Part shown: positions 1-64,000 of the stretch, piece by piece
How the letters are laid out: each line of letters opens with the position of its first letter
Position numbering within the stretch: the stretch's first letter is position 1
NCBI GenBank assembly: GCA_024278215.1
Contig: JAJRTR010000011.1
Location: 29,787-93,786, forward strand
From: a bacterium
GTDB lineage: Bacteria; UBP15; UBA6099; JAJRTR01
Length of the DNA: 64,000 nucleotides
Direction: 5' to 3'
Notes under the pieces: model-generated
Database searches by the model: none
Seen by the model: the letters and a program-made list of their open reading frames with translations, nothing else
What the model was told of the DNA's origin: nothing
Position numbers and translations under genes: made by a program

Positions 1-224
1 TCAAGCGAAAGGATAACCGGCCCCTGTTTACTCTCGAGTTCGTCTTTCGCCCTTTCCGCATCCTTTGCCTTGCTGACCGCGAGGGCCTTGTACAGCTTGG
101 CAGTTATGCTTTCGACATTCCTGCTGTTCATTATTCCGCTGATCACAATAACTCCGGTAATCAGGAAGATGAGACCGAGAAACCAGAACATCATTTTCCT
201 TCGAAGGCTCTGTCTCCTGTCCAT
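1..224 (-). CDS. methyl-accepting chemotaxis protein, N-terminal fragment (runs off the left edge)
   Basis: Only the first 74 codons are present; the rest lies beyond position 1. The start is ATG at 222-224, preceded by a strong AGGAGG Shine-Dalgarno about 7 bases upstream. The protein opens with a basic stretch (MDRRQSLRRK) and then a hydrophobic segment of about 20 residues (around 11-30, FWFLGLIFLITGVIVISG), as in a chemoreceptor whose first transmembrane helix leads to a periplasmic sensor domain. A charged helical stretch with AKAKDAERAKDELE-like character follows. It lies 98 bases downstream of cheW on the same strand, at the end of a chemosensory operon, which is the main reason for the chemoreceptor call. 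A histidine kinase with a similar N-terminus cannot be excluded without the missing part. Confidence 0.6.
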   Translation of the reverse strand, partial: MDRRQSLRRKMMFWFLGLIFLITGVIVISGIMNSRNVESITAKLYKALAVSKAKDAERAKDELESKQGPVILSL

Positions 225-322
225 GTGTTGTCCTCCTCATTTTCTTTAACTGTTTTGTTTATATTCCCTTAAAATAAAAGGCGGAAACAACCTGTTGCGT
301 AGCCAGGGGAGCTTAACGTCCC

Positions 323-841
323 CTACGCATATTTTTGAACCATTTCCCTTGCGATCTGTATTACTCGTACCATGTCGACAACGATCAGTACGTTCGATGC
401 TGTTTTGTGCATACCGACGACATATTCAGCGCCCAGCCCCGACAGGGACGGGGGAGGGTCCTGAAGCGAGGAAAAATCTATGTCCAGAACTTCGTTGACT
501 TTATCCACGATGATGCCCACGTCGATATTATCCAGTTCGGGAACATGCAGTACGACAATCATGTAGCTTTCGTCTTCATTGCGCGGCATCTGGAACATCT
601 GCTTGAGATCGATAATAGGAATGATCGTGCCGCGCAGATTCAAAATACCATGTACGAAACGGGGAACATTCGGCATCGGCGTTATCGTGAATTCGTCGAT
701 TACGGTTTTGACTTCGTCGACTTTTATCGCGTACTGTTCCGACCCGAGCGTGAACCACAGGACACTCTGAAGATTGAAGTCGGTGTAAATCTGGTCGTCG
801 CTGTCAGTGCTGAAACCTACATTGAAAAGGTTAACATTCAT
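323..841 (-). CDS. cheW: CheW-like chemotaxis coupling protein
   Basis: 172-residue single CheW (SH3-like) domain that couples chemoreceptors to CheA in the cytoplasm. The family pattern is clear: LWFTLGSEQYAIKVDEVKTV at about 29-48, the NLRGTIIPIIDLKQ core at about 68-81, and the IIVDKVNEVLDI segment at about 110-121. The first 25 residues are a non-conserved extension. The gene starts 19 bases after the cheA stop, with GAGG upstream of the ATG, and is followed by a chemoreceptor start, so it belongs to the same minus-strand operon. The end (VQIAREMVQKYA-type helix) is intact. Family assignment is firm; which receptors it serves is unknown. Confidence 0.92.
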   Translation of the reverse strand: MNVNLFNVGFSTDSDDQIYTDFNLQSVLWFTLGSEQYAIKVDEVKTVIDEFTITPMPNVPRFVHGILNLRGTIIPIIDLKQMFQMPRNEDESYMIVVLHVPELDNIDVGIIVDKVNEVLDIDFSSLQDPPPSLSGLGAEYVVGMHKTASNVLIVVDMVRVIQIAREMVQKYA

Positions 842-860
842 ATTGCCGGCGCCTCATTTC

Positions 861-3800
861 TTAAAATACCCTGAGGTGTTTATCAATAGCGGTTCTCAAG
901 TCGTCTTCAGAAAACGGTTTTGCCAGGAATTCATTTATGCCGACCTCGAACGCTTTGTTCCTGTCGGCGCTTTTAACATCCGATGTCACCATGATTATAG
1001 GTATCCTGCTGGTGTCGGGTTTTGATCTGACTTTCTGTGTAAACTCATAGCCGTCCATGCGCGGCATGTTTATGTCAGTGACGATTACGTCGAATTTTCT
1101 TTCGGTAAGTTTCGTCAGCGCCTGCATCCCCGAGGAGGCGACATCTACGAAGTATCCGATTCGCTCGAGCATCTCGCGCTGTGCGATACGGCCCGAAAGG
1201 GAGTCGTCGACAAGCAGCACCTGTTTTGCTTCGGACATGGCGTCGAAGGCACCCCTGTCTTCCACCTTTTTCGATATATATGGTATTGAAGATACGATGC
1301 CGGCCACATCAAGTATGAGAGCGATCGAGCCGTCACCGAATATCGTGGCACCGGACATGTGCTTTACGTCCCCGAGAAACGAGCCAAGGTTCTTGATTAC
1401 CACCTGCTGTTTTTCCAATACTTCGTCTACAATCAGCCCGAACTTCTTCTCCGCCTGGCCGAGTATTACGACGGGGAACGACCCTGTGCGTTTTTCCAGT
1501 TCGGGAAGGTCGTAGACATCACGCAGGTGCACGAGAGGTATCACCATTTCCTGGTGACGGTAGACCTCCTTGCCCTCGACGAAGGAAAGCTCATATCTCG
1601 ATACCTGCGCGGTGGATTCGATCGGGTCCATGGGGATGACGAATTTCTGGTTGTTGCATTTAACAATCATGGCCTGGATAATGGCAAGAGTCAGCGGCAG
1701 TTTGAGTTTGAGAGTCGATCCCATGCCGACTTCGGATAGTATATCGACAGTGCCTTTTAGTTTCGTGATGCTGTTTTTGACAACGTCCATACCGACCCCC
1801 CGGCCCGAGAGGTCGGAAACCTTGTCTGTGGTGCTGAAGCCGGGTATGAATATCAGGTTCATCTTGTCGCGCGGCCCCATCGCGTCTGCCTCTTCCTGCG
1901 AGATCAATCTTTTTTCTATACATTTGCGGGCTATCATTTCAGGGTCTATACCCTTGCCGTCGTCCTGCACTTCGATCACGACGGAGTTGCCTTCGTGGTA
2001 GGCGCGCGCCCATATCGTTCCGTTTTCCTTTTTGCCGGACTCGCGGCGCCGTTCGCGTGTCTCTATGCCGTGGTCCACCGCATTTCGTATTATGTGCAGA
2101 AGCGGCTCTTCGATCTCTTCGATAAGTGTTTTGTCCAGCTCGGTGTCTTCGCCCTCGATGATAAAGTCGATTCGTTTTCCGAGGCTTTTCGCGATGTCCC
2201 TGACCCTGCGTGGAAATTTACTGAAAACGCCTGAAATCGGGAGCATCCGCAGCCGCATCGTTTCTTCCTGCAACTCTTCTATCATTCTTCCGATATTCAG
2301 GGCATCGTCCTGGAACTCCGTGCTGAGGTGTTCGAACTCGGCTTTGAGTAAACTTACTTTTGTGAGCATATCCTTCAGGAGCGATTCCTGCTCGAGTTCC
2401 ATATCAAAAAGCTGCGTGGTATTCTCGCGGATGATGCGAAGTTCCTTCATGTTCTCGAGAGTGCTTCGCTCGATGGCGCCCGCGCCGAGGTCGATCATTT
2501 CCGGTTGCAGCGTCTGGAACGGTTTCATAATATCTTCGCGCGTGAGATTCCTCTCCTCGAGACCGGTGGACTTACTGCTGAACTTGAGATTGTCGTACAT
2601 TTCTCCCACGAGATTGACACCCTGTTTGAGTCTTTTTGTTTCCTGTTCCAGCTTATTGTGGTTGATGACGAGTTCGGCGATAAGGTTTACCAGCACATCG
2701 AGTTTTTCGGTGTCGACCCTTACGGTGGAGCGGGGAGCGGCCTTATCGGCTTTTTTCCGGGGCCTGCGCCCAGGCTTTCCCTGCGTCTGCCCCTGCGAAA
2801 CTGCCGGATGTTCTTCTTCCGGCGCTTCAGCTTCAAGCGCAAGTTCGATTTCTTCGAATTCGACATCGCCGATTTTGAAAAGGTAAGAATACTTTTTATG
2901 GAATTCGTCGAAAGAAAGTTCCGTGGCGAACAGCAGGAAAAAGTCGTAGGCTGTAGCTTTTTTGCCCTTCTCGCCGAGTGCGATGATAAGAGCGGAAAGG
3001 TATTCGCCTTCTTCGGTGAGCGGTTTGAAGAATTCCGACATACTGGCAATGTCGCTCAGCTCGTTGAGTTTGTAAGCCATCTTGATCTGGAACACATTTT
3101 TCGAATCGATGAGTGATTTTGCCAGAGTGCGTTTTTCATAGGGGGTGAAGAATTCGCCGGCCTCGTGATCGACGCTGAGATGTTTGAATATCTCGACGGC
3201 GGCCTCCGCCGAGACATAATCTTTTTGTTTTCTCAGCGGCGCCATTATCGTATGGATTTTTTTCAGCAGTGAGTTTATGTCGGGCGGAGGCCCCGATTTT
3301 CCGCGTGTGAGCCTGTATTCTATCAGGATTCCGGCATGTGACACGCTTTTGAAAATGCAATCGAGTGTGTCCATGTTTTGTTGGATCAGGCCCTCGCGCA
3401 TTGCGTCGCGCAGGACGAGTATCCGGGTGAGTATCTCATTTACCGCCGGTTCGCCGTAACAGGTCAGTGTCCGGTGCAGGTAGGTAATGGAATCGAAGAG
3501 TTTATTTATGAAATTTTCGTTGTCCACGTTTTCGTCGGCAAGAATATATTTGCCGTCGATATCGTTAAAAATCTTGTGGCAGCGTTCGAGAGCAGTGCGG
3601 AGTTCTTCGCCGACTATTTCAAACAGGTTTGCTCTTGTGCCGGCGTCTGGAACTGCGATATTGGGGCCAGTGGGTTTTTCTTTCTTTTTCTCATGTTTTT
3701 TCGCGAATTTTTTTTCGGGTTTTTTGACCGTTACGTTTTGAGTTTCCGCCGCAGTGTCGTCTGCCGCGTCTTTTGCCTCGACGGGTTCAGGGGCGGATTC

Positions 3801-4289
3801 TTCGGAGGGCGGTGGTTCCTGCGCGGGAGTGGGAGTGGGAGTGGGAGGTTCCTGCGCGGAAGGCTCTACGACCGGCTCGGGTTTTTCCGCATTTGGGGCG
3901 GGTTTCTGTTTTTGCGCTGCCGATATTGCGCCGGGCACGTAGGAGTCGTTCTCGATGCTGTCGAGAATAGCCTTAATGACATCGGCAAGGTCGAAAAACT
4001 GGTCCAGCAGGTCGCTGTCGATCTCCGGGAGTTTGTTTTTGAATTCCTCGAATATATCTTCTATGTGGTGGGCTATTTCGCTGATGTCCATGAATTCGAC
4101 CATAGCCGACGAGCCCTTGATAGTGTGTACGTTTCGGGATATCCGGTTGAGAATCTCCTCGTCTGCTTCTCCCTGTTCGAGTGAGACGAGGTCCTGGTCA
4201 AGACTATCCATATATTCCTTGCATTCATCAAGGAACAGTTTGACGATTTTCGCGGTTTTGAACGATTTAGCCATTGTTTTCGCTGTCAC
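861..4289 (-). CDS. cheA: CheA histidine kinase - response regulator hybrid
   Basis: 1142-residue hybrid chemotaxis kinase. Domains in order: Hpt (about 10-115) with phospho-acceptor His55 in NVHTIKGSSAM; a Pro/Glu/Lys-rich linker (about 128-208); an extra helical region (about 215-480) that matches no standard CheA P2 domain I can see; dimerization helices (about 520-640); HATPase with NAVDHGIE N-box and DDGKGID and GRGVGMDVV G-boxes; a CheW-like P5 domain (about 880-1010); and a C-terminal receiver (about 1018-1142) with LLVDDS, acceptor Asp in DVIVTDINMP, and the LAKPF lysine. The start used is GTG 4289, overlapping the cheR stop as GTGA; ATG 4274, five codons later, is an alternative. The CheA-CheY fusion resembles FrzE- or WspE-type kinases. 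It would phosphorylate its own receiver and the neighbouring response regulators. Confidence 0.93.
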   Translation of the reverse strand: MTAKTMAKSFKTAKIVKLFLDECKEYMDSLDQDLVSLEQGEADEEILNRISRNVHTIKGSSAMVEFMDISEIAHHIEDIFEEFKNKLPEIDSDLLDQFFDLADVIKAILDSIENDSYVPGAISAAQKQKPAPNAEKPEPVVEPSAQEPPTPTPTPAQEPPPSEESAPEPVEAKDAADDTAAETQNVTVKKPEKKFAKKHEKKKEKPTGPNIAVPDAGTRANLFEIVGEELRTALERCHKIFNDIDGKYILADENVDNENFINKLFDSITYLHRTLTCYGEPAVNEILTRILVLRDAMREGLIQQNMDTLDCIFKSVSHAGILIEYRLTRGKSGPPPDINSLLKKIHTIMAPLRKQKDYVSAEAAVEIFKHLSVDHEAGEFFTPYEKRTLAKSLIDSKNVFQIKMAYKLNELSDIASMSEFFKPLTEEGEYLSALIIALGEKGKKATAYDFFLLFATELSFDEFHKKYSYLFKIGDVEFEEIELALEAEAPEEEHPAVSQGQTQGKPGRRPRKKADKAAPRSTVRVDTEKLDVLVNLIAELVINHNKLEQETKRLKQGVNLVGEMYDNLKFSSKSTGLEERNLTREDIMKPFQTLQPEMIDLGAGAIERSTLENMKELRIIRENTTQLFDMELEQESLLKDMLTKVSLLKAEFEHLSTEFQDDALNIGRMIEELQEETMRLRMLPISGVFSKFPRRVRDIAKSLGKRIDFIIEGEDTELDKTLIEEIEEPLLHIIRNAVDHGIETRERRRESGKKENGTIWARAYHEGNSVVIEVQDDGKGIDPEMIARKCIEKRLISQEEADAMGPRDKMNLIFIPGFSTTDKVSDLSGRGVGMDVVKNSITKLKGTVDILSEVGMGSTLKLKLPLTLAIIQAMIVKCNNQKFVIPMDPIESTAQVSRYELSFVEGKEVYRHQEMVIPLVHLRDVYDLPELEKRTGSFPVVILGQAEKKFGLIVDEVLEKQQVVIKNLGSFLGDVKHMSGATIFGDGSIALILDVAGIVSSIPYISKKVEDRGAFDAMSEAKQVLLVDDSLSGRIAQREMLERIGYFVDVASSGMQALTKLTERKFDVIVTDINMPRMDGYEFTQKVRSKPDTSRIPIIMVTSDVKSADRNKAFEVGINEFLAKPFSEDDLRTAIDKHLRVF

Positions 4290-5116
4290 CTCGGCACTTT
4301 TTGAAATGCCACAGAATCCTTGAGTGTAATCATTTTGAAACCGTCGGTGAGTCCCCTGATCATCTCGGTGGGGCCGAGAAAGAGATAGCCGCCGTCTTTC
4401 AAAGAGTCGTAAAACCTGTTCAGGATATCCGCTTTGGTTTCATCCCTGAAATATATCATCACATTTCTGCAGAAAATAATGTCGAAGTCTTTCTGAAAAT
4501 AAGAGTCGGTAAGATTCGAATACTCGAACTCGACATATTTTTTTATTGATTCCCTGATAGCATAGTTGCCGTCACTGGGGGTAAAGTATTTTTGCAGGTA
4601 TTCTTCGGGCAGGTTTTCGACGGAGCGTTTGGAATAGATACCCTGGAAGGCTCGCGCGAGCACCTCCGTCGATATGTCGGTCGCAAGGATTTCGATGTCC
4701 CATATCGAGTGAAACTTCAGTGTTTCGAGGACACATATTGCGAGTGTGTAAGGTTCTTCGCCGGTCGAGCAGCCCGCGCTCCATATATTGAGGTTCCGGT
4801 TGTTCTGCGCGACTTTTTTATCTGTTATCTCAGGGAGGATGATTTTTCTGAAGCTGTCCATTTGAGAGTTGCTTCGATAGAAATATGTTTCATTTGTGGT
4901 AACGAGATTTATGAGTGTCGACAGTTCCGACCTGTCGTCTTCCGAGGCGATAACCAGCAGGTATTTGCCCAGGTCCGATATCCCCGACTCTTTGAGGCGT
5001 GTGTTGATCCTGTTGGAGAGAATGGGCAGCTTCGATTCGTTGAACCACAATCCGCAGGCGCGGAAAATAACGTCTCTGACCTTCAATATCTGGGATTGTT
5101 CGAGTTGCTGCATCAT
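4286..5116 (-). CDS. cheR: CheR chemoreceptor glutamate methyltransferase
   Basis: 276-residue SAM-dependent protein-glutamate methyltransferase that methylates chemoreceptors for adaptation. An N-terminal helical domain (about 1-75) precedes the methyltransferase fold. The SAM-binding loop reads SAGCSTGEEPYTLAI (about 115-130) and the second signature FCRNVMIYF lies near 215; a C-terminal FLGPTEMI strand follows. It has no TPR extension. It overlaps cheA by four bases and sits 9 bases after the upstream receiver gene, so the cluster is one transcription unit. No cheB methylesterase is visible in the window; it may lie left of position 1 or be absent. The two possible starts (ATGATG) differ by one codon. 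Confidence 0.93.
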   Translation of the reverse strand: MMQQLEQSQILKVRDVIFRACGLWFNESKLPILSNRINTRLKESGISDLGKYLLVIASEDDRSELSTLINLVTTNETYFYRSNSQMDSFRKIILPEITDKKVAQNNRNLNIWSAGCSTGEEPYTLAICVLETLKFHSIWDIEILATDISTEVLARAFQGIYSKRSVENLPEEYLQKYFTPSDGNYAIRESIKKYVEFEYSNLTDSYFQKDFDIIFCRNVMIYFRDETKADILNRFYDSLKDGGYLFLGPTEMIRGLTDGFKMITLKDSVAFQKVPR

Positions 5117-5125
5117 TGTTTTGGT

Positions 5126-5494
5126 TTACAGGAACCTTTTTATGACTTCTTTGACTTTCTGGTAGTTGAAAGGCTTTGTCAGGTATTCGTTGGAGCCCGC
5201 CTTGAGTCCCCATATACGGTCGGTCTCCGCGCTTTTTGCCGTAAGCATGATAATCGGAATATGTTTATAATTGCTGTCTTTTTTAAGCAGTTTGCAGAGC
5301 TGATAGCCGTTCATCCTGGGCATATCGATGTCAAGAAGTATCAGGTCGACATGATGCCTTTTGATAACTTCCAGCGCCTCGATTCCGTCCGTGCCCACCA
5401 GCACGGAGTAGCCGTCTCCGGTCAATGCTTCGCGGACGGCTTCGACTACAACCGGGCTGTCATCAACAACGAGAATAGTAGTGCCGCTCGCCAT
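5126..5494 (-). CDS. single-domain response regulator (CheY-like)
   Basis: 122-residue stand-alone receiver domain. It has the acidic pair in ILVVDDSP near the N-terminus, the acceptor Asp in LILLDIDMPRMNG, the Thr/Ser of IIMLTAKS, and the conserved Lys of YLTKPF. No output domain is attached. The ATG overlaps the stop of the diguanylate cyclase gene by one base (TGATG), so the two are translationally coupled. The receiver is clearly similar to that of the upstream GGDEF protein (the DxxWG(L/M)..G(S/A)xEYLTKPF region), suggesting local duplication. It probably competes for phosphate from CheA, either as a phosphate sink or as a CheY that acts on a motor or other effector not seen here. Confidence 0.9.
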   Translation of the reverse strand: MASGTTILVVDDSPVVVEAVREALTGDGYSVLVGTDGIEALEVIKRHHVDLILLDIDMPRMNGYQLCKLLKKDSNYKHIPIIMLTAKSAETDRIWGLKAGSNEYLTKPFNYQKVKEVIKRFL

Positions 5495-6984
5495 CAGTAC
5501 TCACTCCCTTCGGTCGAATAGAGGCAGACCTTATTGCGACCCTCGGCTTTTGCTTTGTACAGCGCCTCGTCGGCCTTTGCTATCAGGTCAAGTCTATTTG
5601 CGATGTCGTCGTCAGGGTGCCCGGCGACTCCCAGGCTTGCCTTTACGTGCAGTATTTCGTCTTTGTGTTTAAACTCGAAGCTCTCCAGAGAACTCCTTAT
5701 TCTTTCCGCGACAACAGTTGCGTTTTTCTTGGGTGTTTCAGGCAGGATCACGGCAAATTCCTCGCCGCCGTACCTTGCCGCCAGGTCGATGTCCCTTACA
5801 CATCTTTTCAGTATAAGAGCGATACCTTTCAAAATCATGTCTCCCTGCTGGTGTCCATAAGTATCGTTGAAATTTTTAAAATGATCTATATCGAGCAGGA
5901 TCAGCGAAAGCGAGAGGTTGAATCGCCTTGCGCGGCTGTACTCTTTTTCGAGTTGTTCCTGGAAATACCGGTGGTTATGCAGTCCGGTCAGGCCGTCGGC
6001 TATTGCGTATCTTTTTATTCTTTCATACATTCTCAAATTGTCGAGGACAATCTGCGACTGGCCTGTGATGATATTGCACATTTCGATTTCGTCGTCCGAG
6101 AAAGGCCCCTGTTTGCCGCGGGCCATGGTATACATGCCGTACTTCTCTCCCTGCGATTCCAGCATAGCCATCTTGAGTCCGCGTATGGTGGTGCTGCCGT
6201 CGTCTTTGAGCATGTTGTGGTCCGGGTCATTCACCTCCACCTCGACATTGTCCCATTGTATATTGGTGATGCCGGAATTCTTTTTGTATTCGTTGATCAT
6301 GCTTTTTCTTGCTTCTTTGAAAAACTCTCTTGCCAGGGGGTTCTTGATGAAAACGAAAAGTTTGATCCTGTCCTCGTCGGTGATCAGGAAAATAGCGAGG
6401 TCGAAGTCGATGACGGAGGCGTAGAGGTCCGCGAGATAGCCACAGGTCGTGGGCAGGTCGTCGCGTCCTATTGCTATCTGATGAATCCTGTTTATCAGAG
6501 ACATTTTGAAGAGTTGCGTTTCCTGAAGTTCACCCGCTTTGAAAATGACATCTTTTTCCTCGTCCAGTTCGATTTCAGGTAACGGTTTCGCGGGTTTCGG
6601 CTTTATTACCGCCACTTTTTTCACGCTTTCGAGAAGTTCTTCAACTTTATCCAGCAGGTCGTCGGGGTCGAACGGTTTGGTGAGATACTCGGTGGCGCCT
6701 GTTTCCATGCCCCAGTACTGGTCTTTCTTCTGGTCCCTTGCCGTGAGCATGACAATAGGCAACTCGGCGAAGTTCGGATCATTGCGCAGCATGCGGCAGA
6801 CCTGCAAACCGCTGAGGTTCGGCATGTCGATGTCGAGAAAAAGGAGATCAAAATCCTTTTCCCGTATGACCTCCAGCCCCTGCACTCCGTCCGGAGCCGT
6901 CGTCACGCTGTAGCCGGCGCTCACAAGCACTTCCTCGAGCGATTTTCTTATTACCGGACTGTCGTCAACTACCAGTATATTCAT
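5494..6984 (-). CDS. response regulator with GAF-like and GGDEF domains (diguanylate cyclase)
   Basis: 496-residue cytoplasmic protein. A receiver (about 1-120; ILVVDDSP, acceptor in LLFLDIDMP, YLTKPF) is followed by a GAF-like middle region (about 150-310) and a GGDEF domain (about 330-490). The active-site loop is RYGGEEFAVILP, the intact GGEEF form. An RDID inhibitory I-site sits exactly five residues before it, so product feedback by c-di-GMP is expected. It is the first gene of the chemosensory operon, with a GGGGAC ribosome site five bases before the ATG. The likely pathway is chemoreceptor to CheA to this protein to c-di-GMP, as in Wsp systems, though Wsp proteins lack the middle domain seen here. 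Confidence 0.93.
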   Translation of the reverse strand: MNILVVDDSPVIRKSLEEVLVSAGYSVTTAPDGVQGLEVIREKDFDLLFLDIDMPNLSGLQVCRMLRNDPNFAELPIVMLTARDQKKDQYWGMETGATEYLTKPFDPDDLLDKVEELLESVKKVAVIKPKPAKPLPEIELDEEKDVIFKAGELQETQLFKMSLINRIHQIAIGRDDLPTTCGYLADLYASVIDFDLAIFLITDEDRIKLFVFIKNPLAREFFKEARKSMINEYKKNSGITNIQWDNVEVEVNDPDHNMLKDDGSTTIRGLKMAMLESQGEKYGMYTMARGKQGPFSDDEIEMCNIITGQSQIVLDNLRMYERIKRYAIADGLTGLHNHRYFQEQLEKEYSRARRFNLSLSLILLDIDHFKNFNDTYGHQQGDMILKGIALILKRCVRDIDLAARYGGEEFAVILPETPKKNATVVAERIRSSLESFEFKHKDEILHVKASLGVAGHPDDDIANRLDLIAKADEALYKAKAEGRNKVCLYSTEGSEY

Positions 6985-7090
6985 TTGTCCCCAATATAAT
7001 ATCCAGTGATATTACAACCCCTGCGATGTATGCACGAAGAAAAATCATTTCTTCCTTCGCCCACATGCAGTTATTCCTGCTTGTGCGTAT

Positions 7091-7269
7091 GAGCCAATTG
7101 CAAAATTCTGATTCGGCTGCGGTCGGCTGCAATTGTCCATAGCTGCGTTGTCGGCGCAAAATCATCCTCAACGTACTCCACGAGTACGCCTGCGGGGATT
7201 TTGCACTTCCGCCTTGCTTCTGAATAATTTCGTTCGACCTCGCTTCGAACATAATTTTGCAATTGGCTC
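7091..7269 (-). repeat. 179-bp palindromic interspersed repeat, copy 1 (family P179, reverse orientation)
   Basis: Full-length copy in reverse orientation. The ends are inverted: GAGCCAATTGCAAAATT at the left and its complement at the right. The middle contains an inner stem around CGTACTC...GAGTACG. Four other long copies occur at 13897, 28736, 60509 and 62110. It fills most of the 319-base gap between the zinc-ribbon gene and the diguanylate cyclase gene and separates the rpoN group from the chemosensory operon. Confidence 0.9.
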
Positions 7270-7303
7270 GTATAAGTTCGCTTTTCGTTTGCTGTTTCCC
7301 CCA

Positions 7304-7576
7304 TCAATCCGCAGTTGCAGTCGCCTCTTCAGGTTCGATCGTATAGCCGCAATAGGGGCAGAACGGTTCATACTCACTGACGGGCTTTCCACATTTCACG
7401 CAGTCGAACTTTGCGATTTTTGTGGACTCGTGTTTCCCCTTTGCGTCGTCCACGCAGGTTCCGGATTCGTCTGCCGTATTCTCTCTCTTCGCTTTCAGAT
7501 ACCTGTTTGCCCCATAACCGATACCAAGAGCGGCGGCTGTTCCTGCGATGACAGCGAGCCAGGTGCGGTTCATCAT
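7304..7576 (-). CDS. small membrane-anchored zinc-ribbon protein
   Basis: 90 residues: an N-terminal hydrophobic helix (about 6-22, WLAVIAGTAAALGIGYGA), a short charged linker, then a C-terminal zinc ribbon with two CxxC pairs (FDCVKCGKPV and PFCPYCGYTI) and an acidic tail. The start ATG overlaps the stop of the large TPR/Ig gene (ATGA), so it is co-transcribed with that gene and rpoN. A second ATG follows immediately, so the first residue is uncertain by one. Function unknown. Small zinc-ribbon anchors often act as scaffolds or adaptors, and the tight link to the large TPR protein suggests they work together, but that is inference. Confidence 0.75.
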   Translation of the reverse strand: MMNRTWLAVIAGTAAALGIGYGANRYLKAKRENTADESGTCVDDAKGKHESTKIAKFDCVKCGKPVSEYEPFCPYCGYTIEPEEATATAD

Positions 7577-10500
7577 TCTCTCCTTCCCCTGCCCCGTTTG
7601 TTTTTAGCGCCCTGCATCAGCCTGCATTTTTCCCGGAGCACATTCCTTTTCGCCGCCGCCGCCTGGTAACTCGGGTCATGTTCAAGAATCCGCTCGAACT
7701 GCTTCATCGCCGAGCAATAGTCCTGCTTCTGTTCGAACGCCTGCCCGTATGAGAACAGGGCGTCCGTGTCGCTTGGTTTAATCACAAGCAGTTTCTCGAG
7801 ATCACTTATCGCCTGGTTTATTTCCGATTCCGCTGTCTGCAGATCGTTCCTTTTCTCGGCGCGTTCCGAGTTCTGGATGTGTATGTTCGCCATCTTATTG
7901 AGAATTCCAGGCCTTTCCGGGTCGACAGCGTGTGCTTTCATGCCGGCTTCGATAGCTTTTGCGTAATTGTTGTTGTTCTCATATTGTAATGCCTGCCGGT
8001 AGTACCACTGGTATATAACGATCTTATGTGTGAATATGTATAATATTCCCATGCCCATCAGAAATACTACGAGCAACCCGATTTTAATTATCTTGGGCAT
8101 GAGTTGCTCCATTTCGACCATGGCCTTCTTTCCGACCTCTATCTCGAATGTTGGGATTGCATAAGGATTATCTTCTCCGTCATCAATATATGTCTCAATG
8201 TCTTCTTCATAAGTATCTTCAGCAGTGGTATTTTCAACAGCGTATTGATCGTCCGTCATGGTCTGATCGTCCATAGCTGCTCCTTCCTGTGAGTAGTCCG
8301 GCAGCGCTGCTTCAGGCTGGTAATCAGGCTGTTCCCCGGGCATAGGCGGCGGACCGTCCGGCTGCGTAGAATCCGGTTCCTCGAAAGCGGGAGCAGGCGC
8401 GACCGGCATTTGCGGCGCGAAGTCCTCGCCTGCCGTTGTATAGTCCGGCCCGGCGGCGGGAGGCGGCGCGAAATCGTCAGCAGGCATAGCAGGCGCTTCC
8501 GGATAATCCGCCGGTTCGGTATAGTCTCCCGCGGGCACCGGGGGCGGCGGTTCGTCGGGGCCGCCGCCTGTTTGACTCGCGAGAAACGCCTGCGGGTCCT
8601 CTATGCCGCCGGGCGCGGAGACATAGTCGTTGTCAACCGCCGGTGCGACAGGTTCCGTGTAGCTCTCTTCGCTGTATTCTTCCTGGTATTCCGGTGCCGG
8701 CTCTTCATATATTTCCGCCGGCTGATCGCCATACACCGCAGGGTCGGTATATTCAGGCTCGTAGTCCGCACCGGCATCCTGCGCATGCTGCGCCGCATAT
8801 CCGGCGGATGAATCTATTGTTGTCAGTATTGCTTTTCTGATAGAGAAATCTCCGACGTTTGGATTCGACGCCGTAATCGTTATCGAGTCGCCGATCGATG
8901 ACGGCGCTGTATATGATGTCGTAACTTCTCCGTTATCGTCGCTAAGGGTCTGCGCCTGCTCGCCGAGTGCGCCGGGAGCGCCTGTGTATCCATCCATCGA
9001 GATCGCAACGAATTCGCCGGGTACGGGATTATCGAATGTATCGGTTATTCTTGCAGCAATATCTATTGTTTCGCCGGGTTCGAGTTCGAGTTTCGGCGCG
9101 ATTATTTCTATCATTTCGGGTGCGCCGGGCGCGACATTTATTGTTATACTGTCAGCGGTCGCGCCCGATGAAATATTTACCGTAAAGCTGCCGCATGTGC
9201 CGGAGGTTTTTACATGTGCCACGGCTTCTCCCGAAAGATCGGGCTCGACATCCACGAAGCGTCCGCTTTCCACGCCGCCCGGCGCGAGCATGACTGCCGC
9301 CGCACCCGGGCCTATATCTTCGATCAGTTCAAACCTTACTATGTCCGACGACGGCGCTCCGTCACTGTGCTTCGCGGTTATTTTGATCGGTACTACCTCT
9401 CCCGCACAGCAGGCAAGAGATTCATCGGGTTTTATGAAATATATATCGCCGCCCGTAGCCTGTACCTGCTCCTGCGGCGGAGAAAACATATCCGGTTCAG
9501 AATAGTCTTTTGTCGGCTCGAACGCCGGTTCCGAATCATCGGGCAGCGGGAATGAATTGTCGAATTGCGCGGTCGGCTGCGGTTCGTCGAATGAAGGTTC
9601 TTCAACTGCGGTTGAATATTGGTCTTCGCCGGGCTGTGTGTCGTCAGGGAGTACGAACAAGTCATCAGGCGCAGCATCGGCAACCGGTTCCGTATAGGTA
9701 TTTGACGGGGCGGTCAGCTCATCCGCACCGGCATCAACAACGTCGAATTGATCCTGTGGCGGCGCAGCTTCCTCGTCGAGCATCGAGCCGAGCACATCGA
9801 GAGTGCTGCCGCCGGGCACCGGTTCAGCATGTGCGGGAGGGGCGACAGGTGGAGACTCCGGAACGTCCGTATCGTCCGTATATGAGGACGCAGCGCCGGC
9901 GGCATCGTAGTCGAGGCTGTCGAACCCGCCTGCTTCTTCGTTTTCAGGCGCGAATTCATCGACAGTGGCGGGTTGGTCCGCGGGTGCGTAATCCTGCGAG
10001 GCGGTTTCTCCCGCCATATCCGGCAGTCCTGCGAGGCTGTCACCGCTCAGTTCCACATCGAGAAGATGTGGGTCGTGCGATGCGGGTGGCTCGTCGTCGA
10101 ACTCACCGCCGAACTCGTCATATACGACTTCATCGGCTGTTTGCGAACTCTCTGCCCCGACTGTTTCCACACGGGACCGCGCTGTAATCGTTGCAGGCAG
10201 GTATTCGGACCGGGGCGCGAACACGGCGGTCGCCCCGGCAGTGCCGGGCGCTGTCACATTTACCGTAATTCCGCCGTCCATTCCCGTAGTTGCCGAAGAT
10301 GCTTCTGAAAGCAGCCATTCGCCGCCACTGGATTCTTCTATTATGATCGTTGCCGGGACGCCGTCTATCGGGTTGTCGTACTCGTCTAGCAGTCTCATCT
10401 TTATCGCGAATTGTTGTCCGGGCACAACCGTTGTTTCGGCAGGGATGAACATCGCAAAGTTCGCTTGTCCGGGTACAACATTGAATTCGACATTGTCTTC

Positions 10501-11577
10501 AAAACCGGTTGTTTTGCACGCTACTTCGAATCTGCACCTGGTGTGTCCGCGTGTCGGCATGCGGAATACGCGCGTGAGCCGGCCGGTACCGTCGGTTTTT
10601 ATATTATCATTATCTACGACTTCCCACTCGGTCTTTGTCTGCATCTGCAACGACAACGCCAGTTCGGTATCCGCAACCGGATTATCGAATTCATCGTAAG
10701 CCTCGATGCGGAATTCGACTTCCTGCGCTGTCCGGTACTGGTTGCCGCGCGGTGAAATCTCCACCCTTGCAATATCCGCCGCGTGTGTATTGTCTTCGAA
10801 AAACTGAGGCGGAAGTTCATCGGTTTTTATTTCTATTTTGTTCGAGCCTGCAATCTTTGATCTTCTGAAGAATATCTTTGCTTTTCCGTCGTTGTCGGTT
10901 TTCAGGTGGAGTTCGTCGGGGCCCTGTTCGGCGTTCGCGCGCTCGGGAGTCAGGGCGATGAAGGCATCCTGAAGTCCCTGGTCGCAAACCAGTTTGAAGC
11001 ATACAGTTGCCTGGGCGACGGGGATGTCCCTGTCGCCCAGAACAGTTGCGGACACGGAGTCATAGGACCATACACGTGAGGAAATGTTTTCCAGGGCAGG
11101 TTCGATGATAAGTTTTACAGGCTTAAGGCCGACCTGGCCGCGCGGCCTGTCGATGGCGGGCCTTGTGGCAAGGTCCACCGGGGAACCTTCCGCCGGTGCG
11201 GCTATTCCTGATGCGGCGGTGATTCCCGGGTCGAGATTCTGATCGTTGCCGGTGGCGCCGTCTTTGTCTGAAGCGGATTTCTTGTATTCCGCTACTGCCT
11301 TGCCCAGCGGTCCCGAAAGGAGCGAATCGAGTCCGGCATCAATATGTTGTGTCGCATAAGATGTGTTCAGTTCGATCGCTTTCTTGTACATCTGATAAGC
11401 TTCGTCTTCGAGTTTTTTTTCTTCGAGGGTTTCAGCAAGATGATAATAGGCAGCCGAATACTCCGGCTCGAGGTTGATCGCCTTCCGGAAATTGGCTATA
11501 GCCTCGTTGTATTTCTGATCCTTGGTCAATGTGTTGCCAAGTGTGTGAAATTTTACTGCCCGTGGGTCAAGAGACAT
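7573..11577 (-). CDS. very large TPR / Ig-like (Big_1-type) protein with one transmembrane helix
   Basis: 1334 residues. N-terminal TPRs (about 1-100: YNEAIANFRKAINLEPEYSAAYYHLAE), then at least four Ig-like modules of the invasin/Big_1 type recognisable by repeated EAYDEFDNPV, RLLDEYDNPI and RITDTFDNPV segments, separated by very acidic, Pro/Gln/Ala-rich disordered stretches (about 480-720 and 920-1130). A single hydrophobic helix (about 1160-1180, IKIGLLVVFLMGMGILYIFTH) is followed by more TPRs (about 1190-1310) and a basic tail. There is no N-terminal signal peptide, so how the Ig modules would cross the membrane is unclear. It lies 8 bases after rpoN and overlaps the small zinc-ribbon gene. 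Function unknown; a scaffold or surface-assembly role is possible. Confidence 0.8.
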   Translation of the reverse strand: MSLDPRAVKFHTLGNTLTKDQKYNEAIANFRKAINLEPEYSAAYYHLAETLEEKKLEDEAYQMYKKAIELNTSYATQHIDAGLDSLLSGPLGKAVAEYKKSASDKDGATGNDQNLDPGITAASGIAAPAEGSPVDLATRPAIDRPRGQVGLKPVKLIIEPALENISSRVWSYDSVSATVLGDRDIPVAQATVCFKLVCDQGLQDAFIALTPERANAEQGPDELHLKTDNDGKAKIFFRRSKIAGSNKIEIKTDELPPQFFEDNTHAADIARVEISPRGNQYRTAQEVEFRIEAYDEFDNPVADTELALSLQMQTKTEWEVVDNDNIKTDGTGRLTRVFRMPTRGHTRCRFEVACKTTGFEDNVEFNVVPGQANFAMFIPAETTVVPGQQFAIKMRLLDEYDNPIDGVPATIIIEESSGGEWLLSEASSATTGMDGGITVNVTAPGTAGATAVFAPRSEYLPATITARSRVETVGAESSQTADEVVYDEFGGEFDDEPPASHDPHLLDVELSGDSLAGLPDMAGETASQDYAPADQPATVDEFAPENEEAGGFDSLDYDAAGAASSYTDDTDVPESPPVAPPAHAEPVPGGSTLDVLGSMLDEEAAPPQDQFDVVDAGADELTAPSNTYTEPVADAAPDDLFVLPDDTQPGEDQYSTAVEEPSFDEPQPTAQFDNSFPLPDDSEPAFEPTKDYSEPDMFSPPQEQVQATGGDIYFIKPDESLACCAGEVVPIKITAKHSDGAPSSDIVRFELIEDIGPGAAAVMLAPGGVESGRFVDVEPDLSGEAVAHVKTSGTCGSFTVNISSGATADSITINVAPGAPEMIEIIAPKLELEPGETIDIAARITDTFDNPVPGEFVAISMDGYTGAPGALGEQAQTLSDDNGEVTTSYTAPSSIGDSITITASNPNVGDFSIRKAILTTIDSSAGYAAQHAQDAGADYEPEYTDPAVYGDQPAEIYEEPAPEYQEEYSEESYTEPVAPAVDNDYVSAPGGIEDPQAFLASQTGGGPDEPPPPVPAGDYTEPADYPEAPAMPADDFAPPPAAGPDYTTAGEDFAPQMPVAPAPAFEEPDSTQPDGPPPMPGEQPDYQPEAALPDYSQEGAAMDDQTMTDDQYAVENTTAEDTYEEDIETYIDDGEDNPYAIPTFEIEVGKKAMVEMEQLMPKIIKIGLLVVFLMGMGILYIFTHKIVIYQWYYRQALQYENNNNYAKAIEAGMKAHAVDPERPGILNKMANIHIQNSERAEKRNDLQTAESEINQAISDLEKLLVIKPSDTDALFSYGQAFEQKQDYCSAMKQFERILEHDPSYQAAAAKRNVLREKCRLMQGAKNKRGRGRRE

Positions 11578-11585
11578 GTTCTGTT

Positions 11586-13016
11586 TTACGCCCTCCTGCG
11601 TTCATACGATGATGGAATTCTCAGTTCTTCTCTGTACTTTGCGACAGTTCTTCGGGCAAGTTTGATGCCTTTCTCAAGCAAAATATCGCGTATGCGATTA
11701 TCTGAAATAGGCTTCTTCGCATCCTCGTTGAAGATGAGGTTTTTTATATATTCCTTAGGCCGGATGGAAGAGTCGAAAAAGAAATCGAAACTGAATATTT
11801 CGCCCGATGGAACCCGGATGAATTTTCCCGACATTGCCCTTGAAACCGTCGATTCGTGCAGTTCGATTTTTTCCGCGAGCCGTCCTTGCGTCAGTTCAGT
11901 ATTGAAATTGGGTAATCCCTTAATGAGGAATTCCGCCTGCTCCTCACATATCGCTTTTGCTATTTTGTCGAGTGTCTGCTTCCTCTGCTCGATGCTGTCC
12001 TGGTAGAACTTTGCGCGCCTGAAATATTCTCGGACATGGCTCATGTCTTTTCGAGTTATCTCTGTATTGCCCTGCTTGTATGACCTGTACATGTCGAGAT
12101 ATGTGCTGTTTATCCTGAGCCTGAAATCCGCAAGTTCGAGAACTTCATAGCTGAGCGCCTTTCCGTCATACCGTATCTCTATCGCCGGTTTTGCCAGTTG
12201 CACAGCATCGGTGCTGCGGCCCATATAAGCACGGCCCGGATAAGGGTTCAGGTTTCTGCGTATGAAATCAAGTGTTTCCCTGACACGGCTGACGGGCACT
12301 TCAAGTTCCGTGGCGATTCTCTCATATCTATTTTTTCCGAGGTTTTCGAAGTGCTGATCGATTATCCTTTCCGCGAGTTCGCAGCCTTTTCCTTCCTCGG
12401 CCAGTACGTTCAACTGTATCAGAAGCGCTTCGCGTGCGTCGCGCGCCCCGACACCCGCAGGCTCCAGCGTCTGGATCACTTTCACCACTTCATCAATCAC
12501 CTCGGGCGTGGTCTCAAACATATCGGCAATTGCTGTTTCATCATACGTGAGGAACCCGTCTTCGCTGATCGAGTGCACCAGGAATTCGCCTAGTTCTTTT
12601 GTGCCTTCAGGATATTCGGACGCAAGGAAATTGAGTGTGAGATAATCTCTGAATGAAGTCTCGCGCGATGTGAAACTGGTAAAAGATGTCGCGTCTTCTC
12701 TCTCGCCGATCGGCCCCTCGTAGGGTGCGCTGTCGCCGTCATATTCCATAATTCTCTGCTGGATGAATTGCTCTGTCTGTTCCTCCTCCAGATTGTCTTT
12801 CCTTCCGCAATGTTCGCATCGTGTGCCGTTCATGGGTCTTCCGCAGTGAGGGCATGTAACGATATTTTCGATCTCGAGGGCCGGGTTCTCGCTCAGTTCC
12901 TTCTGTATCTCCTGCACAAGCTCGATTACCGGCATCTGCAAAAGCTGCTGCGATTGGATAAACTGCGGACTAAGGGTTTGTATCTGCTTAAGCGATGTGA
13001 CCAGCTTGATTTCCAA
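11586..13016 (-). CDS. rpoN: RNA polymerase sigma-54 factor with an inserted zinc ribbon
   Basis: 476-residue sigma-54, which directs transcription from -12/-24 promoters and needs enhancer-binding ATPases. Region I is typical (LKQIQTLSPQFIQSQQLLQMP, Gln/Leu-rich). The core-binding region holds EPAGVGARDAREALLIQL. The C-terminus carries the helix-turn-helix (LHESTVSRAMSGKFIRVPSG) and an exact RpoN box (ARRTVAKYREELRIPSSYERRR). Odd feature: between Region I and the core-binding domain is a CX2C-X8-CX2C zinc-ribbon motif (Cys55, 58, 67, 70; CPHCGR...CEHCGR) that ordinary RpoN proteins lack. It is the first gene of the minus-strand group that continues into the TPR/Ig protein. Confidence 0.95.
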   Translation of the reverse strand: MEIKLVTSLKQIQTLSPQFIQSQQLLQMPVIELVQEIQKELSENPALEIENIVTCPHCGRPMNGTRCEHCGRKDNLEEEQTEQFIQQRIMEYDGDSAPYEGPIGEREDATSFTSFTSRETSFRDYLTLNFLASEYPEGTKELGEFLVHSISEDGFLTYDETAIADMFETTPEVIDEVVKVIQTLEPAGVGARDAREALLIQLNVLAEEGKGCELAERIIDQHFENLGKNRYERIATELEVPVSRVRETLDFIRRNLNPYPGRAYMGRSTDAVQLAKPAIEIRYDGKALSYEVLELADFRLRINSTYLDMYRSYKQGNTEITRKDMSHVREYFRRAKFYQDSIEQRKQTLDKIAKAICEEQAEFLIKGLPNFNTELTQGRLAEKIELHESTVSRAMSGKFIRVPSGEIFSFDFFFDSSIRPKEYIKNLIFNEDAKKPISDNRIRDILLEKGIKLARRTVAKYREELRIPSSYERRRA

Positions 13017-13303
13017 GACGCCTGCTCCGGTTCCCTTACATGCAAAACTAATTAAGTTTTATGAACTTAATCATTAGATATATATACACACATCATGCTG
13101 TCGGCTAAACATAATTCTACAAAACACATGCCATCCGATCAAGCTTTATTATGATTTATACATACGGAATTACTGTATTTTCCCTGCATTCAGGATGATC
13201 TTTCGTTATGTTACGTCGCCTCCGCGCTGTAATCCGGGAAATCATTTATACGAATCGGATTGCCCCGGTATCGGGAAAAAGATAAAATATATGTGACACA
13301 ATT
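13017..13303. other. intergenic region between rpoN and nikR
   Basis: AT-rich spacer that must hold the divergent promoters for rpoN (minus) and nikR (plus). I see no gene, no clear -12/-24 element and no obvious operator. A repeat fragment begins at 13304. Confidence 0.5.
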
Positions 13304-13353
13304 GTCGACAATTGCAGCCGACCGCAGCCGAATCAGAATATTGCAATCGGCTC
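13304..13353 (+). repeat. P179 right-end fragment in front of nikR
   Basis: About 50 bases matching the right end of the 179-bp repeat (GTCGACAATTGCAGCCGACC ... TTGCAATCGGCTC), ending 21 bases before the nikR start codon. It therefore forms part of the nikR leader. Confidence 0.8.
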
Positions 13354-13374
13354 AAGGAAAATGAGGCACGATCT

Positions 13375-13791
13375 ATGGATGGAGTTTCCAGGTTCAGCGT
13401 TTCAATACCGCATGATCTTCTCGGGAAGTTTGACATGTACCTGAAGGAAAAAAGGTATCAGACACGGTCCGAGGGCATCAGGGACCTGATGCGTAATGCC
13501 CTGATTGCAGAAGAATGGGATGACCCCGCGGCGGAAGTAATGGGTACGATATCAATTGTATACGATCATCACACGAGAGAACTTGATGAAAAATTGAAAG
13601 AGATACAACACGCCCATTATGAAGGGATAATTTCCACGACGCATGTGCATGTGGATCATCATAACTGTTTCGAGGTCATGCTGGTTCGCGGCCGGGCGGA
13701 TGCCATCCGCAAGATCGGCAATATGCTCATCAGCGCCAGGGGCGTCAAGGTGGGCAGGATCACACTTTTAAGCACTGGAAAGAACATTTAA
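13375..13791 (+). CDS. nikR: NikR-type nickel-responsive ribbon-helix-helix repressor
   Basis: 138 residues, the usual NikR length. The N-terminal ribbon-helix-helix DNA-binding domain (about 1-45: VSRFSVSIPHDLLGKFDMYL) is followed by the ACT-like metal-binding, tetramerization domain. The nickel site residues are all present: His in STTHVHVDHHNCFEV gives the His-x-His...Cys arrangement of the high-affinity square-planar site. The start is ATG 13375, with TGAGG eight bases upstream; an in-frame ATG further upstream lies in repeat-derived DNA and is rejected. No nickel importer, hydrogenase or urease genes are nearby, so its targets are elsewhere. The leader overlaps a P179 repeat end. Confidence 0.93.
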   Translation: MDGVSRFSVSIPHDLLGKFDMYLKEKRYQTRSEGIRDLMRNALIAEEWDDPAAEVMGTISIVYDHHTRELDEKLKEIQHAHYEGIISTTHVHVDHHNCFEVMLVRGRADAIRKIGNMLISARGVKVGRITLLSTGKNI

Positions 13792-13896
13792 AGAGAAAAA
13801 ATCTTCAAACACGTTAAAATAGCATACTTTAGCGCACAATAGGATATTTATTTTACTCGACTATTTCGAACTTTCATAGTATTATATAGTCTAATA

Positions 13897-14074
13897 GAGC
13901 CAGTTGCAAAATTATGTTCGTAGCGAGGTCGAGCGAAATTGTTCAGAGCAAGGCGGAGGTGCAAAATCCTCGCAGGCGTACTTGTAAAGTACGTCGAGGA
14001 CGATTTTATGCCGACAACGCAGCTATGGACAATAGCAGCCGACCGCAGCAGAACCAGAATTTTGCAATTGGCTC
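13897..14074 (+). repeat. 178-bp palindromic interspersed repeat, copy 2 (family P179)
   Basis: Full-length forward copy between nikR and the next gene, from GAGCCAGTTGCAAAATTATG to TTTTGCAATTGGCTC. It is one base shorter than the other copies (a missing base near TTGTTC-AGAGC), which breaks the reading frame that stays open in copies 1, 28736 and 62110. Confidence 0.9.
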
Positions 14075-14148
14075 TAATAATATGTAAGATTTGCAATGTG
14101 CTCGAAAGTGTGATGTTTGAATTATACGTTTTTCCGGGAGGATTCGGC

Positions 14149-15096
14149 ATGAAGAGAAACATCTGTATATCAATATTGATTATTTCATTATTGCTGGTTT
14201 TCGGGGCAAAATCGGCCAGGGTGTGTGCGACGGAATTCGAGGTGGCCACGGCCCCGGTTTCCGTAGCGGTGATCGACACCCGGACAGCAGTCGAAGATAT
14301 CACAAGAGCAAAAACAATGATCGAGTCGGAAAACGCGGGAGCAGATGAATTGAAAATGCTCATCGGACATGCAATGCACGTCCTGAGAGGTCCGTTGCCC
14401 AATGGAAAGGGCTATCATCTCGCTACGGTCGATATGGGCGACGATGTCGAGAACACGAACCTTATGAGCGTAAAGATCGACGCAATATGGGAACTCGGAC
14501 AGAAGAAAACCATAACTGCCGAGTTGTCTTCGGTATATAAATTTATTATTTATTCACCGCTTCACAGGGGATTCTTCAAGAATAACGGTAACTTCTACCT
14601 GGACTCCTACACTGTGGAATATACGATAAATGGAATCACCGAATCGAAGACTGTCGAGTACAAGGACTGGATTACAAGAGACAGCACACTTGAGGTTCCG
14701 CTTCCGGGAATAGCGGAATGGGCGAAGCTCGAACTGGTAGTCGGTGTCGAACCGGCGGACGTAAACAACGCGATTTTACAGATTTATGCCAGACAGCCTG
14801 TCGTGGACGATGACCCCAAGAATCCATTTTCGTATTCCATTTCGATGCTTGCCGAAGCGAAAGATAGAATCGAGATCGGCAGACGCCTCAAAGAAATCGA
14901 GAAATTTCTCGACGAAGCCCTGCTCGGCATAAAAGTCGCAAAGACTTATGCCGCAGATGCGTCTGTTGTCGCCGGGGGACGTGGAATCTCCGTGCAGGAA
15001 CTCGAACGTATCCTCTACTTGCTTGAAGGCAACGCGCTCGAAAACGATGAAGGTGTAGAGGAATTAAAAACACTGCTTGAGAAACAAAAGAAGTAA
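14149..15096 (+). CDS. secreted protein of unknown function
   Basis: 315 residues. The start ATG 14149 has GGGAGGA seven bases upstream. A clear signal peptide (MKRNICISILIISLLLVFGA, probable cleavage near ARVCA-TEF) indicates export. The mature part has a mixed alpha/beta middle (about 75-215), a conserved-looking WAKLELVVGVEPADVNNAIL stretch, and a helical C-terminus (about 235-315) with many Glu/Lys. I recognise no domain. It is flanked by a full P179 repeat upstream and a P179 right-end fragment 27 bases downstream, so the gene sits between repeat copies. Real gene by signal peptide and ribosome site; function unknown. Confidence 0.75.
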   Translation: MKRNICISILIISLLLVFGAKSARVCATEFEVATAPVSVAVIDTRTAVEDITRAKTMIESENAGADELKMLIGHAMHVLRGPLPNGKGYHLATVDMGDDVENTNLMSVKIDAIWELGQKKTITAELSSVYKFIIYSPLHRGFFKNNGNFYLDSYTVEYTINGITESKTVEYKDWITRDSTLEVPLPGIAEWAKLELVVGVEPADVNNAILQIYARQPVVDDDPKNPFSYSISMLAEAKDRIEIGRRLKEIEKFLDEALLGIKVAKTYAADASVVAGGRGISVQELERILYLLEGNALENDEGVEELKTLLEKQKK

Positions 15097-15122
15097 GAGC
15101 GGATTGAAAAAAAATGGTTTCC

Positions 15123-15162
15123 GGAGCCGATCGCGGCGAAAACAGGATATTGCAGCCGGCTC
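15123..15162 (+). repeat. P179 right-end fragment, degenerate
   Basis: About 40 bases resembling the right end of the 179-bp repeat (GAGCCGATCGCGGCG ... GCAGCCGGCTC), starting 27 bases after the stop of the secreted-protein gene. Confidence 0.65.
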
Positions 15163-15182
15163 ACCGGTAATCTTTTTTCAGA

Positions 15183-15223
15183 CAAAAAAAATCCTGCCTT
15201 GCTTTTACCCGGATAAGGCAGGA
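15183..15223 (-). terminator. rho-independent terminator for minus-strand transcription
   Basis: Nine-base stem TCCTGCCTT/AAGGCAGGA (15192-15200 with 15215-15223) and a 14-base loop. Read on the minus strand it is followed by eight T residues. It lies 230 bases beyond the stop of the enoyl-CoA hydratase gene. Confidence 0.7.
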
Positions 15224-15405
15224 GGAAACCGCGCTCAAAATTGACGAACGCGACATATTTGACGGTTCTCCGGACAACATGCCCGGAGTCCCGGTCGACT
15301 CTATAAATTTCAGGTTTTAAAGTGTTTTTTTGTAGGCCGTACATTTATACTATCCACGCGTTCCGCAATTTTTTCACTTGTTTTAAAAAATCTTTTCACG
15401 CATAA

Positions 15406-15428
15406 CCCGCATATTTCACTAATGCGGG
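15406..15428. repeat. 23-bp hairpin repeat (family H23), copy 1
   Basis: CCCGCAT and ATGCGGG arms around an AT-rich loop, 25 bases beyond the enoyl-CoA hydratase stop. Same element as at 24027, 25281, 54306, 60639 and 61990. Confidence 0.8.
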
Positions 15429-15452
15429 CCAAAAAACCATTCGTTCAGCAAT

Positions 15453-16163
15453 TCAGCTCTTCGCGAGAAACTTTCTGAAGACGTCATCATGTTCTACGGC
15501 AAATGAATCTTCAAAATTTTTATCGACATTTCCTGTCATATAGCTTTTTGTCGTCGCCAGTGTTTCGGACGGCGCCTGGAGAATAGTTTTGGCAATATCA
15601 ACAGCTTTTCCGATCAATTTTTCAGGTTCTACAACATAGCTGACAAGGCCGATGCGGAGTGCTTCCGCGGCGTCTATTTTTCTTCCCGTCAGGCACAAGT
15701 CGCGAGCTGTTCCGTGGCCTACGATCCAGCGCAGCGGCGTAAAGAGCGGCGGCCCGCCGAATTTTATTTCAGGATGCGCAAATACTGCTCCGGTCGCGCA
15801 GATACGGATGTCGCACAATACCGCGAGGTCGAAACCACCCCCCATTGCCGCGCCGCCTATCGCCGCGACAACAGGTTTCGGGAAGTTCCACAGGTCGCGG
15901 TGATAGCGTGCCGACGACTCGAACAATTCCTCGCGGCGGTCGGTCCGCCCGAACTCTGTAAGGTCGAAACCCGCGCAGAACACCTTTCCCTCGCCTGAGA
16001 ATATGACAGCTTTCGCGTCCGCATTATCCCTGAGTTCGCCAAGTGCGTCGGAAATCTCCCTGCGCATCATTATCGACAGTGCGTTTCTCGCCTCCGGCCT
16101 GTCGAGGACGATCATCACTACTCCATCGGCTTTTTCTTCGATACGTATTGTCTTATATTCCAT
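15453..16163 (-). CDS. enoyl-CoA hydratase/isomerase family (crotonase) protein
   Basis: 236 residues, a little shorter than the usual 255-265. It shows the crotonase oxyanion-hole elements VFCAGFDLTEF (about 60-70) and AAMGGGFDLAVLCDIRIC (about 104-121). Of the two catalytic glutamates of hydratases, the first position is Asp (GGGFDLA) and the second Glu is kept (AHPEIKFG). That pattern leaves the reaction open: hydratase, isomerase or another acyl-CoA chemistry. It is transcribed alone, with a terminator-like hairpin and an H23 repeat downstream. Family firm, substrate unknown. An acyl-CoA dehydrogenase occurs elsewhere in the window (50839) but not next to it. Confidence 0.85.
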   Translation of the reverse strand: MEYKTIRIEEKADGVVMIVLDRPEARNALSIMMRREISDALGELRDNADAKAVIFSGEGKVFCAGFDLTEFGRTDRREELFESSARYHRDLWNFPKPVVAAIGGAAMGGGFDLAVLCDIRICATGAVFAHPEIKFGGPPLFTPLRWIVGHGTARDLCLTGRKIDAAEALRIGLVSYVVEPEKLIGKAVDIAKTILQAPSETLATTKSYMTGNVDKNFEDSFAVEHDDVFRKFLAKS

Positions 16164-16462
16164 ATTCGGCCCACTTCCTTTGTATGCGTATTTTTTCTTC
16201 TCAGCTGATCCCGGGGAAAATCACTTTGTTATCTGCAACGGTAAGCTTCTGCTCAATTGTATCAGATTATTCACAGCAGGAAACTTGTTCGCGCAATTTC
16301 GATTTGCGGACCCTTCGCGGAAATTTGACTCTGATATGTCCCTGAACTAAACTGGATCAGCAAGCCGGTATTATATCGACGCAAAGTACAGGGTGGTGTC
16401 ACCTCTTCAGGGCGAAGGCCCGGACGAGGCGCAGGATTTTATAATTAAATGAGGATACATTT

Positions 16463-19279
16463 ATGAGAAAAAATACATTTATTCCTATTATCGTGTCGCT
16501 TATCATCGGCGCTTTCATGGTCGGCACATGGCTCATCGGTATATGGACGGATTACCTGTGGTTCGACAACCTGGGCTATAATTCCGTCTTCCTGTCCATT
16601 ATACAGACAAAGATAATTCTGGGATTACTTGTCGGCTCCGTATTCTTTGTTGTGCTGTATGCCAACTTCATTATCGCCGACCACCTGAGCAAGGTGGGTT
16701 ATATCAAAACCGGCGACAATGCCATCGAACTGCCCGGACTTGAGACGCTGGGCGCAAATTCAAAGTTCATTTTTCTCGGCACGGCAGCCTTCTTCGCACT
16801 CATAATAGGACTCGACGCGTCAAGCAACTGGTCCGCTTTTCTCAAGTTTATGAATGCCGTCAAATTCGGCGCGAACGATCCTGTGTTCGGACTCGACATT
16901 TCATTCTTTGTATTCCATCTTTCATTTCTTCAGAGCGCCTACCGATGGGTCCTTATGGGATTGATCTTCAGTATCGCAATCTCATTCTCCGTCTATGTCA
17001 CAAAGCGCGGCCTGATAATCACAGAGAATGGAATACATTACCGTGCGACATTGATTTCGCATCTTTCGGTTCTCGCGGCGGCGGCATTTGTGCTCAAGGC
17101 GGTCGGCTACAGGCTGACGGCCTACAGCCTGCTGGTGTCGTCGCGTGGTTTTGTCACAGGAGCGGGCTACACGGATGTTATAGTGCGGCTGCCTGTGTTG
17201 AACATTCTGTATCTTCTGTGTCTCGTGATCGCGGTGATTTTTCTCGCCAACGCATTCTTCAGAACGTGGAAAGTGCCTGTGGGTGCGCTGTTGTTTTTCG
17301 TGCTTGCCGCGGGGCTGGGCGCCGCATATCCCGAGCTGATACAGCGCCTGCGTGTCGAGCCCAACGAAATCTCGATGGAAACGCCCTACATCAAGCGGCA
17401 GATCGACTACACACGCGCGGCTTATGATCTCAACAATGTCACGGTGAAACAGTTCGAAGTCGATGAAAAACTCACTCCCGACGACATCGAGAACAACGAA
17501 CTGACTATTAAAAATGTACGGCTGTGGGACACGCGCCCCCTGTTGCTGACATTCCAGCAACTCCAGGAAATACGCACCTACTACAGCTTCGCGAGCGTGG
17601 ACATCGACCGCTACTATATCAACGGCGAATATCGCCAGGTGATGCTGTCGCCGCGCGAGTTGTCCTATGCGCAGCTTCCGAGCAAAATCTGGATCAACGA
17701 ACACCTCTCTTTCACACACGGCTACGGTTTGGTGATGTCGCCTGTCAACAAATTTACACGCGAGGGCATGCCCGAGTTTTTTATCAAGGACATTCCGCCT
17801 GTGTTCGACACAAACATAAAAGTCGACAGGCCGCAGATTTATTACGGCGAACTTTCCAATGATTATGTTTTTACCAGAACAAAATCGGACGAATTCGACT
17901 ATCCGCAGGGCGAGCAGAATGTTTTCGCCGACTACACAGGCAAGGGCGGCGTCAAGCTGGATTCCTTATTTAAAAAGGCGGCGTTCGCGCTGAAATTCTC
18001 GTCGCTTGCTATCCTGCTCAACACAGACATCACGACAGACAGCAGGATAATGATAAACAGGCGGATAACCCCCGGCGCGGGGCGCAGCTCGCGCGCGGAA
18101 CGCATTATGCCGCTGCTCGCTTATGACAGCGACCCATACATTGTCGTGGCCGATGGGAAACTCAAGTGGATGATCGACGCCTACACGCTCACTTCTGCTT
18201 ATCCTTATTCAGAACATTACCCTCTCGGCGGCAACGGTTCCGGTTTCAACTATATCCGCAACTCGGTTAAAGTAATTATCGACGCCTACGACGGTTCGGT
18301 CGATTTCTATATCTACGATGAGGACGACCCGATTATAAAAACTTATGCGAAAATGTTTCCCACTCTTTTCAAGCCGCGCTCCGAGATGCCCGAAGCGTTC
18401 CGAAGCCATGTGCGATACCCGGATGACCTCTTCAGGGTGCAGACCGACGTCTACACTGTATACCAGATGATGGAACCACAGATTTTCTACAACAAGGAAG
18501 ACCTCTGGACTTATCCGCGCGAGCTCTTCTACCAGGCCGAGCAGGAGATGTCGCCATACTATACGATCATGAGACTGCCGGGCGAAAAGAGAGAGGAGTT
18601 TATCCTCATGCTGCCCTTCACTCCAAAGAACAAGGACAACCTTTCAGCCTGGATGTGCGCGCGCAACGACGGCGACAACTACGGTCGCCTGATGGTCTAC
18701 AAATTCCCGAAAAAGAAACTGATCTTCGGGCCGTTCCAGGTTGAAGCGCGGATCGACCAGGACCCGGAAATATCGAGACAATTTACGCTCTGGAGCCAGA
18801 AGGGTTCGCAGATAATCCGCGGCAACATGCTGGTGATTCCTATCAGCGATTCGCTGCTGTATGTCGAGCCTGTGTTCCTTAAATCTGATAAGGGCGAGAT
18901 ACCCGAACTTAAACGAGTGATCGTGTCCACAGGCAGCAGGGTCGTGATGGAACAAACGCTCGAACTCGCCCTCGAGGAACTCATCGGCGAATACACAAGT
19001 GAGGTCGAAAGACTCGAAAAAGAAGAGGAAGTTAAGTCCGCCGCCGCGACGCCCGGAACGGCGAATAGATCCGATGCTGAACTCGTGAAGCGCAGCAGGG
19101 AATATCTCGATGCCGCGAAACAGAGCCTTCGACAACTCGACTGGCAGGGCTTCGGCGACAATCTCAACAATCTCGAAAAAACACTCGAAGCGCTCGAAGC
19201 GCAAACCGAACAGGAAACTGCGGAACCGCCAGCCGCCGCGCCGGCTGATGGCGAACCAGGCGCGGCATCGGGCAAATAG
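16463..19279 (+). CDS. UPF0182 family large membrane protein
   Basis: 938 residues. Seven hydrophobic helices in the first 310 residues (around 8-30, 45-70, 105-125, 155-180, 195-220, 240-265, 270-290) are followed by a long extracytoplasmic domain (about 310-860) and a Glu/Lys coiled-coil and Pro/Ala-rich tail (about 840-938). Family features include IGIWTDYLWFDNLGY at the first helix, ETPYIKRQIDYTRAAYDL after the last helix, LTYPEL-type motifs, and YSEHYPLGG and YIRNSVKVIIDAYDG in the middle. The start ATG has GAGGA eight bases upstream. The family is widespread and of unknown function. A B12/radical SAM gene follows 39 bases later and may be co-transcribed. Confidence 0.9.
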   Translation: MRKNTFIPIIVSLIIGAFMVGTWLIGIWTDYLWFDNLGYNSVFLSIIQTKIILGLLVGSVFFVVLYANFIIADHLSKVGYIKTGDNAIELPGLETLGANSKFIFLGTAAFFALIIGLDASSNWSAFLKFMNAVKFGANDPVFGLDISFFVFHLSFLQSAYRWVLMGLIFSIAISFSVYVTKRGLIITENGIHYRATLISHLSVLAAAAFVLKAVGYRLTAYSLLVSSRGFVTGAGYTDVIVRLPVLNILYLLCLVIAVIFLANAFFRTWKVPVGALLFFVLAAGLGAAYPELIQRLRVEPNEISMETPYIKRQIDYTRAAYDLNNVTVKQFEVDEKLTPDDIENNELTIKNVRLWDTRPLLLTFQQLQEIRTYYSFASVDIDRYYINGEYRQVMLSPRELSYAQLPSKIWINEHLSFTHGYGLVMSPVNKFTREGMPEFFIKDIPPVFDTNIKVDRPQIYYGELSNDYVFTRTKSDEFDYPQGEQNVFADYTGKGGVKLDSLFKKAAFALKFSSLAILLNTDITTDSRIMINRRITPGAGRSSRAERIMPLLAYDSDPYIVVADGKLKWMIDAYTLTSAYPYSEHYPLGGNGSGFNYIRNSVKVIIDAYDGSVDFYIYDEDDPIIKTYAKMFPTLFKPRSEMPEAFRSHVRYPDDLFRVQTDVYTVYQMMEPQIFYNKEDLWTYPRELFYQAEQEMSPYYTIMRLPGEKREEFILMLPFTPKNKDNLSAWMCARNDGDNYGRLMVYKFPKKKLIFGPFQVEARIDQDPEISRQFTLWSQKGSQIIRGNMLVIPISDSLLYVEPVFLKSDKGEIPELKRVIVSTGSRVVMEQTLELALEELIGEYTSEVERLEKEEEVKSAAATPGTANRSDAELVKRSREYLDAAKQSLRQLDWQGFGDNLNNLEKTLEALEAQTEQETAEPPAAAPADGEPGAASGK

Positions 19280-19318
19280 ACTGCCGCCCCTGCGCAGAAC
19301 AAAAGAAAGCGCCGGCTC

Positions 19319-20749
19319 ATGAACATTCTGCTCGTAAGGCCTCCCACGATAATGGGCGCGGAACACGCACACGCTTTCCAGCACCCGGTAAATCTGTGCC
19401 TGCTCGCCGCCTGCGCCGCCGCGGCCGGTTTCAAACCTTCCATAATAGATTATGAAATTTTCCCATACTCGCACAAAGCCTTCGGCGACACTGTCCGCGC
19501 AAAGAATCCATCGCTGATCGGCTACACCGCAATGACGCCGTCTATAGACTTCGCCGCCGAAATGGCCGCAACAGCGAAGCAGGCCGCGCCGGATGTGATA
19601 AATGTTGTCGGCGGCCCGCACACTTCCATTCTCCCCATAGAAACGCTGGAGCGATACCCGCAATTCGATGTGGCCGTGATGGGAGAAGGCGAGAAGGTTT
19701 TCGTCGATATATGCAGGACCGCCGAAGACGGCATGCTCGGTGCCGACGCCCTGCCCTCGGCTGTTATACGCAATGAAGACGGCGAACTTGTCGGCAGCGC
19801 CGGTTCGAGAATGACGCCGATGAACCTCGACGAATTGCCGTTCCCGGCTCGCGAACTGCTCGACCTTAAAAAATATCGTGGCGTCTCCACACCGGGTGTG
19901 CCGGGCGGCAGGGGCGGCGCGACCCAGTTGTTCACAGCGCGCGGCTGCCCCGGCAAATGCATCTTCTGCTGCTCGGAGCATGTTTTCGGTCGCAGGGTAC
20001 GCTCGCGCAGCGTCGATCACGTCATGGCGGAAGTCGAGGACTGCATCGCGCGCTTCGGCTTCACTCATTTCACTATCGACAACGACACTTTCACATACCG
20101 GCGCGGCGACGTAATGGAATTCTGCGAGCGTATCGCCGCGCTCGGCGTCACATGGGACTGCGACACCCGCGTTGACCGGGTCGATGAAGAAATGATACAC
20201 GCTATGGCACAGTCGGGTTGTCTCAAAATCGCCTTCGGCGTCGAAACCGGCAGTCCGGAGATTTTAAAACTCATAAAAAAGGGAATCACCATCGAGCAGA
20301 TAAAAACGGCATTTGCGGCGGCCTCGAAAGCGGGGATGCTCACATGCGCGTTTCTCATGGTGGGCAATCATCCGGAAGAAACAGAATCGGACATCGAAAT
20401 GACGGGAAAACTTGTGCGGGAAATAAGACCGGACCTGGTATCCGTCGCCATCGCGACACCCTATCCGGGCACACAGCTCGAAAGGCTGATGAAAGAAGAA
20501 GGGCTTCTCGAAAACAGCCTGCCCTGGCACGCCTGCGGCCAGTCGTTTCACGGAAAACCCATCACACGCACAAAAACAATATCGCCCACTCGCCTGCTCG
20601 AACTCCAGACCCGAATGTTGCGCTCCTTCTATCTCGACCCCGGCTACATCCTCCGCCGCCTCGCCCGGCTGCGCTCACCCGGTGAAATACGCTACTGGTT
20701 CGGCGCAGGCATCGAATTCGTCAAGTACCTTGCAGCAAGGAAAAAGTGA
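19319..20749 (+). CDS. B12-binding-type radical SAM protein
   Basis: 476 residues. An N-terminal cobalamin-binding-like Rossmann region (about 1-130; NVVGGPH and MGEGE signatures; no clear DxHxxG motif, so cobalamin may be bound base-off or not at all) is followed by a radical SAM domain. The 4Fe-4S cluster motif is CPGKCIFC (Cys210, 214, 217). Later signatures are FTIDNDTFTYRR, WDCDTRVD, IAFGVETGS and a C-terminal TPYPGTQLERL. Such proteins modify lipids, hopanoids, tetrapyrroles or natural products; the substrate cannot be read from the sequence. It follows UPF0182 on the same strand. Confidence 0.87.
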   Translation: MNILLVRPPTIMGAEHAHAFQHPVNLCLLAACAAAAGFKPSIIDYEIFPYSHKAFGDTVRAKNPSLIGYTAMTPSIDFAAEMAATAKQAAPDVINVVGGPHTSILPIETLERYPQFDVAVMGEGEKVFVDICRTAEDGMLGADALPSAVIRNEDGELVGSAGSRMTPMNLDELPFPARELLDLKKYRGVSTPGVPGGRGGATQLFTARGCPGKCIFCCSEHVFGRRVRSRSVDHVMAEVEDCIARFGFTHFTIDNDTFTYRRGDVMEFCERIAALGVTWDCDTRVDRVDEEMIHAMAQSGCLKIAFGVETGSPEILKLIKKGITIEQIKTAFAAASKAGMLTCAFLMVGNHPEETESDIEMTGKLVREIRPDLVSVAIATPYPGTQLERLMKEEGLLENSLPWHACGQSFHGKPITRTKTISPTRLLELQTRMLRSFYLDPGYILRRLARLRSPGEIRYWFGAGIEFVKYLAARKK

Positions 20750-20829
20750 ATTATACGGTTCTTCGCTGAATTGTGTGGGGAATCCGGATTTCTCAAAAAA
20801 AATCCTGAAAAGGGATCTCTTTCATCGAG

Positions 20830-22308
20830 TTATGAACTGAAGAGTGGCAGGATGCGGCCTTCACTGCCGAGTACGGGCAGGTCGTAGATGGCGGCGATTG
20901 TGGGAACGACATCTATGATGCTGGACATGCCCGGCAGAGTGCCCTCCCTGATACCGGGCCCGGCGAACATGAGTGTTGTAAGAGAGTCTTCCCGGTGAAG
21001 CCCCCCGTGTTGCCCTTTATATTTGAAATCGGAGAAATGGAATCCTTCGTCACAATTCGAGAGAAGTATCAGGTCTGAGGAACGCTTGCTGCGCAGATTG
21101 GCGATCCGGCCGGAAGCGCCGGGATATTTTTCCCGGTTGACCTGAAGCGAGAAGAATTCCTTTCTTCCATAAAGTTCGCCGTCTTTCATCACATTGTAGG
21201 TACTGTTTGCATAGTCATTTATGAGAATGAGGTCCAGCCAGCCCGGCGGCAGTGGCCCTCTCTGTCTTTTGCTGAGTTCCATGAGTTTTTCCGCAATGTC
21301 CACAAGGTCTTCGCGCAAACGCGGTGGATCATACCAGCGTTCCGTACTGCGGTTTCTTATATAAATGTTGGCGCAATTGCCGTGCGCGAGAATGACAGCG
21401 GAAGTTTTTTTTACTTTTTTGTGTTCGGCGGGATTGTAGCAAATGCAGCCGAAAGAATCGAAAATGGATTTGAGCCTGTTTTCGGTAATTCTCCTATTGT
21501 CCATGGCGGAAACAGCCGTCTGGGCGTATGAAGATGTCAGTACAAAAAAGCACTCTTTTTCGCCATGGCGCTTATCTATCGCGTTGATAATATTCGACAG
21601 GATATTATCCAGCGTATTAGTTAAATAGCCGGCCTGTGATGCCGGGCCGTGCAGATGTGAATGGCCGTCGCAACCCGGTAGATTAAAGAGAATCACTCGC
21701 TGGAGATGTTCTTCATCTTCTATGAGATAGAGAATTTTTTTCAAAACAGCCTTGTCTAAAACGGAGAATGGCAGCTTGTTGGTTTGGCAGAGTTTATATT
21801 TTATGAGGTCCGAGCGAGCAGGCCGCACCCACTCGTTGACACTGCGGCTGAAAGGATTAAAAACACAGGCAGTACGCACATTTCTTGCCTTCAGCGAATC
21901 GAAGAGAGTTTGTGTGGAACCACTGAGATCGGCCTCGCCGAGTGGGTGATCGTCCCTGTTCGGGAGAATCACGGTAGGCAGGCCATACGGCCTGTAGCCG
22001 AAGAGATGCAATCCGTCTTTAGGAGCTCTGTAGTCGCGAAACAGAGGAAATTTGCCGTAGCGGTCGAACCATGCGTCGGCAAAGATGAGATTGCCGGCGG
22101 GCATGGCCCCCGTGATAAGCGACGCCTGGCAGGGAATCGTCGAAGTGGGAAAGATGCTGACACATTTATCGGCGCGTCTCGCTTCGGAGAAAAGCCTGCT
22201 GAACCCCTCAAGCCGGCCGGAATCGAGCAGATTATAGAAAATATCGGGACGCAAACCATCTATATTGAACCATATAACGCGCGGCCTTTTCATCCCGTTA
22301 TTCACCAT
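20830..22308 (-). CDS. type I phosphodiesterase/nucleotide pyrophosphatase-fold protein with an altered metal site
   Basis: About 492 residues from ATG 22308 (an upstream TTG at 22326 would add six). Alkaline-phosphatase superfamily: WFNIDGLRPD gives the first metal Asp (around 18), FPTSTIPCQASLITG the nucleophile Thr, GCDGHSHLHGP the Asp/His ligands, and GQHGGLHRED the final His. The expected SDHGM motif is replaced by SSYAQ (in FFVLTSSYAQTAV), so an Asp and a His that normally bind metal are missing. There is no signal peptide or membrane helix, unlike most NPP-like enzymes. It is convergent with the radical SAM gene and stands alone. It may be a weak or redirected enzyme. Confidence 0.75.
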   Translation of the reverse strand: MVNNGMKRPRVIWFNIDGLRPDIFYNLLDSGRLEGFSRLFSEARRADKCVSIFPTSTIPCQASLITGAMPAGNLIFADAWFDRYGKFPLFRDYRAPKDGLHLFGYRPYGLPTVILPNRDDHPLGEADLSGSTQTLFDSLKARNVRTACVFNPFSRSVNEWVRPARSDLIKYKLCQTNKLPFSVLDKAVLKKILYLIEDEEHLQRVILFNLPGCDGHSHLHGPASQAGYLTNTLDNILSNIINAIDKRHGEKECFFVLTSSYAQTAVSAMDNRRITENRLKSIFDSFGCICYNPAEHKKVKKTSAVILAHGNCANIYIRNRSTERWYDPPRLREDLVDIAEKLMELSKRQRGPLPPGWLDLILINDYANSTYNVMKDGELYGRKEFFSLQVNREKYPGASGRIANLRSKRSSDLILLSNCDEGFHFSDFKYKGQHGGLHREDSLTTLMFAGPGIREGTLPGMSSIIDVVPTIAAIYDLPVLGSEGRILPLFSS

Positions 22309-22599
22309 TGTTCCTTTGACAATCAATTCCTTTTTTCAGCAATGCGATTTTGTCCCTGAATCGCACTTCAGAAACGAATTCCTCTGTAAGGATTCTAACA
22401 GTTTTACTTGATTATTAAAGTTGTTTCCGTTAAAAGTACTACAAAGGCGACTATATTCGTTTGGAATTCGGCGCTATCGCGATTTCCTCAAATGGATAAT
22501 CCGGGAAAGATTATATTTTTCCTTATTATAAGTGAAAGGTTGAAGACAAAAACACAGTTGATAATAAAGCGGGAAAATGAGAAAATTAAGGAGCGGAAA

Positions 22600-23640
22600 A
22601 TGAGAAATGTAAAAGAACAGATTCTTGCGGCAATAATAATTGTGGCTTTGCTTACGATTGCACATACGGCGTGGGCGGAGATAATTCCGGGCCAGAGTGT
22701 GGGCAAGCTTGTCGTGGAAAGCGCGAGCGGCGAAGAGGTGAATCTTGGAGATTACGGTAAACCTTTTATCCTCGCTTTTTTTGTGCCGAATAAGGAGGAA
22801 GACACGAAGCAGATGAAAGCGCTCAAAGAAATTCTTGTCAAGAAGAAACATAATAAATATACCGTTTTTGCAATCACGCGGGGAAAAAACGATGCTGAGA
22901 AGGCGGTTGCGGTAAACTTCATGAAACAGAACGGGCTTGATTTCGAGTTGCTGTTCGACTCTCGCGCAAAGGCCGCGCGAAAGTTTGAAAACAGGGTCTT
23001 TCCCACGTTCTATGTTTTTGACGAAAGAGGTATCATGAAGGCTGCTTCTTTGAATACTGTTACAGAACCCAACCGAAGACTGACGTTCGAGGACTTCCTT
23101 GATTATGTGACCGAAGGCCGTGAAATACCGTTTGTCGATTTCATACCGTACCCGCCGGAAAACCGCCGGAGCAAGACCGCTCACGGACTGCTGGGAAAAA
23201 CCGCTCCGGATTTTACTCTGCCGGACACCTATGGACGTATGCACGCGCTGTCTGATTACAGGGGTGAGAAGAATGTCATACTTATCTTCTGGAGCACGAC
23301 CTGCCCGCACTGTCTGAAAGAGTTGCCGCTGGTCCAGAGTTTCTACCTGACTCACAGGCTGAAAGACAATTTCGAGGTTCTCGCCGTGACAACTGTCAAG
23401 GGCGAGAGCGGACTAAAAAAGCTGAAATCCCTGATAAAGAAAAATATGTTTACTTTTATCACGCTCAACGACGAACAGAATGTGTCGGAAATGTACGGAG
23501 TACGCTATGTGCCGATGGCTTTTTTCATAAACAAGGATGGCGTAATAGTGGATTACCTGTCGGGAGAGAACAAGTATTTCGGGCAGGTTTACAACTCTAT
23601 ATTCGCGGACCCCAACAGGCTCGGCGAGAAAAAAAAGTGA
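22600..23640 (+). CDS. periplasmic protein with two thioredoxin-like domains
   Basis: 346 residues. The start is ATG 22600, with TTAAGGAG eight bases upstream; an open frame continues further upstream but lacks a ribosome site. Signal peptide MRNVKEQILAAIIIVALLTIA... ending near AWA. Domain 1 (about 28-165) is peroxiredoxin/TlpA-like but has no CxxC (FVPNKEEDTKQMK occupies the active-site place). Domain 2 (about 195-340) has TTCPHCLKEL, an active CPHC dithiol, then a cis-Pro region YVPMAFFINKDG. It is probably a thiol oxidoreductase in the periplasm (cytochrome maturation or disulfide handling), with the first domain structural or substrate-binding. Followed 29 bases later by a small gene on the same strand. 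Confidence 0.85.
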   Translation: MRNVKEQILAAIIIVALLTIAHTAWAEIIPGQSVGKLVVESASGEEVNLGDYGKPFILAFFVPNKEEDTKQMKALKEILVKKKHNKYTVFAITRGKNDAEKAVAVNFMKQNGLDFELLFDSRAKAARKFENRVFPTFYVFDERGIMKAASLNTVTEPNRRLTFEDFLDYVTEGREIPFVDFIPYPPENRRSKTAHGLLGKTAPDFTLPDTYGRMHALSDYRGEKNVILIFWSTTCPHCLKELPLVQSFYLTHRLKDNFEVLAVTTVKGESGLKKLKSLIKKNMFTFITLNDEQNVSEMYGVRYVPMAFFINKDGVIVDYLSGENKYFGQVYNSIFADPNRLGEKKK

Positions 23641-23669
23641 AGAATAGTGATTTGTAAGGGAGAAAGATA

Positions 23670-23966
23670 TTGAGAAGCTTTAAAATAGTTTTTTATAAAT
23701 CCGAGAGTGGAGAACTCGTCAAGATGAAGGAGTTTTTTCGGGAAGTCGACGGTCTCCAGGAACTGATTGCAGACCCCCCGGATGAATTTTTCGAGATGCT
23801 CGGCTCATTCTTCCCAGTGCATGGCTGGGCGGAAATGGACAGGGAGCGGTCTACGGTGTTCGTGGTCTTCGCGCCGCGAGAGAGTGATCTGGACGAGATA
23901 GATAACGACGAGTTCAAAGACTGGCTGAACAGCGTAAGTCCCGGCGACATAAAAGACTTCCTCTGA
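23670..23966 (+). CDS. small acidic hypothetical protein
   Basis: 98 residues from a TTG start with GGGAGAAAGATA upstream, 29 bases after the double-thioredoxin gene, so probably in the same operon. The protein is acidic, with no signal peptide or membrane helix (FKIVFYKSESGEL..., DLDEIDNDEFKDWLNSV). No family recognised. It ends 61 bases before an H23 hairpin and faces the MetE-like gene. Confidence 0.55.
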   Translation: MRSFKIVFYKSESGELVKMKEFFREVDGLQELIADPPDEFFEMLGSFFPVHGWAEMDRERSTVFVVFAPRESDLDEIDNDEFKDWLNSVSPGDIKDFL

Positions 23967-24026
23967 TTCTTCAAATGCGATTCCAACACGGAGATTGTGT
24001 ATTCCCGACGCGCAAAGGATTTTCGG

Positions 24027-24049
24027 CCCGCACTTGTGAAATATGCGGG
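24027..24049. repeat. H23 hairpin repeat, copy 2
   Basis: CCCGCAC and ATGCGGG arms with loop TTGTGAAAT, placed between the ends of two convergent genes (23966 and 24060). One mismatch in the left arm. Confidence 0.8.
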
Positions 24050-24059
24050 CTACCCCATC

Positions 24060-25109
24060 TTACGTCTTTTCTTTGTTGCCTCTCAACACCCTTGAAAGCC
24101 GCGCCGTCAGGTCCAGCATCTTAACCGCCTGTCCGGGTGTCAGCGAGCCGGCCCCGCAGGTTGGTGTGATAAGCGCCTGCTCGAGAATCACATTCTCTTT
24201 TATGCCCTTCTTTTCAAGCAGTCTGACTCCATCCTTGAAAATGCCGGTCAGTTTGTTTATGTCCTGCGAATCTATCGCAACGGTGCTGGGCACAACACCC
24301 CAGGCCAGCAGGCCGCCGCGTTCGAGATAATCGAATATCTGCTTTGCATAAAGAGACAGCGATTCAGCATATTCGAAAGCGTCGAAATTTATTATGTCGA
24401 CATTCGTGGACGCGATCAGCGACCAGTCCGTGTTCCCGCAGCAATGGATACCGGCGGAAGCGCCGGCGGCGTGAATATCGGCGATAACTTCATCGAGGCT
24501 TTTCACGACATCGTCGTACAGCAGCGGCACAGTAGCCGAACCGAAACTCTGCAAGTAGGGCTCGTCGATGAAAATAATAACTTCCGGGTTAAGTCGCTTC
24601 AGGAGCTGAGCCTGACGCCGCGCCTTGCGTCCGAGCCCCTTGACGACTCCATCCTTGAGCATATCGTCGTAGTATGACGCCCTGCCGTTCTGGTCGCACA
24701 CGGTAAGACCGAAAGTTATGGGACCTGTGACATGTCCTTTAACAGCAAAATAATCTGTTCCCTTTTCCTTATATTGTCTAATGAATTCATAAAATCCCGG
24801 CGCGTAATCTTCGGATATGTCGAACGGTTCGAGCGCTTCAGACATATAAGTTTCGTAGAACTTTTCCATCACCCCCGGCAGCGCGTCGCCGGTGTCGGAA
24901 CTGATCTTCTCATTTTTCGTATCCACTTTCACTGCCGGGATTCCCTCGCTGTACTGCGGGCACATCCCTTCGACAAAAGCGCGCGCCGGAAGCTGCGGCC
25001 ACACGGGTATATCCACGAGGCACCTGAAGATATCTTCGAGTGCTTCTCCAGGTGTTTTATAAGGGAAGCTGCCTATAGCAGTCGCTCTGCAAGCGGGTTG
25101 AATATTCAT
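24060..25109 (-). CDS. cobalamin-independent methionine synthase (MetE C-domain)-like protein
   Basis: 349 residues, corresponding to the catalytic C-terminal half of MetE or the short core-MetE and UROD-like fold. The zinc-site residues are visible: His222 and Cys224 in GIHCCGNTDWS and Cys318 in TPTCGAGSL; FIDEPYLQSFG supplies an acidic substrate-binding motif. The N-terminal half of classical MetE is absent. Short MetE-like enzymes use methylcobalamin or another methyl donor, or serve in methyl transfer other than methionine synthesis. It stands alone on the minus strand. The AIGSFPYKTP opening matches this family's N-terminus, supporting the start. Confidence 0.82.
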   Translation of the reverse strand: MNIQPACRATAIGSFPYKTPGEALEDIFRCLVDIPVWPQLPARAFVEGMCPQYSEGIPAVKVDTKNEKISSDTGDALPGVMEKFYETYMSEALEPFDISEDYAPGFYEFIRQYKEKGTDYFAVKGHVTGPITFGLTVCDQNGRASYYDDMLKDGVVKGLGRKARRQAQLLKRLNPEVIIFIDEPYLQSFGSATVPLLYDDVVKSLDEVIADIHAAGASAGIHCCGNTDWSLIASTNVDIINFDAFEYAESLSLYAKQIFDYLERGGLLAWGVVPSTVAIDSQDINKLTGIFKDGVRLLEKKGIKENVILEQALITPTCGAGSLTPGQAVKMLDLTARLSRVLRGNKEKT

Positions 25110-25280
25110 TGCCGTTTGTTCCGTTCTCGTGTTTCAGATCGATTCGATCACAACAAAAAGCGGCTTGCAAAATCGCAGCGTACCGCTCGATTACATTTTA
25201 TTCAGGGTACATGAAAATACAAACAACTATTGGTTGATCGGTTTAAACTTTGTGGTATGAACACTGCAAAATACAGATAG

Positions 25281-25303
25281 CACGCATATTTAACAGATGC
25301 GGG
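25281..25303. repeat. H23 hairpin repeat, copy 3 (degenerate)
   Basis: Arms CACGCAT and ATGCGGG with one mismatch, 28 bases beyond the stop of the CHASE2 protein gene. Confidence 0.65.
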
Positions 25304-25330
25304 TGAAAAATAGAAAGTCAGATGCCGGAT

Positions 25331-26452
25331 TTATTGTTTCTCGATTGTTATCTTGTTCATTTCATCGAGTGCGTCATTGACCGCTTCCTGTCCGGACAGG
25401 GGGGAGAGTTCTTTTTCCGGGGAAAATGTACGGTGGCCTCCGATGCCGCGCGCACCGGCCCAGAGGTTCAGCAACTGGTTGAGTGTTGCCGCCTGGATTT
25501 CCACGCCTGTATATCCGCTGCCTCGGTATGTTTTGTGTAGATCGTTCAGTGAGTTATCTGTTGGCCCGATGAGCACTATCTTTCCTTCGAAATACTCACG
25601 CATCCTTTTCCTGTGTTCTTCCATCTTCCCGGTCTTGAACGAGTCCTCCACATAGACGACGTCGAGAAAAGAATAGTGTTTGAACACTTTTCTCTGCGGA
25701 GGAAGCACGAGCGGCAGCGAATCCCCGGCGGCGAGTTTTATCTGGAGTCCGCGAATCTTCATATAGCGCGCTCCGTATCCGGAAACAGTGATCTCGCCGG
25801 GAGAGACGCCCGCGGCTTTCATGAAAATCTGCATCGGGAACGAGGGCAGCACATAGCGGTCGTATTTCGTGAGCAGAAGCCCGCGCCGCACGATGCCGTC
25901 GGTGTCGGTGAGTATCTTCATGCAGCCGATGCGCGCGCCCGAGCCGACGAGTTCCGCATAGGGCAATGCGAGAGCGGCTGCTTTCGGAGCGAGTGTCGAG
26001 GTGGTCGTGATATTGGGAAAAGTGAACTGCCTGAGGTTTATCGCCTGCTTGTCTTTTTGTGGTCTCGGTATCATCTCGAAGCCGAAAACAATCGGTGGCG
26101 GGCCGGCCGCGACTGTTTTCGCCACGGTAATATCTTCAGTGGTGGGAGGCACCCTGGCCGTCAGCAGAAGGTCCACGGCGATTGTGTGCGCCTTCGCCTC
26201 GCGCAGTACGTTTATCACTTTCGAATACCATACGCGCGGAATCGGGAAATTGCCCGTGTAAGCATAATTCGCCATTGGATTTCTGCCGATGTAGTAGAGC
26301 GTATCGGAATCGATACCCACAATGACGACATCCGCGATCGGGTTCATCGTCGCGGGCCATTCGACATTCTCGCTACGCACCGGCTGCGCCCACAAACAGC
26401 ACAGGGCCAGCGCGGCAAGCAGGACAATTGCATTATTCGATAACTTCATCAT
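25331..26452 (-). CDS. secreted or periplasmic stand-alone CHASE2 domain protein
   Basis: 373 residues from ATG 26452, with GAGGA eight bases upstream; an in-frame ATG five codons earlier lacks a ribosome site. Signal peptide (KLSNNAIVLLAALALCCLWA...). CHASE2 hallmarks: DVVIVGIDSDTLYYIGR near the N-terminus, IPRVWYSKVINVLREAKAHTIAVDLLL, the EGKIVLIGPTDNSLNDLHKT block, and YTGVEIQAATLNQLL. CHASE2 is normally the extracellular sensor half of a cyclase or kinase with three transmembrane helices after it. Here none follow; the protein ends about 35 residues after the domain. It may act as a soluble ligand-binding partner. Confidence 0.82.
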   Translation of the reverse strand: MMKLSNNAIVLLAALALCCLWAQPVRSENVEWPATMNPIADVVIVGIDSDTLYYIGRNPMANYAYTGNFPIPRVWYSKVINVLREAKAHTIAVDLLLTARVPPTTEDITVAKTVAAGPPPIVFGFEMIPRPQKDKQAINLRQFTFPNITTTSTLAPKAAALALPYAELVGSGARIGCMKILTDTDGIVRRGLLLTKYDRYVLPSFPMQIFMKAAGVSPGEITVSGYGARYMKIRGLQIKLAAGDSLPLVLPPQRKVFKHYSFLDVVYVEDSFKTGKMEEHRKRMREYFEGKIVLIGPTDNSLNDLHKTYRGSGYTGVEIQAATLNQLLNLWAGARGIGGHRTFSPEKELSPLSGQEAVNDALDEMNKITIEKQ

Positions 26453-26783
26453 TAAGCATTTCCTCATTTATTGAATGGCGTATGTTGACGTTATCTTACC
26501 CCAGCAGACGAAAAACTGTCAAAGGAAATGAAGACGGAGCATAAAACCGGGCGGTGATGGATTCCCGCATTGCCATGTGGAACGCACTGTTGATTTCAAG
26601 CAGGATTATTTCGGTCATGATGAAAAAATCGTTGGAATGCAAGCCGCGTGAGTAGAAATAATCTTGAAACTGGAGATCAAATACTTAAGAATTAAGGATA
26701 TAATTGTTAAGATGTGAAGAAACCTACAGGAAGAACTGAAGAAGACATGCCGATATAAGGCGGCAGCGGTGGAGGTGCAGGAC

Positions 26784-27536
26784 ATGTCCGGCCATTCGAA
26801 ATGGAGTACGATCAAACGCAAGAAAGGCGCGGCCGACCAGAAACGCGGGAAAGAGTTTTCCAAACTGATCCGTGTTATAACCCAGGCTGCGAAAGAAGGC
26901 GGAGGCGATCCCGAACAGAACGCACAATTGAGGTCTGTTCTCGATAAGGCCAAGTCCATCAACATGCCCAAGGACACAATCCAGAACGCCATCAAACGCG
27001 GCACGGGCGAGATCGAGGGCGCGGACTATATCGAGTTGACTTACGAGGGCTACGGACCCGGCGGCATTGCGTTTGTCGTCGAGACTGTGACGGATAACAA
27101 GAACCGCACAACCGCCGACATCCGCTATGTGCTTTCGCGGCACGGCGGCACACTCGGCGAATCGAATTGCGTGCAGTGGATGTTCGACAGAGTTGGCCTT
27201 GTGCTGGTGCCGTCGGAGGGTATCGACGAGGACGACATCATGGAAGTAGGCATCGAGGCGGGAGCTGAAGAAGTCGTCGAGGACGGCGGTTTCTACAGGA
27301 TAACATGCAGTCCCCAGGATTTTGAGAACCTGAAAAAAGCGATAGCGGACGCCGGATATACTATAGATACGGCAGAGCTGTCGATGGAGCCGCAGACAAC
27401 AGTCGAGGTGGATGAAAAAAAGGTCGGCTCGGTGCTCAAACTCATCGGACTGCTCGAAGAGCTCGACGACGTGCAGAACGTCTACTCGAATTTCGACATA
27501 TCCGACGAAATACTTGAGAAACTTGCCGCCGAATGA
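26784..27536 (+). CDS. yebC: YebC/PmpR family translation or transcription regulator
   Basis: 250 residues, the standard length. The start ATG 26784 (MSGHSKWSTIKRKKGAAD) has a perfect GGAGGT seven bases upstream; the upstream in-frame GTG is not used. Family signatures YEGYGPGGIAFVVE and NRTTADIRYVLSRHGG are intact. Recent work assigns members of this family a role in resolving ribosome stalls or in transcription control. It precedes ruvC and ruvA on the same strand, the common yebC-ruvC-ruvA order. Confidence 0.95.
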   Translation: MSGHSKWSTIKRKKGAADQKRGKEFSKLIRVITQAAKEGGGDPEQNAQLRSVLDKAKSINMPKDTIQNAIKRGTGEIEGADYIELTYEGYGPGGIAFVVETVTDNKNRTTADIRYVLSRHGGTLGESNCVQWMFDRVGLVLVPSEGIDEDDIMEVGIEAGAEEVVEDGGFYRITCSPQDFENLKKAIADAGYTIDTAELSMEPQTTVEVDEKKVGSVLKLIGLLEELDDVQNVYSNFDISDEILEKLAAE

Positions 27537-27561
27537 CATCATATCAGTTCGGAGATTTTAA

Positions 27562-28086
27562 GTGCGAATAATAGGAGTTGATCCCGGACTTGCCAACTCG
27601 GGAATCGGAATTGTCGAACAGGACGGCGGCGGCATCACGCTGGTCGGATCGAAATGTATCACCACGCAACCTTCAACATCTTTCCCGGAAAGGCTCATGA
27701 GCATATACGGCGAGTTAGAGGACGCGCTCGACGAGTATCAGCCCGAGGCGTGCGCAATCGAATCGATATTCTTTGCGAAAAACGCGAAGAGCGCGTTCCA
27801 GGTGGGACACGCACGCGGGGTCTTCATCCTTTCGGCGGGCATTCGCGGCATACCGGTCTTCGAGTACACACCGCCGCAGATAAAGAAAGCGCTGGTGGGC
27901 AAAGGCCGCGCGGATAAATCACAGGTGCAGTACATGACAAAAATGATCCTGAACCTGCCGGAGATACCGAAACCCGACCATGTCGCCGACGCGCTTGCCG
28001 CCGCCATCTGCCATTTGAACTCCATCAAGTTCATGAGTCTCACCGGCTCCGAACAGCTGGTATATAAAAGGAAACGGAAACGCTGA
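27562..28086 (+). CDS. ruvC: RuvC Holliday junction resolvase
   Basis: 174 residues. GTG start with GGAG eight bases upstream, 25 bases after yebC. The RNase-H-like fold has its four catalytic acids: Asp in IIGVDPGLANSG, Glu in AIESIFFAKN, and two Asp in PDHVADALAAA. It cuts four-way junctions during recombination repair, working with RuvAB. The C-terminus is basic (YKRKRKR). Confidence 0.96.
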   Translation: MRIIGVDPGLANSGIGIVEQDGGGITLVGSKCITTQPSTSFPERLMSIYGELEDALDEYQPEACAIESIFFAKNAKSAFQVGHARGVFILSAGIRGIPVFEYTPPQIKKALVGKGRADKSQVQYMTKMILNLPEIPKPDHVADALAAAICHLNSIKFMSLTGSEQLVYKRKRKR

Positions 28087-28088
28087 AA

Positions 28089-28691
28089 ATGATATCTTTC
28101 GTCAGGGGCGATATAACAGAAGTGTCGGAGAACAGCACGGTAGTGGATGTCGGGGGCGTCGGCTATCTCGTCTATATCCCCACGTCGCTTGCGGCATCGC
28201 TCGAACTCTACGCGAAGGATGTTACAATCCACACATTATTGATTCCGGGCGACGACAAAATGAGCTTGTATGGATTTGCGACACCCGACGACAGAGCCGT
28301 GTTCGAGCTTCTTATCTCAGTGTCGGGGATAGGCCCCAAGGCCGCGGTGAAATTGCTGTCGATGCCGCGCGAACGGCTGACCGACGCCATAGCGGGCGGA
28401 GATGTCGCCGTACTGACGACTGTGCCGGGTGTCGGGCCGAAAACCGCAAAAAGGGTGATACTCGAATTGAAGGACAAAGTCGGCAAACTATACGGTGGAA
28501 GCAAAAGTTATGTGACGTTGCCTGAGACTGCCGGCGGAGAGGCCGAAGCGGCGGTGCAGGGGCTCCAGGCGCTTGGCTACACCGCTTCCGAGATACGCGC
28601 CATGATGAAAGCGCTCGGCACTGAAGACCTGAAGACAAAGAGCGCGTCCGAACTAATCGGGCTCTGCCTCAAACATAAAAAGGGCGGTTGA
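28089..28691 (+). CDS. ruvA: RuvA Holliday junction-binding protein
   Basis: 200 residues, starting two bases after the ruvC stop. OB-fold N-terminus (MISFVRGDITEVSENSTVVDVGGVGY), two helix-hairpin-helix motifs (ISVSGIGPKAAVKLL and TVPGVGPKTAKRVILELKDK), and a C-terminal UBA-like domain (ALGYTASEIRAMMKAL) that contacts RuvB. ruvB does not follow; a P179 repeat and argG lie downstream instead, so the motor subunit must be encoded elsewhere. Confidence 0.96.
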   Translation: MISFVRGDITEVSENSTVVDVGGVGYLVYIPTSLAASLELYAKDVTIHTLLIPGDDKMSLYGFATPDDRAVFELLISVSGIGPKAAVKLLSMPRERLTDAIAGGDVAVLTTVPGVGPKTAKRVILELKDKVGKLYGGSKSYVTLPETAGGEAEAAVQGLQALGYTASEIRAMMKALGTEDLKTKSASELIGLCLKHKKGG

Positions 28692-28735
28692 CTTCGTCAA
28701 TAAAACGCCACTCCCGCGAAAGCGGAAGTCTATTT

Positions 28736-28914
28736 GAGCCAGTTGCAAAATTATGTTGGAAGTGAGGTCGAGCGAAATTGGTCTAAAGCAAGGCGGAGGT
28801 GCAAAATCCCCGCAGACGTACTTGTAGAGTACGTCGAGGAAGATTTTGCGCCGACAACGAAGCTGTTAACAATTGCAGCCGACCGCAGCCGAATCAGAAT
28901 TTTGCAATTGGCTC
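28736..28914 (+). repeat. 179-bp palindromic interspersed repeat, copy 3 (family P179)
   Basis: Full-length forward copy 45 bases after ruvA, with ends GAGCCAGTTGCAAAATTATG and TTTTGCAATTGGCTC. The reading frame is open throughout (SQLQNYVGSEVERNWSKARR...), but that is not conserved in all copies. Confidence 0.9.
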
Positions 28915-28939
28915 ATTTAAATATCCCGGTTTTCTTTTT

Positions 28940-29163
28940 TAGTATCTTACGACTGAAATGCTACGCAGGATGGTAAAGAAATGCTGAAAAGAGATCGGGG
29001 AAAGCTGGAGCTTCCAGTAACAGGCGTTTCCAAGGTAAACCTTGGAAACGATGAAACTCTGTGTGCCGTGCTCAAACCGTAGACCGTGCGTGTGCCGTGC
29101 TCAAACCGCATTTGTTTGGGCACGAAAATGCGGCCTGTTTGGTTCCGGCTACGCCGGGTTAGG
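28940..29163 (+). repeat. 195-bp repeat (family R195), longer copy with internal 29-bp tandem duplication
   Basis: Matches 60286-60480 at most positions, from TAGTATCTTACGACTGAAAT to GGTTCCGGCTACGCCGGGTT. It is 29 bases longer because a unit beginning GTGCCGTGCTCAAACC is duplicated in tandem (around 29070-29110). It sits 49 bases before argG and forms its upstream region together with P179 copy 3. No coding capacity seen. Confidence 0.85.
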
Positions 29164-29211
29164 TACTGATCAAGTAGATATTAACATAATCAGAGAAGGA
29201 GCAGCAATACC

Positions 29212-30417
29212 ATGAAAAAAGACAAAGTTGTTCTGGCATATTCAGGCGGAGTCGACACATCTGTCGGAGTCAGGTGGCTGCAGGAGGAAAAAGGGCTGGA
29301 TGTTATCGCGCTTACAGTGGACATCGGGCAGGGCGCGGAGCTTGCGGCCATCAAGAAAAAAGCGGACAGGCTCGGCGCGGTGAAGAGCCTGGTCGTGGAC
29401 GCTAAAGACAAGTTCTGCAACGAATATCTCTCGAAAGCTATCAAAGCTAACGCCATGTATGAGGGAAGATATGTGCATTCGACATCGCTGAACAGGCCGT
29501 GCATTGTCGAGATAATGGTCGATGTAGCACGCAAAGAAGGCGCGAAATACATCGCCCACGGCTCGACCGGCAAAGGAAACGACCAAGTACGTTTCGAAGT
29601 GTCGGCAATGGCGCTCGCGCCCGAACTCGAGACAATAGCCTTCGCCCGCGAGTGGGGAATGACGCGCGACGAAGAAATCGAGTACGCGAAAAAGCATAAT
29701 ATCCCCATTCCCGTGACGGCCGAAAACCCTTACAGCATCGACCTCGCCGTATGGGGCAAAAGCACGGAATGCGGCATTCTCGAAGACCCGTGGGCCGAGC
29801 CGCCCGAAGACGCTCACACATGGGTGACGCCGCTACATAAAACGCCCGACGAACCTGAATATATCGTGTTGACATTCAAACTCGGTGTTCCCGTGGCGCT
29901 TGACGGTCGCCGCATGAAACTGTTCACAATAATCAGTAAACTGAACGACGTCGCCGCCAGACACGGTATAGGACTGACCGACATGGTGGAAAACAGGCTT
30001 GTCGGCATAAAAAGCAGGGAAACTTACGAAGCGCCCGCGGCCGCCGTCATTCTCAGGGCGCACTCCGATCTCGAATCACTCGTTCTTACTCGCGACGCCG
30101 CACACTACAAAAGGCTCATCGAAGAAAGATACTCGGAACTGATCTATGACGGACTCTGGTTCTCCGAACTTCGCGAATATCTCGACGCTTTTATCGACGC
30201 CTCACAGGAAAAAGTGAACGGCAAAGTGCGGATGAAATTGTTTAAAGGCAATGCTGTCGTCGTAGGCCGGAAATCCCCGCAGGCTCTCTACAGCCACGGG
30301 CTGGCGACCTACGACAGGGGCGATGAGTTCGACCACACCGCAGCGAAAGGCTTCATTTCTATCTGGGGACTGCCTCATAAAGTAGACGCCGTGGTGCGCG
30401 GAAAGAAGAGAAAATAA
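29212..30417 (+). CDS. argG: argininosuccinate synthase
   Basis: 401 residues. Joins citrulline and aspartate with ATP to give argininosuccinate. The P-loop-like AYSGGVDTSVGVRWL lies at the N-terminus, and the signatures AHGSTGKGNDQVRFE and YSIDLAVWGKSTECG are intact. GAAGGAG ribosome site ten bases before the ATG. It is followed by 680 bases with a nucleotidyltransferase remnant and repeat DNA before argH, so argG and argH are probably separate transcripts although next to each other. Confidence 0.96.
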   Translation: MKKDKVVLAYSGGVDTSVGVRWLQEEKGLDVIALTVDIGQGAELAAIKKKADRLGAVKSLVVDAKDKFCNEYLSKAIKANAMYEGRYVHSTSLNRPCIVEIMVDVARKEGAKYIAHGSTGKGNDQVRFEVSAMALAPELETIAFAREWGMTRDEEIEYAKKHNIPIPVTAENPYSIDLAVWGKSTECGILEDPWAEPPEDAHTWVTPLHKTPDEPEYIVLTFKLGVPVALDGRRMKLFTIISKLNDVAARHGIGLTDMVENRLVGIKSRETYEAPAAAVILRAHSDLESLVLTRDAAHYKRLIEERYSELIYDGLWFSELREYLDAFIDASQEKVNGKVRMKLFKGNAVVVGRKSPQALYSHGLATYDRGDEFDHTAAKGFISIWGLPHKVDAVVRGKKRK

Positions 30418-30496
30418 TCGTTCACAGGCGCATTGTAATCGGCGTAAGCAGCTTCGAGCGCCGGGAGTTTTCTGTTGCTTGAACATATTTCTTATA

Positions 30497-30585
30497 GAAC
30501 TTGTGCGATTTTATAAAAGGTAGTGCCATGTCAACAAAGAAAAGATGTAAGATGGGGTAGCGTAAAAACTGTAAAAGTGTAGAGC
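30497..30585 (+). repeat. segment repeated in inverted orientation at 60111-60198
   Basis: From GAACTTGTGCG through GGTAGTGCCATGTCAA and AAGATGTAAGATGGGGTAG, this stretch matches the complement of 60111-60198 with few differences. A further piece (GTCAACAAAGAAAAGA) recurs at 60970-60985. No open frame is shared. Confidence 0.75.
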
Positions 30586-30639
30586 GGGGTCACCCTGCAC
30601 GTTCGTGCGACATTACATGCCTGACGTGACAGTAGTAGA

Positions 30640-30963
30640 ATTTATGGCGACACGATCCGGAACAAAAGGTCAAATTTCAGTCATGCCGAACTTCTTCAAC
30701 ACCTTAAGGAGTGTCTCTTTGACTTGTATGGCGGTCGGTTCCGCAGGCTGGTGCTGTACGGCAGCGTGGCGCATACCCCCTCATGATAGAGGCTAAAAAA
30801 GAGGGAGCCCGGTCTGACTCTATGGAACAATCGAGCACGCGGAACATGAGGAGGCGGAAGACGATGTCGGAGCTTCCGGAAGAATACTCCGAGCCATTCA
30901 CAAAGCACATACGGATATTTTTCCTCTGGATGCGTTGGCGGTCGAAAGCGACAAAAGCGAATA
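30640..30963 (+). pseudogene. decayed nucleotidyltransferase (MNT/Pol-beta-like) gene remnant
   Basis: In the frame of 30682 the translation reads HAELLQHLKECLFDLYGGRF then RRLVLYGSVAHTPS and a stop, closely resembling the GSxARG start of small nucleotidyltransferases. The expected acidic segment reappears in another frame (AKKEGARSDSMEQSS, compare ARGEARPDSDVD) after about 20 bases, and a third frame carries AIHKAHTDIFPLDALAVES. At least two frameshifts and two stops are needed, so it is inactive. It lies between argG and argH next to repeated DNA. Small MNT proteins often pair with HEPN toxins; no HEPN partner is visible. Confidence 0.5.
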
Positions 30964-31100
30964 AAAAAACATAAATTTCATTTCTTCAGAAATATTCTTT
31001 ACCCTGACATTGATATTATTAGTACTGGAATTCTGTGCGGGATATTTGTTGCGTTTTTTCAAGTGCCGAACATTCGCACAGAACTTGAAAAGGAACAGGG

Positions 31101-32525
31101 ATGTCGAAAAAAAAGACGGACAACAGAAAAACCGGCGAATCAACAAAACTATGGGGCGGTCGCTTCGAGGAATCGACAAACCGCGCCGTGGAGGCCTTCT
31201 CGGCATCGGTGCATTTCGACTGTGAACTCGCTCTCTTCGACATAATGCAGTCTAAAGCGCACGCGACGATGCTGTGCGAGTGCGGCCTGATAAACAAGAC
31301 GGAACTGAAGTCGATTCTGAAAGGACTCGACACGATCCGGGCCGACATCGACAGCGGCGAGTTCGTGTTCTCGCCCGCACTCGAGGATGTGCACATGAAC
31401 ATCGAGTCGAGGCTCGCGCAGATTGCGGGCCCGGCCGCGGGCAAGCTCCACACCGCCCGCAGCCGCAACGACCAGGTTGTCACCGACCTGAAGATGTATA
31501 TAAAACACGCTGTGGAAAAAATAATCGGCGGTGTGAGGGATGTGCAGGCGGCGCTTGTCGAGCAGGCGCGGCGCCACGAGTCGACGGTGATGCCCGGATA
31601 CACGCATTTGCAGAGGGCGCAGGCTGTGCCGCTGGGTCATCACCTGATGGCGTATTTCTGGATGCTGGAGCGTGACGCCGGCAGGTTCGCCGATTGCGCG
31701 GTGCGGATGGACACCCTGCCGCTGGGCGCGTGTGCGCTGGCAGGCTCGGCCCTGAAGACGGACCCGGGAATTGTCGCGCGCGAACTCGGCTTCAAATCCA
31801 TCGCCGAGAACAGTATGGACGCAGTCGCCGACCGCGACTTCCTCGTCGAATATCTCTCGGCTTGCGCGATCCTGATGATACACCTGGGCAGGAGTTGCGA
31901 GGAATTTATTATCTGGATGAGCACGGAATTCGATTTCGTGACTTTCCCCGATTCGCTCTGCACCGGCAGCAGCATCATGCCGCAGAAAAAGAACCCGGAT
32001 GTTGCCGAACTCATCAGGGGCAGGAACGGTCGTGTGACCGGCGCGCTCGTATCACTGCTGACAACGCTCAAGGGGCTGCCGCTCACTTACAACAGGGACC
32101 TTCAGGAAGACAAGGAGCCTGCGTTCGACGCGACAAAAACAATATTGACATCGCTGGAAGTCTACGCGCTGCTCGTGCGCGGCGCGGCGTTCAATACCGC
32201 GCGACTCGCGGAATCTACGGCGGACGGTTTTCTCAATGCCGTGGACATAACCGATTATCTCGTGAAAAAAGGGATGCCGTTCAGGGAAACGCATCATGTG
32301 GTGGGACGGCTCGTAAAGAGGGCGACGGATGCCGGGCGCAGGAATTTCAATGATTTTACACTGAAAGATTTCCGGGCCGAGTCGGATAAGTTCGATGAAG
32401 ATGTTTTTAAAATTCTCGATCCCGCCAAAGGCGTCAAAAGCAGACGCGGTCGCGGCGCGGCGAGCCCGGCGGATGTTCGCAGGCAGATAAAAAAAGCGGA
32501 AAAGATACTGGCACGGAATAAATGA
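31101..32525 (+). CDS. argH: argininosuccinate lyase
   Basis: 474 residues. Splits argininosuccinate to arginine and fumarate. The fumarase/aspartase signature GSSIMPQKKNPDVAELIRG (around 290-308) holds the catalytic Ser, and HTARSRNDQV and TVMPGYTHLQRAQ are intact. The protein opens with a Lys/Thr-rich extension (MSKKKTDNRKTGESTK) before LWGGRFE. AGGAACAGGG precedes the ATG. Its stop overlaps the cdaA start by four bases, placing arginine synthesis in the same transcript as c-di-AMP synthesis. Confidence 0.96.
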   Translation: MSKKKTDNRKTGESTKLWGGRFEESTNRAVEAFSASVHFDCELALFDIMQSKAHATMLCECGLINKTELKSILKGLDTIRADIDSGEFVFSPALEDVHMNIESRLAQIAGPAAGKLHTARSRNDQVVTDLKMYIKHAVEKIIGGVRDVQAALVEQARRHESTVMPGYTHLQRAQAVPLGHHLMAYFWMLERDAGRFADCAVRMDTLPLGACALAGSALKTDPGIVARELGFKSIAENSMDAVADRDFLVEYLSACAILMIHLGRSCEEFIIWMSTEFDFVTFPDSLCTGSSIMPQKKNPDVAELIRGRNGRVTGALVSLLTTLKGLPLTYNRDLQEDKEPAFDATKTILTSLEVYALLVRGAAFNTARLAESTADGFLNAVDITDYLVKKGMPFRETHHVVGRLVKRATDAGRRNFNDFTLKDFRAESDKFDEDVFKILDPAKGVKSRRGRGAASPADVRRQIKKAEKILARNK

Positions 32526-33355
32526 TTGATTTTACAAATCTCATAAGTTTCTTTGAAAACTTCACCGTCTGGGACGGCGTGCGCTCTGTTATCGAGATCA
32601 CGATCATCAGCCTCGGCATATACTACCTTCTGCTGTTCCTTCAGAGGACGCGCGCCGTGGCGATCTTAAGAGGACTCGCGCTGCTGTTCCTTTTCGCCGC
32701 GGCGTCTTATGTCCTGCAACTCAACACGATTTTTTTCATCCTGAAGGGACTCGGCGCGGTCACGATCATCATCCTTCCGATTATATTCCAGCCCGAACTT
32801 CGCCGCGGCCTCGAACAGATGGGCCAGCGCGGCCTGTGGCAGCGCAGGTTCGGCGGACTCGAAAAGGAACAGATAATAAAACTTATTCATTCGCTCGTGC
32901 TTACGCTCGAGGACCTTTCGATTGTGAAAATGGGTGCGCTGATTGTGCTCGAACAGGAATCGAAACTCGATGAATATTCGCGTTCGGGTACAAAACTCGA
33001 CGCCCTGCTTACGCCGGAACTTCTGAAAACAATCTTCTTCCCGCACACGTTCCTTCACGATGGGGCCGTGCTGGTGCGGGGCGACCGTGTGATGGCCGCC
33101 GGTTGTTTCCTGCCTCTGTCGGAGAATCCGAATCTGCCACAGGATGTAGGCTCGCGACACAGGGCCGCGCTCGGCATATCGGAAGTGACCGATGCCGTCG
33201 CGCTCACTGTTTCCGAGGAGACCGGCCGCATCTCTCTATCCCACAACGGGAAACTCATCCAGGACATCAAACCCGATGCCCTGCGCGAACTGCTTTATTC
33301 GATTTGCTTCCCGCAGGGAACGACATTTTCTTCGCCCATTGGGAGTGACGATTGA
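32522..33355 (+). CDS. cdaA: CdaA-type membrane diadenylate cyclase (c-di-AMP synthase)
   Basis: 277 residues. Three N-terminal transmembrane helices (about 20-40, 45-62 and 70-92) are followed by the DisA_N domain (about 100-265). The active-site motifs are present: FLHDGAVLV (the DGA motif) and GSRHRAALGISE (the RHR motif). It makes c-di-AMP from two ATP. Overlaps argH upstream (ATGA) and the YbbR gene downstream (TTGA), in the cdaA-cdaR-glmM arrangement well known from Firmicutes, where CdaR and GlmM control CdaA activity. Confidence 0.95.
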   Translation: MIDFTNLISFFENFTVWDGVRSVIEITIISLGIYYLLLFLQRTRAVAILRGLALLFLFAAASYVLQLNTIFFILKGLGAVTIIILPIIFQPELRRGLEQMGQRGLWQRRFGGLEKEQIIKLIHSLVLTLEDLSIVKMGALIVLEQESKLDEYSRSGTKLDALLTPELLKTIFFPHTFLHDGAVLVRGDRVMAAGCFLPLSENPNLPQDVGSRHRAALGISEVTDAVALTVSEETGRISLSHNGKLIQDIKPDALRELLYSICFPQGTTFSSPIGSDD

Positions 33356-34542
33356 GAAAAAAGATACTGAACAACTGGCGCTACAAAGTTTCCGCAATAG
33401 TGATATCCACATTGCTGTGGCTCTTCATATATTCCGAACATCAGCCCCGCTTCAGGGCGGATTATCCCGTGAATATTCAATATCTGAACCTGCCGATTTC
33501 GCTCCGGCTCGTCGACAGGGAAGACGTATTGAGAATAAGACTTCAGGGTGAACCGGCAGCACTCAATAACGTGAATAATGAAACCCTGAAAGCCACTGTC
33601 GACCTGGCCGGGCTGGGCGAGGGAATCCACCGCGTGCAGGTCAAAGTCTTCAACAGCACCGGCGCGCGGCTCGTTCGTCGAAACCATAATGTGCAGGTCG
33701 AACTCGAAAAGCTCAACAGCATCGAAATGCCTGTCAAACTGGGCTTCTTCGGCTCTCTTCCGGTAGGCATGCGGCTCGGCCACGTTACCTTTACTCCTGA
33801 AAAAGTCGTCATCTACGGCCAGACCGACGAACTGGCGCTTGTCCATCTCGTTGTCGCGAATATCGACCTGACGGAAAAGCAAAAGACTTTTCGTGTTAAT
33901 GTGCGCCTGTCGGCGGTCGACGACCAGGGCGTTCCGCTCGACGATACTGTGAAGATCGATCCTGAAAGGATTACCGCCGTTGTTCCGGTGAAAAAAGAAT
34001 TCGTCAAGGTTGTGCCCATTACGCCCAGGTTTAAAAAGGGGTCCGGGAAAGGCGGGTTCTCGGAGGCGGATTTCTACCCGACTGTCGTCAATCTCGTCGG
34101 CAACGAAGACGCGCTACGGGATATTAAAACTATAGAGACCGAAGAGTTCGACCTTTCGCGCTGCGAAGAGGGCGGCGTCTTCCCGCTCAGGCTGGATACA
34201 CCCAGAAATGTATTCGCAAATGTCGATCGTGTTACTCTCTCATGCAGGTCCGGTCAGGAAATAACACTATCCTTCCTCGTGAATATAAAAGTACTCAATC
34301 TGTGCGAAAACTGCACGTATCAATTAATTCCGAAAAAAATGAAAGTGACTATTACGGGACCTGACAACAAAGTTAATCAGATAAATATCTCGCAGATATC
34401 CGCGGTTGTCGATGCGCTGGGACTCAAAGAGGGCACACACGACGTGCGATTGCATGTGGAACTCTCGCCGGGTGTCGAAAACGCACAGCTCGACTTCAAT
34501 CGGGATAAAGTGAAACTGGTGATTTCGAAGAAAGAGGAATAG
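33352..34542 (+). CDS. cdaR: YbbR-domain protein, CdaR-like regulator of CdaA
   Basis: 396 residues from a TTG start overlapping the cdaA stop (TTGA), with GGGAG upstream. A short cytoplasmic basic start and one transmembrane helix (about 12-30, VSAIVISTLLWLFIYSE) are followed by an extracytoplasmic region of about four YbbR-like beta repeats (recognisable by PVNIQYLNLP, MPVKLGF, VPITPRF and LVNIKVLNL starts). In Bacillus and Listeria CdaR binds CdaA at the membrane and tunes c-di-AMP output. The gene order supports the same role here. Fits the usual length of about 400. Confidence 0.88.
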   Translation: MRKKILNNWRYKVSAIVISTLLWLFIYSEHQPRFRADYPVNIQYLNLPISLRLVDREDVLRIRLQGEPAALNNVNNETLKATVDLAGLGEGIHRVQVKVFNSTGARLVRRNHNVQVELEKLNSIEMPVKLGFFGSLPVGMRLGHVTFTPEKVVIYGQTDELALVHLVVANIDLTEKQKTFRVNVRLSAVDDQGVPLDDTVKIDPERITAVVPVKKEFVKVVPITPRFKKGSGKGGFSEADFYPTVVNLVGNEDALRDIKTIETEEFDLSRCEEGGVFPLRLDTPRNVFANVDRVTLSCRSGQEITLSFLVNIKVLNLCENCTYQLIPKKMKVTITGPDNKVNQINISQISAVVDALGLKEGTHDVRLHVELSPGVENAQLDFNRDKVKLVISKKEE

Positions 34543-34547
34543 CATCA

Positions 34548-35909
34548 ATGGGAAATGGTAAAACCCGCAAGAAGATATGTTTCGGCACGGACGGCATAAG
34601 AGGAGTAGCCAACAGCGAACTCACGCCGGAAGTGGCCCTGCTGATAGGAAAATGCACGGCGCACCAGTTGTGCAATGGCGCGGAGGGCCGCGTGATGGTG
34701 GCAAAAGACACACGTGTTTCCGGCGACATGCTCGAAGCCGCGCTCGTCGCCGGTATCCTCTCCACCGGCGCGGATGTCTGGCGCATCGGCATCGCCCCCA
34801 CCCCGGCACTTGCCTATCTCACAAACATTCGCAATTGTGATTGCGGGCTCATGATCTCCGCCTCTCACAATCCCGTCGAAGACAACGGCATAAAAGTTTT
34901 TTCAGGGAAAGGCTACAAGCTCGATCAATCCGTCGAAGACTGCATCGAGTCGCTTATGTGTGATTGCGGTGCCTCGTGCCGCGCGGTCGGCGGCGACGGT
35001 GTCGGATATTCGATCAATAAATCTAATATCACCGGAGAATATGTCGACTTTGTGCGCGGTCTGCTCGAAGGTGTCCATTTCGACAAACCTGTTGTTGTCG
35101 ATTGCGCCTATGGCGCCGCGTCGCGCTCAGCAAAACGTATCTTTAAAAATGTTTCCGCTGAAATGATTTTCATGCACAGCGATGAAGACGGAAAGAAAAT
35201 AAATGTCGATTGCGGCTCGACCCGGCCCGGGTCGCTACAGAAGAAAGTGCTCAAACACGGCGCGGCGCTCGGTTTCGCGTTCGACGGCGACGGCGACAGG
35301 GTGATTTTCGTAAACGAAAAGGGAGAAGTCGTCGACGGCGACCAGGTCATGCTCCTGTGCGGACGCAAGTTCATCAAAGACGGGAGGCTCAAGGGCAACA
35401 CCGTCGTCTCAACCGTAATGAGCAACATGTCGCTTGAAAAAGAGATAGCAAAACTCGGCGGAAAAATGCTGCGCACTCCTGTGGGCGACAAATATGTCCT
35501 GAGGGAAATGAAAAGAAATGGCTATATACTCGGCGGCGAGCAGTCGGGCCACATAATTTTTCTCGACCGCTCGACCACCGGCGACGGGCTTCTCACTGCC
35601 GCCGAAGTCCTCAAAATCGTCACAGAAGACGGTCGCCCTTTCTCCGAGCAGACACTGCTCGAACGCTCGGCGCAGTTCCTGAAAAATGTCCGTGTGCCCG
35701 ACAAAGAATCATTCTATGAAAGCAAAGTTATCTCCGCGAAAGTCAGCGAAATCGAGAACCGGCTTGGAGAAAGCGGCAGGGTGGTTGTCCGCCCTTCGGG
35801 CACCGAACCGCTGATTCGCGTCATGGTCGAGTCATGGGACAAAACCGTCGCGGAAGCATACACCGACGAAATAATTGATACAGTAAAAAACGTGTTTGAA
35901 TTGAGTTGA
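34548..35909 (+). CDS. glmM: phosphoglucosamine mutase
   Basis: 453 residues. Converts glucosamine-6-P to glucosamine-1-P for UDP-GlcNAc, peptidoglycan and LPS. The phospho-serine loop is MISASHNPVEDNGIK (about 100-114), the magnesium loop FDGDGDRVIFV (about 245-255), the sugar-binding motif GGEQSGHI, and the phosphate-binding RPSGTEPLIRVMVE at the end. It starts five bases after cdaR. In Firmicutes GlmM binds and inhibits CdaA, so this operon probably couples c-di-AMP to wall precursor supply. Confidence 0.96.
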   Translation: MGNGKTRKKICFGTDGIRGVANSELTPEVALLIGKCTAHQLCNGAEGRVMVAKDTRVSGDMLEAALVAGILSTGADVWRIGIAPTPALAYLTNIRNCDCGLMISASHNPVEDNGIKVFSGKGYKLDQSVEDCIESLMCDCGASCRAVGGDGVGYSINKSNITGEYVDFVRGLLEGVHFDKPVVVDCAYGAASRSAKRIFKNVSAEMIFMHSDEDGKKINVDCGSTRPGSLQKKVLKHGAALGFAFDGDGDRVIFVNEKGEVVDGDQVMLLCGRKFIKDGRLKGNTVVSTVMSNMSLEKEIAKLGGKMLRTPVGDKYVLREMKRNGYILGGEQSGHIIFLDRSTTGDGLLTAAEVLKIVTEDGRPFSEQTLLERSAQFLKNVRVPDKESFYESKVISAKVSEIENRLGESGRVVVRPSGTEPLIRVMVESWDKTVAEAYTDEIIDTVKNVFELS

Positions 35910-35967
35910 ATCGAAGGTATTGACGGCGACCGGCTGAAGCGCCATGGAATCCGCGATGTCGTAACAA

Positions 35968-36831
35968 TCACTTTTGTGCAAAATCAATTATCGCTTCAGC
36001 AGTTTTTTCAGGTTTCTGCATCGGGAACATGTGACCGACATTCTTAAATTCAACGAACTCGGCTTCCGGTCGTATCTTCTTGAGCAAACGCCATGATTTA
36101 TCAGTCACGACATCGGAGTGCTCGCCTCTCACGATAAGTGTCGGCGTTTTTATCTTCTTTATCCATTTCCATATATCCGTCGGTACCGACTCGAACAGCA
36201 CCGCCTCGATTTCCGGTGGGCAGGAAAGTTCCACACCGCCGGGAACATCAGCCAGATCGTAGTCTATATAGCTGCGCAGCATCGTTTCCGACCAGCCTCT
36301 GAACAACTTCTTGTCATGAAAATACGCGAATGCCTCGTCGCGCGACTTCCATCCGTTACACCGTTTGCGGGCTCCGGCGGAGAGGGGGAACCTGTGTTTC
36401 TGTCCCGCCAATGTCGCAACTTTTATCAACGCGATAGTTTTCGGTTCGAGAAATACCGGGTCCAGAAGTATAAGCTTCCTGAAAAGCGCCGGTCTCTTCA
36501 CCGATGCGATCGCCGCCAGGGCACCGCCCATCGAATGGCCCACTCCGACTACCGGTTCCCTGACCACCACTTCCAGGAACTCTATCAGTTCGTCTACAAG
36601 CTGGAACCAGTTTTTTATCTCCGGTTTGTTCAATCCACAATCGTAGCGGCACCGCGAAAGATGACAGGCGTTCAAGCCGAATGTGTGGAAACGATCGCCG
36701 AGAAGATTGAATATGTATTGATAAGTTCCGGCTCCGAACCCGTTTGCATGGCCGAAGTGCAGCCGAGCGCCACTGCCGGTTTCGATATAGTTGAGGCAGG
36801 TATTGCCTGTCTGAAATTTCTTCAGTTCCAT
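35968..36831 (-). CDS. alpha/beta hydrolase
   Basis: About 287 residues from ATG 36831 (MELKKFQTGNTCLNYIETGSG). An in-frame GTG at 36891 would add 20 residues but would read through a perfect inverted repeat (36850-36872), so the shorter form is preferred. The nucleophile elbow is GVGHSMGGALA (Ser in GHSMG); the oxyanion region is LHFGHANGFGAGTY; acid and base are likely Asp in RGEHSDVV and His in FKNVGHMFPMQKP. Cytoplasmic, no signal peptide. Substrate unknown; it stands alone and faces glmM. Confidence 0.85.
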   Translation of the reverse strand: MELKKFQTGNTCLNYIETGSGARLHFGHANGFGAGTYQYIFNLLGDRFHTFGLNACHLSRCRYDCGLNKPEIKNWFQLVDELIEFLEVVVREPVVGVGHSMGGALAAIASVKRPALFRKLILLDPVFLEPKTIALIKVATLAGQKHRFPLSAGARKRCNGWKSRDEAFAYFHDKKLFRGWSETMLRSYIDYDLADVPGGVELSCPPEIEAVLFESVPTDIWKWIKKIKTPTLIVRGEHSDVVTDKSWRLLKKIRPEAEFVEFKNVGHMFPMQKPEKTAEAIIDFAQK

Positions 36832-36849
36832 CGTTATGCTTACACACAG

Positions 36850-36872
36850 ATGCAACGACACAGTCGTTGCAT
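36850..36872. promoter_or_regulatory. perfect 10+10-bp inverted repeat upstream of the hydrolase start
   Basis: Arms ATGCAACGAC and GTCGTTGCAT are separated by ACA. It lies 18 bases upstream of the hydrolase ATG on the minus strand, so it may be an operator or a leader hairpin. Confidence 0.55.
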
Positions 36873-36940
36873 TCCAGGTATTTTCAAACACCTTATTTAA
36901 ATACTCTCCAGTGAACGGTGATAAATAAGGGTGTTAGCGT

Positions 36941-37065
36941 CAATACTGTTTACTTAAGGTCACGCCCGGCCACAGGCGGGACGCCTGTGCTACTGTATCT
37001 CACAGCATCGCAGCAGTACGACAGGCGTCTCGCCTGTCGTAAAAAGCATTAAGTAAACGGTATTG
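36941..37065. mobile_element. 125-bp element with 17-bp inverted ends and 10-bp flanking direct repeats (family T17), copy 1
   Basis: Left end CAATACTGTTTACTTAA (36941-36957) and right end TTAAGTAAACGGTATTG (37049-37065) are inverted repeats with one mismatch. The 10 bases outside each end are identical: GTGTTAGCGT at 36931-36940 and 37066-37075, as expected for a target-site duplication. Inside are two perfect hairpins, CACAGGCG-GGA-CGCCTGTG (36971-36989) and CGACAGGCG-TCT-CGCCTGTCG (37019-37039). No coding capacity. A second copy with the same ends is at 62358. Confidence 0.75.
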
Positions 37066-37191
37066 GTGTTAGCGTACAAAACAACAAAAAAGACGCTGGA
37101 ATCCGTGTCTTAACTTTTTTTGCAATCAAACTTTTCAAAAAACAGTTTTCACTTAATTTGGACACTACCAAAATAAATCCTTGAACGATGA

Positions 37192-37839
37192 TCACCGGAG
37201 GATACCGATTCTACCCGGTGGCCAGAAACGGAAGAAGGCCTTTGCCTGTATATTTTTCTCCGGCAGCAAACCCCATATACGGCTGTCCAGACTGTTGTTC
37301 CTGTTGTCTCCCATCATGAAAAGATACCCCTTGGGAATCTTTCTCATCGGATAGTCCCTGCGAGGCGGCGCTTTTATATACGGCTCGTCCAGCGGCACTC
37401 CGTTCAAAATCACTTTCCCGTCTTTTACGGCAATCGTATCACCGCCGACCGCCACCACTCTTTTGAGAAACGAAGTTATTTTACCGTGTTCGCTTTCCGC
37501 GACCACATCCGGCGGCCTGAAAGCAATAATGTCACCGTGCTTCGGCTCATGCAGCCTGTACACGAATCTGTTGCCGAACACCCTGTCGCGCGGTATTATC
37601 GTCGGCTCCATCGAGCCTGTCGGGATCATGTATGCCTGTATGAAAAACGACTTTATTATCAGCGCCAGTATCAGCGCGATGACAATAGATTTCACCCACT
37701 CGATTATTTCGTCGACCATTCCCGGTTTTTCTTTGCCGCTTTTCGCGGCGGGCGCCGCACCCGGCCCGCCGACCGGTTCTTCGCTTCCGCCGAATCCGGT
37801 ATTCTCTGTTTCGTTAATGTCCAACTCGCTTGCCTCCAT
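37192..37839 (-). CDS. lepB: signal peptidase I
   Basis: 215 residues. Removes signal peptides of exported proteins at the cytoplasmic membrane. A Gly/Pro/Ala-rich cytoplasmic leader of about 45 residues precedes one transmembrane helix (about 48-66). The catalytic Ser is in MIPTGSMEPTI and the Lys in SFLKRVVAVGGD; box E GDNRNNSLDSRIWG is intact. The length suits the short single-helix form. Transcribed alone, with a T17 element upstream of the neighbouring hydrolase. Confidence 0.95.
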   Translation of the reverse strand: MEASELDINETENTGFGGSEEPVGGPGAAPAAKSGKEKPGMVDEIIEWVKSIVIALILALIIKSFFIQAYMIPTGSMEPTIIPRDRVFGNRFVYRLHEPKHGDIIAFRPPDVVAESEHGKITSFLKRVVAVGGDTIAVKDGKVILNGVPLDEPYIKAPPRRDYPMRKIPKGYLFMMGDNRNNSLDSRIWGLLPEKNIQAKAFFRFWPPGRIGILR

Positions 37840-37927
37840 TCGACTGTCTCGATATCGCTTACGGCCTCATCCTATCGCTCGGATTACATTCGTTTCGACA
37901 GACGACTACAGATTTTATATCACATAA

Positions 37928-37994
37928 GAGCCAATTGCAAAATTCCGGTTCCGCCGCGGCAGGCGGCAATTGTCCCTGGCCCCGTTGCCGGTAA
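37928..37994 (-). repeat. P179 right-end fragment, reverse orientation
   Basis: GAGCCAATTGCAAAATTCCG and following bases match the right end of the 179-bp repeat in reverse orientation for about 65 bases, then the match is lost. Confidence 0.7.
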
Positions 37995-38090
37995 GATTAC
38001 ATCGCCTGAAGTGATTATCCATAACCTGATCGCGGGATGCCGCTTTTGCATATAATGTAAAAATATGTGTGTTATCCTTTATATTATAAT

Positions 38091-39170
38091 ATGATGGTAG
38101 ATCTCGCTGTCAGGTCATTGAGCTACAGGCTCTTCTACTACACGGGCATGCCGCCGCTGCTGCCTGTGACGCTTGCGGTCAGTGTCACCCGAAGATGCAA
38201 CGCGCGATGCAGGACATGCCGGGTTTACACACGCAAAAGCGAAGAATTAACGATCGGTGAATACGAAAAAATATTCGAATCGCTTTCAAGGGTTCCGCGG
38301 TGGATCACTTTTACAGGCGGCGAACCGTTCATGCGCAAAGACCTCTGCGGTATCATAGACGCCGCGGCCCGATATATACGACCCGACGCTATTACAATTC
38401 CCACAAATGGCTGGTATACGGAACGAGTTCTGAAATTCGTGGGCGACACAGTGAAAAAAAATCCCGGGATAAAATTCATAATAAATATTTCACTCGATGG
38501 GATCGGTGCGGCGCATGATGCCAACAGAGGACTTGAGGGCTGTTTTGAACATGTGCGCGAGACTTTTTTCGAGTTGCGGGAACTGAACGATGTGCCGAAC
38601 CTGCACCTCGGAATAAACACTGTAATATCAAGGTATAACATTGACGGAATCCCGGACCTGATTAAATATGTGGGTACAATGGAACCGGACACACATATTT
38701 TTGAACCCGCCCAGCAGCGCAAAGAACTTCGCGTCAACACGCTGGACCTCGAACCTCCACTCGACAAATACACAAAGCTGTTGCCGTTGCTGTCAGAAGC
38801 CGGACAGCCCGGCAACAACAACCGTTTCACACAGGCAATCGGCAGCTTCAGACGTGAATATTACAGGCTGAGCCTGAAGATAATGAAACGCAGCGAGCAG
38901 GTCATTCCCTGTTTCGCGGGAATAGTCTCAGCGCACATATCGCCGGGCGGGAACGTGTGGCCTTGCTGCACACTCGCGAGTCCCATGGGCAATCTGCGCG
39001 ACAATCGATACCGGTTCGACCGTGTGTGGGACAGCAGGGAAGCCTCACAAATCAGGAAATACATCAGGGCGAGACGCTGCTACTGCGCAATGGCCAATGC
39101 TTCATACTCCAACATCGCTATGAATTTCGCTTCGATGCTGCGCATAGCCGCACGTTTTGCTGTTGGATAA
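38091..39170 (+). CDS. radical SAM/SPASM-type protein
   Basis: 359 residues from ATG 38091 (an in-frame GTG at 38067 is possible; neither has a good ribosome site). The radical SAM cluster motif is CNARCRTC (Cys36, 40, 43) within SVTRRCNARCRTCRVY; ITFTGGEPFMRKDL and INISLDGIG follow. The C-terminus has extra cysteines (PCFAG, WPCCTLA, RRCYCAM) that could hold a SPASM-type auxiliary cluster. Such proteins modify peptides or act as anaerobic sulfatase-type maturases. No precursor peptide or partner gene is seen nearby. Confidence 0.87.
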   Translation: MMVDLAVRSLSYRLFYYTGMPPLLPVTLAVSVTRRCNARCRTCRVYTRKSEELTIGEYEKIFESLSRVPRWITFTGGEPFMRKDLCGIIDAAARYIRPDAITIPTNGWYTERVLKFVGDTVKKNPGIKFIINISLDGIGAAHDANRGLEGCFEHVRETFFELRELNDVPNLHLGINTVISRYNIDGIPDLIKYVGTMEPDTHIFEPAQQRKELRVNTLDLEPPLDKYTKLLPLLSEAGQPGNNNRFTQAIGSFRREYYRLSLKIMKRSEQVIPCFAGIVSAHISPGGNVWPCCTLASPMGNLRDNRYRFDRVWDSREASQIRKYIRARRCYCAMANASYSNIAMNFASMLRIAARFAVG

Positions 39171-39189
39171 ACAGCGCCGGAAGTCATTT

Positions 39190-39253
39190 GAGCCATTTGC
39201 AACATTCTGATTCCGCTGCGGCCTCGCTACGAACATAATTTTGCAATCGGCTC
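39190..39253 (-). repeat. P179 internally deleted copy (64 bp)
   Basis: Both ends of the 179-bp element are present in reverse orientation (GAGCCATTTGCAACATTCTG ... CATAATTTTGCAATCGGCTC), joined directly with about 115 interior bases missing. It lies 19 bases after the radical SAM/SPASM gene. Confidence 0.75.
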
Positions 39254-39361
39254 GTATATTGAAATCGCAATGAAGTAACTATATAATTTACGCGATCCCT
39301 GCTCAGAACAATGACATAAACATAATATTGCAGGAAATCCAACATACAGACGTGGTGCTAT

Positions 39362-40330
39362 ATGGCAAAGCGGAAATTTTATGTAATACTGAATGGGAAA
39401 GCCGGCAGGCGAGGGCTCGATTTCTCGAAGGCCGAGATCGAGAAATACTTCAAGAAGCACGACCCGGAGGCGGATGTGGAGTTCGGGGTGACCGAGCGCC
39501 CGATGCACGCCGCCGAACTGGCCCGGCAGGCTGCGCAGAGGGGCGGCTATTACGCCGTTGTCGCTGTCGGCGGCGACGGCACAGTCAACGAAGTCGTCAA
39601 CGGCATGGCCGATACCGGCGTCACGATGGGCGTGATACCGAACGGGAGTACAAACATTTTCTGCACGACGGAAATGAAGATGTCTGCTGATTTCGACGAG
39701 GCCATCAAGCTGCTGATCGAAGGGATACCGGTGAAGATCGACGCGGGCAAAGTAGGCGACAGGTATTTTATATGGATGCTCGGTGTGGGCCTCGAGGCGA
39801 AAATCGCAAACGAAGTCAACCCGAAGATAAAGAAGTATTTCGGTGTCCTTTCGTATGTCCTCGCCGCGCTCAAGCAGCTTCCCAACATAGGTTTCCAGGT
39901 GATGAAAATAGTCATGGATGACGAAAAGCAACTGACGTTTTCATCTTTGAATACGATAATCGGGAACGCTACAAGTTTCGAGGGCATATTCGGCATCAAA
40001 TCCCGGTTCAGCATCAAGGACGGTTTTCTCGACATTTGCGTGTTCCAGCGATGGACGATAATAGGAGTGATCCAGCTAATAAAGAATTTTATTATGGGGC
40101 GCCGGGACTACTATCGTTTCACCGACAGGTTCGGCGCGGCGCATGTAAGGACGAAAAGGCTTACATTGGATACAGTACCGAATGCCTGGTACCACGTGGA
40201 CGGCGAAGTCATGGGGCAGACGCCGATAGAAGTGCACGTCTGCGAGAAGGCGATAACAATGATTGTCCCCGAGAAAGTTGCCGGTAAAAAGGCAACGGAG
40301 AAATGGCGGAACGAAGGGGTTATTATTTGA
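39362..40330 (+). CDS. diacylglycerol kinase-family lipid kinase
   Basis: 322 residues, YegS/BmrU/DagK family. An N-terminal nucleotide-binding domain (VILNGKAGRRG at about 8-18; VAVGGDGTVNEVVNGM at about 68-83, the ATP loop; GVIPNGSTNIF at about 92-102) precedes the beta-sandwich C-domain. It phosphorylates diacylglycerol or another lipid such as sphingosine or phosphatidylglycerol; the substrate is not deducible. Cytoplasmic or membrane-associated. It stands 165 bases before the STAS gene and may be transcribed with it. Confidence 0.9.
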   Translation: MAKRKFYVILNGKAGRRGLDFSKAEIEKYFKKHDPEADVEFGVTERPMHAAELARQAAQRGGYYAVVAVGGDGTVNEVVNGMADTGVTMGVIPNGSTNIFCTTEMKMSADFDEAIKLLIEGIPVKIDAGKVGDRYFIWMLGVGLEAKIANEVNPKIKKYFGVLSYVLAALKQLPNIGFQVMKIVMDDEKQLTFSSLNTIIGNATSFEGIFGIKSRFSIKDGFLDICVFQRWTIIGVIQLIKNFIMGRRDYYRFTDRFGAAHVRTKRLTLDTVPNAWYHVDGEVMGQTPIEVHVCEKAITMIVPEKVAGKKATEKWRNEGVII

Positions 40331-40494
40331 GCGGAAGGCCGGTTCCTGCGCATTACACTTGAAAGCGGGGGGGCTGATAGTTCAGAATACTGTGGCCGCG
40401 GGCGGAGAACGCGAGACGGGCGGCAGGAATTATTTTGATTATTATGTTTTGAATGAAAGTACACGTGGTACAAACACAGAGAGGATGAAGAGGA

Positions 40495-40797
40495 ATGGAT
40501 ATTTCTGTTAAAAAAGAGGGGTCGGTTGTGTATATCACACCGGAAGAGGAAATCCACTTCGATAATTATAAACAACTCGAAGAAGAGATTCTCAAGGAGA
40601 TAGAAGAAGGTGCCAGGGAGATAGTGCTGGATTTGACCAACGTGGAAACCCTTTACAGCATGACGCTTGGGATGTTCAACAACATAGCAACGCTGATAGC
40701 GAGGAAGGGCGGGGATTTCGCGCTGACCAACATAAATAAAGACATTAGAAAAGTCATGAAAGCCACGAGGCTTGATAAGATTATTACTGTAAAATAA
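40495..40797 (+). CDS. STAS-domain anti-anti-sigma factor-like protein
   Basis: 100 residues forming a single STAS domain: VVYITPEEEIHFDNYKQLEEE, then EIVLDLTNVETLYSMTLGMF with the Ser of TLYSMT at the position phosphorylated in SpoIIAA/RsbV. GAGG lies upstream of the ATG. It is followed 91 bases later by a receiver-HATPase protein whose kinase domain resembles the RsbW/SpoIIAB family. The pair would form a partner-switching module: the HATPase phosphorylates the STAS serine and binds a target that is released when the STAS protein is unphosphorylated. No sigma factor or PP2C phosphatase is adjacent. Confidence 0.87.
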   Translation: MDISVKKEGSVVYITPEEEIHFDNYKQLEEEILKEIEEGAREIVLDLTNVETLYSMTLGMFNNIATLIARKGGDFALTNINKDIRKVMKATRLDKIITVK

Positions 40798-40888
40798 TAT
40801 TCAAAACCGGACTCTAATTGCATACCGACCCGAAAATTTCTGTTGCGATATATAAACGGCAATCGACTTTTCTGAAAGACAGGAAAAA

Positions 40889-41806
40889 ATGGGATTGAAA
40901 AAGTATCACATTCTGGTAGCCGACGATTCGCGTTCGGTTCGCGCATTTTTCGAGGATGTTTTCGCAAAGAAGGATAACTACGAATCGCAGTTTGCGGCTT
41001 CGGGAGAGGAAGCTGTCGAAATCTTCAGAAAAAGCATCAGCGGCGAGATAAAACCTTTCGATTTCGTTCTTTCCGACATCAGCATGCCCGGCATGAATGG
41101 ATTTGAAACACTCGAAGAGATAAAGAAACTCGATCCCAACGTCAAGACAGGAATGATCACAGGATTCAATGTCGATGATTACATAAAAATGGCGCTCGAC
41201 AAGGGCGTATATAATATTATTTGCAAGATGGACAGTCCGGCGGAGATTGTCAGAACTGTAGACAATCTCATCACAGGCGAGAACTTGATGGGAATTGAAA
41301 ATTACCTCGCACCCGGAACAGAAATTAAAAAAGTCAAGGTAAACCATACCTCTGAATTGAAAGTTGTGGTAGGTGAAATACTGGATTTCTGCAGCGACAT
41401 GCTTGACGAAGAAAAACAGTACGGGCTCAAGACCGGCCTTGTCGAAATGGGCACAAACGCTATTTATCATGCCTACGGTTACGAAAAAGGCTCCCAGGTG
41501 GAGCTGAAGTCTACAGAGGAAGTATATATCCAGTACGGCGCGGACGACGACTGCCTGGTTGTCGTGATTGCCGACACGAGCGGAACACTGACCAGGGAAA
41601 AAGTGTTGTCGCAACTCAACAAGTGCATAAATCCGAGTCAGGAAGACCTTGTCGCATCCGGCGGAAGGGGCCTGTACCTGACCCGCTATCTTTGCGACAA
41701 AGTCATTGTCAACCTCGAAAAGAAAAAACGTACCGAAATGGTTCTGATCATGAATTTTAATAACGACCAGATCGAAAACAAGCCTCTTCTTGTCAATCAG
41801 TTCTGA
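40889..41806 (+). CDS. response regulator with C-terminal RsbW-like HATPase domain
   Basis: 305 residues. An N-terminal receiver (about 1-130: LVADDSRSVRAFF, acceptor Asp in FVLSDISMPGMNG, Thr in GMITGF, and Lys in ICKMDSP) is followed by an anti-sigma-type HATPase_c domain (about 150-300) with EMGTNAIYHAYG as N-box and DTSGTL plus GGRGLYLTRYLCD as G-boxes. No dimerization/phospho-His domain is present, so it is a serine kinase/anti-sigma-like output rather than a histidine kinase. The AGGAAAAA ribosome site is close to the ATG. Two-component input would thereby control the neighbouring STAS protein. Confidence 0.88.
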   Translation: MGLKKYHILVADDSRSVRAFFEDVFAKKDNYESQFAASGEEAVEIFRKSISGEIKPFDFVLSDISMPGMNGFETLEEIKKLDPNVKTGMITGFNVDDYIKMALDKGVYNIICKMDSPAEIVRTVDNLITGENLMGIENYLAPGTEIKKVKVNHTSELKVVVGEILDFCSDMLDEEKQYGLKTGLVEMGTNAIYHAYGYEKGSQVELKSTEEVYIQYGADDDCLVVVIADTSGTLTREKVLSQLNKCINPSQEDLVASGGRGLYLTRYLCDKVIVNLEKKKRTEMVLIMNFNNDQIENKPLLVNQF

Positions 41807-41882
41807 TTCCACTCCCCACTCAGTTTCGGACACTGTGTTTCATTGCATCGTGTTTTTATTGCGTTGAATATACAACAGAGTT

Positions 41883-44048
41883 ATGATTGTGTTGGATACC
41901 GTGCGGCGGCGGATGGCGACAATGAGCACAAGACATTTTATTCGCATTGTTATTATCACCGTATTTGCGGTGTCTATATGCCGGTGCGCGAAAAGCATCG
42001 TCACCAACGAACCGCGTCCGGAGATATACTGGGAATTCTCAGACAGGAATAATCCTGTTGCCATCGAGAAAGTAATAGTGCGTTTTGACGGCGAAGATGT
42101 AAGCGAGTACGCGGACACGGAATCGTGGCGGATAAGCTACAGGCCACTCGAACCGCTCGCGCCGGGCGAACACGATGCGGTAATCGTGATCTACGACAAC
42201 TTCGGGAAGAGAGCGGAGCGAGCGTGGAAGATCGTGGTCGATCCCGATGCGCCGGACACCATCAGTCCTCGCGTTGAATTCGTCGAACCGTCCCCGGCAT
42301 ACGGCGCTGTGCTGAATTCCGGGAGCGGTATTGCCATAGCCGCTGAAATAACGGACATGGGCGGCAGCGGGGTGGTCGAAGACACTGTTTCCATCAGAAC
42401 ATTTAAAGACGGTTATCTTAATAAAGAAATATGCAATTTCCCGAGGTATCTCGACGGGAAGATAAGTTGCAGCCTGTGTCGCCTGCACACGGGAATATAC
42501 AGGATTTTCATATCCGCCCGTGATCATGCCGGCAACAAATCGGCTGAAAAAGAACTCTTTTTCTCCGTAGATTCCACAAAGCCTTCGATGGTCGACTTTA
42601 AGCTTGAACCGGAAACGGTGGGACCCGATGACGAGATCGTCGTTGCCGCGAATCTTTATGACATACCCCCTGAAAATCTGTCGCAGTGGTTTGTTCGTGT
42701 TCTGAACCCGGAAGGTAAGACGGTGAAAGAATTCGGCGCGCCCGCAATAGAAGGGGAAAACACCCTTCGGTTCAGAGGTTTCGAGATAGAGGATAATCCG
42801 CGCGGATCGTACAGGATAAAGGCTTATGTCGAGGACAGCGCGGGCAACATGACCGAATCCCCTTTTACGGCTGATATTGTCGTCCGGCCGGGAGATGTTG
42901 CCGATAAGCATCCCACCGGTGCCGGCGCGGACAAAACGGGACCGGAAGCCATAGTGCCGGTGCCGCCTGATATGCCGGGCCCGCTGCCCGAACCGAATAT
43001 TGAACCTTATGCAGGCAGTGAACATGCCGCCGCCGGTATTTTCCCCGATCCGACATCCTGGGCCGGTGATACCGGTGATTCAAATAAACTGCCCGAAGAC
43101 GACAAATCCAAATACAAGACCGAAAAGGAGATCGTGATCCTGCGCACGGACGCCGCACTGCCGGAATCGTCACATGAACCGTCGAACGATACCGCGCCGC
43201 CTTCGATAATTTCCATTTCTCCCCGGGACGGACTTACCACCGACAACATGTCGCCGGACATATCGTTCGGGTTCGAGGACATCGGCGGCGCGGGAGTAGA
43301 CATTGCTTCTGTCCGGCTGGTGCTCGACGGAGAAGATCATTCTGAAGAAATCGAGATTAAAAAGAACAGTGCGATATACCGTCCGCCGGAACCGCTTGCG
43401 CCGGGGAGGCATATTGCCGAAGCCGGTGTCTCGGATTCCATCGGTAATGTCGCCTCAAAGAAATGGTCGTTCACCATAGCGCCCCGGTCAATAGTGGACT
43501 TATCGCCGCCTTCGGTTTCCTTCGTCTACCCGCCTCAAAATTTCATTACGAACAACAGGGTGGTGATGCTCAAGGCTGATCTGCGGGATAATGTTTCCGT
43601 GGATATGGACAGCATCACACTGACATTGGATATGAAAGATGTGTCTGTGGACGGGTTGTGCGTCGTAGACAAAAAAAACAAACTTATATGCCGTCTTGTG
43701 CTCGATGAAGGGAAACACAGGGTGTCGGTCTCGTGCTCGGACGATGAAGGCAACAGAAGCTCGGCGGCGCTCGCGCTTACTGTGGATGTCACAGCGCCCG
43801 AGACGATCATCACCAGCCATTTCGAGGGGCAGAAAGTTGCCGGGGATAAGATCGAACTTTCGGGCCGCATCTACGATATGTACGGTCATCCCGTGAAGGT
43901 CACAGTGGACGGACTGCCCGCGGAAGTCGACGCTAATTACTGGACCGTCGACAAACTGCCGATCAAACCGGGAGTGAATAATATTCAGATAATATCGAAA
44001 GATTCCGCGGGCAATATCGGCGAATCATCTATCACCCTTTATCACTAG
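41883..44048 (+). CDS. secreted multi-domain Ig-like (bacterial Ig/CARDB-type) surface protein
   Basis: Up to 721 residues from ATG 41883; ATG 41913 or 41922 would give a cleaner signal peptide (MSTRHFIRIVIITVFAVSIC) with a Cys soon after that could be a lipidation site, though the lipobox is poor. About six Ig-like modules follow, with recurring PEIYWEFSD, PRVEFVEPSPA, DSTKPSMVDFKLE, PSIISISPRDGLT, PSVSFVYPPQNF and PETIITSHFEG starts and repeated KVTVDG/RLVLDGEDHSE strands. The middle (about 340-430) is Pro/Gly-rich and disordered. It ends 213 bases before exbB. Adhesive, structural or envelope role likely; function unknown. Confidence 0.75.
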   Translation: MIVLDTVRRRMATMSTRHFIRIVIITVFAVSICRCAKSIVTNEPRPEIYWEFSDRNNPVAIEKVIVRFDGEDVSEYADTESWRISYRPLEPLAPGEHDAVIVIYDNFGKRAERAWKIVVDPDAPDTISPRVEFVEPSPAYGAVLNSGSGIAIAAEITDMGGSGVVEDTVSIRTFKDGYLNKEICNFPRYLDGKISCSLCRLHTGIYRIFISARDHAGNKSAEKELFFSVDSTKPSMVDFKLEPETVGPDDEIVVAANLYDIPPENLSQWFVRVLNPEGKTVKEFGAPAIEGENTLRFRGFEIEDNPRGSYRIKAYVEDSAGNMTESPFTADIVVRPGDVADKHPTGAGADKTGPEAIVPVPPDMPGPLPEPNIEPYAGSEHAAAGIFPDPTSWAGDTGDSNKLPEDDKSKYKTEKEIVILRTDAALPESSHEPSNDTAPPSIISISPRDGLTTDNMSPDISFGFEDIGGAGVDIASVRLVLDGEDHSEEIEIKKNSAIYRPPEPLAPGRHIAEAGVSDSIGNVASKKWSFTIAPRSIVDLSPPSVSFVYPPQNFITNNRVVMLKADLRDNVSVDMDSITLTLDMKDVSVDGLCVVDKKNKLICRLVLDEGKHRVSVSCSDDEGNRSSAALALTVDVTAPETIITSHFEGQKVAGDKIELSGRIYDMYGHPVKVTVDGLPAEVDANYWTVDKLPIKPGVNNIQIISKDSAGNIGESSITLYH

Positions 44049-44261
44049 CCCGCGTGAAAACATGACGTTTCACCTCCACTCTTTGCCATTTTCATGTGCT
44101 GAATATAGAATGTATTTCTCGAAACATAACGGTATGCGCATGTTTTGTTGCAATACCGGGAAATGTTCGCGGAGAGCGGCCTCCGGTCCGTGTCGCAAGG
44201 GAAACTGCCTCGCGGGATCACAGCCGGTCCCGCCTGTGGAAACAATTACGCGAAAGCTGGA

Positions 44262-44939
44262 ATGAACATGGTAGACCTTTTCATAAAAGGCGGCTTCATG
44301 ATGTACCCGATAGTCGCCTGTTCGCTGATCGCCCTGACGATAACCTTCGAGAGAATATTTTACATCATTAGCGCCACGTCGAAAAACAATAAATTCATCG
44401 ACGAAGCGCGCCGCATAAGTGACGACGATCCGGACCGTCTGACGAAAATAAGGGAAATCGCCGGGCGCGTACAGTGCCCGGTGTCCATGCTCGTCGCGGC
44501 GGCAATAGACAACAGGTGCGAACCGGAAGGTAAAAGAAACACAATCCTGTGGCGTGTCGGCTCGAACCTGAGGCGCGACCTCGAACGTTTCGTCAACACG
44601 CTCGGCATCATCGCGCATATCACCCCGCTGATGGGACTTCTCGGCACGGTAATCGGCATGATACGCGCTTTCATGATTATACAGGCGCTCGGCGGCCAGG
44701 TGGACGCTTCCGATCTCGCGGGCGGCATCTCCGAGGCGCTCATCACCACCGCCGCGGGGCTCGCGGTAGCGATTCCCGCTATGATCTTCTACCACTTTGT
44801 CGATGGCCGTGTTGATAAAATCGAAGCGACCATGAAGGATTCGGCAGTAATATTCCCGGAAATAATGGGCTACTATTCCGTCGGCGGCGGGGACGATAAA
44901 AACAGGGCGAAACAGGATAAGGACAGCAGCGCGAACTGA
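44262..44939 (+). CDS. exbB: ExbB/TolQ/MotA-family proton channel protein
   Basis: 225 residues from ATG 44262 (ATG 44268 equally possible). Three transmembrane helices: about 10-32 (GGFMMYPIVACSLIALTITFE), about 120-140 and about 165-185 (ALITTAAGLAVAIPAMIFY). The signature GIIAHITPLMGLLGTVIGMIRAF is the MotA/TolQ/ExbB conserved loop. With ExbD it converts proton flow into force for TonB. Its stop overlaps the exbD ATG (TGATG), and the TonB gene follows, so the three form an operon. Confidence 0.93.
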   Translation: MNMVDLFIKGGFMMYPIVACSLIALTITFERIFYIISATSKNNKFIDEARRISDDDPDRLTKIREIAGRVQCPVSMLVAAAIDNRCEPEGKRNTILWRVGSNLRRDLERFVNTLGIIAHITPLMGLLGTVIGMIRAFMIIQALGGQVDASDLAGGISEALITTAAGLAVAIPAMIFYHFVDGRVDKIEATMKDSAVIFPEIMGYYSVGGGDDKNRAKQDKDSSAN

Positions 44940-45358
44940 TGGAATTCGAAGGCAGAAAAAAAATTGATATGCACGTCGACATCGCGCCTCTTGTCGACAT
45001 AGTTTTCCTGTTGCTGCTTTTCTTCCTGCTAACATCGAAGTTCATCAAGCAGCCGGGCATGAAGATAGACCTGCCCAGGGCACAGGCGGCACGACAACAG
45101 GACAGGCAGGACATCATCGTTTCCATCACCCGCGACGAAAGATATTTTCTCAACGGCGCACCGCTCGATGTGATGGATGTACGCTCCGCACTGTGCGAAA
45201 AGATAAAGGCAAACGAGCGAAAGATCGTCATTATAAAAGCGGACAAAAAAACACCGCTTCAGCCTGTGGTGTCGGTGATGGATTACTCGAAGCAGTGCAG
45301 CGCGAACGGAGTCACTATTTCCACAAAACTTAATTCCGGCGCTGCTCCTGGTCCATGA
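44939..45358 (+). CDS. exbD: ExbD/TolR-family biopolymer transport protein
   Basis: 139 residues. Short cytoplasmic start, one transmembrane helix (about 16-36) containing the key Asp of IAPLVDIVFLLLLFFLL, then a periplasmic domain (about 45-135) with IDLPRAQA and ITRDERYFLNGAPL. Forms the proton channel with ExbB. Overlaps exbB by one base and precedes tonB by 22 bases. Confidence 0.93.
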   Translation: MEFEGRKKIDMHVDIAPLVDIVFLLLLFFLLTSKFIKQPGMKIDLPRAQAARQQDRQDIIVSITRDERYFLNGAPLDVMDVRSALCEKIKANERKIVIIKADKKTPLQPVVSVMDYSKQCSANGVTISTKLNSGAAPGP

Positions 45359-45380
45359 TGCCGTGATGGATGTGAGTTGA

Positions 45381-46268
45381 TTGAAAGAATATCTCCCCAG
45401 AAAAAGTTTCCTGACGAAATCCGGTGTTGTCCTTTCCATCGTTTTGCATATTCTCGTGTTCTCGATCCCGGTAGCGCTTGTCGTCAGGCCGCCCGACCCG
45501 AATAAGGAGAGAAAAGTCGAACTCATCTTCGAAAAACCCCGGCAACAGGCACCAAAACCAAAGCCCGCGCCTCCGAAACCAAAGCCAAAACCGAAACCCG
45601 TGCGAAAAATCAAACCGCGACCAAAACCGCCGCCTGAGCCGCCTGAGCCGAAACAGCAAGCCGCCGAGCCGAAATCGCCCATCGAGGCCGCTGTAGCCGA
45701 CGCAGGCGGCATCGACATCCCCACCGGACCCGCTTATGAAGAAGTGTATGTGCCGCCGCCTTATGTTCCCGCATGTGGAAACGGCGTGCTCGACGACGGC
45801 GAAGAATGCGACGATGGCAACACCACAGACGGCGACGGCTGCGCTGCCGGGTGCGCACTGGAATATACCCCCGGTTGCGGCAACGGTGTGCTGGACGCGG
45901 GCGAAGAATGCGACGACGGCAACAACGCAGACGGCGATGGCTGCTCCGCCGGGTGCCTCGATGAAGTCTATAGGCAAAACCTGCTTGCCGAATATCAGAA
46001 AAGCATACTTCTGACAATTGAACGGAATAAGAAATACCCGCCGGCGGCGCGGCGGCGCGGCATACAGGGAGCGGCGAAAGTTAGATTCGACATCGCGGCA
46101 GACGGAGCAGTCAGCGGCGTCGCGCTCGACAAAACTTCCGGGTACGACATACTCGATCGTGAAGCCCTCGCCACCATCACTCGCATAGGCCGCTTCGCCC
46201 CCATTCCCGAACCGCTCGATATGCCGCGGATGGAGATTTCCGTTGCCATCGTTTTCCGGCTCCAGTAA
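45381..46268 (+). CDS. tonB: TonB protein with two Cys-rich repeats inserted before the TonB C-terminal domain
   Basis: 295 residues from a TTG start, no good alternative. One N-terminal transmembrane helix (about 14-35) is followed by a Pro/Lys-rich rigid linker (about 52-90, many KP and PP pairs), then two tandem 27-residue repeats (132-158 and 166-192), each with four Cys in the pattern [27 protein letters not shown], which is the Myxococcus Cys-rich repeat. A TonB C-terminal domain follows (about 205-295: [20 protein letters not shown]). TonB transmits energy to outer-membrane receptors. The Cys repeats in the periplasmic span are very unusual and could form disulfides or bind metal. Lies directly after exbB-exbD. 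Confidence 0.9.
45774..45956 (+). repeat. two tandem Cys-rich repeats coded within tonB
   Basis: Positions 45774-45854 and 45876-45956 encode the two 27-residue repeats. They agree closely at the DNA level too, with eight cysteines in total and DDGN/DGDG acidic loops of the kind found in secreted myxobacterial proteins. Confidence 0.85.
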
Positions 46269-46449
46269 GATATAATTATCCTGAGGGTGCCATGTACAAA
46301 ATTCTTTTTCCGGCAATGACAAATGGCTGCCGAATAGGTGATGGAAATTGTGTTTTTCAGGATTTTATGGTATCCTGAATTCTTGTGAAACAACAAAAAC
46401 GACACTGTGAATAATACCTGATGACAACTTATATAATGGGGGCTTGTAA

Positions 46450-49023
46450 ATGAGTGTAAAACCTGTGAATGTGCTATACGTTTCGCCTTCGCTGCCTGAT
46501 AAGCTTAAGCCTGCGCTGGAGATAGCGATGAATATGCGCTGGTGCTGGAGTCACGAGGCTACGGACCTGTTCCGAAGGCTCGACCGGGAGTTGTGGGATA
46601 AAGTGAACAAGAATCCTGTGTTTATGCTGGGGCAGATAAAACAGGAGCGGCTAAACGAGATTCTCGACGACGACGCTATCATGGCGCATCTGGATCGTGT
46701 GTATGAAGACCTGCAGGAGTATCTCAATGATAAGAAGACCTGGTACGACGAAGAGATCAAGCCGAAACACATATTAAAGGTGGCGTATTTTTCGCTGGAG
46801 TTCGGACTGAACGAGACGATACCGATATATTCCGGCGGTCTGGGGATGCTGGCGGGCGACCATCTCAAGTCCGCGAGCGACCTGGGTATTCCGCTCACGG
46901 GCGTCGGCCTGCTATACCAGGAAGGCTATTTCAGGCAGTATCTCAATGCCGACGGCTGGCAGCAGGAAGAGTATATCGGAAACGATTTTTACAATATGCC
47001 TATCGAGCAGGTGCGCGGCGAGGACGGCAACCAGTTGTCGGTGACTGTCGAGTATCCCACCGGGCCTGTGAAGGCAATGATATGGAAAGTCACAGTGGGC
47101 AGGATCACACTCTACCTGCTGGACACGAATACGCAGGACAACAGTCCCGAGGACCGGGACATTACATCCGCGCTGTACGGCGGCGGCCTGGACATGAGGA
47201 TACGCCAGGAGATGCTGCTGGGCATCGGCGGAGTGCGTTTGCTGAAGGCTCTCGACATCAATCCGAATGTCTACCACATGAACGAAGGCCACTCGGCGTT
47301 CCTGGCGCTCGAGCGCAGCAGGCAGTACATGGAGCGGCAGGGGCTCAGTTTCTGGGAAGGGCACTCACTTGTGAGGTCCAGCAATGTGTTTACGACACAT
47401 ACGCCTGTCCCCGCGGGCAACGACGTTTTTCCGCCGGATATGGTGCTGAATTATTTTTCGCCGTATCTTGACCAATACGGCCTGAGTCCGAAAGATTTCC
47501 TTGGCCTGGGACGCCAGAACCCGGCTGACGATAACGAAGGATTCTGTATGACGGTGCTGGCGATCAAGGAGGCGGCTTTTATCAACGGCGTGAGCCGCCT
47601 GCACGGAGAGGTGTCGCGCAAGATGTGGCGAAATATATGGGAGTCGGTGCCGCTCGAGGAGATTCCCATAGATCATGTGACGAACGGAGTGCATCTCACA
47701 TCGTGGGTTTCAAAAGAGATGTCGGACCTGCTGAGCCGATACCTGGGACCGCGCTGGATGCGTGACCCGTCGAATGTCGAGTTGTGGGAACGCATAGAGA
47801 AAATGCCGGCGGAGGAACTGTGGCAGACACACGAGCGGCGCAGGGAACGGCTTGTGGCTTTCGCGCGGCGCAGGCTGGCCGAGCAGTTCCGCAGCCGCGG
47901 CGCGGCGGAGGTGGATGTGCGGCGGGCGGAGGAGGTGCTCAACCCGGAGGCGCTCACTATCGGATTCGCGCGCAGATTCGCCACCTACAAACGCGGCACG
48001 CTCCTTTTTAAAAATCTCGAACGACTTGTGAATATTATAGACAACAAGGACCGGCCTGTGCAGATTATTTTTGCCGGGAAAGCGCATCCGCGCGACAACT
48101 CGGGCAAGGAACTTATCAGGCAGATAGTCCACTTCGGCCGCAAGCCGCGGCTCAGAAGCCATATCGTGTTCATGGAAAACTACGACATGCACCTTGCAAG
48201 ATACATGCTGCAGGGCGTCGATGTCTGGCTGAACACACCGAGGCGTCCCCTCGAGGCCAGCGGCACAAGCGGTATGAAAGCAAGCGCCAACGGTGTCATC
48301 AACCTGAGCATACTCGACGGCTGGTGGTGTGAGGCCTTCGAGAGCAATTCCAATGTCGGATGGGCGATCGGTCACGGCGAGGAATATGAAGACACCGAAT
48401 ACCAGGACGACATCGAAGCGGATTCGCTCTACGATCTGCTCGAGAAGGAAGTGGTCCCGCTGTTCTATGACCGCGGCAGCGACAATCTACCTCGCGGCTG
48501 GATCAAATACATGAAAGAAAACATGCACGAGATATGCCCGCAGTTCAACACCAACAGAATGGTGAAGGAGTACACAAAGAAAGCTTATGCGCCCTGCATG
48601 GAACGGCACAATTTCATGTCGCTCGAAGACTGCGAAGAGGCGAAGATATTTACCGACTGGAAACAATACGTGCGGCGAGTATGGAAGGATGTCAGGATCA
48701 CCAACATTGATTGTTCATCATGTGACAATGCTAAGGTGGGAGAGGAGATCGTCATACAGGCTGCGATAAATATGGCCGGTCTGACGCCTGAAGATGTTGT
48801 TGTGCAGATAGTGCATGGCCCGCTGGACTCCGGGGGCGGAATAATAGAACCCGAGGCGGTAGAGATGGCGCCCGTCGTTACAAACAGCGACGGAGATATG
48901 TTGTTCAAGGGCTCGTTCGTGCTCACAAGCAGCGGGCGGCGCGGCCAGACAGTGCGGGTCATGCCGCGCAATCCCATGCTTGACGATCCGTTCAAGATGG
49001 GCCTCATTAAATGGGGCGCGTAA
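46450..49023 (+). CDS. glgP: alpha-glucan (glycogen/maltodextrin) phosphorylase
   Basis: 857 residues, of the alternative bacterial/archaeal phosphorylase type with an N-terminal DUF3417-like extension (LPDKLKPALEIAMNMRWCWSHEA). Releases glucose-1-P from alpha-1,4-glucans. The pyridoxal-phosphate Lys lies in RRPLEASGTSGMKASANGV; the N-terminal YFSLEFGLNETIPIYSGGLG and GVGLLYQEGYF motifs are typical. A C-terminal beta domain (about 745-850) with HGPLDSGGGI follows the catalytic part. GGGGG eight bases before the ATG. The next gene is a hypothetical protein 47 bases downstream. Confidence 0.95.
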   Translation: MSVKPVNVLYVSPSLPDKLKPALEIAMNMRWCWSHEATDLFRRLDRELWDKVNKNPVFMLGQIKQERLNEILDDDAIMAHLDRVYEDLQEYLNDKKTWYDEEIKPKHILKVAYFSLEFGLNETIPIYSGGLGMLAGDHLKSASDLGIPLTGVGLLYQEGYFRQYLNADGWQQEEYIGNDFYNMPIEQVRGEDGNQLSVTVEYPTGPVKAMIWKVTVGRITLYLLDTNTQDNSPEDRDITSALYGGGLDMRIRQEMLLGIGGVRLLKALDINPNVYHMNEGHSAFLALERSRQYMERQGLSFWEGHSLVRSSNVFTTHTPVPAGNDVFPPDMVLNYFSPYLDQYGLSPKDFLGLGRQNPADDNEGFCMTVLAIKEAAFINGVSRLHGEVSRKMWRNIWESVPLEEIPIDHVTNGVHLTSWVSKEMSDLLSRYLGPRWMRDPSNVELWERIEKMPAEELWQTHERRRERLVAFARRRLAEQFRSRGAAEVDVRRAEEVLNPEALTIGFARRFATYKRGTLLFKNLERLVNIIDNKDRPVQIIFAGKAHPRDNSGKELIRQIVHFGRKPRLRSHIVFMENYDMHLARYMLQGVDVWLNTPRRPLEASGTSGMKASANGVINLSILDGWWCEAFESNSNVGWAIGHGEEYEDTEYQDDIEADSLYDLLEKEVVPLFYDRGSDNLPRGWIKYMKENMHEICPQFNTNRMVKEYTKKAYAPCMERHNFMSLEDCEEAKIFTDWKQYVRRVWKDVRITNIDCSSCDNAKVGEEIVIQAAINMAGLTPEDVVVQIVHGPLDSGGGIIEPEAVEMAPVVTNSDGDMLFKGSFVLTSSGRRGQTVRVMPRNPMLDDPFKMGLIKWGA

Positions 49024-49070
49024 GGGATTCGGATTGAACCGTAACTTGTGCGAAACTCGAAAGCAATAAC

Positions 49071-49541
49071 ATGTTGAACGGTTGCGTATCAGCGATGGAC
49101 TACGACCAGAGGGAAGACAACGAAAAACGATTCGACGGGCGACCTGTCGGCAGGATAAAACCTGTACAGAAGATTAATCGCACCCGCGGGGCAGCGCCGG
49201 CCTCAGGCTGCGACCGTGAAGACATGCGCATCAAAGCATGGGACGCGCAACGGTCGGCACAGCTTGGCCGCAAGTGGAATTACAAACTAACACGGCAGAT
49301 GTTGTACAGCACTGTGGCGGAGATCGACCTCGAAATGGCGGCGACCGGCTCACCATACGCGCTTAAAGTACGCGAGGGTGAGGACGGCGTTTTTATCGAG
49401 TTGAGCATGGTGGAAGGCGGTGCCGCCACCCGCAGGTCCGAAAAATTGCAACTCCGGGGAATCACACACGACGGAATAGATGATATTATTAAAGAGTTCC
49501 TCAAAAAACACGGTGTCAGGCTCCCAAGCACAAAGGAATGA
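49071..49541 (+). CDS. hypothetical protein
   Basis: 156 residues from ATG 49071; ATG 49095 (MDYDQREDNEKRF) is an alternative, and neither has a clear ribosome site. The first 65 residues are charged and probably disordered; the rest (about 75-150: LTRQMLYSTVAEIDLEMAATGSPYALKVREGEDGVFIEL) looks like a small alpha/beta domain. No signal peptide or membrane helix. No family recognised; the resemblance to FlaG is too weak to use. Located between glgP and the sialidase-like gene on the same strand. Confidence 0.6.
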   Translation: MLNGCVSAMDYDQREDNEKRFDGRPVGRIKPVQKINRTRGAAPASGCDREDMRIKAWDAQRSAQLGRKWNYKLTRQMLYSTVAEIDLEMAATGSPYALKVREGEDGVFIELSMVEGGAATRRSEKLQLRGITHDGIDDIIKEFLKKHGVRLPSTKE

Positions 49542-49593
49542 AAGGAAAAACACGTGTCTTTCTCAATATATAGAAAAACGCACGAGTTTAGTT

Positions 49594-50661
49594 ATGAAAA
49601 CAGATAAGCCGTATAGAATCGTCATGACATTCGCCATACTGTTCATCACAGTATTCGCATCAGTCATTTCAGCTTTCGGCGCAGAAGAAAAACCATATTT
49701 CGCCGCGGAAAACATCTTCGCAAGAAACGCAGATGAACACCCTCAGAACCATGCGTCAAGCATAGCCGAGTTGCCGAACGGCGACTTGCTCGTATCGTGG
49801 TTCGGCGGTTCGCGCGAGGGCATGCCCGATGTGGCCGTGTGGGTAAGCAGGCGTCCCGCAGGGTCGAGAGAATGGGCCAGACCGGAAAAACTCGTCGACG
49901 ATCCTGATTATGCGGCCGGCAACTCGATTGTTTTCGCCGACTCGTCGGGCAAAGTGTGGTTATTTTATCTTATTAAATATGCCGAACGATGGGATGCCTG
50001 GGAAGAATGCAAAGTATTCGCCGTCACTTCGGACGACAATGGGAAAACATGGTCGGAACCTCGAGTGATACAGGACGGGAAGGGCTGGGTAATAAGGAAT
50101 AATCCTGTCGAGATTGAACCGGGTAGAATCCTGTTGCCGGTCTATACCGAAGACCCGCCTGACTCGTGGATGTGGATAAGCGACGATGGTTTCAAAACAA
50201 AAGAGGTCGTCGAGGTCCCCGCCGTCGCGCCCGGCCACTACCAGCCCGCGGTCGCGCCTCTGGGAGGCGACAAAATGATAATGCTGGCACGCCATTACAC
50301 TGTGCCGGGTAAAATATGGGTTTCAATTTCAAAAGATAAAGGCCGTTCGTGGTTCAAACCAAAACTGACTGGCCTGCCGAACCCGGACAGCGGTATCAGC
50401 CTCATCATGCTCGAATCCGGCGCGCTGCTTCTCGCGTACAACAACAGCAAATGGGTGCGCACACCCCTGACAGTAGCGATTTCCGACAACGGAGGCAGGT
50501 CCTGGCCCTGGAAGAAAAACCTCGAAACCGCATCCGCCGAATTCTCCTATCCCTATCTTATTCAGGACAGAAACGGGATCATCCATATTACGTATACAAG
50601 CGACAGCCGCAAATATATAAAACATGCCGAATTCAATGAAGCATGGCTGCGAAGCAAGTAG
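49594..50661 (+). CDS. secreted sialidase-like (BNR/Asp-box) protein
   Basis: 355 residues from ATG 49594 (MKTDKPYRIVMTFAILFITV), with a signal peptide ending near AFGA. A six-bladed beta-propeller is suggested by three Asp boxes (TSDDNGKTW, SKDKGRSWF, SDNGGRSWPW). HASSIAELPNGDLLVSWFGGSREG at the N-terminus is typical of the exo-alpha-sialidase (BNR_2) subfamily found in polysaccharide-degrading bacteria. A canonical FRIP motif is not seen, so sialic acid may not be the substrate. Exported, likely acting on glycans. Confidence 0.83.
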   Translation: MKTDKPYRIVMTFAILFITVFASVISAFGAEEKPYFAAENIFARNADEHPQNHASSIAELPNGDLLVSWFGGSREGMPDVAVWVSRRPAGSREWARPEKLVDDPDYAAGNSIVFADSSGKVWLFYLIKYAERWDAWEECKVFAVTSDDNGKTWSEPRVIQDGKGWVIRNNPVEIEPGRILLPVYTEDPPDSWMWISDDGFKTKEVVEVPAVAPGHYQPAVAPLGGDKMIMLARHYTVPGKIWVSISKDKGRSWFKPKLTGLPNPDSGISLIMLESGALLLAYNNSKWVRTPLTVAISDNGGRSWPWKKNLETASAEFSYPYLIQDRNGIIHITYTSDSRKYIKHAEFNEAWLRSK

Positions 50662-50755
50662 TCATTTCAAGGCAGTATAACTTATCCCGGATTGGTAATA
50701 TATGCAGACTAATGGCAATAGCGTTAAGTTAAGGATGCGAAGATTACAAATATCT

Positions 50756-50804
50756 GTAACTGTTCACAGCGCTGTGAAGGGAAACACATCCTGTGAACAG
50801 TTAC
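50756..50804. terminator. perfect 14-bp-stem hairpin between convergent genes
   Basis: Arms GTAACTGTTCACAG (50756-50769) and CTGTGAACAGTTAC (50791-50804) around a 21-base loop; the left side also contains the 12-bp palindrome CACAGCGCTGTG. It lies between the sialidase-like gene stop (50661) and the acyl-CoA dehydrogenase stop (50839). No U-run follows, so termination in both directions is inferred only. Confidence 0.5.
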
Positions 50805-50838
50805 GATAATATGTTGCTGCCGACAATGCGATAAGGTG

Positions 50839-52065
50839 CTACTCGTAGACTTTTTCATCTGTCAAGTCGGCATTGACGGCGTCGTCCTCGATGTCGCGGC
50901 CCGCCGGGCCGTTCTTCTCGAGTTCTTTATAGTATTCATGCTGTATCAGTGCGTTCATTATCTGGTTTGTGCCGGTCCATATCATGGAAAGCCGCATGTC
51001 GCGCAGCATTTTCTCGACCGGGTAAACGTCCGTGTAGCCGATGCCGCCCATGATCTGCATCGCATTGTTGACGGCCATCCAGGCGGCTTCCGTACTTTTC
51101 TTCTTTGCCTCGGAGACCAGCCTTCGCGCGTCTTCGCCCGCATCCTGTTTCCGGGCAGCGGCGTACACCAGTCCGCGTGCGGCGTCGAGTTCCGTGAGCG
51201 CGTCGGCCACCATGAAGTTGACCGCCTGGAACTTGCGAATCTTTCTGCCGAAAGCTTTGCGCCGGTTCGAGTAGCGCGCCGCCACCTCGAGCGCCACCCG
51301 GCCGCTGCCCACCGCGCCCGCCGCGCTCGTCAATCGCTCGGGCACCATCATCGTGTTGAATATCATGCCACCGCCGTTGAGCGGCCCCACAAGGTTGCTC
51401 TCCGGCACTTTCACATCGCGGAACACCAGCCTGCCCGTGCCGCCGCCGCGTGTGCCCATCAGCCCGTATACCTCCTGCACTTCCACGCCCATGTCGCGCT
51501 CGACTATGAACACACTGATCGAGTTGCGCGGGTCGCCGTCGAAGCCCGTGCGCACGTATACGAGAAAATAGTCCGCGCCTTCCGCGCCGACGATGAATCG
51601 CTTCTGGCCGTTGAGAATAAAATAGTCGCCCTGCTTCTCGGCCTTTGTCGTCGCACCGAAAAAGTCGGACCCGCCGCGTGGTTCCGTCAGCGCCTCGGCG
51701 CATTTCAACTTACCCTGCAACATCGGCTTAAGGTATTTCTCCTTCTGCGCGTCTGTGCCGAAACTGTTTATCGCCTCGCCGATGATCGACGGTAGCGAGT
51801 AGAGGCACGCGAGCGCCCCGCCGAGCGAGCCGATCTCTTCGAGGGCCACAACTTCGGAGCTCCAGTCGAGGCCGCGCCCACCCCATTCTTTCGGAAACCG
51901 CAATCCAATCAGGTTCTTTTCTGCAAGCTCCTCGACATATTCGTGGGGATATTTAACTTCTTCCCTGTCCATTTTCCGCAGGAGTTCTTTCGGTACGCCC
52001 CTGACAAATTCTATGATTTCTTTCCTCAGCTCTTTTTGCTCTTCTGTAAGCATGAATTCAAACAT
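50839..52065 (-). CDS. acyl-CoA dehydrogenase
   Basis: 408 residues from ATG 52065 ([18 protein letters not shown]), which has AAGGGG eight bases upstream; an earlier in-frame ATG lacks a ribosome site. FAD-dependent alpha,beta-dehydrogenation of acyl-CoA. Signatures: [34 protein letters not shown] and [21 protein letters not shown]. The usual catalytic Glu in (Y/I)EGT is Thr here (IWTGTNQI); Glu in [10 protein letters not shown] instead matches the helix-G base of isovaleryl-/long-chain enzymes. It is divergent from the helicase gene. Substrate unknown. Confidence 0.92.
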
Positions 52066-52287
52066 GACTGGTACCCCTTTGTTTTGGCATTTACCATTAT
52101 TCTCGTTCATTATACATTATCGCTGCACTTTGTAAAAGTTGCTGCACAGCATTTTTGTATGCGATTTACAGGTCTGAATATTCCGAAAAATATTTGCTTA
52201 TCGAGTGGGTCGTCAATAAAGTTATGTGTTTGTGGTTTCAGGAGATGGGAGGTTTCGGTTCCGGCGGTACCGGGCAGGAAAAATAAA

Positions 52288-54291
52288 TTGATAAATTTCA
52301 ACGCGTTGAACAGAGAACAGAGGGACGCTGTCAGGTGCGTAAAAGGCCCGGTGGTGGTCGTGGCGGGCGCGGGCACCGGCAAGACACGCACAATCGCCTA
52401 TCGCACGGCACACATGCTCGAGGTCGGCATCGAGCCGGGCGCGATTCTCGCCATTACATTCACAAACAAAGCAGCCCGTGAGATGCGCGAGCGCATATCT
52501 GCGATGGTCGGCTTCGATACCTGCACAGATATAACGATTTCGACAATCCACTCGCTCTGTGCCCGCATCCTTCGCGACGACATAGATAAAGTCGGGCGCG
52601 ACACAAGCTTCACGATATTCGACACTTCCGACCAGGTCGGTATTATCAGAAAAGCACTCGCCAAACATGGATTCGACCCCCGCAAGAATGAACCGCGCGC
52701 GCTTCAGTTCGGTATCAGTACGTTAAAAAATATTTATCCGCCGGTGGATGTCGACGACATTGCGGACCCGGTGATGAGCCGTGTGTTCCCGACCTACAAC
52801 AAAATGCTCGAGGACAATAACGCGCTGGATTTCGACGATCTTCTCCTTTTCGCGATACGCGTGCTGGACATACCCGAGTGTCGCGACAGGTACCGCGAGC
52901 GGTTCCGGTATGTGATGGTCGATGAGTTTCAGGACATAAACGACATCCAGTACGGTATCGTGCGCCGTCTTGTGGGCAAGCGGAGCAACATATATGTGGT
53001 GGGCGACGATGACCAGAGCATATACGGCTGGCGGGGCGCAGTGGTGGACAACTTTCTGAATTTCGAGGAGGACTTCGCCGGAGCCCGCGAGGTCAAGCTC
53101 GAACGCAATTACCGCTCGACCGGCGTAATACTCGAAGCATCGGGCGCGGTGATAGAAAACAACGAGAAGCGCCGCAGGAAGAAACTCTGGACGTCCGGCA
53201 AAGCAGGCGACCCTATCGGCATGATCGAAGCCCTGGACGAGCAGGACGAGGCAACTCTCGTCATCGACTGCATCGTAGGCGACAAGCAGCGGCTGAACAT
53301 GAAGTACGGCGACTTCGCTATCCTGTACCGCACAAACGCGCAGTCGCGGGTTTTTGAAGAGAAGCTGGTGCGAATGGGCATATCTTATATCCTCATCGGC
53401 GGCACTCGCTTCTTCGAGCGCAAAGAGATCAAGGACATGACGGCGTTCCTGCGTGTGATGCACAATCCGGAGGACGAGACGGCGCTGCTGCGCGTGATAA
53501 ATTATCCGCCGCGCGGCATCGGCGCGACATCGCTGGACCGCATCCGTGACGCAGCCCTCGAAGCGCGCCGACCGTTGTTCCACTGTCTCGAATATGCCGT
53601 CCACAGTGACAATATACCGAAAAAAGCGCGAAAAGGCGTCGCCCGTTTCCTCGAAGTCATAGAGGCGGCAAGGCAGAAACTTAAGGCGGGCGGCCTCGCC
53701 ACTGCCGGAAAGTTTATCGTCGACGAACTCGACATCGAGAATGCCGTCCGGAAATCGTATTCCGACCGCAACGAGGCGGACAGGCGTTTCATGAACGTCG
53801 AGGAATGGATCAACTCGCTCATTGAATACGAATCCAACGAGCCGAAACCGACAATCGAAGGGTACCTCGAGAACGTGGCGCTCATGACCGACGAGCAGGA
53901 AGTCGACACGGAACTTAAGGAAGACTCGATCACGATGATGACCGTGCACAGCGCGAAAGGGCTCGAGTTCCACACAGTGTTCATCGTCGGCGCGGAAGAA
54001 AAGCTGCTGCCGCATGAGAAATCCATTCAGGACGGCAGCATCGACGAAGAACGCCGCCTGTTCTATGTGGCCATGACGCGCGCGCGCCGCAAACTCTATA
54101 TCAGCTATGCCGCCGAGCGCAGAAGATACGGCGAGACGCAGCCGCGCATCACATCGCGCTTCGTCGGCGAGATACCGGAAGAACTTTTCTCGTATCAAAG
54201 CGTTAAGGATATCGAAGAGCGCAGACTCGAGTCCGGCAAAAAACTTGCATCCACTTCGCTCAAACGAATAGCCATGATGCTGGAAGACTGA
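52288..54291 (+). CDS. UvrD/Rep/PcrA-family DNA helicase
   Basis: 667 residues from a TTG at 52288 (TTG-ATA-AAT-TTC; weak AGGAA upstream); the open frame continues upstream but has no homology there. SF1A motifs: GAGTGKTRT (Walker A), AITFTNKAAREM (Ia), VDEFQDIN (II), VVGDDDQSIYGWRGA (III), ERNYRST (IV), TVHSAKGLEFHTVF (V), VAMTRARRKLYIS (VI). A 3'-5' helicase for repair or replication restart. C-terminal PcrA-like Tudor extension is short or absent. An H23 hairpin lies 15 bases after the stop. The specific subfamily (UvrD, Rep or PcrA) is not resolved. Confidence 0.93.
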   Translation: MINFNALNREQRDAVRCVKGPVVVVAGAGTGKTRTIAYRTAHMLEVGIEPGAILAITFTNKAAREMRERISAMVGFDTCTDITISTIHSLCARILRDDIDKVGRDTSFTIFDTSDQVGIIRKALAKHGFDPRKNEPRALQFGISTLKNIYPPVDVDDIADPVMSRVFPTYNKMLEDNNALDFDDLLLFAIRVLDIPECRDRYRERFRYVMVDEFQDINDIQYGIVRRLVGKRSNIYVVGDDDQSIYGWRGAVVDNFLNFEEDFAGAREVKLERNYRSTGVILEASGAVIENNEKRRRKKLWTSGKAGDPIGMIEALDEQDEATLVIDCIVGDKQRLNMKYGDFAILYRTNAQSRVFEEKLVRMGISYILIGGTRFFERKEIKDMTAFLRVMHNPEDETALLRVINYPPRGIGATSLDRIRDAALEARRPLFHCLEYAVHSDNIPKKARKGVARFLEVIEAARQKLKAGGLATAGKFIVDELDIENAVRKSYSDRNEADRRFMNVEEWINSLIEYESNEPKPTIEGYLENVALMTDEQEVDTELKEDSITMMTVHSAKGLEFHTVFIVGAEEKLLPHEKSIQDGSIDEERRLFYVAMTRARRKLYISYAAERRRYGETQPRITSRFVGEIPEELFSYQSVKDIEERRLESGKKLASTSLKRIAMMLED

Positions 54292-54305
54292 CATCATGCT
54301 GTTAG

Positions 54306-54328
54306 CCCGCATTGGTGAAATATACGGG
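54306..54328. repeat. H23 hairpin repeat, copy 4
   Basis: Arms CCCGCAT and ATACGGG with loop TGGTGAAAT, 15 bases beyond the helicase stop. Confidence 0.8.
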
Positions 54329-54396
54329 TTATCAGGCCCTTAAGAATAAAATCCCGCGCAAGGCGTCCCAGGAAATACCGGCAAAAAAACACATGG

Positions 54397-54432
54397 ACAA
54401 ATATTCCAATTGGAATATTTGTGTGTTATAAT
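54397..54432 (+). promoter_or_regulatory. 26-bp perfect palindrome overlapping a likely promoter of the receiver-XRE gene
   Basis: 54397-54422 is perfectly palindromic (half site ACAAATATTCCAA). A TATAAT at 54427-54432 stands 17 bases from TTCCAA (54404-54409), which could be a weak -35 box lying inside the palindrome. The gene start is at 54534. A dimeric XRE-type repressor binding here would block polymerase, so autoregulation is likely. Confidence 0.65.
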
Positions 54433-54533
54433 CACAGTAGAAATAAATTGTCGGGAACTTCAATTCGCATATGTCAATATTTGATATATACAAAATCACT
54501 ACAGACTGAATCAAAGAAAGGGGATTATTTATT

Positions 54534-55133
54534 ATGGCAAGAAGACAGAAAATCAGAATCCTTATCGTTGACGACAACAAGCCGTTCACCAACGTAGCCC
54601 AGTCGTTTCTGGAACAGAAGAATCACATTGTGAAAGTTCTGAACCATCCTGGGAAAGCGCTGGATATGCTGAAAAAGGAAAACTTCCACATCCTGCTTCT
54701 CGACCTTAAGATGCCTGACCAGAGCGGCGAGGAACTCCTCGATAAAATCCGCAAGCAGGATCCACACCTGTGTGTGATCGTTGTCACCGGATATCCTTCT
54801 GTTGAATCCGCACTGTCAACAATGAAACTGAAGGCGTTCGATTATCTACAGAAACCGTTCGACATGAACGTCCTGGCGGAAGTGATCGACAAGGCGGTCT
54901 ACGAACTGGGCATATACACGGACCCGGAAGAAGAGTTGAAGAGAGCGATCGGCACAAAGCTGAGGCAACTTCGCAAAGATGCCAGCTACACGTTAAAGAA
55001 CCTGTCCACAAAAACCAGTCTTTCACAGAGCCTGATCTCGAAGATCGAACTGGGGAACACCTCGGCTTCAATCGCCACACTGCTCAAGCTGGCCAATGCG
55101 CTCAATGTGCCAATCAAAGTTTTCTTCGAGTAA
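54534..55133 (+). CDS. response regulator with XRE-type helix-turn-helix output
   Basis: 199 residues. Receiver domain (about 1-125) with LIVDDNKPF, acceptor Asp57 in [12 protein letters not shown], Thr in VVTGYPS, and Lys in YLQKPFD. A C-terminal Cro/C1-type HTH (about 137-195: [20 protein letters not shown]...[28 protein letters not shown]) replaces the usual winged-helix or Fis outputs. This receiver-XRE arrangement is rare. The AAAGGGG ribosome site lies 11-12 bases before the ATG. A 26-bp palindrome covers the upstream promoter. No cognate histidine kinase is adjacent; signalling may come from CheA or an orphan kinase. Confidence 0.9.
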
Positions 55134-55156
55134 TAACCGAGCGGGTTTTATATCGC

Positions 55157-55190
55157 CGACAAACCCACAAACCTGTTTGTGGGTTTGTCG
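55157..55190. terminator. perfect 15-bp-stem hairpin between convergent genes
   Basis: Arms CGACAAACCCACAAA and TTTGTGGGTTTGTCG with loop CCTG. Located between the stops of the receiver-XRE gene (55133) and the ABC ATPase gene (55194). Without a long T-run it is only a likely bidirectional terminator. Confidence 0.65.
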
Positions 55191-55193
55191 CAA

Positions 55194-56741
55194 TTATGAA
55201 GCGCGGTCGGCCTGCCGCCGGCCGGTTGCGCATGACATGATCTTTTCCTGGGTGGCGTCCTCGCGTGAGAATTCGCCGGTTATCGTGCCCTCGTGCATGA
55301 CGAGTATACGGTCGCTCATGCCCAGCACTTCGGGCAAGTCGGATGAAATCATAATGATGCAGACACCCTGCTCGACAAGCTTGTTCATTATCTGGTATAT
55401 CTCGAACCTCGCGCCTACATCCACGCCGCGAGTGGGTTCGTCGAGTATCAGGATTTTCGGTTTGTTGGCGAGCCATTTGCTTATAACGACCTTCTGCTGA
55501 TTGCCCCCGCTGAGCGTATTGACAATCACGTTCTGCCCGCTGGTTTTTATATTCAGTTCGTGTATATATTTGTCGACGAGTTTTTTTTCCTCTCCGGGTT
55601 TTATTATTTGCGAAGCGGAGACTTTGTCGAGCGCGGCGAGCGATGTGTTCTCTTTCACGCTCATAATGAGAACGAGCCCGAAGCGCTTGCGGTCTTCCGT
55701 GACGAGTCCGATGCCGCTTCTGATGGCATGTTGCGGATTTTTTATGTCGACCTGTTTCCCCTCGATAAAAAGCTTGCCTGCCGTGTTTGCGGGGAAAGCG
55801 CCGAACATGGCGGTCACAATCTCCGAGCGGCCCGACCCCATGAGGCCGGCCATGCCGAGTATCTCACCTTTGTGTGCTGTGAACGATACATTCTCGACGA
55901 TCTTTTCGCCGGGAAGGAACGGATTCGCGACATACATGTTTTCGACCCGGACGGCCTCTTCGCCGATTTCGGCATTTCTGTCGGGATAAAGTTGTGTGAG
56001 TTCGCGCCCGACCATGAGCGAAACAAGTCGGTCGTTGTCCAGTTCGCTCACTGGTAATGTCGCGACCGTTTCTCCATCGCGCAGCACAGTGGCGCTGTCG
56101 CATATCTCGAAAATCTCGTCGAGTTTGTGGGAGATATAGATCATGGTGACACCGCGTTTTTTCAAGTCGCGGATAATTTCAAAAAGGGTCTTGATCTCCA
56201 TTTCCGTCAGGGCGCTGGTGGGTTCGTCGAGCACAAGTATGTCCGAGCTCACCGAGAGAGCTTTTGCGATCTCGACCATCTGCTGCCTGCCCACCGAAAG
56301 ATCTTTTATGAGCGCGGAGGTCGAAATATCTATGTTAAAGGAAGAGATGAGTCCGGCTGCTTCCTCGTTCATTTTTTTTCTGTCGATGAAGCTGAGCGGT
56401 GGTTTTACCGGTTCACGACCAAGGAAAATATTTTCCGCGACAGTGAGTTCCGGTATCAGGTTTAGTTCCTGGTGGATGATCGAAACGCCTGCTTTCTCTG
56501 CTTCGCGTGTGCCGGAAAAGCGGCGTAGTTCGCCTTTGATTATCAGTTCGCCATCATAAGACGGGTACGGATGCACGCCGGAGAGCACTTTCATAAGAGT
56601 GGATTTGCCTGCGCCGTTTTCGCCCACGAGCGCGTGCACCTCGGCTTTCACCGCGCTGAAAGTCACATTTTTCAGCGCGATCACACCCGGAAACTTTTTC
56701 ACAATTCCCTTCATTTCGAGAACTGTATCCTGCTGTGCCAT
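55194..56741 (-). CDS. sugar ABC transporter ATP-binding protein (XylG/MglA/RbsA type), orphan
   Basis: 515 residues, two fused ATPase domains. Domain 1: GENGAGKST, signature [15 protein letters not shown], Walker [15 protein letters not shown]. Domain 2: degenerate Walker [10 protein letters not shown], signature [28 protein letters not shown]. The pattern is that of carbohydrate-importer ATPases for xylose, ribose or galactose. GGAGGG before the ATG is strong. No permease or periplasmic binding protein gene is adjacent in the window (the next gene upstream is a DUF5665-type protein), so it probably serves a transporter encoded elsewhere or a lost operon. Substrate not deducible. Confidence 0.92.
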
Positions 56742-56769
56742 TTTCCCTCCGTGTAAAACGGTGTCGAAT

Positions 56770-57165
56770 TCAGGGTTTAAAATTGGGGCTTGTGCCCACC
56801 TGCTCCTGGACGATTTGATATATGTCCGCGATCAGGCCGCCGATGAGCGGGAGGTTGACCATGTGTGCCAGAAGGTACATTGTGAGTCCGAGCAGCACTG
56901 TCATACCGAGCCCGAAACCCAGCCCGCGCGCCAGGCCCCACAGAAAGTTAGTGTACCATATACGGCCCGGCCGGGTCACCATATCGAGATATTCGACAAA
57001 CCGCATTCTTTCCATCATCATCGCCAGTTTGTGCAGGTTGCGCACAGTGTCTGTGTCGAGTTGTACAATCTCCCGGGGCTCCGGAATGGAAAAAGTGCGT
57101 GTCTCGGTGTTCTGGTTTCTATCGCTGTTGTCCGGTATGTGATCAGACAAAAAAATCATCTCCAT
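56770..57165 (-). CDS. DUF5665-type membrane protein
   Basis: About 131 residues from ATG 57165 (MEMIFLSDHIPDNS); a TTG at 57198 overlapping the preceding stop would add 11. The first half is charged (TVRNLHKLAMMMERMRFVEYLDM). One or two membrane helices (about 70-112, FLWGLARGLGFGLGMTVLLGLTMYLLAHMV) follow, then an amphipathic end. The YLDMVTRPGRIWYTNFLWGLARGLGFGLG pattern is typical of DUF5665. It is close downstream of the MBL-cNMP-hemerythrin gene, almost overlapping, so the two are probably co-expressed. Function unknown. Confidence 0.75.
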   Translation of the reverse strand: MEMIFLSDHIPDNSDRNQNTETRTFSIPEPREIVQLDTDTVRNLHKLAMMMERMRFVEYLDMVTRPGRIWYTNFLWGLARGLGFGLGMTVLLGLTMYLLAHMVNLPLIGGLIADIYQIVQEQVGTSPNFKP

Positions 57166-57194
57166 GCTGAATATATAGTGAACCGGTTGCAAAA

Positions 57195-59789
57195 TCAAAA
57201 TATTCCGTGTCCGTTCATAACAGCAGTATATTTCTTATCAACAACCAGGGTGTGGTTGACAAGCCAGTCTTTGAGGAAATCCAGGAACTCCATGCCGGTA
57301 ACCGCTGTCCCGGATGAGAACCTTTTCCCGAAACTGTCAATATCCTGCATAAGCCTTTTGTGTTCTTTCGCGTGATAATCCAGGTCGTGGTAGCCGCATT
57401 TTTTCATGAGCGTTTCTTCCCTGCTGAAAAGGAAGCCGGCATATTCGGTGAGTTCGCCGAGCTTACCTATAAAAAAAGACTTGTCGCTCAGGTGTGTGAA
57501 AGCCTCACAGAGATTGTTTACCATCTCGAACAGAACTTTGTGCTGTTCGTCGAGTTCACGGACATTTACACTGTAATCTTTTTTCCAGGCAAAAGCGAAA
57601 TGTGCGCCGAAAGCACGCATCCTTTTTTCGAAAGTCTCGAAAAGCTTCCACTGAATATTCGGTATCTCGGCGAGCGCCTCACCGGGAATCCTGAAGCAGG
57701 CGGAGTCCTGCGTTGCCCTGGCCTTGAAAAAACTCGCTGTATCGAAGAGCACACTCTCCTCGCCGACAAAACCGCCGCGGCCAAGTGTTTCGATAATCTT
57801 GTTTTCGGAATAAACCTGTATCTCACCTTCAGCGATCAGGATCAGTTCCGCGCCGTTGCCGTCGGGCAGCAACTCGCCTTCGCGGAAAACAGTTTTCTCC
57901 ATCAGGCGGGCGATCCGGTTCTGCATCGGGTAGGAAACCATTTCGCCGAAGAGCCAGGTGCCGAGCAGGAAGCGCCTGTTCTCGTGTGCCCTCATGATGT
58001 CGTAGTACATATTGTTGCGCTTCACGAATTCCAGGTAGATGTCGCGCGGTATCTCGATAGCCTGGACATAGCTGTCCGCGCGGAAAGTGCCGCCGGACTT
58101 ATCGCCTCTCATGCCTGAAATTTCACCGGCGAGTGTGCCCGCGGAGAGCATGTTTTTTATAGTTGTCTCCGATTCGATGTACTCGACAACACCCGTGAGA
58201 ATAAGATAAATGCGTTTATTGACGGCACCGCGTTTGAGAAGAATCGTGCCGGGATTGAGGTTTATTATCGGGAAGTTAAGGATCGTTCTCAGCTCGTGGT
58301 CGGGCGCTGTGGGGAAGTATGAACGCAGGAAACGAAAAGCAGCCTGCATCTTGTAGTCCTGCCGGGCGGCAATGAGGACATCCTGCGTGCCGAAAGATGT
58401 GCTCGATCCGATTTCCTTTTCCCTGTCGGTGAGTTCGCGCGCAGTGTGGCTCAACAAGATTTTACCCGATGTATCGTCGATAAAATCTTCGGCCGCGCCG
58501 TGCACAAGACCGCCGCCGATGTCAATCTTCTTGAGGTCGACCGGTACAAGGTACTGCTCTTTGACGCTGTCGAAATATTCCTGCGTTATCCCGCTTTCGG
58601 AGTCATCGCCCGTGATCATGTCGCCAAGTACTTTAAATGAAGCGATGTCGGCCATGTGCGCATAAGTTTTATATCCGTTCTCCCAGAACGAGCGGAAAAA
58701 GAAAATGTTGGTTTCAACAGGATGGGGCGAAAGAACGGGTTTCACTTCGAGCCCGTCGATGTTGTTCCAGACGTCGAACTCCAGGTCGTGTATCTCGAAA
58801 TACCTCGAGAAGCGTTCTTCGCTCATGGACATGAGCGCTGATAGCTTTTTAGCAACGGATTCGCGAACAAGCGGAGTAGCGAAATATTTTATCATGTGGT
58901 CGGAACGAACAATCGAAGTGAGACTGGCGAAATGGTCGTCGTGGCAATGGGTATGAAATATGCCGTCGATCTCGCTGACACTGATACCGAGAGCCGTGAG
59001 GCTGTGCATGATATTCGGGCCTGCGTCTATAAGATAAAGCTTTCCCTGAAACGAAATTATACTGCCCATGCAAGGACGTGTGAAGTCCCAGCCGTTGCCC
59101 TCTCCAATGTGTATTACCGAAAAGTACTCTTTTCGTATTTTGTGAAACCCGAGAATGTATGCGGATTCGTATCGCTCACCGCGGGCAAGGTTGAGGTCCA
59201 CGGTCATGGACCTGTTGCCGTAATATATTTCGTATACGTTGAACCTTCTTCTGCGTATGAACGCGCCGTCCCTGAGTTCCACTTTTTCTTTGTCTACGAT
59301 TCTCACGTCGAGCAGGTCTTCAGTGCGGCTGATCCTGTCGAATGCAAACTTGATCTTTATGCGCATCATGTCGCGAGCGGCAGGCTCGTGTATGCCGGTC
59401 TTCATTATTTCATCTTTGGAAGTAAGGCCGTAGTTGCCGCGAAAGATGTAAGTGCTCTGCGCTTCGACCTGGTTTTTAATGCCGATCAGCATCGGTTTGC
59501 GGCCCGTGTTATTGGGATGATCCGGAATTATCAACCCCTGCCTGTAGAACATCTGGAGAACCGGGAATTCAGCGAGATTGGAGAAATCGCCTTTCTGCAC
59601 CGACACATCCGACAGCAGTATTGCGTTGGGACCTGTTTCGAAGCTGGTGCCGTCTTTTTCTTTCCCCGTGATCAGCCCGCGTTTCATCATATGCTTCACT
59701 ATATCCGCCGGGCAACCGCACAGCACAAAAAGATCGATCTCCGGGATGCCGATCCAGTATACACCTGCTGTAAGTTTTATCTTTTCCAT
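57195..59789 (-). CDS. metallo-beta-lactamase-fold / cyclic-nucleotide-binding / hemerythrin fusion protein
   Basis: 864 residues from ATG 59789 (AAGGGG five bases upstream; an earlier in-frame start lacks one). An unassigned N-terminal region (about 1-220) is followed by a metallo-beta-lactamase fold (about 225-450) with THCHDDHF metal motif (His281, His283, Asp285, His286) and LVHG/LLSHTARE later ligands. Two cyclic-nucleotide-binding-like domains follow (about 510-610 and 625-725: LNPGTILLKRGAVNKRIYLIL and FREGELLPDGNGAELILIAEG). Last is a hemerythrin domain (about 735-864) with DEQHKVLFEMV, FSREETLMKKCGYHDLDYHAKEHKRL and WLVNHTLVVDKKY, the His/Glu/Asp di-iron set. No membrane helix. Likely senses O2 or redox and a cyclic nucleotide. 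Confidence 0.88.
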   Translation of the reverse strand: MEKIKLTAGVYWIGIPEIDLFVLCGCPADIVKHMMKRGLITGKEKDGTSFETGPNAILLSDVSVQKGDFSNLAEFPVLQMFYRQGLIIPDHPNNTGRKPMLIGIKNQVEAQSTYIFRGNYGLTSKDEIMKTGIHEPAARDMMRIKIKFAFDRISRTEDLLDVRIVDKEKVELRDGAFIRRRRFNVYEIYYGNRSMTVDLNLARGERYESAYILGFHKIRKEYFSVIHIGEGNGWDFTRPCMGSIISFQGKLYLIDAGPNIMHSLTALGISVSEIDGIFHTHCHDDHFASLTSIVRSDHMIKYFATPLVRESVAKKLSALMSMSEERFSRYFEIHDLEFDVWNNIDGLEVKPVLSPHPVETNIFFFRSFWENGYKTYAHMADIASFKVLGDMITGDDSESGITQEYFDSVKEQYLVPVDLKKIDIGGGLVHGAAEDFIDDTSGKILLSHTARELTDREKEIGSSTSFGTQDVLIAARQDYKMQAAFRFLRSYFPTAPDHELRTILNFPIINLNPGTILLKRGAVNKRIYLILTGVVEYIESETTIKNMLSAGTLAGEISGMRGDKSGGTFRADSYVQAIEIPRDIYLEFVKRNNMYYDIMRAHENRRFLLGTWLFGEMVSYPMQNRIARLMEKTVFREGELLPDGNGAELILIAEGEIQVYSENKIIETLGRGGFVGEESVLFDTASFFKARATQDSACFRIPGEALAEIPNIQWKLFETFEKRMRAFGAHFAFAWKKDYSVNVRELDEQHKVLFEMVNNLCEAFTHLSDKSFFIGKLGELTEYAGFLFSREETLMKKCGYHDLDYHAKEHKRLMQDIDSFGKRFSSGTAVTGMEFLDFLKDWLVNHTLVVDKKYTAVMNGHGIF

Positions 59790-60019
59790 ATCTGCCCCTT
59801 GCTTATGGCACCTCCTGTGAATATGGGCCGGCTTCCCCTCCCGAGACAATAAGGTATATTTTGCTGTTTCTCATGAACTGATGTGTAATTATATCCTGAA
59901 CTTGTGCGAATTCAGATATTTTGTAAGAATTTCGGGGACATGACTGGAATTTGTCCTTTAATTCCAGACCGTATCTCCTGAAATCCGGCTACTGTCTCGT
60001 CAGGCTTGTAATATCGCTG
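59790..60019. other. intergenic, left part of the 59.8-61.0 kb non-coding island
   Basis: No gene, operator or terminator recognised. Short stretches repeat locally (GGAATTTGTCCTTTAATTCCAG has inverted halves AATTCCAG/CTGGAATT around 59944-59968). Confidence 0.4.
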
Positions 60020-60115
60020 GTAGGGCTGGGGCACCGTACCCCGCCTGAACATATTTCTCGCGAAAACAGTTTGTACAGGCACAAGTTGAGGCGGGGTACG
60101 GTGTCCCAGCCCTAC
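60020..60115. repeat. long hairpin with 27-bp arms
   Basis: Arms at 60020-60046 (GTAGGGCTGGGGCACCGTAC...) and 60089-60115 pair over 27 positions with one mismatch, around a 42-base loop. A piece of the loop (CGCGAAAACAGTTTGT) is inverted again at 60249-60264. No coding capacity. It is immediately followed by the segment shared with 30497-30585. Confidence 0.8.
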
Positions 60116-60198
60116 ACTTTATAGTTTTTACACTACCCCATCTTACATCTTTTCTTTCTTGACATGGCACTACCCTTTTATAAAAAACGCACAAGTTC
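60111..60198 (-). repeat. inverted copy of the 30497-30585 segment
   Basis: Complement of the sequence beside the nucleotidyltransferase remnant, including CTACCCCATCTTACATCTTT and GCACAAGTTC at its right end. Confidence 0.75.
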
Positions 60199-60285
60199 AA
60201 AAATGTACTGAAGCGATTTAGCTATTATAATATGCAACCTTCACGTACACAAACAGTTTTCGCGTAATATATGCTTAGGGTCACT

Positions 60286-60480
60286 TAGTATCCTACGACT
60301 GAAATGCTACGCAGGATGGTAAAGAAACGCTGAAAAGAGATCGGTGAAAGCTGGAGCTTCCAGTTACAGACGTTTCCAATGTAGACCTTGGGAACGATGA
60401 AACTCTGTGTGCCGTGCTCAAACCGCATTTGTTTGGGCACGAAAATGCGGCCTGTTTGGTTCCGGCTTTGCCGGGTTAGG
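60286..60480 (+). repeat. 195-bp repeat (family R195), basic copy
   Basis: Counterpart of 28940-29163 without the 29-bp duplication, from TAGTATCCTACGACTGAAAT to GGCTTTGCCGGGTTAGG. As at the other locus it lies next to a P179 copy, in the opposite order (here R195 then P179; there P179 then R195). Confidence 0.85.
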
Positions 60481-60508
60481 CAAAGAATGAGGAAAAAACA
60501 GGACAATA

Positions 60509-60638
60509 GAGCCAATTGCAAAATTATGTTCGTAGCGAGATCGAGCGAAATTGTTCAGAGCAAGGCGGAGTTGTAAAATCCTCGCAGGCGTACTTGTAGA
60601 GTACGTCGAGGACGATTTCGCACCGACAACGCAGCTAT
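60509..60638 (+). repeat. P179 copy 4, right end replaced by an H23 hairpin
   Basis: Forward copy from GAGCCAATTGCAAAATTATG through the inner stem to GCAGCTAT, then it stops abruptly at an H23 element (60639). The right 45-50 bases are missing. It has the same one-base deletion as the copy at 13897. Confidence 0.85.
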
Positions 60639-60661
60639 CCCGCATATTTCACCAATGCGGG
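60639..60661. repeat. H23 hairpin repeat, copy 5 (inside/adjacent to a broken P179 copy)
   Basis: Arms CCCGCAT and ATGCGGG with loop ATTTCACCA, located exactly where P179 copy 4 breaks off. Confidence 0.8.
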
Positions 60662-61002
60662 CTAAAAATCGGGAGAATGCCTGTAATACAAGGCGTGGTA
60701 AATAAGTGGTGAGGGAGCAGCCGGCAACGTCGGCCTCTTGCGCAAAAAACGAGTGTGTGACCGATCCCGAATCGCCGCCGCAACGCAGTAGAATGGGGAT
60801 TCTCACGGTTTTCCGGATTTCTTTGTGAGAAATCCGGGTTAGACTTGTTTGCGGGTGTGCCAAAGTGATAACATAGACAGGGTGAATGCCGCCCCGTGGA
60901 CGTTCCGGCAATTTGTGCGGGTCGGAGATGCAGAATAATGATGAATCTGCGCCGATACTTTTGATGTCGTGTCAACAAAGAAAAGACGTATGGATTGGAA
61001 TT
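60662..61002. other. intergenic leader of the acyltransferase gene
   Basis: No gene recognised. A GTCAACAAAGAAAAGA piece at 60970-60985 repeats part of the 30497 segment and lies just upstream of the acyltransferase start. Confidence 0.4.
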
Positions 61003-61911
61003 ATGTCTGTCACAAGAACAATAATCATGCGAGCACTATTCTACACCATCTATATATTGTTGCGAGTGCTGCCGCGAAAACTTCAGGAAAAACTCGCCGA
61101 GTTGCTGGGCTGGTTTTTCTTCAAAGTGCTGCCCGGCCAGAAAGAACTTATGCTTTCCAATCTGAAGCGCGCGTTCAAAGACGAATACTCGCAGGAAGAG
61201 CTGGAGAGGATCGCACTGAGATCGCAGCAAAACATGATAAAAAGCGTGTTCGAGTTCGCGCGATTCCCGCTCTACAGTGAGAAAGACCTCGAGAGAATGG
61301 TCGAGGTGCCACCGGAGAGCGTGGAAAACATGAGGAAAGCAAGCGAGGCGGGCAAAGGGATCGTGCTTGCCAGCGCACATTTCGGGAACTGGGAGTTTCT
61401 CGCGTGGCGGATCGGCTCACTAGGCTATCAGATGACCGTCGTCGGGCGCGACCAGGAGGACAACCTGATCAACGACTTTATAGTGAAGCGCCGCACCAGC
61501 AAAGGGACAAAAAATGTGCCGCGCGGAGTGCCCATGTACGAGCACATGACAAACCTGCTAGCAAAAAATGAACTCGTCGGCCTCGTATCCGACCAGAACG
61601 CCGGCCCGCGCGGTTTATTTGTAGATTTCTTCGGCTCGAAAGTTTCAGCCTTCAAAGGCCCCGGCATGTTCGCCGTGCGCACAGGTGCCAGGATAGTGCC
61701 GGTTTTCATCGAGCGCCTCGGCTATGAAAAACACCGCGCATATTTATGCCCCGCTGTCGAGATAGAACCCACGGGCGATGCCGGTAAAGACGTTCTCGCC
61801 TTCACACAGGCATACACAACAGTTATCGAAGATTTTGTGCGCCGTTTTCCGGACCACTGGTTCTGGATTCACAAACGCTGGAAGACAAGTCCGCCCGGCG
61901 AAGAAGAATAA
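61003..61911 (+). CDS. LpxL/HtrB-family lysophospholipid or lipid A acyltransferase
   Basis: 302 residues from ATG 61003 (MSVTRTIIMRALFYTIYILL); ATG 61027 is an alternative, and the open frame further upstream is repeat-derived. An N-terminal membrane anchor helix (about 8-28) is followed by the catalytic core: SAHFGNWEFLAWR holds the His-x4-Glu pair (HFGNWE), the acyl-acceptor motif DQNAGPRGLFVDFFG and GPGMFAVRTGARIVPVF follow. The HX4E form is common in this family outside the enterobacteria. It probably adds a secondary acyl chain to lipid A, or acts on another lysolipid. An H23 hairpin lies 79 bases downstream. Confidence 0.9.
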   Translation: MSVTRTIIMRALFYTIYILLRVLPRKLQEKLAELLGWFFFKVLPGQKELMLSNLKRAFKDEYSQEELERIALRSQQNMIKSVFEFARFPLYSEKDLERMVEVPPESVENMRKASEAGKGIVLASAHFGNWEFLAWRIGSLGYQMTVVGRDQEDNLINDFIVKRRTSKGTKNVPRGVPMYEHMTNLLAKNELVGLVSDQNAGPRGLFVDFFGSKVSAFKGPGMFAVRTGARIVPVFIERLGYEKHRAYLCPAVEIEPTGDAGKDVLAFTQAYTTVIEDFVRRFPDHWFWIHKRWKTSPPGEEE

Positions 61912-61989
61912 TCATACGGGATCAAACACAACAGGCTCTTTTGTATTTTGCTCCTTATTTCACCTTAAGCAATAAAAAGTTGTTGCTAA

Positions 61990-62012
61990 CCCGCATTGGG
62001 GGAATATGCGGG
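61990..62012. repeat. H23 hairpin repeat, copy 6
   Basis: Arms CCCGCAT and ATGCGGG with loop TGGGGGAAT, 79 bases after the acyltransferase stop. Confidence 0.8.
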
Positions 62013-62109
62013 CTACTACATCTCTTCTGCTGCGTCTTTGAAATTCTATCATCTTCGTGCTACACTGTGTTCTCATAAGGACGGTTCTCCTTTTTGTAAA
62101 TTTACTTGT

Positions 62110-62288
62110 GAGCCGATTGCAAAATTATGTTCGTAGCGAGGTCGAACGAAATTGTTCGGGAGCAAGGCGGAGGTGCAAAATCCCCGCAGGCGTACTTGTA
62201 GAGTACGTCGAGGACGATCTTGTGCCGACAACGCAGCTGTTGACAATTGCAGCCGGCCGCAGCAGAATCAGAATTTTTCAATCAGCTC
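62110..62288 (+). repeat. 179-bp palindromic interspersed repeat, copy 5 (family P179)
   Basis: Full-length forward copy with a slightly decayed right end (TTTTTCAATCAGCTC instead of TTTTGCAATTGGCTC). The internal frame is open. Confidence 0.9.
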
Positions 62289-62357
62289 TTGATAAAGCAA
62301 CTTTTACTCACAGAACCGTCCTTTTTCATTATATTGGTGAAATATCCGGGTTAATGA

Positions 62358-62449
62358 CAATACCGTTTACTTAAGAGGGTATGGGTATCAATATTCGCGA
62401 TAAATACAGGCTTTTTTGCGTATCATTGTTGTTAAAGTAAACGATATTG
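62358..62449. mobile_element. T17 element, copy 2 (92 bp), abutting the Mur ligase start
   Basis: Left end CAATACCGTTTACTTAA (62358-62374) and right end TTAAAGTAAACGATATTG (62432-62449) match the ends of the 36941 element. The outside flanks GGGTTAATGA (62348-62357) and GGATTAATGA (62450-62459) agree at nine of ten positions and differ from the flanks of copy 1. The interior is unrelated to that of copy 1. The right flank contains the ATG at 62456. Confidence 0.7.
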
Positions 62450-62455
62450 GGATTA

Positions 62456-63856
62456 ATGAACATCAGGACAACCGCATTTATGGGAAAAATATATTTTTTT
62501 ATCGGAATCGGCGGCAGCGGAATGAGCGCAATCGCACAGGTGCTCGCCACTTCAGCGGGTGGCTGCGACGTGCGCGGCTCGGACCGCGGTCTCGACCAGG
62601 GCAAAAACCTCGCGTTCTTCGATCAGCTTCGCGACTTCGGCATAAAGCTTTTTCCGCAGGACGGCAGCGGTGTCACCACCGACTGCGACTGTGTCGTCGC
62701 GTCCACCGCCATAGAAAAGACCGTGCCCGACATGGCGCGCGCTCTCGAACTGGGCATACCTGTGAAACACCGCGCCGACGCGCTCGCTGATATTTTCAAC
62801 GCGGGCCGCGGCATCGCCGTCGGCGGCACGAGCGGCAAGTCCACCGTCACCGGCATGACCGGCGTGCTGCTCGATGTCGCGGGCCTCGACCCGACTATCA
62901 TCAACGGCGGGAAGATGAAAAACTACTCCGCGGGCGGCGCGCCCGGCAACGCAAGAATCGGCGCGTCGGACTACATTGTCATCGAAAGCGACGAGAGCGA
63001 CGGCTCCATCGTCAAATACAAGCCCCGGGTCGCCGTGGTGACAAATGTCACCAGAGACCACAAGCCCATGCACGAGTTGAAAGAACTATTTGCCGCATTC
63101 ATAAAAAACACACGCGGCACCGCCGTACTTAATGCCGACTGCCCCGTGGCGTCGGGGTTCGCCGCCTGCGCCGGGCAAACGATAACTTACGGCATACGCA
63201 ACGAAGCGGATGTACGCGGCGAGGGCGTTGTCGCAGGCGCGTTCAGTTCACACTTTACTCTTTTCGGACGCCGGGTTCATATCAATCTGCCGGGCGAACA
63301 CAATGTCTCGAACGCGCTGGCCGCCGCGGCCGCCGCCCGCGCTCTCGGCGTAAGCGAGGGCCTCATCGTCAGGGGACTCGAAGCGTTCGCCGGCATCAGG
63401 CGCAGATACGACATCATCGGCGAGACAAACGGCATTAAGGTTATTGACGACTTCGCTCACAACCCCGACAAAATCCGCGCGACCCTCGAAACACTGCACC
63501 TCGAACCCGGCCGACACCTGCTCGTGTTCCAGCCGCATGGGTTCGGTCCCACAAATTTCATGCGCGATGAACTTGTCGAAACATTCAGAAAACACATGAG
63601 TAAAAATGATATTCTCTTCATGCCGGAAATTTATTACGCGGGCGGCACGGCGGACAGAAGCATTTCGTCGAAAGATATTGTTTATGACTTCTCGGACACC
63701 GGCCACGACGCGCGCTTCTTCCCTTCACGCGACGACATCGTTACCCCCATAGTCGAAAACGCGCGTCCCGGCGACACCATCACCGTAATGGGCGCTCGCG
63801 ATGACACTCTTACATCTTTCTGCCGATCAATCTTCGAAAAGATCAAGTCGAAATAA
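62456..63856 (+). CDS. MurC-like Mur ligase (UDP-N-acetylmuramate-amino acid ligase family)
   Basis: 466 residues from ATG 62456; ATG 62480 (MGKIYFFIGIGGSGMSAIA) is equally plausible because the conserved region begins there. Domain 1: glycine-rich GIGGSGMSAIA and GSD. Central ATPase: GGTSGKSTVTGM P-loop, VIESDESDGSIVKYKP, TNVTRDHKPM. C-terminal ligase domain: RRYDIIGETNGIKVIDDFAHNPDKI. It ligates an amino acid to UDP-MurNAc (MurC) or a peptide (Mpl). No other mur, fts or ddl genes are next to it, so it is not in the usual division cluster and may be a recycling or specialised enzyme. A T17 element abuts its start. Confidence 0.85.
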   Translation: MNIRTTAFMGKIYFFIGIGGSGMSAIAQVLATSAGGCDVRGSDRGLDQGKNLAFFDQLRDFGIKLFPQDGSGVTTDCDCVVASTAIEKTVPDMARALELGIPVKHRADALADIFNAGRGIAVGGTSGKSTVTGMTGVLLDVAGLDPTIINGGKMKNYSAGGAPGNARIGASDYIVIESDESDGSIVKYKPRVAVVTNVTRDHKPMHELKELFAAFIKNTRGTAVLNADCPVASGFAACAGQTITYGIRNEADVRGEGVVAGAFSSHFTLFGRRVHINLPGEHNVSNALAAAAAARALGVSEGLIVRGLEAFAGIRRRYDIIGETNGIKVIDDFAHNPDKIRATLETLHLEPGRHLLVFQPHGFGPTNFMRDELVETFRKHMSKNDILFMPEIYYAGGTADRSISSKDIVYDFSDTGHDARFFPSRDDIVTPIVENARPGDTITVMGARDDTLTSFCRSIFEKIKSK

Positions 63857-63962
63857 TTGTAAGGGGCATCCGGGAATCAAGTGGGTGACCACAACATGTA
63901 GTGTAGAAAGGATAGAAAGGCGAGTTTATCGCATTCAGGACGATAACTGGAGAGAAAAAGAA

Positions 63963-63990
63963 AGAGAGGCCCCATTGAGAGGGCCTCTCC
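63963..63990 (-). terminator. rho-independent terminator for a minus-strand gene beyond the right edge
   Basis: Nine-base stem GAGAGGCCC/GGGCCTCTC around a short loop; on the minus strand it is followed by TTTCTTTTTC. It would end a transcript entering from outside the window. Confidence 0.65.
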
Positions 63991-64000
63991 AGTTACCGTC

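Follow-up and report, generated by a model that had tools for sequence, protein, structure and literature searches.

P179 and neighbouring repeats in the window

The window, a 64,000-nt stretch of a bacterial genome (G000), carries argG, a lipid A acyltransferase gene and a radical-SAM gene, and contains dispersed copies of a palindromic element, P179, together with two other palindromic repeats, S and Q (Table 1). By its argG, this genome falls close to MAGs of candidate phylum UBP15. All five long P179 copies of the original prediction are found where it placed them, the copy at 60509 being truncated as claimed, and full copies show 88-90% identity to the copy at 28736. Its list of shorter pieces is partly upheld: those at 13304 and 37928 are right-end fragments, that at 39190 keeps both ends around an internal deletion and so is a shortened copy, not an end fragment, and blastn (E ≤ 1) finds no match at 15123. 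As had also been proposed, the outer ends are inverted, with GAGCCAATTGCAAAATT on both sides (GAGCC..GGCTC), and the whole unit folds as a single long hairpin, with a consensus folding energy of -85 kcal/mol as RNA.

Table 1. Copies of P179, matches to its core and neighbouring repeats in the window.
Feature	Position	Strand	Remarks
P179, full copy	7091-7269	-	Target duplication GTAT at 7087-7090 and 7270-7273
P179, full copy (178 bp)	13897-14074	+	TAATA on both flanks
P179, full copy (179 bp)	28736-28914	+	Target duplication ATTT at 28732-28735 and 28915-28918; upstream of argG
P179, copy without right end	60509-60638	+	Stops exactly where element S starts (60639)
P179, full copy	62110-62288	+	Flanks TTGT/TTGA, a decayed 4-bp duplication
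P179, right-end fragment (46 nt)	13308-13353	+	96% identical; blastn
P179, right-end fragment	37928-37973	-	85% identical; blastn
P179, internally deleted copy (64 bp)	39190-39253	-	Both ends kept; blastn
Core common to the superfamily (135 nt)	28758-28892	+	R1 covariance model
Core match	7113-7247	-	R1 covariance model
Core match	13919-14052		R1 covariance model
Core match	60531-60665		R1 covariance model
Core match	62132-62266		R1 covariance model
Element S (about 200 bp)	60639-60838	+	IS1380-like ends CCCGCATATTTCACC..GAGAAATCCGGG at a TA-containing site
Element S, further copies	15406, 24034, 54313, 62335		
Repeat Q (GGGGTAGTGTAAAAACTATAAAAGTG..)	59962-60199		Palindromic; arms also at 30515-30575 and 60118-60178

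Element S has the loop words ATACAAGGCG / CAACGCAGTAGA in common with P179's relatives; it scores below the threshold of the covariance model, and its resemblance to the superfamily described below is one of loop words only. In a 1.19-Mb sample of G000, S is represented by 75 matches to CCCGCATATTTCACCAATGCGGG, with a long form of about 205 bp and TTAA/CTAA sites. Repeat Q has at least 12 copies in the sample and is a P179 landing site.

Abundance and insertion of P179

P179 is highly abundant in G000, a fragmented MAG of 4.55 Mb in 207 contigs. In particular, its 17-nt end has 714 matches with at most 2 mismatches (353 forward and 361 reverse), against 0 for the reversed control pattern. The 1.19-Mb sample contains 86 full and 46 partial copies. 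At this density of 72 full copies per Mb, the whole genome would hold about 330 full ones. Several contigs of the assembly (for example, C135, C59, C62 and C182) terminate inside or beside a P179 copy; assembly is thus probably interrupted by the element, whose copy number may be underestimated. The length is 176-180 bp in nearly all 86 full copies, a range that maintains no reading frame and indicates no coding constraint; at under ~600 bp and without coding capacity, P179 has the size of a MITE. The copies share their end points, and neither of the readings that the original prediction had set against mobility, unshared ends and a segment under protein-coding selection, agrees with these results.

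The flanks show how P179 inserts. An exact 4-bp target duplication is present in 47 of the 79 full copies with flanks, where mismatched pairs give an expectation of 1.2; the same copies include 2 duplications of 3 bp (2.7 expected) and 4 of 5 bp (0.24 expected). The reconstructed target is symmetric, Y/NWWN/R. Joining the flanks of P179 copies and searching G000 for the joined sequence reveals empty sites: the copy at C151:69249-69427 (duplication TTGT) lies inside repeat Q, seven copies of which are uninterrupted with TTGT present once, and the copy at C56:15469-15646 (duplication GTAA) interrupts a copy of repeat S whose sister copies have no insert. P179 therefore has the inverted ends, the fixed-length duplication and the empty sites that characterise MITEs, and the predicted movement as a unit is borne out.

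Copies occur in both orientations, and no orientation preference beside genes is significant (++ 26, -- 15), which lends no support to a role in host transcripts. The prediction that P179 always lies between genes is nearly right: with a simple gene caller, 71 of the 79 copies are intergenic, 7 partly overlap a predicted gene and 1 lies inside one. The nearest-neighbour identity among copies is 87-99% (median 95%), and singleton changes fall evenly over paired positions (94 on 136, or 0.69) and unpaired positions (34 on 42, or 0.81), showing that the copies drift neutrally once inserted. Individual copies decay freely and so are not host genes.

A conserved interior fold

In a genome of the same order (G005), an element of 179 bp is present in three full copies; it has the P179 interior, different ends (GAGRCTCTAACAAAA, GAGRCTC) and 3-bp TNA flanks. 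Between this element and P179, the stems change in pairs (GGTCG/CGACC against GAACG/CGTTC) and the loop letters are unchanged. RNAalifold yields a poor structure on one alignment of copies (A2), probably because these are too alike, and consensus folds were used to define the structure. Two covariance models were used, R1 of the 135-nt core and a second, better model, R2. Members of the resulting superfamily fall into a long class (about 173-183 bp) and a short class (about 118-129 bp); their inverted ends beyond the modelled core vary. P179 itself matches the core over its full length, with covarying stems and purine loops.

When 48 members are aligned to R1 (A4), 87.3% of cells are paired, compared to 60.5 in shuffles; there are 488 double-changed cells, compared to 146 in shuffles and at most 144 with partners slid, and the covariation score is 0.656, compared to 0.198, although the alignment is fitted to the structure, so that pair counts favour the fold and the shuffled and slid controls correct for this only partly. 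The inverted end repeats, which lie beyond the model, are independent support for the fold. The internal loops repeat a purine pattern (GA x GCA, AA x GCA/GAA and GGA/GCA x GA), the last, apical loop has GA in 41 of 43 members, and one pair is mostly G.U (34 of 48 rows). Moreover, the plus strand has the better fold in 41 of 43 members with RNA parameters, in 40 of 43 with DNA parameters, and in 74 of the 79 P179 copies of G000. Members outside the training of the model (G600, G425 and G388) have the same loops, plus inverted ends beyond the model.

These alignments indicate that the interior is a constrained fold between lineages, and that the ends and the duplication length are exchangeable; the interior is more than whatever an IS happened to leave behind. 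Overall, P179 is very probably a non-autonomous, MITE-type DNA transposon whose interior is a member of the superfamily, with selection presumably acting on the fold of the source elements.

Distribution of the superfamily

R1 matches 26 of 386 genomes, nearly always over the full length. R2 matches 157 of the 295 genomes around G176, in 103 of 195 genera. In a single phylum it matches 5 of 8 genomes, and one of these has 82 copies. At E ≤ 1, R2 has 0 matches in 561 kb from 80 named argG control loci. The plasmid and phage collections have no match. The elements of G388, G277 and G600 start with CCCGG, CCCGC or CCTGG and occupy YTAR sites, often with CTAG on both sides. In the short class, the outermost bases of members in G425 and G418 (L324-L332 and L342) vary by copy yet remain complementary (CAC..GTG, TAC..GTA and TTA..TAA), and inspection by eye shows no obvious direct duplications around the copies of these two genomes. 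Two contigs of a viral collection carry two members each (L267:9083-9214 and 13677-13801; L268:744-874 and 5419-5558), and in G137 the region between two tRNA genes holds two adjacent members that face opposite ways (L209:1281-1704).

Rfam 15 has no match in the window at gathering score; across 20 member loci at E ≤ 0.5, it identifies two tRNAs and one match below threshold, all lying off the elements. A search of the open literature found no description of the superfamily, and fragments with the loop words led, among the papers listed, only to unrelated ones. The superfamily of hairpins extends to more than 100 bacterial genera and is apparently undescribed.

Candidate transposases

Searches of G000, a fragmented MAG, with PF01609, PF05598 and PF13340 found no autonomous partner with P179 ends. 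PF05598 and PF13340 have no matches there; PF01609 matches three genes, one of IS4 type with ends CCAATACCGTTCAGTTAAGC and two that we take to be IS1634, and none has P179 ends. Further, the 1.19-Mb sample contains four pairs of inward-facing P179 ends that are 250-3500 bp apart, all without target duplications and with no transposase seen. The listed ORFs of two pairs encode a 403-aa protein, presumably dGTPase-like, and a 127-aa protein, presumably holo-ACP synthase-like; a third pair encloses the radical-SAM gene of the window.

IS1380 (PF13701), of which G000 has a C-terminal remnant only, was rejected as the mover of P179 itself: P179 has GAGCC... ends and 4-bp duplications at YNWWNR sites, whereas IS1380-type elements have CCCG ends and YTAR sites. 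Other superfamily members are linked to IS1380. In G277, a complete 459-aa PF13701 transposase (E = 1.3e-155) is followed by GTGGTGAGAAATGCGGGCTA, which is the end of the hairpin elements of that genome. The transposase element and the hairpin element are identical at 23 of 24 and 20 of 20 end positions, and the rest, their interior, is not common to both. G354 has a similar pair, with an IS1380 transposase remnant and a similar end (14 of 17). Based on co-occurrence and end identity, the IS1380 transposase is a candidate mover for the G277 branch.

Relation to known repeats

The Chunjie MITE of Geobacter uraniireducens is 178-235 bp long, with 38 copies that have conserved ends and direct repeats and 57 partial copies (PMC10969869). 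Like P179, Chunjie and other bacterial MITEs are small, non-coding, multicopy and mostly intergenic, with inverted ends, target duplications and a stable fold. Unlike bacterial MITEs generally, P179 has changing ends around an interior that is kept across lineages, in which stems covary and loops are fixed, and it reaches some 330 full copies. Chunjie may itself be a superfamily member.

Geobacter metallireducens has 24 copies of 'predicted short RNA elements' with the central palindrome GRCGTAGCGCTGCTACGCC, and such elements occur too in G. sulfurreducens, G. uraniireducens and Desulfotalea (PMC2700814). Like the superfamily, they are intergenic and multicopy and have a palindrome near the GGCGTA..TACGYC apex; the text considered describes a predicted RNA and gives no ends, duplications or structure for it, and the comparison is by palindrome alone. 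Palindromic multicopy sequences are also reported in G. bemidjiensis (PMC2996986). Earlier work may thus have come across some of the superfamily without recognising a single family.

Alternative explanations

The members could be ordinary IS-derived MITEs, with functionless interiors that are alike merely through recent spread between lineages. This agrees with their multiple copies, transposon ends, duplications and post-insertion drift, and with the IS1380 ends of one member type; however, recent spread would leave stems and loops equally similar, when the observed stems have compensating pairs and the mismatched loops keep their letters, and the IS1380 element and the hairpin element have an end alone in common. 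We consider the explanation improbable. A still smaller probability, and a low one, is given to mobility of the REP/BIME type, in which a tyrosine HuH transposase (RAYT or TIRYT) recognises the palindrome as a folded single strand and moves it. REP/BIME-RAYT systems comprise GTAG- and CGTC-tagged palindromes with units of 20-40 bp, and RAYT genes accompanied by long inverted repeats have been described (PMC3733652). Like P179, they are high-copy intergenic palindromes that are possibly folded single strands; recognition of this kind predicts a favoured strand and conserved internal loops, both of which are found here, and the short-class copies of G425 show no direct duplication evident by eye. 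In contrast, P179 is 179 bp long and lacks the GTAG tag, its 4-bp duplications are direct and exact, its empty sites hold a single copy of the target, and other members have YTAR duplications.

It is very unlikely that the members form a cis-regulatory or small RNA family in which every copy functions for its neighbouring genes, comparable to the short RNA elements predicted in Geobacter. The strong structural conservation and the mostly intergenic positions suit such a family, but in G000 the singletons are spread even over stems and loops, the orientation preference is not significant, copies insert into other repeats, and there is no Rfam match.

Proposed mechanism and significance

For P179 as a MITE-type element, insertion involves the whole unit of 176-180 bp with its constant ends, in either orientation, preferably at YNWWNR and with a 4-bp duplication. 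A DDE-type transposase acting in trans, whose gene was not found in G000, would cut the inverted ends with a 4-bp stagger. Selection would act on source elements for a folded single strand, either RNA or single-stranded DNA, with which the strand asymmetry and the purine mismatches fit. Purine (G.A) mismatches can pair in the sheared form in one strand, where the opposite strand has pyrimidine mismatches. A protein may recognise the fold via its repeated purine loops, or the fold may keep a long palindrome tolerable. The mismatches keep the double-stranded palindrome imperfect, which could aid its survival; this alone does not explain the fixed letters.

More generally, the superfamily may consist of bacteria-wide mobile hairpins in which a folded single strand, probably RNA, has a function of its own, for example if its purine loops bind a common protein, either cellular or a transposase, and in which transposases are swapped by changing the outer ends only. 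We put this forward tentatively, giving it somewhat less than even weight. Bacterial MITEs are usually viewed as decayed IS leftovers with an unconserved interior; here, the interior is conserved and the ends are exchangeable. If this is right, one widespread class of repeats gains a common origin and a searchable model, together with the question of what recognises the fold. With tens to hundreds of copies per genome, such elements are relevant to genome assembly and rearrangement.

Other repeats in the window

A pair of ~200-bp repeats, 94-97% identical and containing short hairpins, lies at 28939-29163, before argG, and at 60285-60480, before the lipid A acyltransferase gene. Further, two tandem 87-nt coding repeats at 45768-45956 resemble the repeats of cysteine-rich surface proteins.

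Follow-up and report, generated by a model that had tools for sequence, protein, structure and literature searches.

A widespread and apparently undescribed bacterial protein family that joins a metallo-beta-lactamase core, cyclic-nucleotide-type folds and a hemerythrin domain

What might a bacterium do with a single polypeptide that links a metallo-beta-lactamase (MBL) domain to two cyclic-nucleotide (cNMP) domains and a hemerythrin? The question is raised by an 864-aa protein encoded in the window, by which we mean the whole stretch of 64,000 nucleotides analysed here. The protein is read from a single ORF on the minus strand (59789..57195), with its ATG at 59789 and its stop at 57195 (Table 1). 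The combination of domains described by a first-pass annotation of this DNA is supported throughout by profile matches, from Pfam cNMP_binding (E 8e-19, two stretches), Lactamase_B_2 (E 2e-7) and Hemerythrin (E 3e-8) to the NCBIfam bacteriohemerythrin model NF033749, which scores 116 bits (E 1e-33) against a curated cut-off of 84. Our preferred reading, to which we give an even chance, is that the protein is a phosphodiesterase of class-II type whose catalytic core forms a pseudo-dimer and whose C-terminal O2/redox module is impaired in this copy.

Table 1. Features of the 864-aa gene and its downstream neighbour, in window coordinates.
Feature	Position	Strand	Evidence
Whole gene: N-domain, MBL, CNB1, CNB2, hemerythrin (864 aa)	57195..59789	-	ORF, Pfam, full-length homologues (46-57% identity) in other genomes
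Predicted degenerate N-terminal MBL-fold domain without metal motif, residues 1-215	59145..59789	-	AlphaFold model, ELAC2 alignment
Catalytic MBL domain, RNase Z / Apyc1 type, residues 222-474	58368..59126	-	Profiles, structure matches, invariant metal ligands
THCHDDH metal motif, residues 280-286	58932..58952	-	Sequence; [T/S]HXHXDH signature (PMC9293780)
CNB1, residues 508-592; Ser565 at the phosphate-binding Arg position	58014..58268	-	Pfam, alignment
CNB2, residues 624-709; Ser686 at the phosphate-binding Arg position	57663..57920	-	Pfam, alignment
Bacteriohemerythrin domain, residues 733-859	57213..57593	-	NF033749
Codon CTT (Leu787) at the second iron-binding His position	57429..57431	-	Read in sequence, ligand census
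DUF5665 membrane-protein gene, downstream neighbour	56770..57195	-	Pfam (E 1.4e-17)

The architecture is common, which the first-pass annotation had named, together with prior characterisation, as a ground against its own reading. When 98 related genomes were searched in six frames, three from the same order proved to have full-length homologues at 57% identity and one distant genome a homologue at 49%, and shorter paralogues lacking the hemerythrin turned up in this and related genomes; the paralogue of the same genome (L137, G000:C8:8448-10628; 56% identity) has the N-domain, the MBL domain and the CNB tandem. When 84,980 species genomes were scanned, 484 relatives emerged. Among the best 80 of these, 67 carry the hemerythrin, across many phyla, a share that may differ in the other 404. 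The taxa of these 80 include Desulfobacterota/Thermodesulfobacteriota, Magnetospirillum and other Rhodospirillales, Magnetococcales, Spirochaetota, anammox Planctomycetota, Nitrospinota, Nitrospirota, SAR324, Ignavibacteriota, Armatimonadota and Poribacteria. With the window protein added, our census set comprises 81 sequences, 68 of them with a hemerythrin domain; one of the other 13 (L072) runs into the end of its contig, so that no verdict on it is possible. Viral contigs contained no relative of the 864-aa protein, and the plasmid matches listed were confined to the hemerythrin domain, none of these records spanning the bulk of the protein. A literature search, which left most subscription journals outside its reach, found neither a description nor a characterisation of the MBL, cNMP and hemerythrin combination, so that this is apparently a widespread but undescribed bacterial protein family.

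On the tree, the proteins that lack a hemerythrin are scattered over several separate branches (about seven, counted by eye), which is consistent with repeated loss of the domain, and its absence from several lineages implies that it is not essential to the core. A tree of the hemerythrin domains that included free hemerythrins had too little resolution in its branching to tell one fusion from several.

The genes that surround the family vary. The first-pass annotation had proposed the almost overlapping downstream gene as a partner; that gene is indeed of the DUF5665 type, but by tblastn it adjoins the 864-aa gene in this genome alone, relatives of the same order carrying DUF5665 elsewhere, and we rejected it as a partner. 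A conserved operon was likewise rejected, as the neighbours differ (PAS histidine kinase, HDOD, MFS, HemD, MarC and others), and no constant gene partner was found across the neighbourhoods of the relatives. Close behind the gene in the Magnetospirillum-type members L059 (the copy of Paramagnetospirillum marisnigri, with intact hemerythrin ligands), L060, L071 and L101, at a distance of 3-70 bp and in the same orientation, comes a gene coding for 650-720 aa; the only annotated one, that of L071, is a PAS-histidine kinase. Upstream of the gene in the window lies a 96-bp palindromic element (60020-60115) with 31-nt arms, 94% complementary, and a 34-nt spacer. Across the genome, with its 207 contigs, similar palindromes recur at about 40 sites (60 matches, many of them hitting both strands), suggesting a MITE-like repeat.

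The hemerythrin signature, as given in Kitanishi's review, is H-HxxxE-HxxxH-HxxxxD (PMC9388753). The window protein has a full-length hemerythrin domain in which it reads H750 - L787xxxE791 - H806xxxH810 - H846xxxxD851. Contrary to the earlier claim, the di-iron ligands are not intact: the histidine of HxxxE is replaced by Leu787, its codon being read from a 207-contig draft assembly in which a base error is possible. This second iron-binding His is present in 66 of the 68 hemerythrin-bearing sequences, and all seven ligands are intact in 53 of them, the remaining 15 having at least one substitution. The relatives of the same order have Gln in place of His806. In the Desulfobacterales members L034-L037 and L039, Asp stands for His846, possibly marking a changed rather than a dead metal site. 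Free hemerythrins are known to vary at ligand positions, which may affect how they bind O2 (PMC4919030). Because a His ligand is lost, hemerythrin sensing in the window protein, judged from its sequence, is probably altered or gone. The O2- or redox-gated enzyme envisaged by the first-pass annotation fits the family, with its majority of ligand-complete members, but is weakened here by H787L. One might go further and speculate that the whole regulatory half is decaying in the window protein, and that the enzyme operates independently of O2 and nucleotides, like the hemerythrin-free paralogue and sisters. The H787L change, and the complete absence of a hemerythrin from both the closest tree neighbour (L058) and the paralogue of the same genome, would favour such a decay, whereas the domain has kept its full length and comfortably clears the family cut-off; we regard this reading as possible, if somewhat doubtful.

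The phosphodiesterase with an impaired O2/redox module, which we prefer, starts from the catalytic MBL domain. Flavodiiron MBL proteins have an HxExD ligand motif. The motif of the window protein is HxHxDH instead (T280-H-C-H-D-D-H286), on which ground we rejected a flavodiiron reading, and the further His, Asp and His of the RNase Z-type ligand set (H356, D381, H448) are present on the MBL fold. The first-pass annotation was right in calling the metal site intact: H281, H283, D285, H286, H356, D381 and H448, plus H430, are invariant in 81 of 81 aligned sequences, and the same residues, H430 included, in all 83 rows of an alignment (A3) that takes in the distant family II. The best PDB profile matches of the domain were Apyc1 7u2s (E 6e-13), 7t28 and 7u2r, followed by ELAC1 and RNase Z. 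Apyc1 was also the best structural match (Z 23.8 over 220 residues), with PqqB, PhnP, RNase Z and an arylsulfatase close behind, within about 3 Z. THCHDDH fits the [T/S]HXHXDH signature of the atypical class-II phosphodiesterases (PMC9293780). Apyc1 requires Glu74 and Tyr112 from the partner protomer (PMC9117128); its Glu74, located five positions beyond the final His of HxHxDH, corresponds to Thr291 in the window protein, and Thr also stands in the family consensus.

The N-terminal domain, left unassigned by the first-pass annotation, is strongly conserved and common to family I, to which the window protein belongs, and the distant family II. Its conserved motifs are LCGCPADxxKH, ETGPNAILLSD, NLxEFP and YxxRGNYG. 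In a Pfam search with the whole protein no family matched this domain, and N-domains alone gave sub-threshold matches only. An AlphaFold model of residues 1-496, built on an alignment of 83 sequences, reached a pLDDT of 94.8 and a pTM of 0.92; an earlier model from 7 sequences (pLDDT 59.7) was set aside. In the N-terminal half of the model, strands and helices follow one another as in an MBL domain, and the metal motif is lacking. In the structural alignment, residues 1-474 match residues 58-756 of human ELAC2 (Z 19.9, 374 residues, rmsd 4.3), as against only about 220-225 residues for single-domain MBLs, so that the N-domain contributes to the ELAC2 match. We therefore predict from the model that residues 1-215 form a degenerate MBL domain whose metal ligands have been lost. 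A profile comparison of the N- and C-domains (hhalign) gave no signal of similarity, and the MBL nature of the N-domain accordingly rests on the predicted fold. Judged by secondary structure and Apyc1 alignments, the RGNYG motif (117-121) appears to fall at a helix end equivalent to that of Apyc1, where the Apyc1 chain has [KR]GGL; the catalytic domain has no such motif. We propose that the N-domain may keep the trans-acting face, and the C-domain the metals. Two stand-alone versions of the N-domain plus MBL pair (about 480-500 aa, without CNBs) occur in one bacterial family, f83 (L138, L139, L140, L007, L120 and L121), one version being family I-like and the other family II-like.

Such a pair could also serve another chemistry. 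The catalytic domain might act on a substrate other than a cyclic nucleotide (RNA ends, phosphonate or sulfate esters, small phosphodiesters), an ELAC2-like pair binding a larger substrate. The small structural distance between Apyc1 and RNase Z, PhnP, PqqB and the arylsulfatase would allow this, as would the fact that ELAC2 alone spans the two halves and that scores with RNase Z profiles reach 39 bits. However, the score of RNase Z profile TIGR02651 (38.6 bits) is far below its cut-off of 292.95, a separate canonical RNase Z (330 bits) is encoded in the same genome, so that tRNA maturation is covered, and the only precedent found for an MBL domain with a CNB tandem is that of cNMP phosphodiesterases. 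We consider this alternative rather unlikely.

The best profile matches of the CNB tandem are the regulatory domains of PKG and PKA. In the HMMER alignment, the Arg of the PKG phosphate-binding motif PRSA falls on Ser in both folds. This Arg is found in CNB1 of 0 of the 81 sequences and in CNB2 of 5, whereas other cNMP proteins of the same genome retain PRSA, PRTA or KRSA; most family II proteins keep it in at least the first CNB (assessed by eye). Since it is missing from both folds of the window protein, canonical binding of cAMP or cGMP appears unlikely; binding of another ligand is possible. The first-pass annotation had the cNMP domains reading a second messenger, which in its canonical form finds no support, and the catalytic domain, with Apyc1/YhfI-type phosphodiesterases as its nearest solved structures, is the more likely link to such a messenger. 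That annotation's proposal of an O2-gated enzyme that also reads cAMP or cGMP through its CNBs can draw on two clear cNMP folds, the cNMP activation of GbpA/GbpB and the Arg kept in CNB2 of five relatives, but is quite improbable given the absence of that Arg from CNB1 throughout the census and the lost His ligand of the hemerythrin.

The closest characterised counterpart of the window protein is the pair GbpA/GbpB (class IIb phosphodiesterases) of Dictyostelium, MBL enzymes with two downstream cNMP domains that are activated by cNMPs and are described without a hemerythrin (PMC11988041). Compared by description, not by sequence, they share the order of an MBL catalytic domain followed by two CNB domains; theirs bind and respond to cGMP/cAMP, whereas the window protein has CNBs without the binding Arg and carries a hemerythrin as well. 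Apyc1, YhfI of B. subtilis and mycobacterial Rv1339 have the closest catalytic domain by profile and structure, with THxHxDH and RNase Z-type ligands (PMC9117128, PMC9293780), but are small enzymes without regulatory domains, homodimeric in the case of Apyc1 and YhfI; the second protomer of Apyc1 is here apparently replaced by the degenerate N-domain. In ELAC2, the long form of tRNase Z, a degenerate N-terminal MBL packs on a catalytic C-terminal one, as in our predicted model; it matures tRNA, lacks both CNB and hemerythrin, and shares no sequence evidence of N-domain relatedness.

A phosphodiesterase role is thus plausible in our analysis, given the GbpA/GbpB precedent, the genome's own RNase Z and its class III nucleotide cyclase domains (eight clear and one weak), which also make cNMP turnover in this genome plausible. 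The top rank of Apyc1 in profile and structure, the fit to THxHxDH, the invariant ligands and the retention of the hemerythrin in most lineages point to the reading that we prefer; against it stand the many chemistries of the MBL fold, with PqqB, PhnP and an arylsulfatase scoring near the phosphodiesterases, and the Thr in place of the catalytic Glu74 of Apyc1. Our analysis establishes the domains, the ligand census, the distribution and the predicted fold, and we infer a phosphodiesterase activity, a cyclic-nucleotide substrate, a cytosolic location and signalling from hemerythrin to enzyme. The protein would be a cytosolic, metal-dependent enzyme of phosphodiesterase type, from the class-II or RNase Z-Apyc1 branch, and its catalytic core a built-in pseudo-dimer in which the C-terminal MBL holds the metal site and the N-terminal MBL lacks metal ligands but retains conserved residues of its own. 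Notable among these, RGNYG would end the helix whose Apyc1 equivalent leads into the segment that acts on the active site of the partner. Two PKG/PKA-like folds in tandem, presumably not gripping a cyclic phosphate in the usual way, would link the core to the C-terminal hemerythrin. In most relatives the hemerythrin would hold two irons, and its O2 or redox state may alter the conformation and, via the CNB tandem, the activity of the enzyme.

Bacteriohemerythrins fused to second-messenger or signalling modules are known in Bhr-HD-GYP, Bhr-DGC and DcrH, whose outputs, unlike that of the window protein, are HD-GYP, GGDEF or MCP; according to a review, no hemerythrin sensor phosphodiesterase other than Bhr-HD-GYP is known (PMC9388753). 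We think it unlikely, yet worth stating, that the present family is a second, unrelated type, in which O2 or redox state controls a class-II cNMP phosphodiesterase whose active site is shared by a catalytic and a dead MBL in one chain, the cNMP folds acting as a mechanical relay or binding a different ligand. If true, such an enzyme would be a bacterial counterpart of GbpA/GbpB, and would bring oxygen sensing and cAMP/cGMP turnover together in one polypeptide in sulfate reducers, magnetotactic bacteria, spirochaetes and anammox planctomycetes. The predicted bacterial ELAC2-like pseudo-dimer also bears on how protomers share active sites in MBL phosphodiesterases.
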